A DNA stretch of 64,000 bases, from NCBI RefSeq assembly GCF_010730575.1, contig NZ_AP022614.1, positions 2,542,001 through 2,606,000 on the forward strand. Reading direction: 5' to 3'. The first letter of the stretch is position 1, and each line of letters starts with the position of its first letter. Below the pieces are notes generated by a model that made no database searches, was not told where the DNA came from, and saw only the letters and a list, made by a program, of their open reading frames with translations. The position numbers were made by a program, and so were the translations under genes. Shown here in pieces: positions 1-64,000 of this stretch. The stretch comes from Mycobacterium parmense. GTDB lineage: Bacteria > Actinomycetota > Actinomycetes > Mycobacteriales > Mycobacteriaceae.

Positions 1-96
1 CGCCCGGGCGTAACCGACCTCGATGATGGTCGCGATGCAGGCGTCCAGGAGCCGCGCGACGGTTTCCTCGCGGCGCTGCTGCTGGGTCCTGGCCAT
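1..96 (-). CDS. TetR-family transcriptional regulator, N-terminal fragment
   Basis: Only the first 32 codons lie in the window; the gene runs off the left edge. The peptide begins MARTQQQRREETVARLLDAC and continues into an ATIIEVGYARA segment, which is the usual start of the first helices of a TetR helix-turn-helix domain. The ATG sits one base after the stop codon of the D-aminoacylase gene, so the two are translationally coupled and probably co-transcribed. By position it matches the regulator next to Rv2913c in M. tuberculosis. A plausible target is the palindrome at 1943-1962 upstream of the pair, but that link is an inference. Confidence 0.75.
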   Translation of the reverse strand, partial: MARTQQQRREETVARLLDACIATIIEVGYARA

Positions 97-97
97 G

Positions 98-1906
98 TCA
101 GACACCGATTTTCGGTATGCTCCGCCGGCCGCGGGCCCGCTCGCCGGCGCGCAGGTACCGCCCGGACTTCACGGTCTGGCCGTAGCCGTCGCGGAACCGG
201 CCCCGGGTGTGGCTGCCGCCGAAGACGACGGCCCCGCCCACCCCGGTCGCGACCACGGCGTCGTCGTTTCGGTTGACCATGCGCCGCAGGCCGCCGTAGA
301 ACGGGACCGCCTCCTCGTGGTAGCCGTCGACCGAATCGTCGAGACCGGCGGGGTCGATCACCACGAAGTCCGCGCGGTCACCCTCGCGCAGCGTGCCCGC
401 GTCGATGCCGAACCAGTCGGCCAGTTCCCCGGTGAGGCGGTGCACCGCGCGCTCGGTGGACAGAAACGGCGCGCCGGCCAGCTGCGCGTCGCGGGTGCGC
501 TTGAGCAGCCGAAGCGCGAAGTTGTAGAAGGCCATGTTGCGCAGGTGCGCGCCGGCGTCCGAGAAGCCCATGTGCACGCTGGGGTCGGCGGCGAGCTTGT
601 TGAGCTGCCTGGGCCGGTGGTTGGCGACGGTGGTGGTCCACCGGACGTTGCGCTCGCCGTTGTCGACCAGCACGTCGAGGAAAGCGTCCAGCGGATGCAG
701 TCCCCGCTCGTCGGCGATGGCGCCGAAGGTCTTTCCGATCAGCGACGCGTCGGGGCACTCGACGATCACCGCGTCGTGAAAGTCGCGGTGCCACAACGTC
801 GGACCGAGCTTGCGCTTGTCGAACTCGCGCCGGAACCGGCGGCGGTAGTCCTCGTCGGCCAGCAGCGTGTTGCGTTCGAGCTGATCGCGCAGGTGCAGCG
901 CCGCGGTGCCCGCGCCGAACTCCTCGAAGACCGGCAGGTCGATCCCGTCGGAGTACAGCTCGAAGGGCACCGGCAAGTGCTGGAACCGCAGGCGCGAACC
1001 CAGGACCTTGTTGAGGATTCGGGTGCCGAGCCCGAACGTGTGCACGGCCAGCGGCATCGACTTGGCGTCGGCGGACACCAGCATGCTCATCCGGACACCT
1101 CTACCGCGCCCCAGGATCCGGCTGCTGGTGAGGAAGAACATCAGCACCGTCGCGGGCCTCGCGACGTCGGGTGCGCTCTGCAGCATCCGGCCGCGCCCGC
1201 GCAGCACGTCGATCAGCTTGCGGCGCTCGCGCCAGGTCGCGAAGGTCGACGGCAGCGCGCGCGAGCGGAACCGGTCGCCGTCGAGCTTGTCGATCGCCGC
1301 GTCCATCCCGGACATGCCCAGCATTCCGGCCTCGAGCGCCTCGTCGAGCAGCGCCGTCATCTTCGCCAGCTCGGCCCCGGTGGGCCGGACCGCGCGGTCG
1401 GTCGCCCGTTCGAGGCCCAGCACCGCGGTACGCAGGTCCGAATGACCAAGCAGGGAGCCGACGTTCGGCCCGAGCGGCAGCGCGTCGACGGCCGCGACGT
1501 ACTCGGCGGCCGTCGACCAGGTGCGACGCGAGGCCAGGGCGCGGCGGACGTATTCGCGCGGCACGGCCTCCACCCGGCTGAACAGGTCGGCAGCGTCGTC
1601 GGAGTCGGCGTACACGGTGGACAGCGAGCAGTTGCCCAGTAGCACGGTGGTGACGCCGTGGCGCACCGATTCCCGCAGCCCCGGATCGAGCAGCACCTCG
1701 GCGTCGTAGTGGGTGTGCACGTCGATGAAGCCCGGCATGACCCACTTGCCGGCCGCGTCGATCACCTCGGGGCAGCCGGTCTCGTCGAGCGGTTCCCGGC
1801 TGACCTCGGCCACCAGGCCGTCGCGGATCCCGAGCGTGCGGGTCAGCGGCGCCGCGCCGGTGCCGTCGAACCACAACCCGTCGCGGATGATCACGTCGTA
1901 GGCCAC
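98..1906 (-). CDS. N-acyl-D-amino-acid deacylase / amidohydrolase (Rv2913c-like)
   Basis: A 602-residue metal-dependent amidohydrolase of the D-aminoacylase type, expected to hydrolyse N-acyl-D-amino acids or a related amide in the cytoplasm. The first metal motif is visible as GFIDVHTHYDAE (H64 and H66), after an N-terminal beta-sandwich with the typical VIIRDGLWFDGTG start; a late FSDAGAHLRN segment is consistent with the catalytic Asp. The GTG at 1906 was chosen because AAGGAGG lies about 6 nt upstream and because it gives the family start (V/M)AYDVIIRDG; the reading frame is open further upstream but would begin inside the operator. It is followed by a TetR regulator. The true substrate is unknown. 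Confidence 0.88.
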   Translation of the reverse strand: MAYDVIIRDGLWFDGTGAAPLTRTLGIRDGLVAEVSREPLDETGCPEVIDAAGKWVMPGFIDVHTHYDAEVLLDPGLRESVRHGVTTVLLGNCSLSTVYADSDDAADLFSRVEAVPREYVRRALASRRTWSTAAEYVAAVDALPLGPNVGSLLGHSDLRTAVLGLERATDRAVRPTGAELAKMTALLDEALEAGMLGMSGMDAAIDKLDGDRFRSRALPSTFATWRERRKLIDVLRGRGRMLQSAPDVARPATVLMFFLTSSRILGRGRGVRMSMLVSADAKSMPLAVHTFGLGTRILNKVLGSRLRFQHLPVPFELYSDGIDLPVFEEFGAGTAALHLRDQLERNTLLADEDYRRRFRREFDKRKLGPTLWHRDFHDAVIVECPDASLIGKTFGAIADERGLHPLDAFLDVLVDNGERNVRWTTTVANHRPRQLNKLAADPSVHMGFSDAGAHLRNMAFYNFALRLLKRTRDAQLAGAPFLSTERAVHRLTGELADWFGIDAGTLREGDRADFVVIDPAGLDDSVDGYHEEAVPFYGGLRRMVNRNDDAVVATGVGGAVVFGGSHTRGRFRDGYGQTVKSGRYLRAGERARGRRSIPKIGV

Positions 1907-1942
1907 TGCGCCCTCCTTAGGATTTGGCAGGACGCTAACATA

Positions 1943-1962
1943 GATAGCAAGTACTCGCAATC
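1943..1962. promoter_or_regulatory. 20-bp palindrome, candidate TetR operator
   Basis: Read on the minus strand the sequence is GATTGCGAGTACTTGCTATC. It matches its own reverse complement at 16 of 20 positions around a GTAC-type centre. It lies about 40 bp upstream of the D-aminoacylase GTG, and a TetR-family gene follows in the same operon, so autoregulation through this site is likely. No promoter boxes were assigned with certainty. Confidence 0.5.
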
Positions 1963-2006
1963 ATTTCCGGGCGACAGGCCGGGTGGAGTTGCGCGCCGAC
2001 CGGCAA

Positions 2007-3626
2007 TCAGCGATGCGGGCCCGACGGCTGGGGCACCGGCCCGTTGGGGTCCGGCGGGCCCGGCGCGGGGTTGGGCACCGTCACGCCAGGCGGCACCTCG
2101 CCGCTGCGGCTGAGCACCGTCGGGACGCGCATCACCGCCGAGCGCTGGCCGCACTCGTTGCTCTGCACGGTGACGGTCTCCTCGCCGTCGAGGTCGCCCT
2201 GCGGCTGCGGCCGCAGCGACAGCACCAGCGTCGTCAGCTGGGTCTTGGTCTCACCGTCCGGTCCGACGCAGGCGAATTGCGCGTCCGCGGGCTGCGACTG
2301 CCACTCCCCTTCCCGAAACTGCAGGCTCAGCTCGCGGTTGCCGGGCCCCGCCAGCTGCCGGTGGTCGGTGTCGTCGAGCTGGATCGCGGACGCGGTACAC
2401 GCCGTCGGCGTGCACGACGAACGGAAGGCCCACCAGGTGTTCACGTCCGGCGGTTGCGGGTTGGAGATGTAGTTGAAGGTCTCCTTGGTGCGCTCCACGT
2501 CGAGCCGGTAGGTGCCGTCGAGAGGGACGGGCGCGGCGGCCGGGCCGGCGACGGGCGGGGCGGCGGCCGCGGGTGACGCACCGGTGGTCGCGCGGCCCGA
2601 CGGGGTGGCGGTCGTGCCCGTCGTCCGCCCGATCACGAAGGCGGCGGCGACCAGCCCGACGAGCAACACCACCGCCGCGGCTCCCAGCACCAGCTTGCGG
2701 GGCCTGCGCCGCCGCAGCGGGTCCGATGTGTGCCGAACCGGTTGCGCCCTCGCCGCCGCGGAGCGGTGCTCCGCCGGACCGTCGGGCGCGACGGACCGCA
2801 GAACCCCGCCGTAAGCGGGATATTCGGCGACCATGACGGCCTCGGGGCTGCGGTCGCCGAGCAGGACTCCGGCGTGTTCGTTGGCGGCCTCGGCGAACTC
2901 GCCGCACGTGCGGAACCGGTCCGCGGGCCGCGCGGCGAGCGCCTTCGCGAACACGACGTCGAGGCGGGCCAGCTCCGGGCGCTGCTCGCTGAGTCGCGCC
3001 TCCGACCCCGGCGGCGCCCCGCTGAGCAGGTGAAATGCCGTGGCCGCCAACGCGTACTGGTCGGAGCGCCCGTCGGGTTCGGCGCCCCGCAACCACTCGG
3101 GCGCGGTGTAGCCGGGAGCGCCGAGAGACCCCATGGGCGGCGAGATGCCGAAGTCGGACAGGGCGACCCGCTGCTCGCCCTCACCCCGGCTGACCAGGAT
3201 GTTGCCGGGCTTGACGTCGCGATGCAGCAGGCCGCGCTGGTGGGCGTAGTCGAGGGCGCCGGCGATGTCGGTCACCATGGCCAGCACCTCGCTGACCGGT
3301 GAGACCGCCGGGAACCGGCCGGCCATGAGCTGCGCGGCGCTGATGCCCTCGACGTAGTCCATCGCCACGAACAGCCGGCCGTCGAACTCACCGCGGTCGT
3401 GCACGCCGACGATGTGGGGATGGTAGAGGTTCGCCGCGATCGGGGTCTCCCGCTGGAAACGGCCGCGAAATTCGGGATCCGAGGACAGTTCCGGGGAAAG
3501 GACCTTCAGAGCCCGCCAGCAGACGGCGACAAGATCCTGGACGAGGTACACCTCGCCCGTGGATCCGGAGCCGAGCCTTCGCGCCACCGTGAACCCGGCG
3601 AAGGTGGCGCCGCTGGCTAAAGCCAT
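2007..3626 (-). CDS. pknI: Membrane serine/threonine protein kinase, PknI-like
   Basis: A receptor-type Ser/Thr kinase of about 539 residues. The N-terminal cytoplasmic kinase domain carries the ATP lysine in ALKVLS (about K41), the catalytic loop HRDVKPGN (about 135-142) and DFG (about 158-160). A single membrane helix rich in V, L and A follows a basic RRRRPRKL stretch, and an alanine/proline-rich extracellular region ends with GPVPQPSGPHR. From memory, M. tuberculosis PknI has Asn where this protein has Lys in the catalytic loop, so this copy looks more canonical. Two adjacent ATGs exist (3629 and 3626); the second was chosen because the family begins MALASG. It lies 48 nt downstream of the amidohydrolase gene. 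Context next to ffh and glnD matches pknI. Confidence 0.9.
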   Translation of the reverse strand: MALASGATFAGFTVARRLGSGSTGEVYLVQDLVAVCWRALKVLSPELSSDPEFRGRFQRETPIAANLYHPHIVGVHDRGEFDGRLFVAMDYVEGISAAQLMAGRFPAVSPVSEVLAMVTDIAGALDYAHQRGLLHRDVKPGNILVSRGEGEQRVALSDFGISPPMGSLGAPGYTAPEWLRGAEPDGRSDQYALAATAFHLLSGAPPGSEARLSEQRPELARLDVVFAKALAARPADRFRTCGEFAEAANEHAGVLLGDRSPEAVMVAEYPAYGGVLRSVAPDGPAEHRSAAARAQPVRHTSDPLRRRRPRKLVLGAAAVVLLVGLVAAAFVIGRTTGTTATPSGRATTGASPAAAAPPVAGPAAAPVPLDGTYRLDVERTKETFNYISNPQPPDVNTWWAFRSSCTPTACTASAIQLDDTDHRQLAGPGNRELSLQFREGEWQSQPADAQFACVGPDGETKTQLTTLVLSLRPQPQGDLDGEETVTVQSNECGQRSAVMRVPTVLSRSGEVPPGVTVPNPAPGPPDPNGPVPQPSGPHR

Positions 3627-3674
3627 CATCCGATGGTAACCATCGCCGCGGCGCCTCGCGCGGCCAGTGCGGGG

Positions 3675-4781
3675 CTATCGCCAGGGGCGAAACACCTTGC
3701 CACGCAGGATCACCAGATCGGGCCGGTTCAGGACGGCGGGACCCGACCGCGGGTCCTGCGAATAGCACAACAGGTCGGCCGGCGCCCCGTGCTCCAGGCC
3801 GGGCCGGCCCAGCCAGCGGCGGGCGTCCCAGCACGCCGCGCCCAGCGCCGCGTCGGGGCTCATGCCGATGTTCTTCAGGGCCTCGACCTCGTCGGCAATG
3901 CGGCCGTGGGCGACGGTGCTGCCGGCGTCGCTGCCCGCGTACACCGGCACGCCCGCCTCGCACGCCGCGGCCACGCGCGGATAGCAGCGCGTGTAGAGGT
4001 CGCGCATGTGGGCCGCGTAGGTGGGGTAGCGCGCGGCGGAGTCGGCGATGCCCGGGAAGTTCTCGACGTTGACCAGCGTGGGCACCAGCGCGGTTCCGTG
4101 TTCGATCATCAGGGCGATGGTGTCGTCGGTGAGCCCGGTGCCGTGCTCGATGCAGTCGATCCCGGCGCCGATCAGCCCCGGCAGCGCGTCCTCGCCGAAG
4201 ACGTGCGCGGTGACGCGGGCGCCGAGCGCGTGCGCGGTGTCGATCGCGGCCTTGAGCACGTCGTCGGACCACAACGGCGCGAGGTCGCCGACGGTGCGGT
4301 CGATCCAGTCGCCGACCAGCTTGACCCAGCCGTCCCCGCGCTTGGCCTGCTCGGCCACCGCCGCCGGCAGCTGCGACTCGTCCTCGAGCTCGTCGGCGAA
4401 GCCGGCAATGTAGCGCTTGGGCCTCGCGACATGCCGTCCGGCCCTGATGATCCGCGGCAGGTCGTCCCGGTCGTCGAGGCTGCGGGTGTCGGTCGGCGAT
4501 CCGCAGTCGCGCAGCAGCAGCGCCCCGACGTCGCGTTCGGTCTCGGCCTGGGCGACCGCCTCGTCGAGGGTGATCTCGCCGTGGTGGCCGAGGCCGACGT
4601 GGCAGTGCGCGTCGACCAGCCCGGGCAGGATCCAGCCGCCCTCGAAGACGGTGTCGGCCCCGGCGACGGGTTCGGTGCTGATGCGGCCGTCGACGATCCA
4701 CAGCCGGGTCTCGGCGTCGCCGGGCAGCACGACGCCGCGCACCTGCGTGCGCACCGTGCGGCTACTTCCGTCCGGTCTCAT
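3675..4781 (-). CDS. Amidohydrolase (Rv2915c-like)
   Basis: A 368-residue cytoplasmic amidohydrolase of the imidazolonepropionase/prolidase-like branch. The first metal ligands are in GLVDAHCHVGLG (H59 and H61); later FADELEDESQLP, HVFGED and YAGSDAG segments fit the remaining metal ligands, the last containing the catalytic Asp. Length agrees with the M. tuberculosis homologue. The ATG at 4781 directly follows the repeat element at 4783-4827, so the 5' untranslated region between ffh and this gene consists entirely of that repeat and no good Shine-Dalgarno sequence is seen. The substrate cannot be deduced. Confidence 0.85.
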   Translation of the reverse strand: MRPDGSSRTVRTQVRGVVLPGDAETRLWIVDGRISTEPVAGADTVFEGGWILPGLVDAHCHVGLGHHGEITLDEAVAQAETERDVGALLLRDCGSPTDTRSLDDRDDLPRIIRAGRHVARPKRYIAGFADELEDESQLPAAVAEQAKRGDGWVKLVGDWIDRTVGDLAPLWSDDVLKAAIDTAHALGARVTAHVFGEDALPGLIGAGIDCIEHGTGLTDDTIALMIEHGTALVPTLVNVENFPGIADSAARYPTYAAHMRDLYTRCYPRVAAACEAGVPVYAGSDAGSTVAHGRIADEVEALKNIGMSPDAALGAACWDARRWLGRPGLEHGAPADLLCYSQDPRSGPAVLNRPDLVILRGKVFRPWR

Positions 4782-4782
4782 G

Positions 4783-4827
4783 GTGACGACCCGCTTCGCC
4801 CGGCACCGCCGCGCTCGCGATCGTCAC
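4783..4827. repeat. 45-bp REP-like element, single copy (ffh / amidohydrolase junction)
   Basis: The ends gtgacga and tcgtcac are perfect inverted repeats around a core related to cccgcttcgcccgg...cgcgctcgcga. It belongs to the same family as the arrays at 20138-20403 and 38711-38918. The stop codon of ffh (4824-4826) is formed by the distal arm, and the other end stops 1 nt from the ATG of the downstream amidohydrolase. This stop-to-start placement resembles mycobacterial MIRU elements, but the sequence and length are different. Confidence 0.85.
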
Positions 4828-6380
4828 GACTTGCCGGGGAACTTGAGCTTCGACAGGTCGAAGTCGGCCAGTCCCGGCGGCAACTCGTTGAGGCCCTCGG
4901 GCATCTGGGACAGGTCGGGGAATCCGGCCGGCATTCCGGGCATGCCGGCCATCAGCGGGTTCCGCGCCTTCGGCGGCGTCGGGCCGCGGGCCCCCTTCTT
5001 GCCCTTCTTGCCCTTGGCCCCCTTGCTCTTGCGAGTGGCCGACTTGCGGCCCAGGCCGGGGATGCCCATGCCGCCGAGCATCGACGACATCATCTTGCGG
5101 GCCTCGAAGAAGCGGTCGACCAGCTGGTTGACCTCGGCGACCGTGACCCCGGACCCGTTGGCGATGCGCAGGCGCCGCGACGCGTTGATGATCTTCGGGT
5201 CGGCCCGCTCCTGGGGCGTCATCCCGCGGATGATGGCCTGCAGGCGGTCCAGATCGCGGTCGTCGACCTGGGCCAGCGCGTCCTTCATCTGCCCGGCGCC
5301 GGGCAGCATGCCCAGCAGGTTGCCGATCGGGCCCATCTTGCGGATGGCGAGCATCTGCTCGAGGAAGTCCTCGAGCGTCAGCTCGCCGGTGCCGATCTTG
5401 GCGGCGGCGGCCTCGGCCTGCTCGGCGTCGAAGACCTGCTCGGCCTGCTCGATCAGGCTCAACACGTCGCCCATGCCCAGGATGCGGCCGGCCATCCGGT
5501 CGGGGTGGAAGACGTCGAAGTCTTCCAGCTTCTCGCCGCTGGAGGCGAACAGGATCGGCACGCCGGTGACCTCGCGGACCGACAGCGCCGCGCCGCCGCG
5601 GGCGTCGCCGTCGAGCTTGGTCAGCACCACCCCGGTGAAGCCGACGCCCTGGCCGAACGCCTCGGCGGTGGCGACGGCGTCCTGGCCGATCATCGCGTCC
5701 AGGACGAACAGCACCTCGTCGGGGTTGACGGCGGCGCGGATGGCCGCGGCCTGGGCCATCAGCTCCTCGTCGATGCCCAGTCGCCCGGCGGTGTCGACGA
5801 TGACGACGTCGTGATGTTTGGCGCGGGCCTCCGCGAGCCCGGCGGTGGCGACCGCGACCGGGTCACCCGGCCCGGATCCCGGCGATTCCCCGGGGTGTGG
5901 CGCGAACACCGGGACCCCGGCACGTTGGCCGGTGACCTGGAGCTGGTTCACCGCGGCCGGCCGCTGCAGGTCGCAGGCCACCAGCAGCGGCGTGTGGCCC
6001 TGGCCGCGCAGCCAGGCGGCCAGCTTGCCGGCCAGCGTCGTCTTACCCGACCCCTGCAGGCCGGCGAGCATGATCACGGTCGGCGGCGTCTTGGCGAACG
6101 CCAGCTGGCGGGTCTGGCCCCCGAGGATCCCGATGAGCTCCTCGTTGACGATCTTGACGACCTGCTGCGCCGGGTTCAGCGCGCCGGACACCTCGGCGCC
6201 CTTGGCGCGCTCCTTGATGCGGTTGACGAAAGCCCGCACCACCGGCAGCGACACGTCCGCTTCCAGCAGCGCCAGCCGGATCTCGCGGGTGGTGGCCTCG
6301 ATGTCGGCGTCGGTCAGTCGACCCTTGCCACGCAGCCCCGCCAGGGCACCGGTCAACCGGTCAGACAGCGATTCGAACAC
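4824..6380 (-). CDS. ffh: Signal recognition particle GTPase Ffh (SRP54)
   Basis: A 518-residue SRP54 protein that binds 4.5S RNA and signal peptides and, with FtsY, docks ribosomes at the membrane. The N domain is followed by the G domain with GLQGSGKT (107-114), a DTAGR motif and TKLDGDARGG, then the methionine-rich M domain (KMGPIGNLLGMLPGAGQM, RKMMSSMLGGMG) and a basic C-terminal tail with SKGAKGKKGKKGA. The start MFESLSDRLTGAL is the family start. The partner gene ftsY is also in this window (12840-14204). The stop codon falls inside the REP-like element. Confidence 0.97.
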   Translation of the reverse strand: MFESLSDRLTGALAGLRGKGRLTDADIEATTREIRLALLEADVSLPVVRAFVNRIKERAKGAEVSGALNPAQQVVKIVNEELIGILGGQTRQLAFAKTPPTVIMLAGLQGSGKTTLAGKLAAWLRGQGHTPLLVACDLQRPAAVNQLQVTGQRAGVPVFAPHPGESPGSGPGDPVAVATAGLAEARAKHHDVVIVDTAGRLGIDEELMAQAAAIRAAVNPDEVLFVLDAMIGQDAVATAEAFGQGVGFTGVVLTKLDGDARGGAALSVREVTGVPILFASSGEKLEDFDVFHPDRMAGRILGMGDVLSLIEQAEQVFDAEQAEAAAAKIGTGELTLEDFLEQMLAIRKMGPIGNLLGMLPGAGQMKDALAQVDDRDLDRLQAIIRGMTPQERADPKIINASRRLRIANGSGVTVAEVNQLVDRFFEARKMMSSMLGGMGIPGLGRKSATRKSKGAKGKKGKKGARGPTPPKARNPLMAGMPGMPAGFPDLSQMPEGLNELPPGLADFDLSKLKFPGKS

Positions 6381-6400
6381 GCGACCAGCCTAGTGGTACT

Positions 6401-6426
6401 GCAAGCGCGGCGAAGCCGGGCGCAGC
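6401..6426. repeat. Decayed REP-like element core upstream of ffh
   Basis: These 26 bases (gcaagcgcggcgaagccggg followed by cgcagc) are identical to the centre of the repeats at 20138-20403. The flanking arms have diverged (gtggtact on one side, agctgcccc on the other), leaving only a short possible pairing. It looks like an old solitary copy, 20 bp upstream of the ffh start codon. Confidence 0.7.
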
Positions 6427-6444
6427 AGCTGCCCCCGCGCGAGG

Positions 6445-6490
6445 GTGCGGCTGCCCGCACACTCGGTGCCCAACGTGCGGCGGGCCGCAC
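6445..6490. repeat. Two tandem 30-bp hairpin units in the ffh / helicase divergent region
   Basis: Two units repeat at a 30-bp spacing. Each has a perfect 6-bp stem gtgcgg/ccgcac with a 4-nt loop (ctgc or cggg), followed by actcggtgc or actcggcgc. They lie between the divergent ffh and helicase genes and may act as terminator, operator or small-RNA structure; nothing in the sequence decides between these. Confidence 0.5.
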
Positions 6491-6639
6491 ACTCGGCGCA
6501 AGAGACGCGGGGAAATCGTCGACGGCGCGCGCCCCGGCGCGACGAGTCGCTGCGGCACTGAAAAGCGTTGGCGTGCTACATTTCACGTCCGCCACTCAAT
6601 CGCGTCGTCCACGCCCAAAACTGCAGACCACGGGGGGAA

Positions 6640-8403
6640 ATGTCCGTGCAACCGCTCGCCCGCACGGACGCGTCCGTCGACGACGAGGGCGGCGCGATCG
6701 CCGAAGCCGGCGGCGGGCCGCTGCGAGGCTGGCAGCGCCGGGCGCTGGTGAAGTACCTGGCCGGCCGGCCGCGCGACTTTCTCGCCGTGGCCACCCCCGG
6801 CTCGGGCAAGACGACGTTCGCCCTGCGCGTGGCGGGCGAGCTGCTGGCCCAGCGCGCCGTCGACCAGATCACCGTCGTGGTGCCCACCGAACACCTCAAG
6901 GTGCAGTGGGCCCAGGCCGCGGCGCGGCAGGGCATCGCCCTGGACCCGAGGTTCTCCAACGGCACCGCAGCGACGTCGGCGGAGTACCACGGCGTGATGG
7001 TGACCTACGCGCAGGTCGCGGCGCACCCCACGCTGCACCGGGTACGCACCGAGCAGCGGCGGACCCTGGTCGTCTTCGACGAGATCCACCACGGCGGCGA
7101 CGCCAAGACCTGGGGCGACGCGATCCGGGAGGCCTTCGGCGACGCGACCCGCCGGCTCGCGCTGACGGGTACGCCGTTCCGCAGCGACGACAGCCCCATC
7201 CCGTTCGTCAGCTATGTCGCGGGCGCCGACGGGGTGCACCGCTCGCAGGCCGACCACACCTATGGCTACTCCGAGGCCCTCGCCGACGGCGTGGTGCGGC
7301 CGGTGGTCTTCCTGGCCTACTCCGGGGAGGCGCGCTGGCGGGACAGCGCCGGCGAGGAGCACTCCGCGCGGCTGGGCGAGCCGCTGTCCCCCGAACAGAC
7401 CGCGCGGGCGTGGCGGACCGCGCTGGATCCCGCCGGCGAGTGGATGCCCGCGGTGATCGCGGCCGCCGATCAGCGGCTGCGCCAGAAGCGGGCCCACGTG
7501 CCCGACGCCGGCGGCATGATCATCGCCTCCGACCGCACCGCGGCCCGCGCCTACGCAGCCCTGCTGACGACGCTCACCGGCGAGGCGCCGACCGTGGTGC
7601 TGTCCGACGATCCCGGGTCGTCGGATCGCATCAGCGAGTTCGCCGAGGGCACCAGCCGGTGGCTGGTCGCCGTCCGCATGGTCTCCGAGGGCGTCGACGT
7701 GCCGCGGCTGTCGGTCGGGATCTACGCCACCAGCGCCTCGACCCCACTGTTCTTCGCGCAGGCCATCGGCCGGTTCGTGCGGTCGCGCCGGCCGGGCGAG
7801 ACGGCCAGCATCTTCGTGCCGTCGGTCCCCAACCTGCTGCAGCTGGCCAGCGAGCTGGAGGCGCAGCGCAACCACGTGCTCGGGGAGCCGCACCGCCCGG
7901 ACGGCGACCCCCTCGACGGCGACCCGGCCGTCAGGACGCAGACCGAGAAGACCGAGGCGGACAACGGGTTCACCTCGCTGGGCGCGGACGCCGAGCTCGA
8001 CCAGGTCATCTTCGACGGGTCGTCGTTCGGCACCGCAACGCCCGCGGGCAGCGAGGAGGAGGCCGACTACCTGGGCATCCCCGGCCTGCTCGACGCCGAC
8101 CAGATGCGCGCCCTGCTGCACCGCCGCCAGGACGAGCAACTGCAGAGGCGTGCCCAGCTGCAGGTGCCGACCGCCGACGCGACGCCCCGGTCGGCCCCGT
8201 CGGTGCACGGCCAGCTGCGCGAGCTGCGTCGCGAGCTCAACACTCTGGTGTCGCTGGCCCACCACCGCACCGGCAAGCCGCACGGCTGGATCCACAACGA
8301 ACTGCGCCGACGCTGCGGGGGTCCGCCGGTGGCCGCCGCCTCCCGCGACCAGATCAAGGCGCGCATCGATGCCCTGCGCCAGCTCAGCTCCGAGCTGGCC
8401 TGA
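6640..8403 (+). CDS. DEAD/DEAH-box (DEIH) superfamily 2 helicase (Rv2917-like)
   Basis: A 587-residue SF2 helicase-like ATPase. Walker A is ATPGSGKT, Walker B is VVFDEIHHGGD, motif III is LTGTPFRSD, and the C-terminal RecA-like lobe has VSEGVDVPRLSVG and FFAQAIGRFVRSRRPGE with the arginine finger. A C-terminal segment of about 80 residues (RRELNTLVSLAHHRTG, GWIHNELRRRCG) is specific to this actinobacterial family. The reading frame is open from 6568; the ATG at 6640 was chosen because a GGGGGG stretch precedes it and the added upstream residues look like untranslated sequence; a GTG at 6646 is an alternative. It converges on glnD with a 6-nt gap. A role in DNA repair is plausible but unproven. 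Confidence 0.88.
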   Translation: MSVQPLARTDASVDDEGGAIAEAGGGPLRGWQRRALVKYLAGRPRDFLAVATPGSGKTTFALRVAGELLAQRAVDQITVVVPTEHLKVQWAQAAARQGIALDPRFSNGTAATSAEYHGVMVTYAQVAAHPTLHRVRTEQRRTLVVFDEIHHGGDAKTWGDAIREAFGDATRRLALTGTPFRSDDSPIPFVSYVAGADGVHRSQADHTYGYSEALADGVVRPVVFLAYSGEARWRDSAGEEHSARLGEPLSPEQTARAWRTALDPAGEWMPAVIAAADQRLRQKRAHVPDAGGMIIASDRTAARAYAALLTTLTGEAPTVVLSDDPGSSDRISEFAEGTSRWLVAVRMVSEGVDVPRLSVGIYATSASTPLFFAQAIGRFVRSRRPGETASIFVPSVPNLLQLASELEAQRNHVLGEPHRPDGDPLDGDPAVRTQTEKTEADNGFTSLGADAELDQVIFDGSSFGTATPAGSEEEADYLGIPGLLDADQMRALLHRRQDEQLQRRAQLQVPTADATPRSAPSVHGQLRELRRELNTLVSLAHHRTGKPHGWIHNELRRRCGGPPVAAASRDQIKARIDALRQLSSELA

Positions 8404-8409
8404 CGGCCG

Positions 8410-10881
8410 CTACTCCTGCACGGGCTTCTCGAGCACTTCCACCGCCGGTCCGCCCAGCACGGCCAGCAGGTGTTGCTCGACGGCCTCGCGGGCGCGTTGC
8501 TCGTCGTCGCCGGCCGGCACGGTGACCGAGAACACGTCGGCCGCCGTCGAGCCGAAGGTGTTGACCTTCGCCCACCGGATGTCGGCTCCCGCCCGCTCCA
8601 GCGCCCGGGTCAGCAGCGCGAGCAGGCCCAGCCGGTCCGTGGCGCGGACCTCGAGGATCAACTGGGCGGCGCAGGCAGACTCCAGCCACAGGATGCGCGG
8701 CGGCGCGACCGAGCGGGTGACCGGGACTCCGACCTGCACCTCGCCGGCCCGCGTGGTCCCCGCGCTCACCGCGTCGTTGTCGCGCTTCTCCAGCGCGCCC
8801 ATGACGTCGACGTCGCCGTTCAGGGCGCCGTTGAACTGCAGGCGCAGCAGGCCCGCCTCGGGGGGCGAGCCGAACAGCGGTGACGCCACGAATTCGACGA
8901 TCGCGACGTCGTCGTGGACGTTGGCCGACGCCGAGTGGATCCGCAGCGAGTTCAAGGCCAGCACCGCGGCCGCCTTGGACACCAGCCCTCGCTGGTCCGG
9001 CGCGAGCATCACCACGTTCACCCGCTCGCTCCCGCCCGGCGTGAGCTCCACGTGCACCCCGTGATCGGCCGCGAGCGAAAGATAGTGCGGCGCAGTGGGT
9101 TCGGCTTGCGGCAGCGGCTCGCCCGCCATCACCAGCCGGCAGCGGCGGACCAGGTCGGCCACCAGCGACGCCTTCCAGTCGCTCCACACCCCCGGGCCGG
9201 TGGCCTTGGAGTCCGCCTCGGCCAGCGCGTGCAGCAGTTCGAGCAGCTGCGGATCGCCGCCCAGGGCTTCGGAGACGCCTTTGATCACCTCGGGGTCGTT
9301 GAGGTCGCTGCGCGTGGCGGTGACCGGCAACAGCAGGTGATGACGCACCATGGCGGACAGCGTGTCGACGTCCCGGGGTGACAGGCCCAGCCTCTCGGCG
9401 ACTGGGACCACCAGGTCGGCCCCCAGCACGCAGTGGTCCACGCCGCGACCCTTGCCGATGTCGTGCAGCAGCGCGCCGAGCGCCAGCAGGTCGGACCGGG
9501 CGACGTTGGTGGTCAACGGCGCGGCCTGGACGGCGGTTTCGACGGTGTGGCGGTCCACGGTGTACTTGTGCGAGACGTCGCGGGGGGCCAGGTCGCGGAT
9601 CGCGTTCCACTCCGGCAGCACCCGGCCCCACAGACCGGTGCGGTCGAGGGCCTCGATGGTCGACACCGTGGTGGGGCCGGCCGACAGCACCACCAACAGG
9701 TCGTCGAGCGCCTCGCGCGGCCACGGCGTCGGCATCTCGGGGGCGACGGCGGCCAGGCGGCTCAGCGTGCCGGCCCCGATGGGCAACCCGGTGCCGGCCG
9801 CCGCCGCGGCCACCCGCAGCACCAGGCCCGGATCGGTGTCCGGGCGCGCGTCGCGGGCGAGGACGATCTCGCCGCCGTACTCGACGACCCCCTCGTCGAG
9901 CGGCCGGCGCCGCGGGCGCCGCACCAGGGCGCCGATCCCGCGGCGCGGCAACGCGTTCTGTGCCGTGCGCAGCCCCGTCTCGGCGTGGTAGGCGATGGTG
10001 CGAGCGGCGCCGGACAGCACGCGCGCCAGATCGAACCTGTCCCCGAACTGCAGGGCGGCGCTGATCTCGTCCGCGAACTGCGCCAGGAGCACCTCGCGTC
10101 CGCGGCCCGACACCCGGTGCAGTTCGGTGCGCACGTCGAGCAGCGTCAGGTAGGCGACGTCCAGGGATCCCTCCGGCAGGTTCGGGTTGGCCATGCCGTG
10201 GCGGTCGATGAGCTGGGCGACCCCCAGCGCGTCCAGCAGCTGCACGTCGCGCAGGCCGCCCTTGCCGGATTTGAGGTCGGGCTCGGCGCGCTGCGCGATC
10301 CGGCCGCAGCGCTGCCAGCGGGCGTGGGTGATCTCGACAAGCTCGTCCATGCGGGAGCGGATCGCGCTGCGCCACTGGCGCCGTGCGCCGGCGATCAGCT
10401 CCGTCGACAGCCGCTCGTCGCCGGCGATGTGGCGCGCGTCCAGCATGCCGAGCGCCGCGATCAGGTCGTTGTTGGCCACCCCCAGCGCCCCCGACACGGT
10501 CCGCACGCTGTGGTCGAGCCGAACGTTGGCGTCCCACAACGGATACCAGAGCCGGTCGGCGACCTCGCCCAGCACCTCGGCGGGCTTGTCGTCGTGCAGC
10601 AGGATCAGGTCCAGGTCCGAGTAGGGCACCAGCTCGCGACGTCCCAGTCCCCCGACGCCGACGATCGAGAAGCCGCTGCCTTCGGTGACGCCGATCTCGG
10701 CGGCCTTTGCGGTGAGCCAGGATTCGTGCAGCTCGAGCCAGGCCCGGCGCAGCGCGGCGGCGTCCAGCTCACCGGCCTCGGCCAGCAGACGACGCCGCGA
10801 AGCGGCCAAATCGCTTGCCCCGCAGACATTTTTCGTTTCCGGTCCAGACGCTCCGGACGGGCCGGGCGGGTACTGTGTCAT
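8410..10881 (-). CDS. glnD: [Protein-PII] nucleotidyltransferase GlnD
   Basis: An 823-residue bifunctional nitrogen sensor that modifies and demodifies the PII protein GlnB on Tyr51; in actinobacteria the modification is generally adenylylation rather than uridylylation. Order of domains: nucleotidyltransferase with [16 protein letters not shown] (about 77-92), a central GlnD-specific region, an HD domain with [11 protein letters not shown], and two C-terminal ACT domains ([11 protein letters not shown] and [13 protein letters not shown]) that sense glutamine. It is the last gene of amt-glnB-glnD, 45 nt after glnB. The start codon lies within a long inverted repeat (10853-10900), which also contains the only purine-rich stretch that could serve as ribosome binding site. 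The N terminus is about 18 residues longer than the M. tuberculosis protein as I recall it, so the start may be further in. Confidence 0.95.
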
Positions 10882-10900
10882 ACCCTCCCGGCCCGTCCGG
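10853..10900. repeat. 20-bp inverted repeat enclosing the glnD start codon
   Basis: Left arm 10853-10872 (ccggacgggccgggcgggta) and right arm 10881-10900 pair at 19 of 20 positions, with an 8-nt loop at 10873-10880. On the glnD mRNA the GGGAGGG segment upstream of the start lies in the 5' arm and the ATG straddles stem and loop. It could attenuate glnD translation or act as a processing or termination hairpin between glnB and glnD; there is no U-run. Confidence 0.8.
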
Positions 10901-10926
10901 CCCGATTCATCGATGTGCGGCGAGGG

Positions 10927-12698
<1,772 letters not shown>

Positions 12699-12776
12699 TC
12701 GCTATCACCTCCGGTCGCACAGGGACGGCCGGCAGGCGTGCGCCTGTGGCCTGATCCAGAACCATGCGCAATGGTT

Positions 12777-12816
12777 GTTTCCGCAGTAAAGCCACAGTGT
12801 TTCGTCAGGATTAACG
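12777..12816 (-). promoter_or_regulatory. Candidate GlnR operator upstream of amt
   Basis: On the minus strand two GAAAC half-sites lie exactly 22 bp apart (their reverse complements are at 12777-12781 and 12799-12803), with a GTTAAT element upstream. The known actinobacterial GlnR consensus is gTnAC-n6-GaAAC repeated, so the GAAAC-to-GAAAC distance fits, but the intervening gTnAC half-sites are weak. The site is about 80-115 bp upstream of the amt start. Confidence 0.4.
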
Positions 12817-12839
12817 TCAGGCTTGCCGTGTAAGGGCAC

Positions 12840-14204
12840 TCAGCCAAGCAGCGCGTCGACGAAGGCAGCCGGCTCGAAGGGCGCCAAATCGTCGGGACCT
12901 TCGCCGAGCCCAACCAGCTTCACCGGCACCCCGAGTTCCTGCTGAACACGGAAAACGATGCCGCCCTTGGCCGTTCCGTCCAGCTTGGTCAGGACGGCCC
13001 CGGTGATGTCGACGACGTCGGCGAAGACGCGCGCCTGCGCCAGCCCATTCTGGCCGATGGTCGCGTCGAGAACCAGCAACACCTCGTCGACGGCGGCCCG
13101 CCGGGTCACCACGCGCTTGACTTTGTCGAGTTCGTCCATCAGCCCGACCTTGGTGTGCAGGCGCCCCGCGGTGTCGATGAGCACCACGTCGGCGCCCGCG
13201 GCGATGCCCTTGTCGACGGCGTCGAACGCCACCGCCGCGGGGTCGGCGCCCTCGGCCCCGCGCACCACCTCCGCGCCGACCCGCGACGCCCAGGTCTCCA
13301 GCTGATCGGCCGCCGCGGCCCGGAAGGTGTCGGCGGCCCCCAGCACGACGCGCCGCCCGTCGGCCACCAGCACCCGCGCCAGCTTGCCGACGGTGGTGGT
13401 CTTGCCGGTGCCGTTCACGCCGACGATCAGCAACACCGACGGGTGGTCGGCGTGCGGCAGGGCGCGGATCGAGCGGTCCATGTCGGGTCGCAGCTCGGTG
13501 ATCAGAACGTCGCGGAAAACGGCCTTGGCGTCGGCCTCGGTGCGCACGGCGCTGCTCGCCAGCCGGCTGCGCAACTGGGCGATGACCGACTCGGCGACCA
13601 CCGGGCCCAGGTCGGCGACCAGCAGGGTGTCCTCGACGTCCTGCCAGGCCTCCTCGTCCAGGTCGCCCCCGCCGATCAGGCCCAGCACGCTGCGCCCGAG
13701 CGCGTTCTGCGACCTGGCCAGCCGGCCGCGCAGCCGTTCCAGCCGGCCTTCGGTCGGGGCGATCTCCTCGATCTCCGGGGCAGCCGGCGTCGGCCCGGGC
13801 GCCGGCTCCGGGGTCTCCGGGGCCGGCGGGGTTTCCAGGGCCGGCGGGGCCTCCGGGACCGGCGGGGCCTCCGCAGCCGGCGGAGCCTGCGGCGGCGAGG
13901 CGATCGTCTCGGGTTCGGGGAGGGTGACCTCGGAGATCGTGCGCCGGGGCGCGTCGCGCGGGACGGCCGCGTCGTCGCCGACCCCGGGCAGCCCCGTGGT
14001 GTCCACCCGTTCGGCGGTCGGCGTCTGGCTGAAGGAGATGCCCGACGACGCCGTGTAACCGCCGGAGCGGTCGAGCGTTCCGGGCTGCGCCTGGGCCGTG
14101 AAGCTGATCCGACGCCGCCGGTGGCGCACCAGTCCCAGGACCAGCAGGGCGACGACAAGCAGGGCCGCGACGACCGCGACGGCGATCCAAAGACCTTGGG
14201 ACAC
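12840..14204 (-). CDS. ftsY: Signal recognition particle receptor FtsY
   Basis: A 454-residue SRP receptor GTPase. It starts with a membrane helix (GLWIAVAVVAALLVVALLVLGL) followed by basic residues, then a long acidic, Pro/Ala/Glu-rich linker, and the NG domain with GVNGTGKTTT, the DTAGR motif and TKLDGTAKGG. It ends directly after FVDALLG. The GTG at 14204 gives the mycobacterial family start. It is transcribed from the same strand as smc, 63 nt downstream of it. It works with Ffh at 4824-6380. Confidence 0.96.
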   Translation of the reverse strand: MSQGLWIAVAVVAALLVVALLVLGLVRHRRRRISFTAQAQPGTLDRSGGYTASSGISFSQTPTAERVDTTGLPGVGDDAAVPRDAPRRTISEVTLPEPETIASPPQAPPAAEAPPVPEAPPALETPPAPETPEPAPGPTPAAPEIEEIAPTEGRLERLRGRLARSQNALGRSVLGLIGGGDLDEEAWQDVEDTLLVADLGPVVAESVIAQLRSRLASSAVRTEADAKAVFRDVLITELRPDMDRSIRALPHADHPSVLLIVGVNGTGKTTTVGKLARVLVADGRRVVLGAADTFRAAAADQLETWASRVGAEVVRGAEGADPAAVAFDAVDKGIAAGADVVLIDTAGRLHTKVGLMDELDKVKRVVTRRAAVDEVLLVLDATIGQNGLAQARVFADVVDITGAVLTKLDGTAKGGIVFRVQQELGVPVKLVGLGEGPDDLAPFEPAAFVDALLG

Positions 14205-14267
14205 GGTGACATTGTTTCAAGCGGCCCGGCGGCGGCGGGACCGCCCCTGGTCAGCCCCGGTCAGCTA

Positions 14268-17200
14268 CTAATCCGCCGCGGCGACCAGCTGCTCGACCTG
14301 CTGGCCGCGCATTCGCTGCGAGATGACGGCGGTGATGCCGTCACCCTGCATCGTCACGCCGTAGAGGGCGTCGGCGACCTCCATGGTCGGCTTCTGGTGG
14401 GTGATGATGATGAGCTGTGACCGCGCCCTGAGCAGCTCGAACAGCGAGATCAGCCGGCGCAGGTTCGTGTCGTCGAGGGCGGCCTCGACCTCGTCCATGA
14501 TGTAGAACGGCGACGGGCGGGCGCGGAAGATCGCCACCAGCATCGCCACGGCCGTCAGCGCCTTCTCGCCACCCGACAGCAAAGACAGCCGGGTGACCTT
14601 CTTGCCCGGGGGACGGGCCTCCACCTCGATGCCGGTGGTGAGCATGTCGTCGGGGTTGGTCAGCCGCAGCCGGCCCTCCCCGCCGGGGAACAGCACCGTG
14701 AAGACGTCGCGGAATTCGCGCTCGACGTCGACGAAGGCCTCGTTGAACACCTGCAGGATGCGGGCGTCGACGTCGGCGACGACGCCGAGCAGGTCAGCGC
14801 GCGCGGCCTTGACGTCCTCGAGCTGCGTGGCCAGGAAGTTATAGCGCTCCTCGAGCGCAGCGAACTCCTCCAAAGCGAGCGGGTTGACCCGGCCCAGCTC
14901 GGCCAGCTCACGCTCGGCGCGCTTGGCCCGGCGTTCCTGGGTCGGCCGGTCGTACGGGATCGGGGCGGGGGCGAACACCTGCTCGCCGCGTTCGCGGGCC
15001 TGCTCGTACTCGGCCATCTCCAGCTCGGTCGGCGGCAGCGCGACCTGCGGGCCGTACTCCGCGATCAGGTCGGCCGGCGCCATCCCGAACTGCTCGAGCA
15101 CCATCTGCTCGAGTTGCTCGATGCGCAGCGCCGCTTGGGCGTTGGCCACCTCGTCGCGGTGCAGCGAATCGGTGAGCGCGGCCACCCGCGCGCTGAGCGC
15201 GTTGACCTCGTCGCGCACGGCCGCGATCCCGGCGGAACGTTGCCGGCGCTCGGCCACCACCGCGTCGCGGATCGCCGACGCCGCGCCGACGACCCGGTCC
15301 AGCCGCTGCCCCAGCAGCCGACCGGCGTCGGCCACCGCGGCCGCCACGGCGGCGGCCCGCAGCCGCGCCTCCCGGGCCTGCTGGGCCCGCAGCCTCGCCT
15401 CGCGTTCGGCGGCCGCCGCGCGCCGCAGCGAGTCGGCCCGCCCGCGCACCGCGTTGGCGCGCTCCTCGGCGGTCCGCACCGCCAGGCGGGCCTCCACCTC
15501 GACGCCGCGGGCGCTCTCGGCCGCGGCCGCGATCCGCCCGCGGGCCGTGGCGAAGTCCGGCTCGTCGGTCTGCACCTGCTGGGATTCCTGGGCTACGCGC
15601 AGCCGCGTCTCGAGCCCGGTGACCTCCTCGACGGTCTGCGCGCGCCCGGCCTCGAGCTCCTCGCGCTGGCGCAGCAGTCGGTTCCACTCCTCGTCGGCCG
15701 CGCGGGCCTCGTGTCCCAGGCGACCCAGCTGTTCGTACATCGCCGAGATCGCGGTGTCGGATTCGTTGAGCGCGGCCAGCGCCTGTTCGGCGGAGTCCTG
15801 GCGGGCGGTCTGTTCGGCCAGCGCGCCGGACAGGGCCGCGGTCAGCTGGGCGACCCGCGCCTCCGCGGCGGCGAGCTCGCCGCCGGCCTTGTCGATCTCG
15901 GAGGCGACCTCGAGCGTGGACAGCTTGCGGTCGGATCCGCCGCTCACCCAGCCGCGGCCGACCATGTCGCCGTGCAGCGTGACCGCGCGCAGCTGCGGTC
16001 GCGCGGCGACCAGTTCCAGCGCCCGATCCAGGTCATCGACCACCGCGACACCCGACAGCATGGCGATCATGGCGCCCCGCAGCCGCGTCGGCGCGTCCAC
16101 CAGGTCGAGCGCCCACGCCGCCCCGTCCGGCAGGGCGTCGTGCTGTGCCGGGTGGTCGGCCGGCCAGTCACCCAGGACCAGCGCCGCGCGGCCCCCGTCG
16201 GCTTCCTTGAGCGCGGCGACCGCGGACCGGGCCGCGCCGAGGTTCTCCGCCGCCAGCGCGTCGGCCGCCGATCCGAGCACCGCGGCCAGCGCCGCTTCGT
16301 ACCCCGGGCGCACCTTGACCAACTTGGCGACCGGCCCGAGCAGCCCGGTGCCGGTGTGATGCTGCGACAGCCACGCCGCGCCGTCCTTGCGCTCCAGCCC
16401 CACCGCCAGGGCGTCGATGCGGGCGCGCAGCGACGCCACCTGGCGTTCGGCGTCCCGCTCGGCGGCCTGCAGCTCGGCGACCCGGGCGTCGGCCAACCGC
16501 ATCGCGGTCACGGTCCGCTCGTGGTGCTCGTCGAGGCCCACCTCGCCCTGGTCCAGCTCGCCCACGCGACCCTGGACGGTCTCGAACTCCGCCTTGGTCT
16601 GCTGCGCGCGGTCGGCGGCCTGCTCGATGCGCTCCGAGAGCCGCGCGACGCTGTCGTCGATCGACTCGACGCGCGCCCGCATGGTCTCCACCTGACCGGC
16701 CAGCCTCGCCAGGCCCTCGCGGCGGTCGGCCTCCGCACGAACCGCCGCCAGGTGCGCCTTGTCGGCCTCGGCGGCTTCGCGTTCGCGCTCGCCCAGCTCG
16801 GCGCGGGCGGCATCCAGCCGGGTCCGCGCCGCGGCCAGTTCGGCCACCAGCTGCTGCTCGGCCACCGCGACCCGCTCGGCCTCGGCGTCCAGGGCGTCGG
16901 GATCGGTGTCGCTGGGGGCCACCGGCGCCACGTCGAGGTGCGCGGCGCGTTCGCTGGCGATGCGCACCGTCGCGGCGACGCGCTCGGCCAGGGCGGACAG
17001 CGCGAACCAGGTGTGCTGCACGGACTCGGCGCGCCCGGAGAGCTCGGCGAGCGCGGTCTCGTGGGCGGTCAGCTCCTCGGAGGCGACCGCCAGGCGGGCG
17101 GACGCCTCGTCGTGCTCGCGGCGCATAGCGGTTTCGGCATCGAGGATGGCGTCGCGCTGGGTCTGCCGGTTGACCAGGTCGTCGGCGGCCAGGCGCAACC

Positions 17201-17876
17201 GAGCGTCACGCAGGTCGGCCTGGATGGTCTGGGCGCGGCGGGCCACCTCGGCCTGGCGGCCCAGGGGTTTGAGCTGGCGGCGCAGCTCGGTGGTCAGGTC
17301 GGACAGGCGGGCCAGGTTGGCCGACATCGCCTCGAGTTTGCGCAGGGCCTTCTCTTTGCGTTTGCGATGCTTGAGCACGCCTGCGGCCTCTTCGATGAAG
17401 GCGCGGCGATCCTCGGGCCGCGACTGCAGGATCTCGTCGAGCTTGCCCTGCCCGACGATGACGTGCATCTCGCGGCCGATCCCCGAGTCGCTCAGCAGCT
17501 CCTGCACATCCATCAAACGGCAACCGCTGCCGTTGATCTCGTACTCGCTGGCGCCGTCGCGGAACATCCGGCGGGTGATCGACACCTCGGAGTACTCGAT
17601 GGGCAGCGCGTTGTCGGAGTTGTCGATGGTCACCGTCACCTCGGCGCGGCCCAGCGGCGCCCGTGAGGACGTGCCGGCGAAGATGACGTCCTCCATCTTC
17701 CCGCCGCGCAGCGTCTTGGCCCCCTGCTCGCCCATCACCCAGGCGAGGGCGTCGACGACGTTGGACTTGCCCGACCCGTTGGGGCCGACGACCGCCGTGA
17801 TGCCCGGCTCGAAGCGCAGAGTCGTCGGCGAGGCGAAGGACTTGAAGCCCTTCAGCGTCAGACTCTTGAGGTACAT
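14268..17876 (-). CDS. smc: Chromosome condensation ATPase SMC
   Basis: A 1202-residue SMC protein. The N-terminal head has Walker A GPNGSGKS (31-38); two long coiled coils flank a hinge at roughly residues 500-660, where the glycine-containing segments around [22 protein letters not shown] lie; the C-terminal head has [14 protein letters not shown] and [10 protein letters not shown] (Walker B). Length fits actinobacterial SMC. It acts with ScpA/ScpB in chromosome organisation. It is preceded on the same strand by acyP, 157 nt away, and followed by ftsY. Confidence 0.97.
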
Positions 17877-18033
17877 GGCGTGCCAGACTACCGCTGAAAA
17901 TTTCCGCGCCCGCCCATCGGCGGAGGGTGTCGGGCCGCCCGACGGCCGTGGCCGACCAGCCTCGTCGCACCGGTCACAGAAGCCACATCAGCCACGGCCG
18001 CCGGGCAGTCGTGGTCGACGTGCCGTCGCCGGT

Positions 18034-18327
18034 CTATCGCTCGACGAACCCGGCAAAGCTCTCGGCCGGCGCCGACCAGTCGGCGATCACCTTGTCGACG
18101 CGCCCGGGCCGCGGCGGCCACGAATCGCCGCCTTCCAGCAGCTCCAGCAGCTTTTCCGCGGCCTCGCGTTCGCCCTGGGCCACCACCAGCACCCGGCCGT
18201 CGGGCTGGTTGGCGGCGTAACCGGTGAGTCCGAGCTCCAACGCCCGGCACCGCGTCCACCAGCGGAAACCGACCCCTTGAACCGACCCGTGCACCCAGGC
18301 GGTCAGCCGAACACCAGGGTCAGCCAC
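18034..18327 (-). CDS. acyP: Acylphosphatase
   Basis: A 97-residue small alpha/beta enzyme that hydrolyses acyl phosphates. The catalytic signature VQGVGFRWWTR holds the active-site Arg, and the conserved Asn is in GYAANQPDGRV. It starts at GTG (18327), preceded by CGAGG; the start overlaps the end of an osmC-like remnant (18320-18436). It sits directly upstream of smc, as in M. tuberculosis. Confidence 0.92.
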   Translation of the reverse strand: MADPGVRLTAWVHGSVQGVGFRWWTRCRALELGLTGYAANQPDGRVLVVAQGEREAAEKLLELLEGGDSWPPRPGRVDKVIADWSAPAESFAGFVER

Positions 18328-18436
18328 CGGAAACCTCGATCCCGTTGGCGGCGCCGACGGTGCACGCCCGGTTCACCACGACGCCCTCGGCGTCGTCGGA
18401 GCCGGCGAGGATTCCCACCGTTGCGTCATGGCTCAT
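18320..18436 (-). pseudogene. Remnant of an OsmC-like gene (C-terminal end)
   Basis: A 38-codon open frame reads MSHDATVGILAGSDDAEGVV and then VNRACTVGAANGIEVSGG. The segment VVVNRACTVG...EVSG resembles the C terminus of OsmC-family peroxiredoxins (VVINRAIEKVCTVGRTLKAG...EV), with the second active-site Cys kept and internal residues lost. In M. tuberculosis an OsmC gene (Rv2923c) lies exactly here between mutM and acyP. The rest is missing and a plus-strand LmbE gene occupies the space. The similarity is short, so the identification is tentative; it might also be a small translated leader coupled to acyP. Confidence 0.5.
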
Positions 18437-18483
18437 TTCTACCGGGCGCGGGTCGACGGCACCGGCACGGCATACTGCGTTTC

Positions 18484-19257
18484 ATGGCCACCGTCGTCGC
18501 GTTTCACGCCCACCCCGACGACGAGGTGATCCTCACCGGCGGCACCCTGGCGCGGGCCGCGGCCGCCGGTCACCGCGTGGTGGTCGTCACGGCGACCGAT
18601 GGGCGCGTGCACAACGAACAGGACGGCGTCCGCATCGACGAATTGCGCACCAGCGCAGGCATTCTCGGTGCACATCGGGTCGAGTGCCTCGGTTATGCCG
18701 ACAGCGGCTACGGCCCGGAGTTCTACCCCGACCCGCCCGGGCGGGTGCGGTTCGGCCGGGCCGACGTCGACGAGGCGGCGCAGCGCCTTGCCGCGATCCT
18801 GCGCGCCGAGGATGCCGACCTGCTGCTCAGCTACCAGGCCAACGGCGGCTACGGCCACCGCGACCACGTGCAGGTCCACCACGTCGGCAAGCGCGCGGCC
18901 GAACTCGCGGACACCCCGCGGGTGCTCGAGGCGACGATGCCGCGTGAATTGCTTTGCCGAATCACCGATTTCACTCAACTGTTGCGTCTGCCGGGGCCGT
19001 ACGAGCCGGACGTCGTGCGCACCGCGTACGCCCCGCGGGCGACCATCACCCATCGCATCGACACGTTCCGCTTCGCCCGGCAGAAGCGAGACGCGCTTGC
19101 AGCGCACCGTTCTCAGGTCGGCGCCGGGCCGGCCGCGCGCGCGCTCGGGCTCATGCTCCGGCTGCCGCCGCAGGTGTTCGGCGTGCTGCTCGGCCGGGAG
19201 TGGTTCGTCGACCCGGCCACGGCCGCCGGGCCCGTGCGGCGCGACATCTTCGACTGA
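18484..19257 (+). CDS. LmbE/PIG-L family zinc deacetylase
   Basis: A 257-residue protein of the LmbE/PIG-L family, which includes the mycothiol enzymes MshB and Mca that remove acetyl groups from N-acetylglucosaminyl substrates. The zinc motif AHPDDE is at residues 9-14, the further His ligand lies in GYGHRDHVQVH, and TATDGR is typical. The ATG at 18484 gives the family start MATVVAFHAHPDDE; the frame is open far upstream across acyP and smc but that part is antisense. It runs opposite to its neighbours, converges on mutM with a 7-nt gap, and occupies the place of osmC in M. tuberculosis. Its substrate is unknown. Confidence 0.85.
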   Translation: MATVVAFHAHPDDEVILTGGTLARAAAAGHRVVVVTATDGRVHNEQDGVRIDELRTSAGILGAHRVECLGYADSGYGPEFYPDPPGRVRFGRADVDEAAQRLAAILRAEDADLLLSYQANGGYGHRDHVQVHHVGKRAAELADTPRVLEATMPRELLCRITDFTQLLRLPGPYEPDVVRTAYAPRATITHRIDTFRFARQKRDALAAHRSQVGAGPAARALGLMLRLPPQVFGVLLGREWFVDPATAAGPVRRDIFD

Positions 19258-19264
19258 ACGGCGG

Positions 19265-20134
19265 TCAAACCCTGGGCCGCGGTTGGCATCTCGGGCAGTA
19301 GAACGACGAGCGGTTCATGAACTTCTCGCGCCGGATCACCGCGCCGCAACGCCGGCAGTTCTGGCCCTCGCGACCGTAGGCGTCCAGCGAGCGGTCGAAG
19401 TACCCCGACTCGCCGTTGACGTTGACATACAACGAATCGAACGACGTCCCCCCCTTGGCCAGCGCGTCGCGCATCACCTCGGCGGCCGCGTCCAGGACCG
19501 CGGCGAGCCGACGGCGGGGCAGCGAGTCGGCGATCCGCGCGCCGTTCACCTTCGCGCGCCAGAGCGCCTCGTCGGCGTAGATGTTGCCGATCCCCGACAC
19601 CACCTGCTGGTCGAGGAGCTGGCGCTTGATCTCGGAATGCTTGCGCCGCAACACGTTGATCACCGCATCGGCGTCGAACCGGGGGTCCAGCGGGTCACGC
19701 GCGAGGTGCGCGACGGGTTCCGGCACGACGCTGCCGTCGACGGTCAGCAGGTCGGCGAGCATCCACCCGCCGAAGGTGCGCTGATCGGCGAAGCTGAGCA
19801 CCGTGCCGTCGTCGAGCAGCGCGGAGATGCGGACGTGGTCGGCGCGCGGCACCTCGCCCAGCAGCATCTGTCCGCTCATGCCGAGGTGGACCACCAGCGC
19901 CGTGTCGGGGCCCGATTCGCCCGGCTCCGTGTCGAGCAGCAGCCACAGGTACTTGCCGCGCCGGTCGGTGCCGGTGATCCGCGCGCCCAGCAGGCGGGCG
20001 GTGAGGTCGGCGGGCCCGGCCTCGTGGCGGCGCACCGCGCGGGGATGATGCACGCGCACGGCCGTCATCGTCTTGCCCACCACATGCGCCTGCAAGCCGC
20101 GGCGGACCACCTCGACCTCCGGCAGTTCGGGCAT
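19265..20134 (-). CDS. mutM: Formamidopyrimidine-DNA glycosylase
   Basis: A 289-residue bifunctional base-excision repair enzyme that removes 8-oxoguanine and nicks the abasic site. The catalytic N-terminal proline and glutamate are in MPELPEVE; a helix-two-turn-helix follows; the C-terminal zinc finger is visible as [24 protein letters not shown]. The ATG start is fixed by the catalytic Pro2. It is downstream of rnc on the same strand, separated by the five-copy repeat array. Also called fpg. Confidence 0.97.
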
Positions 20135-20137
20135 TCA

Positions 20138-20403
20138 GTGATGATCGCAAGCGCGGCGAAGCCGGGCGCAGCGGGTCATCACCATCAAGACCAGTGATGA
20201 TCGCAAGCGCGGCGAAGCCGGGCGCAGCGGGTCATCACCATCAAGACCAGTGATGATCGCAAGCGCGGCGAAGCCGGGCGCAGCGGGTCATCACCACACC
20301 CCACGATGATCGCAAGCGCGGCGAAGCCGGGCGCAGCGGGTCATCACCATCAAGACCAGTGATGATCGCAAGCGCGGCGAAGCCGGGCGCAGCGGGTCAT
20401 CAC
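20138..20403. repeat. Five tandem REP-like elements between rnc and mutM
   Basis: Copies occupy 20138-20182, 20194-20238, 20250-20294, 20303-20347 and 20359-20403. Each is 45 bp with inverted ends gtgatga/tcatcac around gcaagcgcggcgaagccggg-cgcagcggg. Copies 1-3 and 4-5 repeat every 56 bp with the same 11-bp spacer catcaagacca, while copies 3 and 4 are separated by a different 8-bp spacer (cacacccc) and copy 4 begins ac instead of gt. The array starts 3 nt before the mutM ATG and ends 15 nt from the rnc stop codon, so it would be transcribed in a rnc-mutM message as five hairpins. Copy number is likely to vary between strains. Confidence 0.95.
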
Positions 20404-20418
20404 CACAAACAAGCAGCT

Positions 20419-21132
20419 CTACACGGAGGTCTTGCCCGCGGTGTCGAGCACGTCCAGCGCTTTCCAGGTCGCGGCCGCGGCTTTCTGCTCGGCTTCTTTC
20501 TTGGAGCGGCCGACACCCGAGCCGTACTCGGTGTCCATGACGACGACGACCGCGGTGAATTCCTTGTCGTGGTCCGGGCCGGTCGAGGTGACCAGGTACG
20601 ACGGCGCGCCCATGCCGCGCGCCGCCGTCAGTTCCTGCAGGCTGGTCTTCCAGTCCAGCCCGGCGCCCAGGGTGGGCGCTGCGTCGAGCAGCGGGCCGAA
20701 CAGCCGCAGGATCACCTCGCGCGCGGTCTCGATCCCGTGCTCCAGGTAGATCGCGCCCAGCAGCGACTCCATGCCGTCGGCCAGGATGCTCGACTTGTCC
20801 GCCCCGCCGGTGTTCGCTTCCCCGCGGCCCAGGTACAGGTGCACGCCGAGCCCCTCGTCGGAGAGGTTGCGCGCGACGTCGGCCAGCGCCTGGGTGTTGA
20901 CCACGCTGGCCCGTAACTTGGCGAGGTCGCCCTCCGAGCGGTCGGGGTGGCGGTGGTAGAGCTCGTCGGTGATGGTGAGCCCGAGGACGGCGTCGCCGAG
21001 GAATTCCAGGCGCTCGTTGGTGGGCAGGCCGCCGTGCTCGTAGGCATAGCTGCGGTGTGTCAACGCCAGGGTGAGCAGCTCGTCGGGCAGCTCGACTCCG
21101 AGCGCGTCGACCAGGGGTTGGCGAGAACTCAC
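20419..21132 (-). CDS. rnc: Ribonuclease III
   Basis: A 237-residue double-stranded RNA endonuclease for rRNA processing. The signature [10 protein letters not shown] is at about 39-48, the second acidic cluster is in [12 protein letters not shown], and a C-terminal double-stranded RNA binding domain carries [16 protein letters not shown]. The GTG at 21132 overlaps the TGA of the upstream YceD-type gene (GTGA), so translation is coupled. The downstream mutM is separated by hairpin-forming repeats, whose transcripts could be RNase III substrates; that is speculation. Confidence 0.96.
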
Positions 21133-21707
21133 CGCTCACCCCGCGGCTCGGGGGGCAACATCTCGGCCAACTTGGCCCATCGCGGGTCGATGCGCTCGTG
21201 CTGGTGACCCGGTTCGGCCGCCAGATTGACACCGCACTCGGGGCACAGTCCCGGGCAGTCCGCCGTGCACACGGGGGCGAACGGGAGTTCCAGCCCGACG
21301 GCGTCGACGATCGACTGCTCGAGGTCGATGGTGTCGTCGACGATGCGGCCGACCTCGCCCTCCTCGGTGGTCGCCTCCGTGGTGCTCTCCGGGTAGGCGA
21401 ACAGCTCGGTCAGCGCCACCTGCACGCGCTCCCGGACCGCGGTCAGGCACCGCGAACACTCGCCGACGGTGGGCGCCGACACCGTCCCGGTCACCAGTAC
21501 GCCCTCCGACACCGACTGGAACTGCAGGTCGAGTTCCATAGGGGCGCCCGCCTCGATCGCGATCATGTCGAGCCCGACGCGCGACGGACTCGGCACGGTC
21601 TCACGCAGGGTGACCATCGCTCCGGGGCGCCGTCCGAGCCGGGTGATGTCGAAGGTCATCGGCGAGGTCGGACGGCGCTGCGTCGTGGTGCTGTGCTGCC
21701 GCGTCAT
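21129..21707 (-). CDS. YceD/DUF177 family protein (Rv2926c-like)
   Basis: A 192-residue protein of the DUF177 family associated with 23S rRNA processing and ribosomal proteins in other bacteria. It has ECSRCLTAV in the middle and the four-cysteine pattern [16 protein letters not shown] near the C terminus, which may bind zinc. In many bacteria it precedes rpmF; here, as in other mycobacteria, the next gene is rnc, with a 4-nt overlap. An internal ATG ([13 protein letters not shown]) is an alternative start. Confidence 0.85.
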
Positions 21708-21736
21708 ACGACGAATCCTACGGCGCCGACCCTCCG

Positions 21737-21757
21737 ACGCCAGTGCAGAACTGGCGT
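21737..21757. terminator. 8-bp stem-loop between sepIVA and the YceD-type gene
   Basis: acgccagt and actggcgt form a perfect 8-bp stem with a 5-nt loop (gcaga). It lies between the sepIVA stop codon and the start of the downstream gene, the expected place for sepIVA termination, but lacks a U-run on the minus strand. Confidence 0.5.
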
Positions 21758-21788
21758 TTAGGTGGTAATGAGCCCTGTTCGGCGCCGG

Positions 21789-22526
21789 TTAGCGGACCGC
21801 GTAGTCGTGGGTGCCGGCGGCGGTCCGCAGCTGGTGGCGCCCGCGGCCGACGGACCGCAGCGTGCCGTTGAGGAACTCCTCGAACTCGGCCAGCTTGTTG
21901 TCGACGTAGATGTCGCACTCGCCGCGCAACCGGTCGGCCTCGGCGTGCGCGGTGTCGATGAGGCGGGTGGCCTCGGCGTTGGCGGACTGCACCACCTCGT
22001 TCTGCGACACCAGGCGCTGCTGTTCCTTGATGCCTTCCTGAACGGCCTTCTCGTAGGAGATGTTGCCGTTCTCGAGCAGCCGGTCGACCTCGGCCTGGGC
22101 GCGTCCGACGCTGGCTTCGTACTCCCGTTTGGCCGCCGTGGCGATCCGGATCGACTCCTCGCGGGCCTCGCCGACCATCCGCTCGCTGTGCTGGCGCGCC
22201 TCGTTGACCATGCGGTCTGCCTGCGCTTTTGCGTCGGACAAGAGCCGGTCGGCCTCGGCGCGGGCGTGGTTGAGCATCGACTCGGATTCGGTGGTGGCCG
22301 AGGACACCATGGACTCGGCGTGCGTCTTGGCGTCGTGCAGCATCGAGTCGCGCGCGTCGAGCACGTCCTGGGCGTCGTCGAGTTCGCCGGGGATCGCGTC
22401 CTTGATGTCGTCGATGAGTTCGAGCACGTCACCGCGGGGAACCACGCAGCCGGCCGTCATGGGCACACCGCGGGCTTCCTCGACAATGGCGCTCAGTTCG
22501 TCCAGCGCTTCAAAGACTCGGTACAC
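21789..22526 (-). CDS. sepIVA: DivIVA-like septation protein SepIVA
   Basis: A 245-residue coiled-coil protein, nearly all helical with heptad-like A/E/R spacing and repeated (H)A-E-A/S-D-R-L/M units, ending EEFLNGTLRSVGRGRHQLRT. It is the Rv2927c homologue, an essential mycobacterial factor for septation and cell envelope precursor localisation. The GTG at 22526 was chosen: AGGAGG lies 8 nt upstream, whereas the ATG at 22532 is only 2 nt from it, and 245 residues equals the M. tuberculosis length as I recall it. The frame stays open upstream but reads through the promoter region. In M. tuberculosis the PDIM locus begins beyond this gene; here it does not. Confidence 0.93.
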   Translation of the reverse strand: MYRVFEALDELSAIVEEARGVPMTAGCVVPRGDVLELIDDIKDAIPGELDDAQDVLDARDSMLHDAKTHAESMVSSATTESESMLNHARAEADRLLSDAKAQADRMVNEARQHSERMVGEAREESIRIATAAKREYEASVGRAQAEVDRLLENGNISYEKAVQEGIKEQQRLVSQNEVVQSANAEATRLIDTAHAEADRLRGECDIYVDNKLAEFEEFLNGTLRSVGRGRHQLRTAAGTHDYAVR

Positions 22527-22695
22527 GGCCATACCCTCCTGGCTCTTGCAAAACATGCTGTTGTAACCAGTGTGCCTGGTGTTGCGCCTGTGACAGCGGT
22601 GGCGCGAGCGGTGTGTCGAACATTGGCCGCCGGCCACAACCGGGCTCTGCCCAGGCCATCCTAGGCAAATCCGGGGCAAAACCGCAGTTCGCCGC

Positions 22696-22722
22696 TTGAC
22701 CTATACCCCCATGGGGTATAGC
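22696..22722 (+). promoter_or_regulatory. Promoter with copper-type (RicR/CsoR-like) operator
   Basis: ctatacccc (22701-22709) and ggggtatag (22713-22721) are perfect inverted arms around CAT. TATACCCC...GGGGTATA is the known CsoR-family copper operator form. A TTGACC (22696-22701) and TATAGC (22717-22722) flank it as plausible -35 and -10 boxes with a 15-bp spacer, so a bound repressor would block RNA polymerase. In M. tuberculosis the homologous gene Rv2963 belongs to the copper-responsive RicR regulon. Confidence 0.82.
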
Positions 22723-22781
22723 TTGGAGGCCGCAGGGCACGGGCACCCGGCCGACGCCGTGCAACCGGAGCGGAGGACTTT

Positions 22782-23942
22782 GTGGAAGTGCTGGCACCCA
22801 TCGGACATGCCCTCGAGCTGGCGGGATCGATGACGTGGGAGATCCTGTGGGCGCTCATCCTGGGCTTCGCGCTCTCGGCCGTGGTGCAGGCGGTGGTGCG
22901 ACGCTCGACGGTCGTCACCCTCATGGGCGACGACCGGCCGCGGACCCTCGCCGTGTCCGCCGGACTGGGCGCGGCGTCGTCGTCGTGTTCGTACGCGGCG
23001 GTCGCCCTGGCCCGATCGCTGTTTCGCAAGGGCGCCGATTTCACCGCCGCCATGGCGTTCGAGGTCGGGTCCACCAACCTGGTGGTGGAGCTGGGCATCA
23101 TCCTGGCCCTGCTGATGGGCTGGCAGTTCACTGCCGCGGAGTTCGTCGGCGGCCCGCTGATGATCGTGGTGCTCGCCGTCCTGTTCCGGCTGTTCGTGCG
23201 GTCCCGGCTGGTCGACGCCGCCCGCGAGCAGGCCGAGCGCGGGATCGCCGGATCGATGGAGGGCCACGCCGCCATGGACATGTCCATCAAGGAGGAGGGC
23301 TCGTTTCGGCGCCGACTTTTCTCTCCGGAGGGTTTCACCGCCGTCTCGCACGTCTTCGTCATGGAGTGGTTGGCGATCCTGCGCGACCTGGTGGTAGGCC
23401 TGTTGATCGCGGGTGCCATCGCGGCGTGGGTCCCCGGAAAGTTTTGGCAGGTGTTCTTTTTGGCCGATCACCCGGGTTGGGCGGCGCTTTGGGGGCCGCT
23501 CGTCGGGCCGATCGTCGCCATCTTGTCTTTCGTCTGCTCGATCGGCAATGTGCCACTGGCCGCGGTGTTGTGGAACGGAGGCATCAGCTTCGGCGGTGTC
23601 ATCGCGTTCATCTACGCCGACCTGCTGATCGTGCCGATCCTGAACATCTATCGCAAGTACTACGGCACCAGAATGATGCTGACCCTGTTGGGCACCTTCT
23701 ACGCATCGATGGTCGCTGCCGGCTACATCGTCGAATTACTCTTCGGCGCAACCGGTCTCATTCCCCGGCAGCGCAACGCCACGGTGATGGAGGCATCGAT
23801 CTCCTGGAACTACACCACCTGGCTCAACATCGTCTTCCTGGTTGTCGCCGTGATTCTGGTGGTGCGGTTCGTCAGGTCGGGCGGAACGCCGATGCTTCGG
23901 ATGATGGGCGGTTCCCCCGACGCCGGGGAGCACCACCACTGA
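22782..23942 (+). CDS. Copper-regulon permease (Rv2963-like, DUF318/YraQ family)
   Basis: A 386-residue integral membrane protein with about eight hydrophobic segments. Two conserved Cys-containing loops lie in or next to membrane segments: SSSCSYAA and VCSIGNVPLA, the pattern of the YraQ/ArsP-type permeases. The middle cytoplasmic loop is charged and methionine/histidine-containing (EGHAAMDMSIKEE) and the C terminus ends EHHH, both suitable for metal contact. GTG start at 22782 with GGAGG 5 nt upstream. The copper-type operator directly upstream and the M. tuberculosis precedent suggest a role in copper resistance or export; the transported species is not established. Confidence 0.85.
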   Translation: MEVLAPIGHALELAGSMTWEILWALILGFALSAVVQAVVRRSTVVTLMGDDRPRTLAVSAGLGAASSSCSYAAVALARSLFRKGADFTAAMAFEVGSTNLVVELGIILALLMGWQFTAAEFVGGPLMIVVLAVLFRLFVRSRLVDAAREQAERGIAGSMEGHAAMDMSIKEEGSFRRRLFSPEGFTAVSHVFVMEWLAILRDLVVGLLIAGAIAAWVPGKFWQVFFLADHPGWAALWGPLVGPIVAILSFVCSIGNVPLAAVLWNGGISFGGVIAFIYADLLIVPILNIYRKYYGTRMMLTLLGTFYASMVAAGYIVELLFGATGLIPRQRNATVMEASISWNYTTWLNIVFLVVAVILVVRFVRSGGTPMLRMMGGSPDAGEHHH

Positions 23943-24102
23943 CGGCGTTTGCCGTAATGTCCTGCGCGACGCGGCGGTGCCGGGATCGTGCGGATCGGTT
24001 CCCTACTGACCGACTCCGCTGTCCGGCAACATTTTTCGTCACTTAGGCGCCGCTGGTCTCAACACGGCGGTTTTTGTCGGTGGGGGTGGCTAGTTTGACG
24101 GT

Positions 24103-25494
24103 ATGACTGCGGGCGGCATCGACGATCGGGACGCGATCACCGCGGCCTTCGACGCGCTCGATGCCGCGCTCGACGGGGTGGTGGGGTTGGGGTTCGACGC
24201 GCTGACCACCCCCGAGTGCCTGGCGTTGTTGGCGCGCTGCGAGAAGGTACGCCGACGGCTGCCGGTGCCCGAGCATCAGCTCATCAACACCCTGGCCCGC
24301 CAGGCCAGCACGCAAGAGCTGGGCGCCAAACTGTCCCACGCGATCGCCGAGCGGACGCTGACCAGCCGCGCCGATGCCGCCCGCCGCATCCGCGACGCCG
24401 CCGCCCTGGGACCCCGACGCGGCCTGACCGGCGAGCCGCTGCCGCCCGTGCTGGCCCACACCGCCGCCGCGCAGCGCGAGGGCCGCCTCGGTGCCGAACA
24501 CGTCGCGGTCATCCGCCGCTTCTGCCAGGAGTTGCCGGCCTGGGTCGACCAACCCACCCGTGATCGCGCCGAGGCCGACTTGGCGCGCAAGGGCGCACAG
24601 TTTCGTCCCGAACAACTGGCCGGCCTGGCCGACAAGCTGGCCGACTGCCTCAACCCCGACGGCAACTACAGCGACGTCGACCGGGCGCGGCGCCGCGGCC
24701 TGATCCTGGGCAAGCAGCAACCCGACGGCATGTCGGCACTGCGTGGCTGGCTGACTCCCGAGGCCCGCGCCACGCTGGAGGCGGTGTGGGCCAAGCTCGC
24801 CGCCCCCGGAATGTGCAACCCGCTCGACGAGCAGCCCTGCGTGGACGGCGCGGCCTCACAACAGGCCATCGACCGAGACGGCCGCTCGGCCGGCCAACGT
24901 CAGCACGACGCACTGCTGGCCGCCCTGCGCGCCCTGCTCGCCTCCGGCGAACTTGGCAAGCACAACGGATTACCGGCCTGCATCATCGTCACCACCACCC
25001 TGGCCGAACTCGAAACCGCCGCCGGGCACGGACTCACCGGCGGCGGCTCTTGGCTGCCAATGAGCGACGTGATCCGCCTGGCCCGCCATGCCCATCACTA
25101 CCTGGCCATCTTCGACCGGGGCAAAGCCCTGGCGCTGTACCACACCAAACGCCTGGCCACCCCCGCCCAGCGAATCGTGCTCTACGGCAAGGATCGCGGC
25201 TGCACCGCGCCCGGCTGCACCGTCGGCGGCTACTACTGCGAAGTCCACCACGTCACCGACTGGGCCAAAAGCCACACCACCGACATCAACCAACTCACCT
25301 TCGCCTGCGGACCCCACCACCGGCTACTACAACCCCGCGGCTGGACCACCCGCAAGAACACCGACGGCGACACCCAATGGATCCCGCCACCCCACCTCGA
25401 CCGAAATCAACCCCGCACCAACACCTTCCACCACCCCGAAAAACTCCTCCACGAAGAAAACGACGAGGACGGCGACCAAGAGCAAGCGAGCTGA
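24103..25494 (+). CDS. DUF222/HNH endonuclease protein (13E12 repeat family)
   Basis: A 463-residue member of the mycobacterial 13E12 repeat family. The N-terminal two thirds is DUF222 (helical, [21 protein letters not shown]). The C-terminal HNH nuclease fold is visible as CTAPGC, then [12 protein letters not shown], then [15 protein letters not shown], with the zinc cysteines and catalytic histidines intact. The tail is acidic. Related 13E12 sequences in M. tuberculosis are target sites of the phiRv1 prophage and occur in multiple copies. It stands where purU (Rv2964) lies in M. tuberculosis and converges on coaD. The ATG follows a tagtttgacggt stretch, with no Shine-Dalgarno sequence seen, so it may be leaderless. 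The biological role is unknown. Confidence 0.88.
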
Positions 25495-25523
25495 ACGCGG
25501 TTACAGTTGCGGCACAGCGGTTT

Positions 25524-26006
25524 TCACGAACCGCCGGAAAGCTTGCCGCGCATCCTGCGGTTCACCGGCTCGGGCAGCAACTGCGACACATCACCGCCCA
25601 GCACCGCCACCTCCTTGGCCAGCGACGACGACACGAACGAATACTGCGGCGCGGTGGCGACGAAGAAGGTGTCGACTCCGGCGATGTGCTTGTTCATCTG
25701 CGCCATCTGCAGTTCGTACTCGAAGTCGGTGTCGGTGCGAAGGCCCTTGACAATGGCGGTCATCCCCCGGGCCGTGACGAAGTCGACCACCAGGCCTTGC
25801 CCGGCCTCCACCCTCAGATTGGGTAAATGCGTCGTCGACTCCTCGATCATCGCGATCCGCTCGTCGAGATCGAACATGCCCTTCTTGGCGGGGTTCGTCA
25901 GGATCGCCACCACCACCTCGTCGAACTGGGCGGCGGCGCGCTCGAAAACGTCGATGTGGCCCAACGTCACTGGGTCAAAGGACCCGGGGCAGACTGCGCC
26001 GGTCAT
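25524..26006 (-). CDS. coaD: Phosphopantetheine adenylyltransferase
   Basis: A 160-residue enzyme of coenzyme A synthesis that converts 4'-phosphopantetheine and ATP to dephospho-CoA. The nucleotidyltransferase motif [10 protein letters not shown] (T/HxGH type) starts at residue 8, and [19 protein letters not shown] carries the SSS-type ATP loop. ATG start, family length. It is 24 nt downstream of rsmD on the same strand, an arrangement common in many bacteria. Confidence 0.97.
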
Positions 26007-26030
26007 GACGGATGACGCTACACGCCGGCC

Positions 26031-26585
26031 TCAGAGCCGTTCGGCAAGCTCCAGACGGGTGTCGCCGTACACGCGCTGCGACCACCGCGACCAGCCTGCC
26101 GGCCAGTTCAGCGGCACACTGGCGTTCGCCCGCTCCACCACCGCGACGCTTCCCTCCCGCACCCAGCCGCGGGAGGCCAAAGCTTGCAGCACAGCCTCGA
26201 TCTCGGCGGTCTCGGCGTCATAAGGCGGGTCGGCCAGCACCAAATCGACCGGGGCGGCGGCCCCGGCGGCCACGACGGCGGCCACAACGCCGCGCCGCAC
26301 CGTCGCCCCGGCCAGGCCGAGGGTCTCGACGTTGCGGGCGATGACGGCCGCGGTGCGGGCGTCGGACTCCACGAACAACGCCGACGCGGCCCCCCGCGAC
26401 AGCGCCTCGAGCCCCAGCGCGCCGGAGCCCGCGTAGAGGTCGAGCACCGCGAGGCCGCTCAGGTCGCGTCGGGCGGTGACGATGTTGAACAGCGCCTCGC
26501 GCACGCGATCGGTGGTCGGCCGGGTGCCGCGCGGCGGGACGGCGATCCGCCGGCCGCCGGCCACGCCGCCGATGATCCGGGTCAC
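26031..26585 (-). CDS. rsmD: 16S rRNA (guanine(966)-N(2))-methyltransferase RsmD
   Basis: A 184-residue SAM-dependent methyltransferase acting on 16S rRNA G966. It begins [13 protein letters not shown], has the SAM loop [19 protein letters not shown] and the catalytic LADPPY. GTG start at 26585. In M. tuberculosis the pyruvate carboxylase gene pca lies between this gene and the VKOR gene; here only 9 nt separate them. Confidence 0.95.
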
Positions 26586-26594
26586 TGTTGCAAC

Positions 26595-27209
26595 TTAGAA
26601 GAGGGTGGACCAGTAGTCCCAGAACCGCGCCACGATCAGCAGGAAGACGGCGGTGAACCACAACACGGCGATCGACCACCGCCACCGGTACAGCACCCCG
26701 GCAGGCCCGAGCCGCCCGCGTTCCGCCGCCGGGCGCAGCAAGACCGACCCGACCAGCACGGCAAGGGCGACGGTGACCACCCAGACCACCATGCAGTAGG
26801 GGCACAGCGCGCCGATGCGGTACAGGCTCTGGAAGATCAGCCAGTGCACGAACACGGCGCCGGCCAGCACCCCGATCTCCAACCCGGCCCAATACCATTG
26901 CGGCAAGCCGATTTTCGCCACGGCCAGTACGCCGGTGACGGTGACCACGGTGAAGCCGATGATGCCGATCAGCGGGTTGGGAAAACCGAACAGGGAGGCC
27001 TGCGGGGTCACCATCACCGACCCGCAGGCGACGATGGGGCTGAGGTTGCACGACGGCACGTACGACGGGTTGAGCAGGATCTTGATCTTCTCCACCGTCA
27101 GGGTCATGGAGGCGGTCAGGCCGATCGCACCCGCGATCAGGACGCACCACGCGCTCGGCGGAGTTACCTGCGCCCGAAAATCGGAATCCGGTGACTCCGG
27201 GGCGGTCAC
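26595..27209 (-). CDS. Vitamin K epoxide reductase-like disulfide oxidoreductase (VKOR)
   Basis: A 204-residue polytopic membrane protein that reoxidises the periplasmic disulfide catalyst and passes electrons to menaquinone. The loop cysteines C54 and C62 (SCNLSPIVACGS) and the active-site CPYC (C136, C139) are present, with about five membrane helices. The GTG at 27209 overlaps the TGA of the upstream DsbA-like gene, which couples the two partners; the longer open frame upstream is discarded. Homologue of Rv2968c. Confidence 0.93.
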   Translation of the reverse strand: MTAPESPDSDFRAQVTPPSAWCVLIAGAIGLTASMTLTVEKIKILLNPSYVPSCNLSPIVACGSVMVTPQASLFGFPNPLIGIIGFTVVTVTGVLAVAKIGLPQWYWAGLEIGVLAGAVFVHWLIFQSLYRIGALCPYCMVVWVVTVALAVLVGSVLLRPAAERGRLGPAGVLYRWRWSIAVLWFTAVFLLIVARFWDYWSTLF

Positions 27210-27970
27210 GTCGAGGCGGGAGTGGCGGCGGTGTCGATGCCCGGCACGTCGCCCACGATGCTCTTGATCTTGGCCACCAACGCGTCCGGCGTCGACGGGT
27301 CGTAGTTCTCGCCGTTGATCTTGATGGTCGGGGTGGCGGTGATATGTGCGGCCGCGGCCTCGCCGGTGACCTTGGAGATGTACTTGCCGCTGTTGATGCA
27401 GTCCGGGACCTTGCCCACCACGCCCGCCTCGCGGGCGATCTCGATCAGCCTCGCGTTGTCCGGAAAGCTGGTGCCGGTTTCGCTGGGCTGGATGTCGGTG
27501 GTGAACAGCGCGGTGTGGAAGCGACGGAACGCGTCGAGGGACTCGTCGGCGACGCACAACGCCGCCGCGGCCGCCCGCGACGAGTAGTTCTGGGTCCTGG
27601 AGCTGTCCAGGATCGACACCATCGAGTAGTCGGCGGCAATAGCGCCGATGTCGATCAGCTTGGACACCGTCGGGCCGAAGGTGCGCTCGAAGTTACCGCA
27701 GGCAGGGCACAGGAAATCTTCGTAGAACGCGACGGCGGCCTTGGGATTGCTGGTGCCCGGCTGGGTGACCAGCTTGCTCGACGTCACGCGCACGGTGTCG
27801 CCTTCGCCCGTGCCGCCGCTCTTCTTGTGGTGCGACGTCACGATGTAGAAGACGAGGGCGACCGCGAAGATCACCACGAAGGCGGTGCCGCCGATCTGGA
27901 TGAGCCGTCCGGACCTGCGGTCGGATGCCTTGACGTCGAACTGCGGGGGACGTTTGGGTTTCTCGGCCAC
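27206..27970 (-). CDS. Membrane-anchored DsbA-like thiol oxidoreductase (Rv2969c-like)
   Basis: A 254-residue envelope protein with one N-terminal membrane helix (about 24-44) and a thioredoxin-fold domain of the DsbA type. The active site is FLCPACGNFE (C88, C91) and the cis-Pro lies in ITATPTIKING. It introduces disulfides into exported proteins and is reoxidised by the VKOR encoded next to it. The GTG at 27970 matches the M. tuberculosis start (VADKSKRPP); an in-frame ATG at 28012 would add 14 residues. An additional cysteine pair (ALCVADES and DCINSGKY) matches the second disulfide of the M. tuberculosis protein. Confidence 0.92.
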   Translation of the reverse strand: MAEKPKRPPQFDVKASDRRSGRLIQIGGTAFVVIFAVALVFYIVTSHHKKSGGTGEGDTVRVTSSKLVTQPGTSNPKAAVAFYEDFLCPACGNFERTFGPTVSKLIDIGAIAADYSMVSILDSSRTQNYSSRAAAAALCVADESLDAFRRFHTALFTTDIQPSETGTSFPDNARLIEIAREAGVVGKVPDCINSGKYISKVTGEAAAAHITATPTIKINGENYDPSTPDALVAKIKSIVGDVPGIDTAATPAST

Positions 27971-28067
27971 AGGTTCGGAGATCCTTCGGTATCGAGTCGT
28001 CGGCCCGCCCATGCGGCGGCGCCTCTAGATTACCGGCGACCTTACCGTCGCCCGGCCGGCCGGCCGA

Positions 28068-29189
28068 TCACGCCCGGCTCAGGTGCGCACGCAGCGCCGA
28101 GATCATCTCGCTCGTCGCGGCGGCGCTGCCGCCGCCCAGGGCGAACAGGTTGGCGAAGCCGTGCGTCAGCGAACCCATGCACCGCAGGTCAACCGGAGTG
28201 CCGGCGGCAGCCAGCCCGGCGGCGTAGCTCTCCCCTTCGTCGCGCAGGGGGTCGAAGCCCGCGACGGCGATGAGGGCGGGCGCCAGCCCGGCCAGCGACT
28301 CGGCCAGCAGCGGCGACACCCGCGGGTCGGCCCGGTCGATGCCGGAGCGGCGCAGGTACTGCGACCCGAACCAGTCGATGTCGCGTTTGGTCAGCACGAA
28401 GCCGCGGGCGAACAGGCTCAGCGACCGGGTCTGCGCGGTGAAATCGGTCCGCGGGTACATCAGCCACTGCAGGATCGGGGCCGGGCCGCCGCGGTCGCGC
28501 GCCGTCTGGCACACCACCGCGGCCAGGTTGCCGCCGGCGCTGTCGCCGCCCACGGCGATACGGCCCGGCGCCGCGCCGAGTTCCGCGGCGTGCTCGTGGG
28601 CCCAGGTGAACGCCGCCCAGGCATCCTCGATGGCGGCGGGAGCCGGGTGCTCGGGGGCCAGCCGGTAGTCGATCGACAACACGTGGATTCCGGCGTCGCG
28701 GCAGGTCAACCGGCACAGCGAGTCGTGGGTGTCCAGGTCGCCGATCGCCCAGCCGCCGCCGTGGAAGAAGACCAGCAACGGCTGGTTCGCCCCGCCGTCG
28801 GCCGGGCGGTAGTGCCGCGCGGCGAGCGCGCCGGCAGGCCCGGGCAGCGCGAGATCGTCGACCCCGACGTGGATTTGCGGACCGGGCAGCTCCGTGCACG
28901 TCTGGTGCATGAGGGCGCGCGACGCGATCGGGTCGTCGTCGACGACCAGGCCGTCGATGCCGACCGCGCGCAGGCCCGACAGCATCAGCTGCAGCGTCGG
29001 GTCGAGCGTGTTGCCGTCGATGATGACCGAACGGCCCCCGAACAGCGCGCGCTTCGCGGGCGCCGGAATCCACGGAATGACCTTGACGCCGAGCACCGAC
29101 ACCCTGCCCTGCATGCGACTGGTCAGACGGATCGGCGCGCGCTTTGCCCCCAGATGCAGGTCCGGCGCGGCCGGCAGAGTCTTGGTCAC
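28068..29189 (-). CDS. lipN: Lipase/esterase LipN (hormone-sensitive lipase family)
   Basis: A 373-residue alpha/beta hydrolase. The oxyanion HGGGW is at 143-147, the nucleophile elbow GDSAGG has S217, and the catalytic Asp and His are in FDPLRDEG and LTHGFANL. The GTG at 29189 has GGGAG 5 nt upstream and gives the family start TKTLPAAPDLHLGA; the frame is open much further upstream but without family similarity. Expected to cleave short-chain esters. It is divergent from the aldo/keto reductase gene, separated by about 268 bases that hold the palindrome at 29415-29430 and otherwise nothing clear. Confidence 0.9.
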   Translation of the reverse strand: MTKTLPAAPDLHLGAKRAPIRLTSRMQGRVSVLGVKVIPWIPAPAKRALFGGRSVIIDGNTLDPTLQLMLSGLRAVGIDGLVVDDDPIASRALMHQTCTELPGPQIHVGVDDLALPGPAGALAARHYRPADGGANQPLLVFFHGGGWAIGDLDTHDSLCRLTCRDAGIHVLSIDYRLAPEHPAPAAIEDAWAAFTWAHEHAAELGAAPGRIAVGGDSAGGNLAAVVCQTARDRGGPAPILQWLMYPRTDFTAQTRSLSLFARGFVLTKRDIDWFGSQYLRRSGIDRADPRVSPLLAESLAGLAPALIAVAGFDPLRDEGESYAAGLAAAGTPVDLRCMGSLTHGFANLFALGGGSAAATSEMISALRAHLSRA

Positions 29190-29414
29190 GGTCAGCTCCC
29201 TCGGTACGACTGCGTCACGCTGAGCGATGGTCACGGCACGTCGACACCCCCGCCGGTCACCGCAAACAACGATCGGGCGAACGCATTGCCGACTCCCGGA
29301 TGCCGTTCGACCAACTCTACGTGGTGCCCCCGACACGCCCCCGCACCGATCGGCCGGCATACCCGCTGAGTAATATCGTGGTCTCCAGGTCGGTGAACCC
29401 TCACGAATCGCGAG

Positions 29415-29430
29415 CGAACGTCGACGTTCG
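29415..29430. promoter_or_regulatory. Perfect 16-bp palindrome upstream of the aldo/keto reductase
   Basis: cgaacgtcgacgttcg is fully self-complementary. It lies 27 bp upstream of the chosen TTG start and is followed by a third half-site-like gtcgaacg. It could be an operator. The spacing between CGAAC and GTTCG is 6, not the 4 of the mycobacterial LexA box. Confidence 0.4.
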
Positions 29431-29457
29431 ATGTCGAACGACAGGCAGGTGAATGAC

Positions 29458-30300
29458 TTGACGGGCAACTCGGGCGTTGCCATCCCCTCAATCGCCCTGA
29501 ACGACGAAAACACGATGCCGGTGCTCGGCCTGGGCGTCGCGGACCTCTCCGACGACGAGACCGAACGCGCGGTGGCGGCAGCCCTCGAGATCGGCTGCCG
29601 GCTCATCGACACCGCCGCCGCCTACGGCAACGAAGCCGCCGTCGGCCGCGCGATCGCCGCATCCGGCATTCCGCGCGCCGAGCTGTTCGTCACCACCAAA
29701 CTCAAAACCGCCGACCACGGCTTCCAGAAGTCGGCGGAGGCCTGCACCGCCAGCCTGGAACGGCTCGGACTGGACTACGTGGACTTGTACCTCGTGCACT
29801 GGCCCGCCCCGGCCCAGGGCAAGTACGTGGACGCGTTCGGCGGCTTGATCCAGTCCCGGGGCAACGGGGAGGCCCGTTCCATCGGCGTTTCCAACTTCAC
29901 CGAGGAACACCTGTCGACGGTCATCGACCTCACCTTCGTCACGCCGGCGGTCAACCAGATCGAGTTGCACCCGCTGCTCAGCCAAGCGGACCTGCGCAAG
30001 GTCAACGCGCAGCACAATGTCGTCACGCAGTCCTACACCCCGCTCGTCCTCGGGAAGTTGATGGACAACCCCACGATCACCTCGATCGCGGGCGAGTACG
30101 GCAAGACCCCGGCCCAGGTGCTGCTGCGCTGGAACCTGCAACTGGGCAATTCGGTGATCTTCCGGTCCGCCAAGGCCGAACACATCGCCACCAACCTCGA
30201 TGTCTTCGACTTCGAATTGGCCGCCGAGCACATGGATGCCATCGACGCCCTCAACGACGGCACCCGGTTGCGCCCGGATCCCAACACCTACGCGGACTGA
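29458..30300 (+). CDS. Aldo/keto reductase (Rv2971-like)
   Basis: A 280-residue NADPH-dependent aldo/keto reductase. The catalytic tetrad is complete: D51 and Y56 in [10 protein letters not shown]80 in VTTKLKT and H113 in LVHWP. The beta-7/NADPH region appears as [12 protein letters not shown]. The TTG at 29458 was chosen: it has AGGTGA 6 nt upstream and matches the M. tuberculosis start (MTGESG); an in-frame ATG at 29431 adds nine residues. The M. tuberculosis homologue reduces dicarbonyls such as methylglyoxal. It converges on the HNH nuclease gene with a short GC hairpin (gccgcc/ggcggc, 30301-30321) between them. Confidence 0.92.
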
Positions 30301-30312
30301 GCCGCCGCCCCG

Positions 30313-31026
30313 TCAGGCGGCGGGGCAGGTGGCCGCGGACTGCCGGAGCGTGCCCGCCGAAGCCTGGTCGACCGGCAGCGCGTATCCGCGCAGCACCGCG
30401 ATGAACTGCATGGCGTACTGGCAGCCGAACGCGGTGTTCGGCGGCATCCACAGCGCCGGTGGCGAATCGCCCTTGTCCTGGTTGGCCTGCCCGTCGACCG
30501 CCAGCAGGTTGGCCGGATCGTTGGCGAAACGCAGCCGCTCGGCGAACGGCCATCCGTAGGCGCCCATGTCCCAGGCGTAGGCGATCGGGACGATGTGGTC
30601 GATCTGGACCGCCTCGCCGACCTTGGCTCCGCGCCGGAAGGCGATCGTCTTGTTCGTGTACGGGTCGTGCAGGGCTCCGGTGGCCACCGCGTCCGGGCAC
30701 CGTTTGGTCGACACGTAGGTCTTCTCGACGAGGTCGCGGTTGAGGATGTCGTCGCGGGTGTCACATCCGTTGTGCCCCAGCGGAGCGTCGTTGTCGTCGT
30801 CCCAGGCGTCGCCGAACGCCGCCCTCTGGTAGTCGTAACGGCGCTGGCGCGACGGCAGCACGGCGATTCCCGCGAGGACGTCGGTGCCGGGCAGCACCCT
30901 GGGAACGTCGGCTCGCGCCGCGTAGTCGTGGGCGTGCCGGGCCGCCGTCGATCCCACGGTCTGATAGGCCACCACGACCGCTAGGGCCGCGGCGGCCGCC
31001 ATCCACAGCAGCAGTTTCCGGCTCAC
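30313..31026 (-). CDS. Secreted or membrane-anchored HNH nuclease, DUF1524 (Rv2972c-like)
   Basis: A 237-residue protein with an N-terminal signal or anchor helix (KLLLWMAAAAALAVVVAY) and a DUF1524-type HNH domain: DHIVPIAYAWDMGA (H144), NDPANLLAVDGQANQDKGD (N173, K185) and a C-terminal pair of cysteines. Such proteins act outside the membrane, probably on DNA, though no substrate is proven. The GTG at 31026 overlaps the TGA of recG by 4 nt, and the length equals Rv2972c. Linkage to recG suggests co-transcription rather than shared function. Confidence 0.87.
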   Translation of the reverse strand: MSRKLLLWMAAAAALAVVVAYQTVGSTAARHAHDYAARADVPRVLPGTDVLAGIAVLPSRQRRYDYQRAAFGDAWDDDNDAPLGHNGCDTRDDILNRDLVEKTYVSTKRCPDAVATGALHDPYTNKTIAFRRGAKVGEAVQIDHIVPIAYAWDMGAYGWPFAERLRFANDPANLLAVDGQANQDKGDSPPALWMPPNTAFGCQYAMQFIAVLRGYALPVDQASAGTLRQSAATCPAA

Positions 31027-33242
31027 GACTTGTCCAGATACTCGATGCGATCGGTGGTGGTGAACTGCGCCGCGAGCAGCTCCATCCGCGGATTCGACGG
31101 GTCCTGCTCGTACTCGCGCACGCACAGTTCGCGGGCGGCCTCGATGACGTCGCTGTGGTCGGCCAGCGATAGCCATCGCAGATTGATCGCACGCCCGGAC
31201 TGGTTGCGGCCCAGCACATCTCCCTCCCGACGCTCCTTGAGGTCCAGGTCGGCCAGCGCGAAGCCGTCCAGCGTCCCGGCGACCGCCGAAAGCCGTTCGC
31301 CCGCGCGCGATCCCGGCGATACCCAACTGGCCAGCAGGCACAGGCTGGGGTGCCGGCCGCGGCCGATGCGCCCGCGCAGCTGATGCAACTGACTGATACC
31401 GAACCGGTCGGCGTCCATCACCAGCATGACCGTGGCGTTCGGGACGTCGACGCCCACCTCGATCACGGTGGTGCACACCAGCACATCGATCTCCCCCGCC
31501 CGGAACGCCGCCATTGCGGCGTCCTTCTCCTCGGCGGGCAGCCGCCCGTGCATGAGCCCCAGCCGCAGCGCGGCGAGCTCGCCGGCCCGCAGCCGGGCGA
31601 ACATTCCCTCGGCCGTCGCCGAAGGTCGCGCCCCTTGCTCGCCCGAGCCCTGCTCGTCGGAGTCGTCGATCCGCGGCGCCACCACGTACGCCTGGCGGCC
31701 CTGCGCGACCTCCTCGACGATGCGCCGCCAGGCCCGCTCGAGCCAGGCGGGCTTGTCGTTGACGAAGATCACGTTGGTGGTGATCGGCTGGCGTCCGCGC
31801 GGAAGTTCGCGCAGCGTGGACGTTTCCAGGTCGCCGTAGACCGTCAGCGCGACGGTGCGCGGGATCGGCGTCGCGGTCATCACCAGCAGGTGCGGCGTGA
31901 CGCCGGCGGGAGCCTTGGCGCGCAACCGGTCTCGCTGCTCGACGCCGAAGCGGTGCTGCTCGTCGACCACCACCATGCCCAGGTTGTGGAAGTCGACCGC
32001 GTCCTGCAGCAGCGCGTGGGTGCCGACGACGATGCCCACCTGGCCGCCGGCGACTTCCGCCCGCACCTGTTTCTTCTGCGCCGCGGTCATCGAACCGGAA
32101 AGCAGCGCGACTCGAGTCGCATCGTCCGCGCCGCCCAGCTGGCCAGCCATCCCCAGGGGTCCCAGCACGTCGCTGATCGACCGGACATGTTGGGCGGCAA
32201 GCACTTCGGTGGGAGCGAGTAGCGCGCACTGATAGCCGGCGTCCACCAGCTGCAGCATCGCCAGCACGGCCACGATCGTCTTGCCGGACCCGACCTCGCC
32301 CTGCAGCAGGCGGTTCATCGGCCGGGTGGCCGACAGCTCCCCGGACAACACGGCGAGCACGTCGCGCTGGCCCGCCGTGAGCTCGAAGGGCAGGCGCTGC
32401 AAGAGTTTCGCGGCCAGGCCGTCGCTGCGCGGCGGTGCGGGCGGCCCCGACGCGGACAGCTCACTGTGCCGGCGTGCCAGCAGCGCCCACTGCAGGCCCA
32501 CGGCTTCGTCGAAGGTCAGGCGCTGCACCGCCCGCCGGCGCGCCGACTCCTCCTCGGCGAGGTGGATGTCGCGCAGGGCCCGGTCCTCGTCGATCAGCCC
32601 GTGCCGGGCACGAAAGTCCTCGGGCAGTGGGTCGTCCACCGGGTCGAGGACGTCGAGCACCTGGCGCACGCAGGCGAAGATGTCCCAGCTCTGCACCTTG
32701 GTGCTGGCCGGATAGATCGGGAAGAAGGCCCGCTCGAACGCCGACATCTGCAGGTCGCCGCCGGCCGCCTGCGACGCCCTGGCGATGCTGGCCAGCGACT
32801 TGGTCCCGTGACTCTTGCCGTCGGGCGAGTCGAGGATGAGAAACGCCGGGTGCGTCAGCTGCATGACGCCGTTGAAGAACCCGACCTCCCCCGAGAGCAT
32901 CACCTTGGTGCCCTTCGTCAGGTCCTTCTTGATGTAGTTCGCATTGAAAAACGTTGCGGTTACCCGGTTTCGGCCCGAGCCGAGGGTGATGCGGTGGCAG
33001 TCCCTCTTCCGGTTGGTCCTCATCGGGAACGTCTTGGTCTCGGCAATCGTGTCGACGAGCGTGATGTGCTCGCCGGCCGGCGGGCGTTCGTCGTCGCTGT
33101 CCCAGCGGCTCGCGCCCTCGGTGTAGCTGCGCGGGTAGTGGCGCAGCAGGTCGTCGACGGTGCGGATGCCGAAGCCCTCGTCGAGCGGATCGGCGGCCTT
33201 GGCGCCCACGACGTAGTCCAGCCGGTCGCGCAGCGTCGCCAC
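31023..33242 (-). CDS. recG: ATP-dependent DNA helicase RecG
   Basis: A 739-residue branch-migration helicase for Holliday junctions and stalled forks. The wedge/OB domain includes DTIAETKTFPMRTNRKRDC; the motor has LLQGEVGSGKTIVAVLAM (Walker A), VVDEQHRFGVEQRD (DEQH), LVMTATPIPRT, and the second lobe TTVIEVGVDVPNATVMLV with QLHQLRGRIGRG. GTG start. Only 2 nt separate it from the upstream DAK-domain gene, the order seen in many bacteria (fakA-like followed by recG). Confidence 0.96.
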   Translation of the reverse strand: MATLRDRLDYVVGAKAADPLDEGFGIRTVDDLLRHYPRSYTEGASRWDSDDERPPAGEHITLVDTIAETKTFPMRTNRKRDCHRITLGSGRNRVTATFFNANYIKKDLTKGTKVMLSGEVGFFNGVMQLTHPAFLILDSPDGKSHGTKSLASIARASQAAGGDLQMSAFERAFFPIYPASTKVQSWDIFACVRQVLDVLDPVDDPLPEDFRARHGLIDEDRALRDIHLAEEESARRRAVQRLTFDEAVGLQWALLARRHSELSASGPPAPPRSDGLAAKLLQRLPFELTAGQRDVLAVLSGELSATRPMNRLLQGEVGSGKTIVAVLAMLQLVDAGYQCALLAPTEVLAAQHVRSISDVLGPLGMAGQLGGADDATRVALLSGSMTAAQKKQVRAEVAGGQVGIVVGTHALLQDAVDFHNLGMVVVDEQHRFGVEQRDRLRAKAPAGVTPHLLVMTATPIPRTVALTVYGDLETSTLRELPRGRQPITTNVIFVNDKPAWLERAWRRIVEEVAQGRQAYVVAPRIDDSDEQGSGEQGARPSATAEGMFARLRAGELAALRLGLMHGRLPAEEKDAAMAAFRAGEIDVLVCTTVIEVGVDVPNATVMLVMDADRFGISQLHQLRGRIGRGRHPSLCLLASWVSPGSRAGERLSAVAGTLDGFALADLDLKERREGDVLGRNQSGRAINLRWLSLADHSDVIEAARELCVREYEQDPSNPRMELLAAQFTTTDRIEYLDKS

Positions 33243-33244
33243 TT

Positions 33245-34897
33245 CTACTCGACTCCGATCAGCAGCGCGTCGCCGCGATGGCCGGTGCGATAGGTCACCA
33301 GCTCGGTGCCCGGATGATGGTCGTGCACATGCTCTTCGAGGATGTCGGCCACCGCGCCCGCGTCGTCGTCCGTCTCGATGCCGGCGCCCATCAGCACCGT
33401 CAGCAGGTCCCCGCCCGCCGCCAGCAGCAGGTCGATCAGGCCGATCGCGGCCCCGATCGCGTCGGGCGCCACGATCAGCACCTCGTCGCCCGCGATGCCC
33501 AGCCCGTCGCCCGGTTGGCAGCGACCCGCCCAGGTCAACGCGCTCTCGGTGGCGATCCGCACCGACCCGTGCCGGGCGGCGCCGGCGGCGCGGGCCATGG
33601 TGTACCCGTCGTCGACGGCCTGCCTGCCCGGTTCGTGTACCGCAAGGGCGGCCAGGCCCTGCACCATCGACCCCGTCGGTATCGGCACCACGTCGATGCC
33701 CCAGCCGATGGCCGCGGTGCAGCCGGCGACCAGCTCTTCGGCGGCCACGTAGCCGTTGGGCAGCAGCATCACCTGCGCGGCGCCGGTGTCGACCACCGCC
33801 CGCATCAGCCGGTGGGCGCTGACGTCGGTCGCGGGATCGCTCGCCGACGGGCCCGGGCGCAGCACGCTGGCCCCCTCGCCCGAGAACAGCTCGGCCGCGC
33901 CGTCGCCGTCGACCACGGCAAGCACCGCCCGTTCCCTGGTCCAGCCGCCCGCCGGCAGCCCGGTGACACCGGAGCTCAGGGCCGAGATCACGATGCGGCT
34001 CAGCCGGCCGGCCGCCAGCCCCGCCTCGACGGCGGCGCCCGCGTCGTCGGTGTGCACGTGCACGGAGTAGGTGGCCCGGCCGGTCGCGGGCGCGGCGGTG
34101 ATGGCCACCGAGTCACCCAACTCCCCCAGCCGGTCGCGGAGCACGTCCGTGGCGGCGGCGTCACAACCGTCGAGCCGGTACATCACCTCGAACTGCGGCG
34201 CCGGGCGGTCGGCGACGGCTTCGGGTTCCGCGGCCCGCGGCGAGAGCTCGTACACCGTGCGGGCGGGCGCCTGCCCGCTGACGGTGGAGCGCAGGGCGTC
34301 CAGCAGCACCAGCAGGCCCCTGCCGCCGGCGTCCACCGCGCCGGCGTCGGCGAGCACGTCGAGCTGCTCGGTGGTCTTTTCCAGCGCGACGACGGCCGCG
34401 TCACCGGCCGCGGTGATCGCCGCGCCCAGCCCGTCCCCGGCGCAGTCGCGCGCGGCGCCCGCGGCGGCCCGCAGCACCGAGACGATGGTTCCCGGCACCT
34501 CCTGCCCGCCCATCGACGAGATGACCAGCTCGACGCCGCGCTGGAGCGCGGCCGCCAGGGTGGGCGCATCGATGTGAGGCAGTTCACCGCCGGCTCCGGC
34601 GGCCGCGGTCGCGGTGACGTCGGCGATGCCGCGCAGGATCTGCGACAGGATCACGCCGGAGTTGCCGCGGGCGCCGTTGAGCGCACCGGCCGACAGGGCC
34701 GCGGCGGCGCGGGCGACACACGCCGTCCCGTCGGCGCCGGCTCCGGCGTTCGCCTCGGCCAACGCCGAACGCATGGTGAACAGCATGTTCGCCCCGGTGT
34801 CGGAGTCGGCGACCGGGAAGACGTTGAGCCGGTTGATCTCGTCGATGTGGGTGATCAGGTCGCTGACGGCGGTGTGCGCCCACTCCCTGAGGGTCAC
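33245..34897 (-). CDS. DAK-domain / fatty acid kinase FakA-like protein
   Basis: About 550 residues. The N-terminal kinase domain has the DAK/FakA signature NVFPVADSDTGANMLFTM and GARGNSGVILSQILRG; the rest resembles the middle and C-terminal FakA domains. FakA phosphorylates fatty acids bound to a FakB partner in Firmicutes; the mycobacterial role is not established. In M. tuberculosis H37Rv this gene is split into Rv2974c and Rv2975c; here it is continuous. The start is uncertain: the GTG at 34897 gives the usual distance to the signature, while a strong AGGAGG at 34949-34954 is followed 9 nt later only by an in-frame CTG (34939), and the frame is open to 35026. Confidence 0.8.
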   Translation of the reverse strand: MTLREWAHTAVSDLITHIDEINRLNVFPVADSDTGANMLFTMRSALAEANAGAGADGTACVARAAAALSAGALNGARGNSGVILSQILRGIADVTATAAAGAGGELPHIDAPTLAAALQRGVELVISSMGGQEVPGTIVSVLRAAAGAARDCAGDGLGAAITAAGDAAVVALEKTTEQLDVLADAGAVDAGGRGLLVLLDALRSTVSGQAPARTVYELSPRAAEPEAVADRPAPQFEVMYRLDGCDAAATDVLRDRLGELGDSVAITAAPATGRATYSVHVHTDDAGAAVEAGLAAGRLSRIVISALSSGVTGLPAGGWTRERAVLAVVDGDGAAELFSGEGASVLRPGPSASDPATDVSAHRLMRAVVDTGAAQVMLLPNGYVAAEELVAGCTAAIGWGIDVVPIPTGSMVQGLAALAVHEPGRQAVDDGYTMARAAGAARHGSVRIATESALTWAGRCQPGDGLGIAGDEVLIVAPDAIGAAIGLIDLLLAAGGDLLTVLMGAGIETDDDAGAVADILEEHVHDHHPGTELVTYRTGHRGDALLIGVE

Positions 34898-35183
34898 CGC
34901 GTCCAGCAGGCGATCCTGCGACGTGCCAGAAGTGCCCAGAGTGACCCACCTCCTCTGTCTCCTCCGTGCATCCCGGTGCGCGCCAGCGTAGCCCGGCGCG
35001 AGGCGCGCCGGCTGACCGTCAATCACCGCGGGCGAGCCGGCCCATCGAGCCTAGCCAGACCCGACGACAGTGGTGGCGACCGTTTTGGCGGTAGCCGCAA
35101 CTGTCGGTATCCTGGTACGGCCCGGTCAACCTGGGCAGTCCCGGCCCGCTTGCCGGACCCCCGAGATCTGAGGAGCTTGAACA

Positions 35184-35378
35184 ATGGCCGCTGTGTGCGA
35201 CATCTGCGGGAAAGGCCCCGGCTTCGGTAAGTCGGTGTCGCACTCCCACCGCCGCACCAGCCGCCGTTGGGACCCCAACGTCCAGACCGTGCACGTGGTG
35301 GCGCGTCCCGGCGGCAACAAGCAGCGCCTCAACGCCTGCACGTCGTGCATCAAGGCGGGCAAGGTCGTCCGCGGCTGA
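35184..35378 (+). CDS. rpmB: 50S ribosomal protein L28, zinc-ribbon type
   Basis: A 64-residue ribosomal protein. The cysteine pairs C5/C8 (CDIC) and C52/C55 (CTSC) form a zinc ribbon, so this is the zinc-requiring (C+) form; mycobacteria also carry C- paralogues used in zinc starvation. ATG start with GAGGAG 7 nt upstream. A TATCCT at 35108-35113 could be the -10 box. It is divergent from the DAK gene, an arrangement common in actinobacteria. Confidence 0.97.
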   Translation: MAAVCDICGKGPGFGKSVSHSHRRTSRRWDPNVQTVHVVARPGGNKQRLNACTSCIKAGKVVRG

Positions 35379-35399
35379 ACGCGCCGCACTCTTGCGCCG

Positions 35400-36353
35400 T
35401 CAGTCGGCCAGGCGCGGCGGTCCGTCGGCCCGCACGACGATGACGGTCTTGCCCGCACCCCGGGCCGGGCGCCCGCGGCTCTCGAACGCCTCGCGGCCCT
35501 GGGCCATCGCAAAGGTGGCCGCCACCGGGACCCGCAACCGGCCGGAGTCGACGAGCGTCGCCAGTTCGGCGAGCTGATCGCGGTTCGGCGTGACGACGAA
35601 GAACATCGCGCTGACCCCGTACTCGCCGGCCATACCGCCCGGCGGGGGCGCCGACAGGGTGACCAGCCGGCCGCCGCGGCGCAGCATCCCGAACGACCGC
35701 AGCAGCGTGTCGCCGCCGACGGTGTCGATGACGACGTTGTACGCGCGAGCGTCGTCGAAGGGTTCCGCGCGGACGTCGACCACCCGGCGGGCGCCCAGGT
35801 CCCGGACCAGCCCGGCGGTGTCGCTGCGGACGGTCGCGGTGACGTCCGCGCCCAGTGTCGCGGCCAGCTGCACAGTCAACGCGCCGACCCCGCCCGCGCC
35901 GCCGAGCACCAGCACCGCCTCCCCGGGCCGTACCGCGGCGTGGTCCACCAGGGCCTGCAGCGCCGTCAACCCCGCCAGCGGCAGCGCGGCGGCGGCGACG
36001 TGCGACACCGTCGAGGGCTTCCGGGCCAACCCGGCCGCCGGCACGGCGACGAAATCGGCCGCCGCACCGTCCCGGTCGAAGTCGATCAGCCCGTACACCT
36101 CGTCGCCGGGCCGCAAATGCGTTGCCTACGAACCGATCTCGGACACCACGCCGGACACCTCGTGTGACGGGATGATCGGGACCCGGCTCATGCCGTCGCG
36201 GGTCCACGTCTGCTCCCACGTCAACTCGTCGAACGTGATGGCGGCTGCGTGGACGGCCACCAGGACTTCGCCGGCGCCCGGGACCGGCACGGGCGCCCGC
36301 TCGACGACCAGTTCCTCGGGACCCCCGCGGCGGTGCGCCCGTAGCGCCGTCAT
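35400..36353 (-). pseudogene. NADP-dependent quinone oxidoreductase/alcohol dehydrogenase, interrupted by an in-frame TAG
   Basis: One continuous reading frame of 317 codons plus stop encodes a medium-chain dehydrogenase/reductase, but codon TAG at 36126-36128 breaks it. The N-terminal part (MTALRAHRRGGPEELVVERA to SEIGS) holds the GroES-like domain; the remainder resumes in frame at ATHLRPGDEVYGLIDFDRDG and carries the NADP-binding fold with VLGGAGGVGALTVQLA and ending in IVVRADGPPRLAD. No frameshift is needed, so a single base change would restore it. Either a true nonsense mutation, an assembly error, or two separately translated parts (a TTG at 36116 could restart). Its start overlaps the region just after the ung stop codon. 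No equivalent is known to me at this place in M. tuberculosis. Confidence 0.85.
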
Positions 36354-36358
36354 CTCCC

Positions 36359-37042
36359 TCAAGGCAGCCGCCAGTCGACCGGGTCGGCGCCCATCTTCGT
36401 CAGCAGGTCATTGGCGCGGCTGAACGGGCGCGAGCCGAAAAACCCCCGCGACGCCGACAGCGGCGACGGGTGCGGCGACTCGATCGCCGCGCAATCGCCC
36501 TCGGCCAGAATGGGTTTCAGCGTGGACGCGTCGCGGCCCCACAGGATCGCCACCATCGGCTGCGAGCGCCCGACCAGCGCGCGGATCGCGCACTCGGTGA
36601 TCGCCTCCCACCCCTTGCCGCGGTGCGAGGCCGGCGTGCCGGGCCGCACCGTCAGCACCCTGTTCAGCAGCAGCACGCCGCGCTGCGCCCAGGGCGTCAA
36701 ATCTCCGCACGACGGCGGGGGGTGGCCCAGGTCGGCGGAGTACTCGTCGAAGATGTTGGCCAGGCTGCGGGGCAGCGGACGCACATCGGCGGCCACCGAA
36801 AAGCTCAGCCCGACAGCGTGTCCCGGTGTCGGGTAGGGGTCCTGGCCGACGATCAGCACCCGGACGGCGTCGAACGGGAAGGTGAAGGCGCGCAACACAT
36901 TCGGGCCCGCGGGCAGATACCGGCGCCCGGCGGCGACCTCGGCGCGCAGGAACCGCCCCATCTCGGTCACCCGGTCGGCGACGGGCTCGAGCGCCGTTGC
37001 CCAACCCGGGTCGACGAGTTCGTGCAGCGGTCGTGCCGTCAT
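36359..37042 (-). CDS. ung: Uracil-DNA glycosylase
   Basis: A 227-residue family-1 uracil-DNA glycosylase. The water-activating loop [17 protein letters not shown] and the leucine loop [23 protein letters not shown] are present. The ATG at 37042 has GGAGGG upstream and gives the M. tuberculosis start MTARPL; the longer frame would run into thiL. It lies 23 nt downstream of thiL. Confidence 0.97.
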
Positions 37043-37065
37043 CGCGCCACCCTCCTCAAGTCCGT

Positions 37066-38037
37066 TCATCTCCCCTCGTAGGACTGCCAGCCGGCATACC
37101 CGCTCCACTCCCGCCCGTCGACCAGCACCCGGGCCGGGCCGGGGAGCACGCGTCCGATCGCCCGCCACCCGGGCGGCACCGGACCCGCGAAACAGGCGAC
37201 CAGAGCGTGGTCCTCGCCGCCCCCGAGCACCCACGGCCAGGGGTCGGCGCCGGCGGCGGCCGCGGCTTCGGCCACCGCGTCGTGGTCGGCGCGAAGCGCC
37301 TCGGTGGCCAGGTCCATGGCCACCCCGGACGCCGCGGCGACGTGCCGCAGGTCGCCGATCAGGCCATCGGACACGTCGATCATCGCCTGCGCGCCGGCGG
37401 CCGCGGCCGCCGCGCCCTGCCCGTAGGGCGGCTGGGGAACCAGGTGCCTGCGCCGCAGCCCCCCGAAGCCGCCGATCCCCCGCTCCCACAAGGCATAGCC
37501 GGCCGCCGAGCGGCCCAGTTCACCCGCGACGGCGATCACCGAGCCGGCCTTCGCACCGGAGCGCAGCACCGGGGCGCGGCCGTCCAACTCGCCGAGCACC
37601 GTCACCGACAGCACCCACTGCGGGCAGCTGACCAGGTCGCCGCCGGCGATGCCGGCGCCGACACGCTCGGCCTCGTCCCACATCCCGTCCACCAGCTCGT
37701 CGGCGGCCGCGGCAGGGGTGTCGCCGGGCGCCGCGAACCCGACGACGAACGCTGTCGGGCGCGCGCCCATCGCCTCGATGTCGGCGGCGTTCTGCGCGAT
37801 GGCCTTGCGGCCGACGTCGTGCGGTGTCGACCAGTCCAGCCGAAAGTGCCGGTCCTGCACGAGCATGTCGGTGGACACCACCGTGCGACCGTCCCGGGCG
37901 GCCACCACCGCCGCGTCGTCACCGGGCCCGAGCTGGACCGCGGGGGGCTGCCGGCGCCCGCGCACCATGCGGTCGATGACGGCGAACTCGCCGAGGCGCC
38001 CCAGCGTCGGCGGCTCCCCCGAGTTATCGTCGCGCAC
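37066..38037 (-). CDS. thiL: Thiamine-monophosphate kinase
   Basis: A 323-residue enzyme that phosphorylates thiamine monophosphate to thiamine pyrophosphate. Motifs: [20 protein letters not shown] with metal-binding acidic residues, [11 protein letters not shown], the [13 protein letters not shown] segment, and the [10 protein letters not shown] motif. The GTG at 38037 has AAGGAGGTGGC immediately upstream. First gene of thiL-ung; the DUF3515 gene is divergent. Confidence 0.96.
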
Positions 38038-38149
38038 GCCACCTCCTTGGGGCCTCTGCGGCCGGGGCACGGTCGCCGACCTGCGGTACGTTGGGAGCCT
38101 GCTGCAACGGACGGCCCGCGCCAGTGTATGAGACAGGAGGTGCCGGCCG

Positions 38150-38710
38150 GTGAAGGCCGCATCGGATCCCGACGCGGGGCCCCCGCGTGCGGCGATCGTC
38201 GCCGCGGTGGCGCTGGCCGTCGCGGTGATCGGCGCGATCCTGGTCATCGCGGCGACCCGGCAGGGGCCGCCGCAACCGGTCGCCGTCCCCGACGCCCCGG
38301 CGCCGCAGGCCGCCGATCCCGCGTGCCAGGCGCTGGCGGCCGCGCTGCCGCCGCGGCTCGGGGACTACCGGCTCGCGCCGCTGGCTCAACCGGCCCCGCA
38401 GAGCGCCTTCGCCTGGCGGACGGGGTCCGACGGCGAGCCGGTCGTGTTGCGCTGCGGGCTGGACCGCCCGGACGAGTTCGTGGTCGGTTCGCCCATTCAG
38501 GTCGTCGATCGGGTGCAGTGGTTCGAGGCGCGGCCCGAACAGCAATCCGCCGGTGACGCGGGCACCTCCACCTGGTACGCGGTCGACCGGCCGGTGTACG
38601 TGGCGCTCACGCTGCCGTCGGGGTCGGGGCCGACGCCCATCCAGCAACTCTCCGAGCTGATCGACCGCACGATGCCGGCGGTGCCCATCAAACCGGGACC
38701 GCCGCGCTAG
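38150..38710 (+). CDS. DUF3515 membrane-anchored protein (Rv2980-like)
   Basis: A 186-residue protein with one N-terminal membrane helix (AAIVAAVALAVAVIGAILVIAA) and an extracytoplasmic domain with two conserved cysteines (PACQALAAALP and VLRCGLDRPDEF). DUF3515 has no known function. GTG start with AGGAGG 9 nt upstream. The stop codon is immediately followed by the four-copy repeat array, which fills the whole space to ddl. Confidence 0.85.
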   Translation: MKAASDPDAGPPRAAIVAAVALAVAVIGAILVIAATRQGPPQPVAVPDAPAPQAADPACQALAAALPPRLGDYRLAPLAQPAPQSAFAWRTGSDGEPVVLRCGLDRPDEFVVGSPIQVVDRVQWFEARPEQQSAGDAGTSTWYAVDRPVYVALTLPSGSGPTPIQQLSELIDRTMPAVPIKPGPPR

Positions 38711-38918
38711 GTGGCGACCCGCTTCGCCCGGCCCCGCCGCGCTCGCGATCGCCACGTACCCGATGGTGACGACCCGCTTCGCCCGGCTCCGCCGCGCTCG
38801 CGATCGCCACGTACCCGATGGTGGCGACCCGCTTCGCCCGGCTCCGCCGCGCTCGCGATCGCCAGGTTCGATGGTGGCGACCCGCTTCGCCCGGCTCCGC
38901 CGCGCTCGCGATCGCCAC
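38711..38918. repeat. Four tandem REP-like elements between DUF3515 gene and ddl
   Basis: Copies at 38711-38755, 38766-38810, 38821-38865 and 38874-38918. Each is 45 bp with ends gtggcga/tcgccac (copy 2 begins gtgacga; copy 3 ends tcgccag) around cccgcttcgcccggctccgc and cgcgctcgcga. Spacers are gtacccgatg (twice) and gttcgatg. This is the reverse orientation of the family at 20138-20403. The array starts at the base after the DUF3515 stop codon and ends 2 nt before the ddl stop codon, so it is the entire convergent intergenic region and may serve as a bidirectional terminator. Confidence 0.95.
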
Positions 38919-38920
38919 AG

Positions 38921-40030
38921 CTAACGCAGGCCCACCCCGCGCGCCAGCGCCGTGTCGACCATCGTCGACAGCAGCGTGGCGTAGTCGACGCCGCTGGCCG
39001 CCCACATCCGGGGATACATCGAGATCGTGGTGAAGCCCGGCATCGTGTTGATCTCGTTGATCACCGGGCCCTCCTCGGTGAGGAAGAAATCGACCCTCGC
39101 CAGGCCCTGGCAGTCGATGGCCTTGAACGCCCGGATCGCCAATTGGCGCACGGCGTCGGCGATGTGGTCGTCGACCTTCGCGGGCACATCCAATTCGGCT
39201 GCGTCGTCGAGGTATTTGGTCTCGAAGTCGTAGAACGAGTCCTCGCGCCCGCGCACCCCGGCCACGCGGATCTCGCCGACGGTGCTGGCCTCGACTGTGC
39301 CGTCCGGCATTTCGAGGACGCCGCACTCCAGCTCACGCCCGTTGATCGCCGCCTCGACGATCACCTTGGGATCGTGCCGGCGCGCTTGGGCCACCGCGGC
39401 GGGCAGCTGGTCCCAGCTCGCCACCCGGCTGACGCCGATCGACGAGCCGCCGCGGGCCGGCTTGACGAACACCGGCAGCCCCAGCCGTTCGCACTCCTCG
39501 GGGTGCAGGGTCCGCCGCGTGGGGCGCAGCACGGCGTGCGCCCCGACGGGCAGTCCCTCGGCGGCCAGCAGCTTCTTGGTGAACTCCTTGTCCATCCCGG
39601 CCGCGCTGGCCAGCACGCCGGCGCCCACGTAGGGCACGCCGGCGAGCTCGAGCAGGCCCTGAACCGTGCCGTCCTCGCCGTACGGACCGTGCAACACCGG
39701 GAACACCACGTCCACCGACGCCAGCACCTCGCCGGCCCCGGGCGCCAACGAGACCAGCTGGCCGCCGCGCCGAGGGTCCGCGGGCAGCGCCAGTTCGGCG
39801 CCGGATTCGGCGGTCACCTCGGGCAGTCGCCGATCGCTGATGGCCAGCGCGTCCGGATCGCCGTCGGTGAGCACCCACGACCCCTGCGGGGTGATGCCGA
39901 CCGCGACCACGTGGAACCGCCGGGGGTCGAGATTGCGCAGGATGCTGCCCGCGGACACGCACGAAATGGCGTGCTCGTTGCTGCGCCCGCCGAAGACGAC
40001 GGCCACACGCACCCGGTCGCTGGCGTTCAC
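38921..40030 (-). CDS. ddl: D-alanine--D-alanine ligase
   Basis: A 369-residue ATP-grasp ligase that makes the D-Ala-D-Ala dipeptide for peptidoglycan; target of D-cycloserine. [15 protein letters not shown] is the N-terminal signature, [16 protein letters not shown] follows, and [22 protein letters not shown] is the metal-binding C-terminal signature. GTG start at 40030. Its 3' end abuts the repeat array. The mycobacterial symbol is ddlA. Confidence 0.97.
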
Positions 40031-40088
40031 AACCTCTAGAGGCTACCGGCCGCCCCGCGAGCATGCGTGTTTGCACGACGACACGCCG

Positions 40089-40129
40089 CCCGGCCCGTAC
40101 GCCCGCGCCCGCGCGGGGGCGCGGCCGGG
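40089..40129. terminator. GC-rich nested inverted repeat between gpsA and ddl
   Basis: cccggcc (40089-40095) pairs with ggccggg (40123-40129), enclosing a second inverted repeat built from gcgccc and gggcgc. It lies just after the gpsA stop codon. No U-run, as is common in mycobacteria. Confidence 0.4.
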
Positions 40130-40131
40130 CC

Positions 40132-41163
40132 TCACTCCGGCTTGGTGCGGCGGCCCAGCAACAACGTCATCGCCTCGTCCACCGACAGGCCCATGTGGCA
40201 CACCCGGTGCACGGCGTCGGTTAACGGCATCTCGACGTCGTAACTGGAGGCCAGTGCCAGGACCGACTCGCACGACGTCACGCCCTCGACCACGTGCCCG
40301 TCGCCGCTGTCGGGCGTGCCGTGCAGCACCGACTGGACGGTCGCGCCGCGGCCCAGCCGTTCGCCGAACGACCGGTTGCGCGAGCACGGCGACGTGCAGG
40401 TGGCCACCAGGTCACCCACGCCGGCCAGCCCGGCCAGCGTCGCGCCCTTGGCGCCGAGCGCAATTCCCAGCCGGATGATCTCGGCCAGACCGCGGGTGAT
40501 GATGGCCGCCGCCGTGTTCTCACCCAACCCGACGCCGGCCGCCATGCCACACGCGAGCGCGATGACGTTCTTGCACGCCCCGCCGATCTCGGTGCCGACG
40601 ACGTCGCTGTTGGTGTACGGGCGGAAGTATCCGGTGTTGAGCATGCGCTGCAGGGCGACGGCGCGGCCGGAGTCGCTGCACGCGACGACGGTGGCGGCCG
40701 GCTGCCCGAGCGCGATCTCGCTCGCCAGGTTCGGACCCGACACCACCGCCACCTGCGCGGGGTCGACACCGGTGACCGAGACGATCACCTGGCTCATCCG
40801 CATCAGCGTGCCCAGTTCGATCCCCTTGGCCAGGCTGACCAGCGTGGCGCCGTCGGTCAGCAGACCGGTCCAGGGCCCGAGGTTGGTGCGCAGCGTCTGC
40901 GCCGGCACGGCCAGCAGCACCGTCGTGACGCCGCTCAGCGCCTCACCGGCATCGGCGGTGGCGCGGACGCCGGGCGGCAACACGGTGCCGGGCAGGTAGT
41001 CGCGGTTGCAGCGGGTGGCGTTGATGCGCTCGGCGACCTCAGCCCGCCGGGCCCACAACCTGACCTCCGTCTCGGGGCCGCCGGCCTCGACGAGGACCTT
41101 GGCCAGCACGGAGCCCCATGCACCGGCGCCCATGACGGCGACGGCGTTAGATGTGCTGCCCAC
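40132..41163 (-). CDS. gpsA: Glycerol-3-phosphate dehydrogenase [NAD(P)+]
   Basis: A 343-residue enzyme that reduces dihydroxyacetone phosphate to sn-glycerol 3-phosphate for phospholipid synthesis. The NAD(P) loop is [39 protein letters not shown] and [19 protein letters not shown] are family motifs. The GTG at 41163 was chosen; the upstream open frame has no family similarity. A short insertion ([12 protein letters not shown]) near the C terminus differs from the M. tuberculosis gpdA2 protein as I recall it. Confidence 0.95.
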
Positions 41164-41208
41164 GTTGCACCCCCGTCTCTTCGCCGACCTGCGGACGCTA
41201 CACCCTAG

Positions 41209-41925
<717 letters not shown>

Positions 41926-42015
41926 CGTCGGCCGCGCGCGGCAACCTGTCGCTCGGGTGAACGCCACACCAACGGCGAATGGATGTCCGCAGAGCGCTGG
42001 CAGCACCGACGGGTG

Positions 42016-44205
42016 ATGAGCAATGATCGCAGGGTGACCGAAATCGAAGCTGAGGCGCGCCCCGACGAGAACATCTGGCAACCCGGCGAGTCGGCGGTGT
42101 CGGCGCCACCGGCCGCGACCACGGCCGCGGTCACCGACCTGCCCGAAGACCGTTACCTCAACCGCGAATTGAGTTGGCTGGATTTCAACGCGCGGGTCCT
42201 CGCGCTGGCCGCCGACAACTCCCTGCCCCTGCTGGAGCGGGCCAAGTTCTTGGCGATCTTCGCCTCCAACCTCGACGAGTTCTACATGGTGCGGGTGGCC
42301 GGCCTCAAGCGGCGCGACGAGATGGGGCTCTCGGTGCGCTCGGCCGACGGTCTGACGCCGCGCGAGCAGCTGGCCCGCATCGGCGAGCAGACGCAGCGGA
42401 TCGCGACCCGGCACGCGCGGGTGTTCCTCGACTCGGTGCGCCCGGCGCTCGCGGAGGAGGGCATCCACATCGTCACCTGGGCCGACCTGAACGAGGCCGA
42501 GCGCGACGAACTGTCCACGTATTTCACCGAACAGGTGTTCCCCGTCCTGACCCCGCTGGCCGTGGACCCGGCGCACCCGTTCCCGTTCGTCAGTGGGCTG
42601 AGCCTGAACCTGGCGGTCATGGTGCGCCAGCCCGATGACGGCGGCCACCACTTCGCCAGGGTCAAGGTGCCCAACAACGTCGACCGCTTCGTCGAACTGA
42701 GCGGCCCCCGCGACGCCGACGACGGCGAGGGCCCCGGCATCGTGCGCTACCTGCCGATGGAGGAGCTCATCGCGGCGTTCTTGCCGGTGCTGTTCCCGGG
42801 CATGGAGATCGTTCAGCATCACACATTCCGCATCACCCGCAACGCCGACTACGAGGTCGAGGAGGACCGCGACGAGGACCTGCTGCAGGCGCTCGAAAGG
42901 GAGTTGGCCCGCAGGCGTTTCGGTTCGCCGGTGCGGCTCGAGATCGCCGACGACATGACCGAGAGCATGCTCGAGCTGCTGCTGCGTGAACTCGACGTGC
43001 ACCCCGGTGACGTGATCGAGGTGCCGGGGCTGCTCGACCTTTCGTCGCTGTGGCAGATCTACGGGATAGACCGGCCCGCGCTCAAGGATCGGGCGTTCGT
43101 GCCCGCCACGAGCCCCGCCTTCGTCGACCGCGAGACGCCCAGGAGCATCTTCGCGACGCTGCGCGAAGGCGATGTGCTGCTTCACCATCCATACGAGTCG
43201 TTCTCCACCAGCGTCCAGCGGTTCATCGAGCAGGCCGCCGCCGACCCGAACGTGCTCGCCATCAAACAGACGCTCTACCGCACCTCCGGCGACTCGCCGA
43301 TCGTGCGGGCCCTGATCGCCGCCGCCGAGGCAGGCAAGCAGGTGGTGGCAATGGTGGAGATCAAGGCGCGCTTCGACGAGCAGGCCAACATCCGTTGGGC
43401 ACGAACTCTGGAGCAGGCGGGCGTGCACGTGGTCTACGGGTACGTCGGGCTCAAGACGCACTGCAAGACCTGCCTCGTGGTGCGCCGCGAAGGGTCGAAC
43501 ATCCGTCGGTACTGCCACATCGGCACCGGCAACTACAACGGGAAGACGGCGCGACTCTACGAGGACGTCGGGCTGCTGACGGCATCGCCCGAGATCGGCG
43601 CCGACCTGACCGACCTGTTCAATTCGCTTACGGGATATTCGCGCAAGGTCTCCTACCGCAATCTTCTGGTCGCCCCCCACAGCATTCGCACCGGCATCAT
43701 CGAACGCGTCGAGCGCGAGATCGCCGCCCACCGCGAACACGGCGGGGGCCGCATCCGGATGAAGATGAACGCTCTGGTCGACGAGCAGGTGATCGACGCG
43801 CTCTACCGCGCGTCGCGGGCCGGCGTGGAAGTCGAGGTGGTGGTCCGCGGCATCTGCGCGCTGCGCCCCGGCGCCGACGGCTACTCCGAGAACATCTCGG
43901 TGCGTTCGATCCTCGGCCGCTTCCTGGAGCACTCGCGGATCATGCATTTCAACAAGATCAACGAATTCTGGATCGGCAGTGCCGACATGATGCACCGCAA
44001 CCTCGACCGCCGGGTGGAGGCACTGGTGCAGGTCAAGGATCCGCGGCTGACCTCCTATCTGGACGACCTGTTCGAATCCGCGCTCGATCCGTCCACCCGG
44101 TGCTGGGAACTCGGGCCCGACGGCCAGTGGACCGCGTCGCCGCAGGCGGGGCATTCGGTGCGCGACCACCAAGTATCGTTGATGGAGCGCCATCGCAGCC
44201 CCTGA
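42016..44205 (+). CDS. ppk: Polyphosphate kinase 1
   Basis: A 729-residue enzyme that polymerises the terminal phosphate of ATP into polyphosphate. [16 protein letters not shown] starts the N domain; the catalytic histidines lie in [19 protein letters not shown] and [17 protein letters not shown]...[10 protein letters not shown]. The ATG at 42016 corresponds to the family start MSNDR; an in-frame ATG at 41983 and the adjacent GTG at 42013 are alternatives and none has a strong Shine-Dalgarno sequence. It is 57-90 nt after fbiD on the same strand. Confidence 0.96.
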
Positions 44206-44287
44206 CCGCAGTCGGGTGAATCTCTCGGTTGTTTTCGGCCGCATCCAACCAGCGCGACCCTCACCGAATTGACCCGCAGGAGTTCAC

Positions 44288-45229
44288 GTGCCCTCTAAGA
44301 GCTCGTCCGCCCCTCGGCGTTCGGGAAGCCGGATCGTGTACGCCGCCGGTGCGGTGCTGTGGCGACCGACGGAATCGGACAACCCCGGCCTGGAGATCGC
44401 CGTCATCCACCGCCCCCGTTACGACGACTGGTCGCTGCCCAAGGGCAAGGTGGATCCCGGCGAGACGGCGGCCGTGGCCGCGGTGCGCGAGGTCTGGGAG
44501 GAGACCGGTCACCAGGCGACCCTTGGCCGGCGGCTCGACATGGTGAGCTATCCGATCGAGGCGGGCGTCAAGAAGGTGTACTACTGGGCGGCCCGCAGCA
44601 ACGGCGGGGATTTCGTCCCGGGAAACGAGGTCGACGAATTGGTGTGGCTCCCCCTCGCGGACGCCCTGCCGAAGCTCAGCTATGCGCACGATCGAACGAT
44701 GTTGCGCCACTTCATGAAACATCCGGCGGACACGCACACGGTGCTGGTGGTGCGGCACGGCACGGCCGGCCGCAAGTCACGCTTCTCCGGTGACGACTCC
44801 AAGCGACCGCTGGACAAGCGCGGACGCGCGCAGGCCGAAGCTCTGGTCCCGCAACTGTTGGCCTTCGGCGCGTCCGACGTCTACGCCGCCGACCGGCTCC
44901 GGTGTCACCAGACGGTGGAGCCGCTCGCCGAGGAACTGGGTGTGACGGTGCACAACGAGACCGCCCTCACCGAAGAGGCCTACGCGAAGAACCCCAAGCG
45001 CGCCCGCAACCGGATGCTGGACATCGCCGCGCAGGCCGGCACGCCGGTGGTCTGCTCGCAGGGCAAGGTGATACCGGACCTCATCGAGTGGTGGTGCGAG
45101 CGCGACGGTGTGCGCGCCGACAAGTCCCGCAACCACAAGGGCAGCACCTGGGTGTTGTCGCTGTCGGGCGGAAAGCTGGTGGCGGCCGACCACATCGGCG
45201 GCGCGCTCGCCGCCAACGTGCGGGCCTAG
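44288..45229 (+). CDS. mutT1: Nudix hydrolase MutT1 with histidine phosphatase domain
   Basis: A 313-residue two-domain protein that sanitises oxidised guanine nucleotides (8-oxo-dGTP and 8-oxo-GTP, and dinucleoside polyphosphates in the homologue). The Nudix box [20 protein letters not shown] is at about 53-72. The C-terminal histidine phosphatase domain starts at LVVRHGTAG but the second half is reduced, as in the M. tuberculosis protein. GTG start with AGGAG 6 nt upstream. It converges on hupB. Confidence 0.95.
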
Positions 45230-45235
45230 CACGCA

Positions 45236-45274
45236 GACACCCCCCGGGGGCGTCACTGCCGCCCGGAGGGTGAC
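45236..45274. terminator. Inverted repeats between convergent mutT1 and hupB
   Basis: gacacccccc/gggggcgtc (45236-45254) is almost self-complementary, and gtcac (45252-45256) pairs with gtgac (45270-45274) around a second GC stem. Position between two convergent stop codons suggests a bidirectional terminator; there is no U-run. Confidence 0.4.
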
Positions 45275-45298
45275 TGGTCTGAATCCTCCGCTGCTGCC

Positions 45299-45919
45299 TT
45301 ACTTACGGCCGCGACGCGTGGTCGTCGTCGTCTTCTTGGCGGGAGTCTTCTTGGCCGGGGCCTTGGTCGCGGCCTTCTTGACCGGAGCCTTGGTCGCGGC
45401 CTTCTTGACCGGAGCCTTGGTCGCGGCCTTCTTCACCGGAGCCTTGGTCGCGGCCTTCTTCACCGGAGCCTTGGTCGCGGCCTTCTTGACCGGAGCCTTG
45501 GTCGCGGCCTTCTTCACCGGGGCCTTGGTCGCCGTCTTCTTCGCCACGGTCTTCTTGGCGGGAGCCTTCTTGGCCGCGGTCTTCTTGGCCGCGCCTGCAA
45601 CAACACCACGCTTCACGGCGGGTCCTTCCGACGGGAGGCGCTGCGCGCCAGAGACAACCGCTTTGAATTGGGCACCGGGACGGAACGCCGGGACCGAGGT
45701 CGGCTTCACCTTCACCGTCTCGCCGGTACGCGGATTGCGAGCCACGCGAGCCGCGCGACGCCGCTGTTCGAATACCCCGAATCCGGTGATGGTTACGCTG
45801 TCGCCCTTGTGCACCGCACGCACAATGGTGTCGACGACATTCTCGACGGCGGCGGTCGCCTGCCGACGGTCCGAGCCCAATTTCTGTGTGAGCACGTCAA
45901 TGAGCTCTGCTTTGTTCAT
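45299..45919 (-). CDS. hupB: DNA-binding protein HU with histone-like C-terminal tail
   Basis: A 206-residue mycobacterial HU. The first 90 residues are the HU fold ([41 protein letters not shown]). The tail is lysine/alanine-rich: six perfect APVKKAATK units encoded by 27-bp tandem repeats, flanked by PAKK variants, ending [10 protein letters not shown]. It organises the nucleoid. The 212 bases upstream, to leuD, are less GC-rich than the neighbourhood and should hold the promoter; no clear boxes were picked. Confidence 0.97.
45361..45522. repeat. Six 27-bp tandem repeats inside hupB
   Basis: Units begin at 45361, 45388, 45415, 45442, 45469 and 45496, each of the form ccttggtcgcggccttctt followed by gaccggag or caccggag. 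They encode the nonapeptide units of the HU tail. The near identity at the DNA level makes the region prone to slippage, so tail length may vary between strains. Confidence 0.92.
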
Positions 45920-46131
45920 CCAATCCCTCCAAGCTAGTGGTCCTCGTTTCGGAACCGTCTAGTGGACACGGTAAACCCTCACCTGGCAAATTTCCAAGAG
46001 CCACGCGCAATTTCAGGGCCCGGCGATCGGCATTTTCGCAATCCGGTTGCCGCCCTTGACCGGTGGCGCGAGCCCGAAATGGACTCGGTTTACTTAGATG
46101 AGCGAGAAGAAATTCCGGCCCCGGCGGCCAT

Positions 46132-46728
46132 TCACGACAACGGCAGAGTCCGCGGTTTCCACGCCGGATAGGCCGCCTCGAAAGACTCGATCTCGGGGAG
46201 TTTCCGCAGCGTAAGGCCTATATCGTCGAGCCCTTCGAGCAGGCGCCAGGCGGTGTGGTCGTCAATCTTGAACGGCAGCACCACCGTTCCGGCGGTGATA
46301 TTTCGATCCTGAAGATTGGCAGTGATTTTAAGACCCGGGCTTTGCTCGATCAGCTTCCAGAGAAGTTCCACACCGTCTTGGGCGACTTCGGCCGCCAGCA
46401 GGCCCGCCTTGCCGGCATTGCCGCGGAAAATGTCACCGAATCGAGACGAGATCACCACCCGGAACCCGTAGTCCATGAGCGCCCACACGGCGTGCTCGCG
46501 CGACGAGCCGGTCCCGAAGTCGGATCCGGCGACCAGAACCGAACCCCGGTCAAAAGGGCTGAGGTTCAGCACGAACGAAGGGTCGGACCGCCAGCTTGCG
46601 AACAATCCGTCCTCGAATCCGGTTCGGGTCACGCGCTTCAAGAACTCCGCGGGAATGATCTGATCGGTATCCACATTGGAGCGCCGCAGCGGCACGCCGA
46701 TGCCGGTGTGAGTGTGAAATGCCTCCAT
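46132..46728 (-). CDS. leuD: 3-isopropylmalate dehydratase small subunit
   Basis: A 198-residue subunit of isopropylmalate isomerase (leucine synthesis). [16 protein letters not shown] and [26 protein letters not shown] are the family signatures. ATG start. It follows leuC by 22 nt and forms a complex with it. Confidence 0.97.
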
Positions 46729-46750
46729 GGCCGTCCTCTTCTTTCGTTGG

Positions 46751-48199
46751 TCAGTTCAAGTCCGCCGGGGCGGAAAGGGTGCCGCGTACCGCCGTCGCCG
46801 CGGCGACGGACGGAGAGACCAGGTGGGTGCGGCCGCCTTTGCCCTGGCGCCCTTCGAAGTTGCGGTTCGAGGTCGCCGCGCAGCGCTCGCCCGGTGCGAG
46901 CTGGTCGGGGTTCATGCCGAGGCACATCGAGCAGCCCGCCTGCCGCCACTCGGCGCCCGCGGCCGTGAAAATCTCGCCGAGCCCTTCGGCTTCGGCCTGA
47001 GCGCGCACCCGCATCGAGCCCGGTACCAGCAGCATCCGCACTCCCGGAGCCACTTTGCGGCCCCGCAGCACGTCGGCGACCACCCGTAGGTCCTCGATGC
47101 GACCGTTGGTGCACGACCCGACGAACACGGCGTCGACCGCGATATCGCGCATCGGCGTACCCGGTCGAAGCCCCATGTAGGCCAACGCTTTCTCCGCCGC
47201 CTGGCGCTCGGCGTCGCCGGTCATCAGCTCGGGGTCGGGCACGTCCGCGGCCAGCGGCACACCCTGGCCGGGGTTCGTCCCCCACGTGACGAACGGGCTC
47301 AAGGACGCCGCATCCAGGTTGACCTCGGTGTCGAAGACCGCACCGGGGTCGGTGCGCAGCTGCTGCCAATACCGCATCGCCGCGTCCCACTGCTCGCCCG
47401 TGGGAGCGTGCGGACGCCCGCGCAGGAACTCGTAGGTGGTCTCGTCCGGGGCCACCATGCCCGCCCGGGCGCCGGCTTCGATGCTCATGTTGCAGACCGT
47501 CATGCGGCCCTCCATGGACAGCGATTCGATGGCGCTGCCGCGGTATTCGATCACGTGCCCCTGGCCGCCGCCGGTACCGATCCGGGCGATCAGCGCGAGG
47601 ATGATGTCCTTGGCCGTCACCCCGGCCGGCAATTCCCCGTCGACGTTGACCGCCATCGTCTTGAACGGCCGCAGCGGCAGGGTCTGCGTGGCCAGCACGT
47701 GTTCGACCTCCGAGGTGCCAATTCCCATGGCCAGGGCGCCGAATGCGCCGTGCGTGGATGTGTGACTGTCACCACAGACGACCGTCATTCCGGGCTGGGT
47801 GAGGCCCAACTGCGGCCCGACGACGTGCACGATGCCCTGCTCGAGGTGGCCCATCGGGTAGAGCCGCACGCCGAATTCCTCGCAATTGCGCCGCAACGTC
47901 TCGACCTGGGTGCGCGACACCGGGTCGGCGATCGGCTTGTCGATGTCGACGGTGGGCACGTTGTGATCCTCGGTGGCCAGCGTCAGATCCGGCCGCCGCA
48001 CCGGGCGTCCGGCGAGGCGCAGGCCGTCGAACGCCTGGGGGCTGGTGACCTCGTGCACCAGATGCAGGTCGATGTAGATCAGGTCGGGGGCGCCTCCTTG
48101 GTCAGAGCCGCCGCCGGACGCCACAACGTGGTCTTCCCAGACCTTTTCGGCCAGCGTCCGCGGTTTGTCGGCCCGGGCCGTCGCCGTGTCGGATTTCAT
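46751..48199 (-). CDS. leuC: 3-isopropylmalate dehydratase large subunit
   Basis: A 482-residue aconitase-family subunit that carries the [4Fe-4S] cluster. [32 protein letters not shown] and the cluster cysteines in [12 protein letters not shown] and [11 protein letters not shown] are visible. The ATG at 48199 has GAGGTGG upstream. A short glycine-rich insertion ([11 protein letters not shown]) near the N terminus is longer than in M. tuberculosis. Divergent from an IclR-family regulator. Confidence 0.97.
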
Positions 48200-48255
48200 C
48201 GCCACCTCGCCTCGCTCCATGTCGTTCGCGGCTCGCCGATCAGCGTGGGCTGTGC

Positions 48256-48270
48256 TCTCACATTGCGAGA
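48256..48270. promoter_or_regulatory. Palindromic operator candidate in the leuC / IclR divergent region
   Basis: tctcacattgcgaga is a 15-bp imperfect palindrome, and a further gtgagac half-site overlaps the regulator's start (48286 onward). The IclR-family regulator NdgR/LtbR of other actinobacteria binds such sites upstream of leuCD, so control of leuCD by the neighbouring regulator is likely. Confidence 0.55.
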
Positions 48271-48285
48271 CGCTAGTATCTCCTT

Positions 48286-48987
48286 GTGAGACAGCATAGC
48301 GGTATCGGCGTTCTGGACAAATCCGTGACGGTGCTGCACACCATCGCGGAATCCCCCTGCGGCCTGGCCGAACTGTGTGAGCGGACGGCGTTGCCCAGGG
48401 CCACCGCCTACCGGTTGGCGGCGGCCCTGGAAGTGCACAGGCTGCTGGCCCGCGACGACGAAGGGCGTTGGCGGCTGGGCCCTGCGGTCACCGAACTCGC
48501 CGCGCAGGTCAACGATCCGCTGCTGGCCGCGGCCGCGGCGGTGCTGCCGCCGCTGCGCGAGACCACCGGGGAGAGCGTGCAGCTGTACCGCCGCGAGGGC
48601 ACGTCCCGGGTCTGCGTGGCCGCCCTGGAACCCGCTGCGGGCCTTCGCGATACCGTGCCCGTCGGAGCGCGGCTACCGATGACCGCCGGGTCGGGGGCCA
48701 AAGTGCTGCTGGCCCACAGCGACTTGGCCACCCAGGAGGCCGTGCTGCCGGCGGCCGCGTTCACCGAGCGCACCTTGGCCGAGGTGCGGCGGCGCGGTTG
48801 GGCGCAGAGCGTGGCCGAGCGCGAGCCGGGGGTGGCGAGCGTGTCGGCCCCGGTGCGCGACGGCTGCGGCGTCGTCGTCGCCGCCATATCGGTGTCCGGG
48901 CCAGTCGACCGGATCGGCCGGCGTCCGGGAGTTCGCTGGGCCGCGGATCTTTTGGCCGCCGCCGAGGAAATCACCCGCCGGCTCTAG
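48286..48987 (+). CDS. IclR-family transcriptional regulator (LtbR/NdgR-like)
   Basis: A 233-residue regulator with an N-terminal winged helix ([23 protein letters not shown]) and the C-terminal IclR ligand-binding domain ([33 protein letters not shown]). GTG start at 48286; the length equals Rv2989. Homologues (NdgR in Streptomyces, LtbR in Corynebacterium) control leuCD, and this gene is divergent from leuC. Confidence 0.92.
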
Positions 48988-49062
48988 CTCGCGCGCGAGG
49001 CTCGGCGCCGCCCGCGCAGACTCGGGGCAAAGTTCGCGTGGACCACCTGAGAGACTGGCGCC

Positions 49063-49572
49063 ATGGGAACAAATCAGCGCGCGTCCATCGTCATGTCCGA
49101 GGAAGAGATCGCGGATTACGTCGTCAAAAGCCGCACCGGCACGCTGGCCACCGTCGGCCCCGACGGCCAGCCGCACCTGGTCGCCATGTGGTACGCCGTC
49201 GTCGACGGCGAGATCTGGCTCGAAACGAAGGCCAAGTCACAGAAGGCGGTCAACCTCCGGCGAGACGCGCGGGTGAGCTTTCTCATCGAGGACGGCGACA
49301 CCTACGACACGCTGCGCGGGGTCTCCTTCGAGGGCGTCGCGGAGATCGTCGACGACCCCGAGGTGGCACACCGGGTCGGCGTCAGCGTGTGGGAGCGCTA
49401 CACCGGCCCCTACACCGACGAGATGAAGCCGTTCGTGGATCAGATGATGAACAACCGGGTCTGCGTGCGCATCGTGGCCCGCCGCGCCCGCTCCTGGGAT
49501 CACCGCAAACTCGGCCTGCCCCCGATGCCGGTGGGCGGCACCACCGCACCGTCCGTGCAGACCGGCCGGTAG
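49063..49572 (+). CDS. Pyridoxamine 5'-phosphate oxidase-like, probable F420/FMN-binding protein (Rv2991-like)
   Basis: A 169-residue split-barrel protein. SRTGTLATVGPDGQPHLVAMWYAVVDGEIWLET and KSQKAVNLRRDARVSFLIEDG are typical of the PPOX class, whose mycobacterial members bind F420 or FMN. No substrate can be named. The ATG is preceded by GAGAGACTGG. It lies 75 nt after the IclR gene on the same strand; Rv2990c of M. tuberculosis is absent here. Confidence 0.85.
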   Translation: MGTNQRASIVMSEEEIADYVVKSRTGTLATVGPDGQPHLVAMWYAVVDGEIWLETKAKSQKAVNLRRDARVSFLIEDGDTYDTLRGVSFEGVAEIVDDPEVAHRVGVSVWERYTGPYTDEMKPFVDQMMNNRVCVRIVARRARSWDHRKLGLPPMPVGGTTAPSVQTGR

Positions 49573-49579
49573 ATACTTG

Positions 49580-49652
49580 TAGCCCCGATGGGATTCGAAC
49601 CCACGCTACCGCCGTGAGAGGGCGGCGTCCTAGGCCGCTAGACGACGGGGCC
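49580..49652 (-). tRNA. tRNA-Glu (anticodon CTC)
   Basis: A full cloverleaf is visible on the minus strand: acceptor ggccccg/cggggct, anticodon stem ccgcc/ggcgg around loop CTCTCAC (anticodon CTC), T-arm with GTTCGAATCC and discriminator A. The 3' CCA is not encoded. It lies 72 bp from tRNA-Gln and close to gltX, which charges tRNA-Glu. Confidence 0.96.
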
Positions 49653-49724
49653 AGAACCGATCCGAGCTGTCAGCATAGCCCAACCCGGTGGGCCCACCTA
49701 ATCGCTTGGGGTGGAGCCGTTTTG

Positions 49725-49796
49725 CTGGGGTACCAGGACTCGAACCTAGAATGGCTGAACCAGAATCAGCTGTGTTGCCAATTACACCATACCCCA
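49725..49796 (-). tRNA. tRNA-Gln (anticodon CTG)
   Basis: Minus-strand cloverleaf with acceptor tggggta/tacccca, anticodon stem gctga/tcagc around loop TTCTGGT (anticodon CTG), T-arm GTTCGAGTCC and discriminator G. CCA is not encoded. Mycobacterial tRNA-Gln is charged through a Glu intermediate by the GatCAB amidotransferase, whose gatB is at the right end of the window. Confidence 0.96.
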
Positions 49797-49936
49797 TCGG
49801 CTGCCTTAAACCGCTGGTCAGCGGCCGTTTGCGGGTTGTCGACGCACCCCCGCGGACTGCCGTGCCAGCCGTTGCCGGGCCGACGTGCAGACTACCAAAG
49901 ACTCGCGTCGTAATCCGAACGCGTGGTCGGGGTCTG

Positions 49937-51403
49937 TCAGCCGATCGTCTCGCGTGCCGCGCGAAGCCGCTGCATGCTGCGGTCGCGGCCGAGTAATTCG
50001 AGCGACTCGAACAACGGCGGGCTGATGGTGGTCCCGGTGGCCGCGACCCGGATCGGGCCGAACGCCTTACGCGGTTTGAGGGCCAGATCGTCGATGAGGG
50101 CCGTCTTGAGGGCGGCCTCGACGCCGGCCGCGGTCCAGTCGGTCACGCCGTCCAGGGCGGCCAGCGCGGCGTCCAGCACCGGCGCGCCGTCGGGTCCGAG
50201 CTCCTTGGCGGCGGCCTTCTCCTCGATCGCGTACGAGCCCTCGTCGAGGAACTTCAGCAACTCCCACGCGTCGCCGAGCACCACGATGCGGGTCTGCACC
50301 AGCTGGGCGGCCACGGCAAACCCCGCCTCGTCCAGCCCCGTGTCGTGGCCGTGCTCCGCGAAGTACTCGCGCAGCCTGGCGGCGAAGTCGGCCGGGTCCA
50401 GCATCCGGATGTGCTCGGCGTTGAGCGCGTCGGCCTTCTTCTGGTCGAAGCGGGCCGGATTGGAGTTCACATTCACGACGTCGAACGCGGCCACCATCTC
50501 GTCGAGGCTGAACACGTCGCGGTCGTCGGCGATCGCCCAGCCCAGCAGCGCGAGGTAGTTGAGCAGTCCCTCGGGGATGAAGCCGCGCTCGCGATGGGTG
50601 AACAGGTTGGACTGCGGGTCACGCTTGGACAGCTTCTTGGTGCCCTCCCCCAATACCGTTGGAAGGTGCGCGAACTGCGGGACCCGCTCGGCGACGCCGA
50701 TCCGCATCAGCGCCCGGTACAGCGCGAGCTGGCGTGGGGTCGACGGCAGCAGGTCCTCGCCGCGCAGCACGTGAGTGATCTTCATCAGCGCGTCGTCGAC
50801 CGGGTTGACCAAGGTGTATAACGAATCTCCGCTCGCGCGGGTCAGCGCGAAGTCGGGCACGCTGCCCGCTGCGAAGGTGGTGGTGCCGCGCACCAGGTCG
50901 TCCCAGCTGTGGTCCTCGTCGGGCATCCGCAGCCGCACCACCGGCCGGCGGCCCTCGGCGATGAACGCCGAGCGCTGCTCGTCGGTCAGCTCGCGGTCGA
51001 AGTTGTCGTAGCCCAGCTTGGGGTTTCGCCCGGCCGCCACGTGCCGGGCCTCGACCTCCTCCGGCGTCGAGAAGGCTTGATAGGCCTCACCGGCCGAGAG
51101 CAGCTTGTCGACGACCTCGCGGTAGACGTCCTTGCGCAGCGACTGCCGATACGGGCCGTAGGGTCCGCCGACCTCGGGGCCCTCGTCCCAGTCCAGGCCC
51201 AGCCAGCGCAGCGCGTCGAGCAGGGCCAGGTAGCTTTCCTCGCTGTCGCGCTCGGCATCGGTGTCCTCGATGCGAAAGACGAAGGTGCCCCCGGTGTGTC
51301 GGGCGTAGGCCCAGTTGAACAACGCGGTGCGGACCATGCCGACGTGGGGGGTGCCGGTGGGCGAGGGGCAGAACCGCACGCGCACACCCGACGGGGAACT
51401 CAC
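49937..51403 (-). CDS. gltX: Glutamyl-tRNA synthetase
   Basis: A 488-residue class I synthetase. The HIGH-type motif is [23 protein letters not shown], the KMSKS-type motif is KLSKRD. The GTG at 51403 overlaps the TGA of the upstream hydrolase gene (GTGA). It is the non-discriminating form expected when Gln-tRNA is made by transamidation, as in mycobacteria. The two tRNA genes for Glu and Gln lie just beyond its 3' end. Confidence 0.97.
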
Positions 51404-52197
51404 GACTTGCCCTTGCGGACCACGGGATTGGACAGGGTGCCGATACCTTCGACGGTCACTTCGACGGTGTCGCCGTCCTCGATGGGGCCGACCCCGGCCG
51501 GCGTCCCGGTGAGGATGAGATCGCCGGGCAGCAGGGTCATCACGGCCGAGATCCATTCGACGATGGCGCCGACGTCGTGGATCATCAGCGAGGTGCGGCT
51601 GTGCTGCTTCACCTCGCCGTTGACCTCGGTGCGCAGTTCGAGGTCCGCCGGATCGACATCGGTGACGATCCACGGGCCCACCGGGCAGAAGGTGTCATGG
51701 CCCTTGGCGCGGGTCCATTGCACGTCGGCTTTCTGCTGGTCGCGCGCCGACACGTCGTTGCCGATCGTGTAGCCCAGGATGAAATCGGCCGCCCGCGCGG
51801 CCGACACGTCCTTGCACGGCCGTCCGATCACAACGGCCAGCTCGCCCTCGAAGTGCACCGGTGATGCGTTGGCGGGCAACCGGATCGGCACGTTGGGCCC
51901 GATGATCGCCGTGTTGGGCTTGAGGAAGATCACCGGGTCCGCCGGCGCCGGCCCCGTCATGTCGCTCATCTCCGCGATGTGGTCGGCGTAGTTCTTGCCG
52001 ACGCAGACCACCTTGCTCGCCAGCATGGGCGCGAGCAGCCGGACGTCGGCCAGCGGCCACGACCGGCCGGTGAAGGTGGGTGTGCCGAAGGGATGTTCGG
52101 CGATCTCGCGGGCGGTCAGGGCTGCGGGGTCGCCGGTGTCGCCCTCGACGCTGACGAAGGCGACACCGTCCGGGCTTGCGATTCGGCCAAGGCGCAT
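51400..52197 (-). CDS. Fumarylacetoacetate hydrolase family protein (Rv2993c-like)
   Basis: A 265-residue FAH-superfamily enzyme, related to 2-hydroxyhepta-2,4-diene-1,7-dioate isomerases and acylpyruvate hydrolases. [51 protein letters not shown] and [10 protein letters not shown] are the metal-site signatures. The ATG at 52197 is the family start ([11 protein letters not shown]); upstream sequence in frame is not similar. Translationally coupled to gltX. Its substrate is not known. Confidence 0.9.
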
Positions 52198-52301
52198 TCC
52201 GATGAGCCTAGTCGGGCGACGATGCGGGCGTCCGGGCCCCACGGTGCACGGCTGGCACCGTCCTCACCTGCGGTTTTCGCGTCCTGTGTCAGCATGGGGT
52301 G

Positions 52302-53606
52302 ATGCCGAACGACGCGACCGGCGAGGTCGGGCTCGGCGCGGGGGCGCGGTGGTCGGTGATGATCGTGTCGCTCTTCGCGACCGCGAGTTCCTTCCTCTTC
52401 ATCAACGGTGTCGCCTTCCTGATTCCGTCGCTGGAGTCCCGCCGCGGAATCCACCTGACGGAAGCCGGCCTGCTGTCGTCGATGCCCAGCTGGGGCATGG
52501 TGGTCACGCTGGTTTTGTGGGGCTACGTGCTGGACCGGGTGGGCGAGCGGCTGGTGCTGGTCGTCGGTTCCGCGCTGACGGCCGCCGCGTCCTACGCCGC
52601 GGCGTCGGCGCAGTCACTGGTCGCGGTCGCCGTCTTCCTGTTCCTCGGCGGCATGGCCGCCGCCAGCTGCAACAGCGCGGGAGGCCGGCTGGTCTCCGGG
52701 TGGTTTCCGCCGCACCAGCGCGGCCTGGCCATGGGCATCAGGCAGACCGCGCAGCCGCTGGGAATCGCCCTGGGCGCGTTGGTGATGCCCGAACTCGCCG
52801 AGCACGGGCCGCGCGCGGGGCTGATGTTTCCCGCTGCGGCGTGCGCGCTGGCGGCGGTGGCGAGCGCGATCGGCATCGTCGATCCGCCGCGCAAACCCCG
52901 CGAATCCGCTTCGGACCGGGAACTGGCCAGCCCCTACCGCGGGTCGTGGACGTTGTGGCGGATCCATGCGGTCGCGGGTCTGATGATGATGCCGCAGACG
53001 GTGACCGTGACCTTCATGCTGGTGTGGCTGGTCAAGAACCTGAACTGGTCGGTGGCCGCCGCCGGCGGCCTGGTCACCCTCTCGCAGCTGCTGGGCGCCC
53101 TCGGCCGCGTCCTGGTCGGCCGCTGGTCGGACCGCATCGGCTCGCGGATGAGACCGGTCCGCCTCATCGTCGCCTCCGCCGCCGTGGCCCTGTTCCTGCT
53201 GGCGTGGGCGGACTACCTGGACTCGGTCTACCAGGCGCCGCTGATGGTCGCCGTGTCGGTGATCGCCGTGCTCGACAACGGACTGGAGGCAACGGCCATC
53301 ACGGAATTCGCCGGCACGTTCTGGAGCGGGCGCGCGCTGGGCATTCAGAACACCACCCAGCGGCTGATGGCGGCCGCGGGACCGCCGATGTTCGGCGCGT
53401 TGATCAGCGCGGCGAAGTATCCGCCGGCGTGGCTGCTGTGCGGGCTGTTCCCGCTGGCGGCGCTGCCGTTGGTGCCGGCGAAATTGCTGCCGCCGGGCCT
53501 CGAGACTAGAGCGCGGCGGCGATCCGTTCGCCGACTTCGCTGGTGGCGAGGCGTTCGGTCCCACGTGTTGCCAGATGACTCGCCACGGCACGGTCGACCC
53601 GGCTAG
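52302..53606 (+). CDS. Major facilitator superfamily transporter (Rv2994-like)
   Basis: A 434-residue transporter with about twelve membrane helices. The loop between helices 2 and 3 is [12 protein letters not shown], a variant of the MFS GxxxDRxGRR/K motif, and [17 protein letters not shown] is its second-half copy. Substrate unknown. Start is ATG 52302 or the adjacent GTG 52299; no good Shine-Dalgarno sequence. The last 34 codons (after [10 protein letters not shown]) overlap the 3' end of convergent leuB by 101 bp and are arginine-rich, unlike a normal MFS tail; a small indel near 53500 may have extended the protein past its original stop. Confidence 0.85.
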
Positions 53607-54516
53607 CGGCGTCCTCCTCGCCGAGGTGCGAAAGCAGCAGCGACACCGACAGAATCGCCGCCGTCGGATCCGCGATGCCCCGGCCCGCGATGTCGGGCGC
53701 GCTGCCGTGCACGGGTTCGAACATCGAGGGGTTGGTGCGCGTGGCGTCGATGTTTCCGCTGGCGGCCAGGCCGATTCCGCCGCAGACCGCCGCGGCCAGG
53801 TCGGTGATGATGTCGCCGAACAGGTTGTCGGTGACGATGACGTCGAAGCGCCCGGGGTCGGTCACCAGGAAGATGGTGGCCGCGTCGACGTGCTGGTAGG
53901 CCACCGCGACGTCGGGGTAGCTCTCGCCGACCTCCGCCACCATGCGGGCCCACAACGTGCCCGCGAACGTCAGCACGTTGGTCTTGTGCACCAGCGTCAG
54001 ATGTTTGCGACGACGCCGCGCTCGCTCGAAGGCGTCGGTCACCACCCGGCGCACACCGAACGCGGTATTGAGGCTGACCTCGGTCGCCACCTCGTGGGGG
54101 GTGCCCACACGGATCGCGCCGCCGGTGCCCGTGTAGGGACCCTCGGTACCCTCCCGAACCACCACGAAGTCGATGTCGGCCTTCTCGGCGAGCGGGCCGC
54201 TCACCCCGGGGTACAGCCGGGCGGGCCGCAGGTTGACGTGGTGGTCGAGCTCAAAACGCAAGCGCAGCAACAGGCCCCGCTCGAGCACGCCACTGGGCAC
54301 CGAGGGATCGCCGATCGCGCCGAGCAGGATGGCGTCGTGCTCACGCAACTCGCCCAGCACCGACTCGGGCAGCAGCTCGCCGGTGGCGTGAAACCGCCGG
54401 GCGCCCAGATCGTAGGGGGTCTTCTGCACGCCGGGCAGCACCGCGTCGAGGACCTTGAGCGCCTCGGCCACCACCTCAGGGCCGATGCCGTCCCCGCTGA
54501 CGACAGCGAGCTTCAC
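53506..54516 (-). CDS. leuB: 3-isopropylmalate dehydrogenase
   Basis: A 336-residue enzyme of leucine synthesis that oxidatively decarboxylates 3-isopropylmalate. [81 protein letters not shown] and [20 protein letters not shown] are the family signatures. The GTG start overlaps the stop codon of serA (GTGA), so it is coupled to serine synthesis. Confidence 0.97.
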
Positions 54517-56099
54517 GACAGGTCAACCACCTTCAGCTTGTTGGCGCCCACCGCCGCCGTGATCGCCGACCGCACGTCCTCGGAGACGTCCTGGTCCAGC
54601 CGCAGCAGGATGGTGGCGCCCGGGCCCTCGGCGTCCTCGGAGAGCTGCGCGGCCTGGATGTTCACCCCGGCGGCGCCCAGCAAGGTGCCGATCTTGCCCA
54701 GCGCGCCGGGCGCATCGACGTAGTTGATCACCAGGTTGGTGCCCTGGGCCCGCAGGTCGAAGTTGCGGCCGTTGATCTGGACGATCTTCTCGACCAGCTG
54801 CGGACCGGACAGCGCGCCGGCGACGTTCACACACGAGCCGTCATGGGCGACGGCCCGCACGTCCACGACGCTGCGGTGGTTCGGGCTTTCGGAGGCCTTG
54901 GACAGCTCGGCGGTCACGCCACGTTCGGACGCCAGCGCCGGCGCGTTGACGAACGTCACCTGATCCTCGATGACCGCCGAGAACAGGCCGCGCAGCGCCG
55001 AAAGCTTCAGCACCTCAACGTCTTCGGCGGCCAGCTCGCCGCGAACCTGAACCGACAGCGAGACCGGCAGGCCGTCGGACAGCGCCGCGACGAGCACACC
55101 GAGCTTGCGCACCAGGTCCAGCCAGGGCGCCACCTCCTCGTTGACCACGCCGCCGCCGACGTTGACGGCGTCGGGCACGAATTCCCCTGCCAGGGCCAGC
55201 TTCACGCTTGCGGCGACGTCGGTGCCGGCCCGGTCCTGAGCCTCGGCCGTAGATGCGCCCAGGTGGGGCGTGACCACCACCTGCGGCAGCTCGAACAGCG
55301 GGGAGTCGGTGCACGGCTCCTTGGCGAACACGTCGATGCCGGCCGCGCGCACATGGCCACTGGACACCGCGTCGGCCAGCGCCGCCTCGTCCACCAGGCC
55401 GCCGCGCGCGGCGTTGACGATGATCACTCCCGGCTTGGTCTTGGCCAGCGCCTCCTTGTCGATCAACCCCGCCGTTTCGGGCGTCTTGGGCAGGTGCACC
55501 GAGATGAAGTCGGCGCGGCCCAGCAGCTCGTCGAGCGCCAGCAGCTCGATGCCCAGCTGGGCGGCGCGCGCCGGGGACACGTACGGGTCGTAGGCCACCA
55601 AATGGGCACCGAAGGCCGCCAGGCGTTGGGCGACCAGCTGGCCGATCCTGCCCAGACCGACGACGCCGACGGTCTTGCCGAAGATCTCCGTGCCCGAGAA
55701 CGACGACCGCTTCCAGGTGTGCGCCCGCAGCGACGCGTCGGCCGCCGGGATCTGGCGCGCCGCGGACAACAGCAGCGCCAGCGCGTGTTCGGCGGCGCTG
55801 TGGATGTTCGATGTCGGGGCGTTGACCACCAGCACACCGCGCTCGGTGGCCGCGTCCACGTCCACGTTGTCCAGTCCGACGCCGGCGCGGGCCACGATCT
55901 TGAGCTTGGGGGCCGCCGCCAGCACCTCGGCGTCGACGGTGGTGGCCGAGCGAACCAGCAGCGCGTCGGCCTCAGGCACCGCGGCCAGCAGCTTCTCGCG
56001 GTCGGGACCGTCCACCCAGCGCACCTCGACCTGGTCTCCCAGCGCGGCCACGGTGGATTGGGCGAGTTTGTCGGCGATCAATACAACAGGCAGAGTCAC
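54513..56099 (-). CDS. serA: D-3-phosphoglycerate dehydrogenase
   Basis: A 528-residue enzyme for the first step of serine synthesis, of the long (type I) form. The NAD fold has [33 protein letters not shown]; catalytic residues lie in [13 protein letters not shown] and [18 protein letters not shown]; an intervening domain and a C-terminal ACT domain ([31 protein letters not shown]) follow, the serine-feedback site in M. tuberculosis. GTG start. First gene of serA-leuB. Confidence 0.97.
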
Positions 56100-56238
56100 C
56101 CGGCCAGCCTATCGGCTGCGTTTACGGCGCCGACGTCGCCATCATCGACTTCGGCGCACAGTCACATGCGCCTGCCAGGCTGGCCCGTCACGGCGTCATC
56201 CAGGTCCGGCAAACGGCCGCCGCGCCTACGATGACGCG

Positions 56239-56841
56239 GTGACCAAACTTGCGATCATCTACTACTCGGCGACCGGGCACGGCACCGCGATGGCGCGGCG
56301 CGTCGCCGCGACCGCCGAGGCGGCGGGCGCCGAGGTTCGCCTGCGCCACGTCGCCGAAACCCACGACCCGGCGACGTTCGCCCACAACCCCGCCTGGACC
56401 GCGAACTACGAGGCCACCAAGGATCTTCCGGCGGCCACCGGCGACGACATCGTCTGGGCCGACGCGGTGATCTTCGGCTCGCCGACACGCTTCGGTTCCC
56501 CGGCCGCGCAGCTGCGCACGTTCCTGGATTCGCTGGGCGGGCTGTGGGCGGAGGGCAAACTCGCCGACAAGGTGTACGCCGGCTTCACATCCTCCAATAC
56601 CGCCCACGGCGGGCAGGAGACAACGCTGGTCGCGCTTTACGTCACGCTGATGCATTTCGGGGGCATCATCGTGGCGCCGGGATACACCGATCCGTCCAAG
56701 TTCGTCGACGGCAACCCCTACGGCGTGAGCCTGGTCGCCACCCACGACAACATCACCGACTTCGGTGACGTCACGGGCAACGCGCTGGATCACCTGGCCC
56801 GCCGGGTGGTGGCGGTCGCCGGGCGGCTCAAGGCGTCCTGA
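56239..56841 (+). CDS. NAD(P)H:quinone oxidoreductase, WrbA/flavodoxin family
   Basis: A 200-residue flavoprotein with the FMN phosphate loop YYSATGHGTAMARRVAATAE, the FGSPTRFGSPAAQLRTFLDSLGGLW segment and FTSSNTAHGGQETTLVAL, which identify the WrbA type (two-electron quinone reduction). The GTG at 56239 was chosen as the family start; the open frame extends upstream antisense to serA. The region between serA and this gene (56100-56238) holds no clear promoter. It is not at this place in M. tuberculosis, where other genes separate serA from ilvC. Confidence 0.88.
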   Translation: MTKLAIIYYSATGHGTAMARRVAATAEAAGAEVRLRHVAETHDPATFAHNPAWTANYEATKDLPAATGDDIVWADAVIFGSPTRFGSPAAQLRTFLDSLGGLWAEGKLADKVYAGFTSSNTAHGGQETTLVALYVTLMHFGGIIVAPGYTDPSKFVDGNPYGVSLVATHDNITDFGDVTGNALDHLARRVVAVAGRLKAS

Positions 56842-56848
56842 GCCACCG

Positions 56849-56900
56849 AACGTGCACTCAGTGCGAAAAAATCGCCGAAGATTCGCGCTGAGTGCACGTT
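56849..56900. terminator. 19-bp stem hairpin between convergent wrbA-like gene and ilvC
   Basis: Left arm 56849-56867 (aacgtgcactcagtgcgaa) and right arm 56882-56900 pair at 18 of 19 positions, the exception being a G-U type pair; the loop is 14 nt. It occupies the space between two convergent stop codons and likely terminates both transcripts. An aaaaaatcg run lies in the loop. Confidence 0.75.
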
Positions 56901-56912
56901 GGGCGACAGCTG

Positions 56913-57953
<1,041 letters not shown>

Positions 57954-57969
57954 TTACTGCCGCTGAAAA

Positions 57970-58476
57970 CTACTTGGCCGTGCCGATACCGCGCGGACCG
58001 CGCGACAGCGACACCATTCCCGATTGGACGATCTCGCGGATCCCGAAGGGTTCCAGCACCCGCAGCAGCGCCTCGATCTTGCCGCGGTCGCCGGTGACCT
58101 CGATCGTCAGCGCCTCCGGCGCCACGTCAATCACCTTGCCGCGGAACAGGTTCACCGCTTCGATCACCTGGCTGCGACTGCCCGCGTCGGCCCGCACCTT
58201 GATCAGCGCCAGCTCCCGCGACACCGAGTTGTCGTCGTCGAGCTCGACAATCTTGATGACGTTGATCAGCTTGTTGAGCTGCTTGGTGATCTGCTCGAGC
58301 GGGGTCTGTTCGGCGGAGACCACGATCGTCATCCGCGACATGTCCTTCTGCTCGGTGGCGCCGACCGCGAGCGACTCGATGTTGAATCCGCGCCGCGAGA
58401 ACAGCGCCGCGATCCGTGCCAGCACACCGGGTTTGTCCTCGACCAGCACCGAGAGGGTGTGCGTCTTCGCGCTCAT
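57970..58476 (-). CDS. ilvN: Acetolactate synthase small (regulatory) subunit
   Basis: A 168-residue ACT-domain subunit that stimulates IlvB and gives valine feedback inhibition. VLVEDKPGVLARIAALFSRRGFNIESLAVG is the ACT signature. Its ATG overlaps the TGA of ilvB by one base (TGATG). Length equals the M. tuberculosis protein. Confidence 0.97.
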   Translation of the reverse strand: MSAKTHTLSVLVEDKPGVLARIAALFSRRGFNIESLAVGATEQKDMSRMTIVVSAEQTPLEQITKQLNKLINVIKIVELDDDNSVSRELALIKVRADAGSRSQVIEAVNLFRGKVIDVAPEALTIEVTGDRGKIEALLRVLEPFGIREIVQSGMVSLSRGPRGIGTAK

Positions 58477-60341
58477 CAGGCGTGCCCCTCGCTCTCGTCG
58501 TCGAACAGCGGCCGGATGCCGCGGGCGGCCTGGATCTCGTCGTTGGAGGTCCCGGCGGCCACCATCGGCCACACCTGGGCGTCGGCGCCGACGATGAAGT
58601 CGATCACCACCGGGCGGTCGGTGACCGAGCGGGCCGCATTGATCACGTCCTCGACGTCTTCCGCACGCTCGCAACGCAATCCGACGCAGCCCAGCGCCTC
58701 GGCGAGTTTGACGAAGTCCGGGATGCGGCGCGAGTGCGTGGCCAGGTCGGTTTGCGAGTAGCGCTCTTCGTAGAACAGCGTCTGCCACTGGCGCACCATG
58801 CCCAGGTTGCCGTTGTTGATCAGCGCCACCTTGATCGGTATGCCCTCGATGGCGCAGGTGGCCAGCTCCTGGTTGGTCATCTGGAAGCAGCCGTCGCCGT
58901 CGATCGCCCAGACCTCGGTGTCGGGGCGGGCCAGCTGCGCCCCCATGGCCGCCGGGATGGCGAAGCCCATGGTGCCCAGGCCCCCGGAGTTGAGCCAGGT
59001 CCGCGGCTTCTCGTAGGAGATGAACTGCGCCGCCCACATCTGGTGCTGGCCGACGCCGGCGACGTACACCGCGTCCGGGCCGGCGATCTGGCCCAGCTTC
59101 TCGATCACGTACTCCGGGCTCAGGCTGCCGTCGCTCTGCGGGCCGTAGCTCAGCGGGTAGGTGGACTTGACGCTGTCCAGGTAGGCCCACCACTCGCTCA
59201 TGTCTGAGGTTTCGGTGGCGCGGGCGCCACCGTGGTGGCGCAGCATCGCGATGAGTTCGGCGATGACGGCCTTGACGTCCCCGACGATCGGCACGTCGGC
59301 GTGCCGGTTCTTGCCGATCTCTGCGGGGTCGATGTCGGCGTGGATGACCTTGGCTTCCGGGGCGAAGGTGTCCAGCTTGCCGGTCACCCGGTCGTCGAAG
59401 CGGGTGCCCAGCGCGATCAGCAGGTCGCTGCGCTGCAACGCCGCCACCGCGGCCACGGTGCCGTGCATGCCGGGCATGCCCAGGTGCTGACGGTGGCTGT
59501 CCGGGAACGCGCCGCGCGCCATCAGCGTGGTGACCACCGGGATGCCGGTCAGCTCGGCCAATTCGCGCAGCTGCTCGGTCGCCTCGCCGCGGATGACGCC
59601 GCCGCCGACGTAGAGCACCGGCTTGCGCGCGGCCGCGATCAGCTTTGCGGCCTCACGGATCTGGCGGTTGTGCGGCTTGGTGTTCGGCTTGTAACCGGGC
59701 AGGTCCATGCGCGGGGGCCAGCTGAACGTGCACTGGCCCTGCAGCACGTCCTTGGGGATGTCGACCAGCACCGCGCCCGGGCGGCCCGAGGCGGCGATGT
59801 GGAACGCCTCGGCGAGCACCTGCGGGATCTCGTCGCCGGAGCGGACCAGGAAGTTGTGCTTGGTGATCGGCATCGTGATGCCGGAGATGTCGGCCTCCTG
59901 GAAGGCGTCCGTGCCGATCAGCGTGCGACCGACCTGCCCGGTGATGGCGACCACGGGGATCGAGTCCATCTGCGCGTCGGCCAGCGGGGTCACCAGGTTG
60001 GTGGCGCCGGGACCCGACGTGGCCATGCAGACGCCGACCTTGCCGGTCGCATGCGCATAGCCGCTGGCGGCGTGGCCGGCGCCCTGCTCGTGGCGAACGA
60101 GTACGTGGCGCAGTTTCTTCGAGTCGAACAGCGGATCGTACACCGGCAGCACCGCACCGCCGGGGATCCCGAAAATGACCTCGACGCCGAGTTCCTCGAG
60201 CGAGCGGATCACCGACTGCGCCCCGGTAAGTTGCTGAGGGTCAACGGGTTTGGGGTGCTTGGCCGGAGCCGCCGCGGGTGTTTCCGCCGCGTCGGAGGCG
60301 ATGTCGGCCGCACGGGCGTGTGGCCTGGTGGGTGCGCTCAC
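58476..60341 (-). CDS. ilvB: Acetolactate synthase large subunit
   Basis: A 621-residue thiamine-diphosphate enzyme for the first common step of branched-chain amino-acid synthesis. The catalytic Glu lies in [16 protein letters not shown]; the ThDP motif is [32 protein letters not shown] start at 60341; the first 35 residues are low-complexity and variable. It leads ilvBNC and is preceded by a leader peptide and terminator (60390-60498), so attenuation by branched-chain aminoacyl-tRNA is expected. Confidence 0.97.
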
Positions 60342-60389
60342 TGTCTTAATCCTTGTTCGGTCTGGAATTGGCCTTGCTGCGCAAGAAAA

Positions 60390-60422
60390 AACCCCCGTCA
60401 GCTCGGCTGCTGATCGAGGGTT
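60390..60422 (-). terminator. ilvB attenuator terminator hairpin
   Basis: On the minus strand AACCCTCGATCAGC pairs with GCTGACGGGGGTT across the loop AGCCGA (13 bp, one bulge) and runs into six T residues (60386-60391), a textbook intrinsic terminator, 40-50 bp before the ilvB start codon. The 3' arm GCTGACG is also complementary to CGTCAGC located upstream in the leader, which would form an antiterminator. Confidence 0.88.
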
Positions 60423-60462
60423 GCGCGTCGGTGCCGGGTCGCTTCAAATGCTGACGTGCTGG

Positions 60463-60498
60463 TCAGGCACCAACGCGCTGACGAATTACTACGAGCAT
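60463..60498 (-). CDS. ilvB leader peptide MLVVIRQRVGA
   Basis: An 11-codon open frame, ATG CTC GTA GTA ATT CGT CAG CGC GTT GGT GCC TGA, starts 157 nt upstream of ilvB. Residues 2-5 are Leu-Val-Val-Ile, the three end products of the pathway, with another Val at 9. A GGAAAG lies about 8 nt before the ATG. The 3' half (reverse complement of 60466-60478) pairs at 12 of 13 positions with GGCACCGACGCGC (60423-60435) right before the terminator. A ribosome stalled at the Leu-Val-Val-Ile codons would free the antiterminator. Confidence 0.85.
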   Translation of the reverse strand: MLVVIRQRVGA

Positions 60499-60530
60499 TC
60501 CGGGCTTTCCGGCGGTATCCATAACCTCCG

Positions 60531-60560
60531 ACGGTAGCCAACGCACTGCTCAACCGTCAA
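60531..60560 (-). promoter_or_regulatory. Candidate promoter of ilvBNC
   Basis: TTGACG (reverse complement of 60555-60560) and TACCGT (60531-60536) are separated by 18 bp and lie upstream of the leader peptide. The -10 box fits the mycobacterial TANNNT form. Confidence 0.45.
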
Positions 60561-60608
60561 ATCCCGCCGTGTGCGGGGCGCCGGGGCCGCCGGTGCAATG
60601 ATGCGAGG

Positions 60609-60986
60609 GTGGTTACCGATTCCCCCGTCGTGATCAGGGTGTCGCCGATGGCGCACCTGGCCGTCGGCTTCTTCGCGCTGGGGCTGCTGATCCCGGTGCT
60701 GGTGTGGCCGCTGTCCGCACCGCTGCTCGTCATCCCGGTGGCGTTGTCGGCAATGGTCTTCCGGCTGCGCACGGTCGCCGACGACCGCGGCGTGACCGCC
60801 CGGGACCTGCTGCACAGCCGCGCGGTGGCCTGGGAGGACATCGACGGGCTGCGGTTTCACCGCGGCTCCTGGGCGCGCGCCCACCTCAAGGACGGGACGG
60901 AACTGCGGTTGCCTGCCGTCACGTTCGCGACGTTGCCGGAGTTGACGGCTGCCAGTTCGGGGCGGGTCCCCAATCCCTACGGTTGA
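60609..60986 (+). CDS. cfp6: Cfp6-like PH-domain membrane protein (Rv3004-like)
   Basis: A 125-residue protein with two hydrophobic segments (AHLAVGFFALGLLIPVLVWPL and PLLVIPVALSAMVF) and a small bacterial PH-like domain (DRGVTARDLLHSRAVAWEDIDGLRFHRGSWARAHLKDG). It matches the M. tuberculosis culture-filtrate antigen Cfp6; the cellular role is unknown. The GTG at 60609 is the longest start; an ATG at 60648 would give the 112-residue form of M. tuberculosis. Divergent from ilvB and convergent with the DoxX gene. Confidence 0.82.
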   Translation: MVTDSPVVIRVSPMAHLAVGFFALGLLIPVLVWPLSAPLLVIPVALSAMVFRLRTVADDRGVTARDLLHSRAVAWEDIDGLRFHRGSWARAHLKDGTELRLPAVTFATLPELTAASSGRVPNPYG

Positions 60987-60993
60987 CGCCCGG

Positions 60994-61851
60994 TCAGGCG
61001 ATCGGGTTGACGCCGTTGAGCAGCACCCACACACCGACACCGGCGGCGATGCCCGCCAGCAGCGCGACGAACGACCCGATGAAGGGCCGGTGCGCCCATC
61101 CGCGCCCGGCGTCGAACCCGTAACGGCCGGGCCCACACAGGATGACTGCGGCGGCCAGCACGATCAGGGTGATCTGGTACTCGTGCCCCTGCGGCAGGAA
61201 GAAGGAGAAGGTGTGCGAGTGCGGCCGCGCCGAGATCGTGGCCAGTAGGCCGTTGATCAGGAAGGCCAGCGCGCCCGCCGCCGCCAGCGGGGTGAACAGG
61301 CCCAGGATCAGCAGCACACCGGCAACCACCTCGCCGCCGGCGCTGACGTAGGCCAGGATGTCGGCGTGCTGGTAGCCGACGTCGGACAGCGAGTTGCGGA
61401 AGGCGGTGACCCCCGAGCCGCCCCACCAGCCGAAGAGCTTCTGCAGCCCGTGGGCGCCCAGCACCACTCCCAGGCCGAGACGCATGATCAGCAAACCCAG
61501 GTTCTGGGTGCCGCGGCGGCCGGCCGCGCGCAGCCGGTCGTGTTCGTCGTCCGGGTAGATCTGGGCCGGCTCGGTCGCCGAGATCGGCGCCGCCTGCACC
61601 GGCGACGCCGGCTGTACGTACGGCAACGGCTCCTGCTGGTCGAGGAGGCCGTACTTGCCCGCGCCGGGGCCGGCCGCGGCGGCCAGGTCGGTGTGGGGGA
61701 TGACGGTCGTGGTGCCGAAGTCGCCCGGGTAACCGACTGGCGTCAGGTCGTCTTCGGGGTCCACCAAACGCGCCGAGGCGGGGCGCCCCGGAGTTGGCGC
61801 CGGCGATTCGCCGGGCCGCTGCCAATGTGCGTCATTCGATTGACTGGTCAC
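60994..61851 (-). CDS. DoxX-family membrane protein (Rv3005c-like)
   Basis: A 285-residue protein. The first 120 residues are hydrophilic and low-complexity; then four membrane helices of the DoxX type follow (LGLLIMRLGLGVVLGAHGLQKLFGW, GEVVAGVLLILGLFTPLAAAGALAF). The M. tuberculosis homologue forms the membrane-associated oxidoreductase complex with SodA and SseA, which supports resistance to oxidative and thiol stress. The GTG at 61851 gives VTSQSNDAHWQRPGE, the start seen in M. tuberculosis; the frame is open to 62220 but without support. Confidence 0.88.
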   Translation of the reverse strand: MTSQSNDAHWQRPGESPAPTPGRPASARLVDPEDDLTPVGYPGDFGTTTVIPHTDLAAAAGPGAGKYGLLDQQEPLPYVQPASPVQAAPISATEPAQIYPDDEHDRLRAAGRRGTQNLGLLIMRLGLGVVLGAHGLQKLFGWWGGSGVTAFRNSLSDVGYQHADILAYVSAGGEVVAGVLLILGLFTPLAAAGALAFLINGLLATISARPHSHTFSFFLPQGHEYQITLIVLAAAVILCGPGRYGFDAGRGWAHRPFIGSFVALLAGIAAGVGVWVLLNGVNPIA

Positions 61852-62101
61852 GGGAGTCAGGGTAAGGGCATTTGGTCCTGAATTGGGGATTTGAGCGGCG
61901 CTTTCGCCATGCAATCGGACCTCGGTGCGCAAAATAGGCCCGGATTTGCCCGAAACGGTATCGGTCGTATCTCGGGACGGGCTCGAACGCGTAAACCCGG
62001 TATGAATCGGCGGGGATCCGGCGCGCGGCGCACGCGGCACGCGGCGCACCGCGCGCCGGGCGTGTGGCGGCGCCACCCGCGGGGTCCGTAGCCTGTCGGT
62101 C

Positions 62102-63232
62102 ATGCGAGGTGCGCGATGGGGGCGATCGGTTCGGTGCGCGCTGGCCGCGCTCTGCACCGTGATGCTGGTGTCGAGTGGGTGCGCACGGTTCAACGACGCC
62201 CAGTCCCAGCCGTTCACCACGGAGCCCGAGCTTCATCCGCAGCCCAGCTCGACGCCTCCCCCGCCGCCGCCGCTGCCGCCCACACCGTTCCCGAAGGCCT
62301 GCCCGGCGCCGGGAGTGATGCAGGGCTGCCTGGAAAGCACCAGCGGCCTCATCATGGGCCCCGACAGCAAAACCGCGTTGGTTGCCGAGCGCACCACCGG
62401 CGCGGTCAAGGACATCTCCGTCAGCGCCGAGCCGAAGGTGAAGACGGTGATCCCGGTCGATCCCTCGGGGGACGGCGGCCTGATGGACATCGTGCTGTCG
62501 CCTACCTACACCCAGGACCGCCTGATGTACGCCTACATCAGCACGCCCACCGACAACCGGGTCGTCCGTATCGCCGACGGTGACATCCCCAAGGACATCC
62601 TGACCGGGATCCCCAAGGGCGCCACCGGAAACATGGGAGCGCTGATCTTCACCAGCCCCACCACCCTGCTGGTGATGACCGGCGATGCTGGCAACCCGTC
62701 GATGGCCGCCGACCCCAAATCGCTTGCCGGCAAGGTGCTGCGCATCGAGCAGCCGACCACGATCGGGCAGGCGCCCCCCACCACCGCGCTGTCCGGCGTC
62801 GGCTCCGGGGGCGGCATGTGCGTCGACCCCGTCGACGGCTCGCTCTACGTCGCCGACCGCACCCCCACCGCGGACAGGTTGCAGCGCATCACCAAGACCT
62901 CCGAGGTCTCCACGGTGTGGACCTGGCCCGACAAGCCCGGCGTCGCCGGCTGCGCAGCGATGGACGGGACGGTGCTGGTCAACCTGATCAACACCAAGCT
63001 GACCGTGGCCGTCCGGCTGGCGCCGTCGACGGGTGCGGTCACCGGCGAACCCGACGTCGTCCGCAAGGACACCCACGCGCACGCATGGGCGCTGCGGATG
63101 TCGCCGGACGGAAACGTCTGGGGCGCAACCGTCAACAAGACGGCCGGGGATGCCGAGAAGCTCGACGACGTGGTGTTCCCGCTATTCCCGCAGGGCGGCG
63201 GCTTCCCCCGCAACAACGACGACAAGACGTAG
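62102..63232 (+). CDS. lppZ: Lipoprotein LppZ, sorbosone/glucose dehydrogenase-like beta-propeller
   Basis: A 376-residue exported lipoprotein. The signal peptide ends in LVSSGC with the lipidated C27; a proline-rich linker (about 40-65) leads to a beta-propeller of the soluble glucose/sorbosone dehydrogenase type (AERTTGAVKDISV, DGGLMDIVLSPTYTQDRLMYAYIS). No enzymatic activity is established for mycobacterial LppZ. ATG start at 62102. The 250 bases to the DoxX gene hold nothing I can name. Confidence 0.93.
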   Translation: MRGARWGRSVRCALAALCTVMLVSSGCARFNDAQSQPFTTEPELHPQPSSTPPPPPPLPPTPFPKACPAPGVMQGCLESTSGLIMGPDSKTALVAERTTGAVKDISVSAEPKVKTVIPVDPSGDGGLMDIVLSPTYTQDRLMYAYISTPTDNRVVRIADGDIPKDILTGIPKGATGNMGALIFTSPTTLLVMTGDAGNPSMAADPKSLAGKVLRIEQPTTIGQAPPTTALSGVGSGGGMCVDPVDGSLYVADRTPTADRLQRITKTSEVSTVWTWPDKPGVAGCAAMDGTVLVNLINTKLTVAVRLAPSTGAVTGEPDVVRKDTHAHAWALRMSPDGNVWGATVNKTAGDAEKLDDVVFPLFPQGGGFPRNNDDKT

Positions 63233-63250
63233 CTCCGGCGCCTTCCTTGC

Positions 63251-63288
63251 CGCGCCGAACATGAAGCACACCAAGCATTTTCGGCGCG
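63251..63288. terminator. Hairpin between convergent lppZ and gatB
   Basis: cgcgccgaa (63251-63259) and ttcggcgcg (63280-63288) form a perfect 9-bp stem with a 20-nt loop, between two convergent stop codons. Likely a bidirectional terminator. Confidence 0.6.
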
Positions 63289-63319
63289 TCGCGCCGTCCC
63301 GCACGCACGCGGGCGCGGG

Positions 63320-64000
63320 TCAGCCCTGGCCGCAGGCGGCCAGGACCAGCTCACGAACTCGGGCGGCGTCGGCCTGCCCGCGGGTTGCCTTCATGACCGC
63401 GCCGACGATCGCGCCGGCCGCGGCCACCTTTCCGCCGCGGATCTTCTCCGCCACATCGGGATTGGCGGCCAGGGCTTCGTCGACGGCCGCCTGTGTCACC
63501 GAGTCGTCGCGCACCAGCGCGAGGCCGCGCGCGGTCATCACCTGCTCGGGCTCCCCCTCCCCGGCCAGCACGCCCTCCACGACCTGTCGCGCCAGTTTGT
63601 TCGACAGCTTGCCCTCGTCGACCAGCGCCACCACGGCGGCGACCTGCGCCGGGGTGATAGGCAGCTCTTCGAGGCCGATGCCGGCCTCGTTGGCCTTCTG
63701 GACCAGGAAGTTTCCCCACCAGGCGCGCGCCTGCTCGCTGGGGGCGCCGTGCTTGACGGTAGCGATCACCAGGTCAACCGCGCCGGCGTTGACGAGGTCG
63801 CGCATGACCTCGTCGGAGACTCCCCACTCCTGCTGAATCCGCTTGCGGCTCAACCACGGTAGTTCGGGAATGGTCTGCCGCAACTGCTCGACGAGCTCGC
63901 GGCTGGGCGCGACGGGTTCCAGGTCCGGCTCCGGGAAGTAGCGGTAATCCTCGGCCGTCTCTTTGGCGCGGCCGGGGCTGGTGTAACCGGACTCGTGAAA
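63320..64000 (-). CDS. gatB: Aspartyl/glutamyl-tRNA amidotransferase subunit B, 3' part
   Basis: The last 226 codons of GatB; the gene continues past the right edge. The visible part begins [20 protein letters not shown] and includes YFPEPDL, the end of the GatB catalytic domain, followed by the helical and YqeY-like tail domain ([36 protein letters not shown]). With GatA and GatC it converts Glu-tRNA-Gln into Gln-tRNA-Gln, matching the tRNA-Gln and GltX genes in this window. Confidence 0.95.

Follow-up and report, generated by a model that had tools for sequence, protein, structure and literature searches.

Copies of the repeat in the window

The window, which is the whole 64,000-nucleotide stretch of Mycobacterium parmense DNA that was analysed, contains 11 copies of a hairpin repeat: one at 4783, five at 20138-20403, four at 38711-38918, and one diverged copy at 6393 (Table 1). 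The original prediction had described ten copies at three loci with different terminal arms, and all of them are present as described, with 0 expected by chance in 100 shuffles; the eleventh, diverged copy (6393-6435) was added here. The strand that reads GTGRYGATCGCRAGCGCGGCGNAGCCGGGCGNAGCGGGTCRYCAC was used as the reference and is referred to as the G strand, which is the plus strand at locus A (20138) and the minus strand at the loci at 4783 and 38711. The unit would be a 45-nt imperfect hairpin with YTA in front and a spacer of 8-11 nt behind, approximately CATCGGGNCTA.

At the single copy, the called TGA stop of ffh lies within the 5′ arm. The diverged copy has a decayed 3′ arm of its own, and arms of the form AGTGGYA/TRCCACT are found in the relatives L285, L290, L301 and L307. 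The copy at 38766 had been taken for an intermediate with one mismatch; on the G strand, the pair in question is a G4-T42 wobble.

Table 1. Repeat copies and boundary motifs in the window
Feature	Locus	Coordinates	Strand	Description
Single copy	C	4783..4827	-	arms GTGACGA/TCGTCAC; SRP54 (ffh) stop on one side, amidohydrolase gene on the other
Diverged copy	D	6393..6435	+	36.1 bits; called ffh start 12 nt away
Array copy 1	A	20138..20182	+	arms GTGATGA/TCATCAC; rnc (RNase III) on one side, fpg (formamidopyrimidine-DNA glycosylase) on the other
Array copy 2	A	20194..20238	+	
Array copy 3	A	20250..20294	+	
Array copy 4	A	20303..20347	+	arms ACGATGA/TCATCAC; both outer arm pairs gone
Array copy 5	A	20359..20403	+	
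CTAG boundary	B	38707..38710	.	includes TAG of the DUF3515 gene; read from sequence
Array copy	B	38711..38755	-	arms GTGGCGA/TCGCCAC; immediately abuts the DUF3515 gene stop TAG
Array copy	B	38766..38810	-	arms GTGGCGA/TCGTCAC; G4-T42 wobble
Array copy	B	38821..38865	-	arms CTGGCGA/TCGCCAC; C1-C45
Array copy	B	38874..38918	-	convergent D-Ala-D-Ala ligase gene has its called stop 2 nt away
CTAA boundary, other end	B	38921..38924	.	includes the ligase gene stop on the minus strand

A dispersed family in slow-growing mycobacteria

The copies belong to a dispersed family, as had been predicted: a covariance model search of the M. parmense genome found 113 copies at 37 loci. The recount in this genome left out L154, L163, L182 and L183, which are weak matches within called genes, and included L147, which yielded none. 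The same kind of search found matches in 88 of 198 Mycobacterium genomes, with M. parmense counted. The genus and order searches scored about 31 candidates per genome and one search of the M. parmense genome scored 150, so that copy numbers per genome are lower bounds. The order-wide search gave a match in 40 of 200 genomes, 29 of them outside the genus; these 29 were attributed to chance, as they had one or two matches each, with (rough) model E-values of 9.9e-6 to 1e-3. Within the genomes searched, the family is restricted to the slow-growing part of Mycobacterium, where this short hairpin repeat is located just 3′ of many genes. Its presence is patchy, with the same gene pair lacking the element in many relatives and with 6-7 presence changes per locus on a tree of 24 genomes. 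At locus B, one relative (L268) has a relic in the opposite orientation.

The rnc-fpg interval of M. tuberculosis presumably contains ETR-F/VNTR3239, which we take to be the variable intergenic stretch of BCG. In that stretch, a 79-nt indel holds GTGATGATCGCAAGCGCGGCGAAGCCGGGCGCAG together with TCATCAC, the arms of locus A, and the BCG unit, in the accessible part of the article, has an additional GC-rich stretch that is absent from the element described here (PMC9870133). The suggested link to the repeats used for typing the M. avium complex was also borne out: the M. intracellulare rep-PCR study introduced five new primers that are said to match 226 loci (Shin et al. 2023, PMC10117815), and primers 1, 2, 4 and 5, compared by eye in its Table 1, are pieces of the element. 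The sequence is thus not undescribed, as had been considered, since it is printed in both articles. Identity with an already named repeat held only insofar as the two articles print it, one as a target for primers and the other as an intergenic stretch that varies; the accessible part of the rep-PCR article presents it without a fold, boundary or arm variation. In Rfam, no family scored above its gathering score at the element, and the matches with E≤10 were far under their own thresholds.

TRIT (Gardner et al. 2011, RNIE) is reportedly a structured motif close to the ends of M. tuberculosis genes. Its likeness to the element is by description only (structured, at gene ends), and a published TRIT model for M. 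tuberculosis is named in the accessible part of PMC3526491. The structured M. tuberculosis repeat families of Cozzuto et al. (2008, PMC2267715), Myt-1 with 75 copies and Myt-8 with 33, were likewise compared by description; their models are 72 and 92 bp long and, in the accessible text, have no clear genic or intergenic preference. Judged by description, TRIT and Myt-1 may be the same family as the element. MIRU, like the element, is a mycobacterial intergenic tandem repeat, and it was set apart by description only; the accessible part of PMC2267715 lists the MIRU-containing family Myt-11 separately.

Covariation of the arms and change in place

The claim that the arms covary between loci holds well beyond the three loci for which it was made. 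Among 100 distinct sequences, one per cluster, there were 76 double-changed cells versus 22.0 in shuffled alignments (0/500), and the two weaker measures gave 5/500 (pairs showing a double change) and 12/500 (further pair types). The M. parmense genome alone (64 distinct rows) gave 37 double-changed cells versus 11.7 (0/500), with 8/500 and 80/500 for the two weaker measures. When the partner columns were shifted by 1-3 positions, only 1-14 double cells were found. Independent change on the two sides, which would have told against the claim, was looked for and not seen, and the covariation supports the view that a hairpin, and not merely a sequence, is maintained. The alignment consisted of 100 of 105 rows, the starting rows being already distinct and the first copy of each cluster; five rows that were out of register or diverged were dropped by eye (L041:1297, L042:1691, L047:6347, window:6392 and L106:1879). 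The last of these has a different inner stem. The pattern by which the 100 sequences were fetched excluded arm columns 1-6 and 41-45, whereas the conservation of the core in this set follows from its construction.

Base-pair swaps took place in situ at orthologous loci, via G-U intermediates. At locus A, T2-A44 became C2-G44 in L194 and L199 and G3-C43 became T3-A43 in L242; at locus B, T2-A44 became C2-G44 in L276, and one L258 copy has T2-G44; at locus D, C6-G40 (L301, L307), T6-G40 (L290) and T6-A40 (L285) are all found. On the G strand, G-U pairs outnumbered A-C pairs by 18 to 6 (p=0.023; 114 clusters, orthologs among them) after identical copies had been collapsed, with each cluster represented by its best-paired copy and seven copies with fewer than 5/7 paired arm positions omitted. 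A strand-specific C-to-T bias could be an alternative source of this excess, and an unpaired intermediate of the A-C type is present in an L279 copy. In the occupied orthologs, identity was 94-99% in the arms, 90-96% in the core and 54-64% in the adjacent spacer; for locus C the comparison covered solely copies starting with GTGACGA, and among the orthologs compared there were no intact copies at the ffh end with another start. In L191, L215 and L232, array copies in internal positions no longer have the 5′ arm.

Boundaries, proposed insertion and selection

The 5′ boundary of the element is YTA(R). In 54/151 clusters (36%), YTA directly abuts position 1, compared with 0-6 clusters at offsets 1-12, and among the 45 clusters with a gene start on that side it does so in 16. 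On the 3′ side, YTA peaks at +8 in 14/151 clusters, with 10/78 where a stop codon lies there and 2/64, not above the level at +17, where a gene start lies there. The 3′ boundary is therefore distinct only next to stop codons, and the peak, which rests mainly on such loci, does not demonstrate target duplication in general. In the sole clean pair of empty and filled sites, the empty site (L303) has CTAG once and the filled site (L290) has it twice. With respect to the features of a MITE, inverted arms are present, CTAG is doubled in that one pair, and 3′ YTA is not enriched at gene starts. The window has 40 YTAR sites, of which 8 are coding, though 90% of the window is coding. Gene calls came from our own codon-usage caller, by which some neighbours are mislabelled and the left call is overlapping or missing in 22/151 clusters.

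The reading that we prefer, at a probability of roughly one half, is a non-autonomous hairpin element that favours YTAR sites, with selection preserving the strand that folds. The element would enter at YTAR sites, mainly CTAG, and a gene hit in its stop codon would retain one, CTAG then lying at either side of the element; copies would accumulate at gene ends because YTAR is rare in coding DNA. The G-strand hairpin would then be maintained in place while its arms diversify chiefly by paired changes via G-U, tandem arrays would arise by slippage, and deletion between short flanking repeats would restore the empty site. The selected form would most likely be an RNA hairpin in the untranslated ends of mRNAs, where it may act as a 3′-end stabiliser or as a barrier between converging genes. 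This reading is weakened by YTA abutting 36% of the clusters, by there being a single clean pair of empty and filled sites, by the failure to find a transposase or autonomous copy in the M. parmense genome, and by an orientation to the neighbouring genes that is only mildly biased (sense-tandem 35, antisense-tandem 21, p=0.08; divergent 20), which is thin evidence for a role at mRNA 3′ ends.

The element might instead be an immobile, non-canonical terminator or 3′-processing hairpin such as the TRIT motif, whose position reflects its function and whose YTA belongs to the motif or to the stop codon. This is consistent with the 85 resolved 5′ sides, 57 of which bear a stop codon, placed at distance -1 in 25 cases, with the over-representation of convergent gene pairs (44/120 clusters versus 10/53 pairs in the window, p=0.02), with the G strand folding strongly (-25 to -29.6 kcal/mol), with 3′ YTA chiefly next to stops, and with the TRIT model named in PMC3526491. 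The stop-codon association was nevertheless rejected as proof of a terminator because 5′ YTA is equally frequent beside gene starts, so that it persists without a stop. As a canonical intrinsic terminator the element failed, as no U-tract was found 3′ of it (positions 4-14 past its end have T in at most 28/151 each). In addition, 41/120 clusters have no stop ahead of them on the G strand, 20 of the 120 lie between divergent genes, and many relatives lack the element at the same gene pair. We regard the terminator explanation as on the unlikely side, with some real weight.

Co-change of the arms could also be mechanical, without selection, if one arm is rewritten from the other by quasi-palindrome correction (template switching within the hairpin at replication). 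Such correction also predicts double changes in place and similar arms inside arrays, and the core pair 16-28 is paired instead of G-G in 7/37 loci. Most core mismatches stay, however, including G16-G28 in 30/37 loci, the 12-13/31-33 loop, and the bulged G36 in 36/37 loci; GGAG/CGAC arms, found in 8 of 219 distinct copies, are non-Watson-Crick at two positions; and the excess of G-U over A-C and the conservation of the arms far above the adjacent spacer also speak against it, and we hold it to be quite improbable. REP elements are imperfect palindromes, short and extragenic, that are dispersed and carry a tetranucleotide at the foot, and in a REP/RAYT-like system a Y1 (HUH) transposase would mobilise single-stranded hairpin DNA by recognising that tetranucleotide. 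The element is alike in form, being a bulged imperfect hairpin in dispersed intergenic copies with a preferred 5′ tetranucleotide at its foot (the YTA above, with G at position 1 in 33/37 M. parmense loci), but its stem base changes by pairs and the Y1/RAYT partner that had been proposed was not borne out: the M. parmense genome has 0 matches to PF01797, whereas 5 of 14 control genomes were positive. By eye, exact half-sites in this genome include no pair flanking a gene, and hence no split copy or autonomous parent. The enzyme may since have been lost, and we hold a system of this type to be very improbable. A phage or plasmid vehicle is not indicated either, since phages gave 0 matches, viral contigs gave 0 exact matches, and the one matching plasmid record is an M. 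riyadhense megaplasmid.

A more specific form of the insertion-element reading, which we consider unlikely, is that a tiny element targets the stop-codon tetranucleotide YTAR and rebuilds the stop on both sides, harming neither converging gene, that the host keeps its non-canonical fold (GNA apex, tandem sheared pairs and 12-32 coupling), and that a non-Y1 enzyme moves it. Pieces of the repeat are already used for typing mycobacteria, and the literature found, in its accessible parts, leaves the nature of the repeat unstated. The covarying hairpin, its many natural variants, the filled and empty orthologous sites and the G-U intermediates open two questions to testing: whether U-less hairpins are in use at mycobacterial gene ends, and by what route short palindromes between genes get into and out of a genome in which no transposase has been identified. 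With respect to the replication strand, both orientations were seen by eye on both halves of the M. parmense genome.

Range and prior record of the 45-nt hairpin repeat

The element family is real, structured and old. Its G-strand sequence, the reference, is GTGRYGATCGCRAGCGCGGCGNAGCCGGGCGNAGCGGGTCRYCAC, with arms at columns 1–7 and 39–45 and a core between. The three loci noted in the original prediction were read directly in the window and were recovered by a tandem-repeat search and by a consensus scan, which gave 10 matches compared with a mean of 0.00 in 100 shuffles. With a covariance model trained on 100 copies, an eleventh, diverged copy was located (see table). A covariance-model search of the whole genome (5.95 Mb, one contig) had been proposed in the prediction, and with this 100-copy model it returned 128 rows at E ≤ 10 and, within the stretches retrieved, 113 copies at 37 loci at E ≤ 1e-4. 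Folding of three copies was predicted for both strands, and the G strand was better (RNA, -25 to -29.6 vs -20.5 to -22.6 kcal/mol).

Coordinates of element copies and other repeats
Feature	Location	Found by
Element, locus C (ffh end)	window 4783	direct reading; tandem-repeat search
Element, locus D (upstream of ffh), diverged	window 6393	covariance-model search
Element array, locus A (rnc-fpg)	window 20138	direct reading; tandem-repeat search
Element array, locus B (DUF3515/ligase)	window 38711	direct reading; tandem-repeat search
Element, 54-bit copy placed by the gene caller within a coding-region end	L156 2235–2279 (own genome 2290034–2290078)	
Element copies with fully paired alternative inner stem CCCCGC..GCGGGG, arms GTGGTGA/TCACCAC	L106 1879–1923; L298 upstream of ffh	
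Palindrome GTGCGGC..GCCGCAC beside CACTCGG, upstream of ffh	window 6443–6492	
Weaker match to this palindrome	window 47243	
18-bp GC-rich tandem repeat, 4.7 copies	window 13809–13892	tandem-repeat search
27-bp tandem repeat, 7.3 copies	window 45347–45542	tandem-repeat search

Within the genus, 88 of 198 genomes matched at E ≤ 0.001; at least 7 scored copies were present in 76 of the 198, two in one, a single copy in 11 and none in 110. Ten of the single copies were weak (3e-7 or worse), and the strong one belonged to an incomplete genome (G005). Among the matches listed in the named-genome scan (80 of 115 stretches), only Mycobacterium, Mycolicibacter and Mycolicibacterium vulneris were represented, and the carriers in these taxa are presumably slow growers. 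Beyond the genus, 29 genomes of the order matched, each by one or two marginal matches.

The suggestion that the family might be undescribed is not supported as far as the sequence goes, which is already known. Four of five M. intracellulare fingerprint primers are parts of the element (PMC10117815), and a variable intergenic stretch of BCG includes a copy whose arms are those of locus A (PMC9870133). Both TRIT and Myt-1 might represent this family. In the literature searched, which largely excluded subscription papers, no description was found of the element as a structured family, of in-place arm co-change or of the 5′ YTAR boundary.

Arm covariation and change in place

To measure covariation, 100 distinct copies, each from a different cluster, were compared without gaps; arm columns 1–6 and 41–45 had played no part in retrieving them. 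Variation and co-variation were seen at pairs 1-45 to 5-41, with 76 double-changed cells compared with 22.0 after shuffling (0/500) and 2–14 when partners were slid by 1–3 columns. The own-genome set (113 rows, 64 distinct), which was aligned to the structure in the model and is thus biased toward it, gave 37 versus 11.7 (0/500; slides 1–10), and further pair types were unexceptional (80/500 shuffles). Pairs 6 and 7 swap too, at own-genome loci L178, L160 and L155. The arms covary between loci, as originally read. Because these controls leave relatedness among copies in place, changes at orthologous loci weigh more than the counts.

Locus A was occupied in 16 of 70 genomes (30 nearest by search and 40 picked from the listing), with arms GTGATGA/TCATCAC in at least one copy in 13, GCGATGA/TCATCGC in two and GTTATGA/TCATAAC in one. 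At locus B, 9 of 30 genomes were occupied, two held relics (L255, L268) and 19 were without a recognised core; the L268 relic lies in reverse orientation, which suggests a separate arrival. Both copies in L276 carry C2-G44, a copy in L258 carries T2-G44, and L279 has T5-G41 copies, one with an unpaired C2-A44. On our reading, locus C was intact in 14 of 30 genomes, empty in 12 and retained arms with an altered core in four; L291 carries T2-G44. At locus D, C6-G40, T6-G40 and T6-A40 in different species form a wobble path, while L298 has a different arm type and the own copy a decayed arm. These comparisons indicate that arm types are generally locus-specific and persist as species diverge, and that arm changes are mostly paired changes.

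Presence of the element is more variable than the window alone could reveal. On a midpoint-rooted tree of 24 genomes with two weak nodes, with core-altered locus C copies scored as present, the element was present at loci A, B and C in 7, 9 and 15 genomes, respectively. This distribution required at least 6, 7 and 6 presence changes, or 9, 8 and 8 losses if each locus was gained once. The fpg start directly adjoins the rnc stop in 20 of the 70 locus A genomes (6 of the 20 are in the tree); as some of these are without any element copy, they need not represent losses. That arm types are shared speaks for insertions of long standing that have been lost repeatedly. Among occupied orthologs (16, 9 and 14 genomes; core matched with ≤5 changes, locus C copy chosen by its 5′ arm), mean pairwise identity at A/B/C was 0.949/0.940/0.990 for arms, 0.918/0.903/0.957 for core, 0.541/0.602/0.641 for the 3′ spacer and 0.749/0.394/0.517 for the 12 nt 5′ of the element. 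That arms and core stand far above the spacer argues for selection in place and disfavours free decay after insertion.

Probable folded strand and coupling in the core

When one best-paired copy per cluster was used (114 used, 7 left out), G-strand mismatches were G-U in 18 versus A-C in 6 (p=0.023) and G-A in 25 versus C-U in 9 (p=0.009); single-mismatch copies among 219 distinct copies, orthologs included, gave 21 versus 6. These excesses suggest that the strand that folds is the G strand, as RNA or single-stranded DNA; a split by orientation leaves few cells with which to separate the two. The excess of G-U over A-C could also arise from C-to-T change biased by strand. In the core, the bases at positions 12 and 32 depend on each other without following Watson-Crick rules (GA 18, AC 9, CC 6, GC 2, AA 1 and GT 1 at 37 loci), and none of 20000 permutations was as strong. 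Both GA and AC were seen at orthologous locus B, and AA is frequent (18/100) in the ungapped set. With A13 nearly invariant and G31 invariant, the coupling is suggestive of tandem sheared pairs, and GGAG/CGAC arms (8 of 219 distinct copies) would likewise form a tandem G-A motif. Linkage by descent within subfamilies is a simpler explanation than a non-canonical pair.

Boundaries, gene context and other repeats

At the 5′ end, YTA adjoined the element in 54 of 151 clusters compared with 0–6 at offsets 1–12, and was equally frequent (16/45) where the neighbour was a gene start. On the 3′ side, a YTA peak lay 8 nt out (14/151); by neighbour, it occurred in 10 of 78 cases with a stop and in 2 of 64 with a gene start, so a right-hand repeat is evident only next to stop codons. 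The flank consensus was CTA|G...C|CATCGGGNCTA. Empty stretch L303, read twice, has GGCAAGAACTAGCCGCGCC, and its filled counterpart L290 has CTAG on either side of the unit; the remaining filled copies at this locus have an altered left flank. Among YTAR sites in the window, 32 of 40 fall at a stop codon (9) or between genes (23).

Copies were mapped against stop codons, as had been proposed, and the distance was -1 in 25 of 57. In view of the YTA boundary pattern, this phasing may be a consequence of the boundary sequence or may be functional. The 120 classified clusters were convergent (44), sense-tandem (35), antisense-tandem (21) or divergent (20), and the 53 gene pairs of the window, gapless ones included, were convergent (10), tandem (33) or divergent (10), giving a convergent excess with p=0.02.

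Element copies in L232 (rnc-fpg gap), in L289 and L286 near the ffh start, and in the BCG sequence of PMC9870133 contain or adjoin a second small GC-rich hairpin stretch (CCCCCGCAAGCGGGAGGTGCCCCC type), which could explain why the BCG unit is longer. The palindrome upstream of ffh recurs there in L291, L309, L310 and L311; two copies and the weaker match were found in the window, with 0.23 expected. On the reverse strand, the 27-bp tandem repeat would read as an Ala/Lys/Pro-rich tail, presumably HupB-like.
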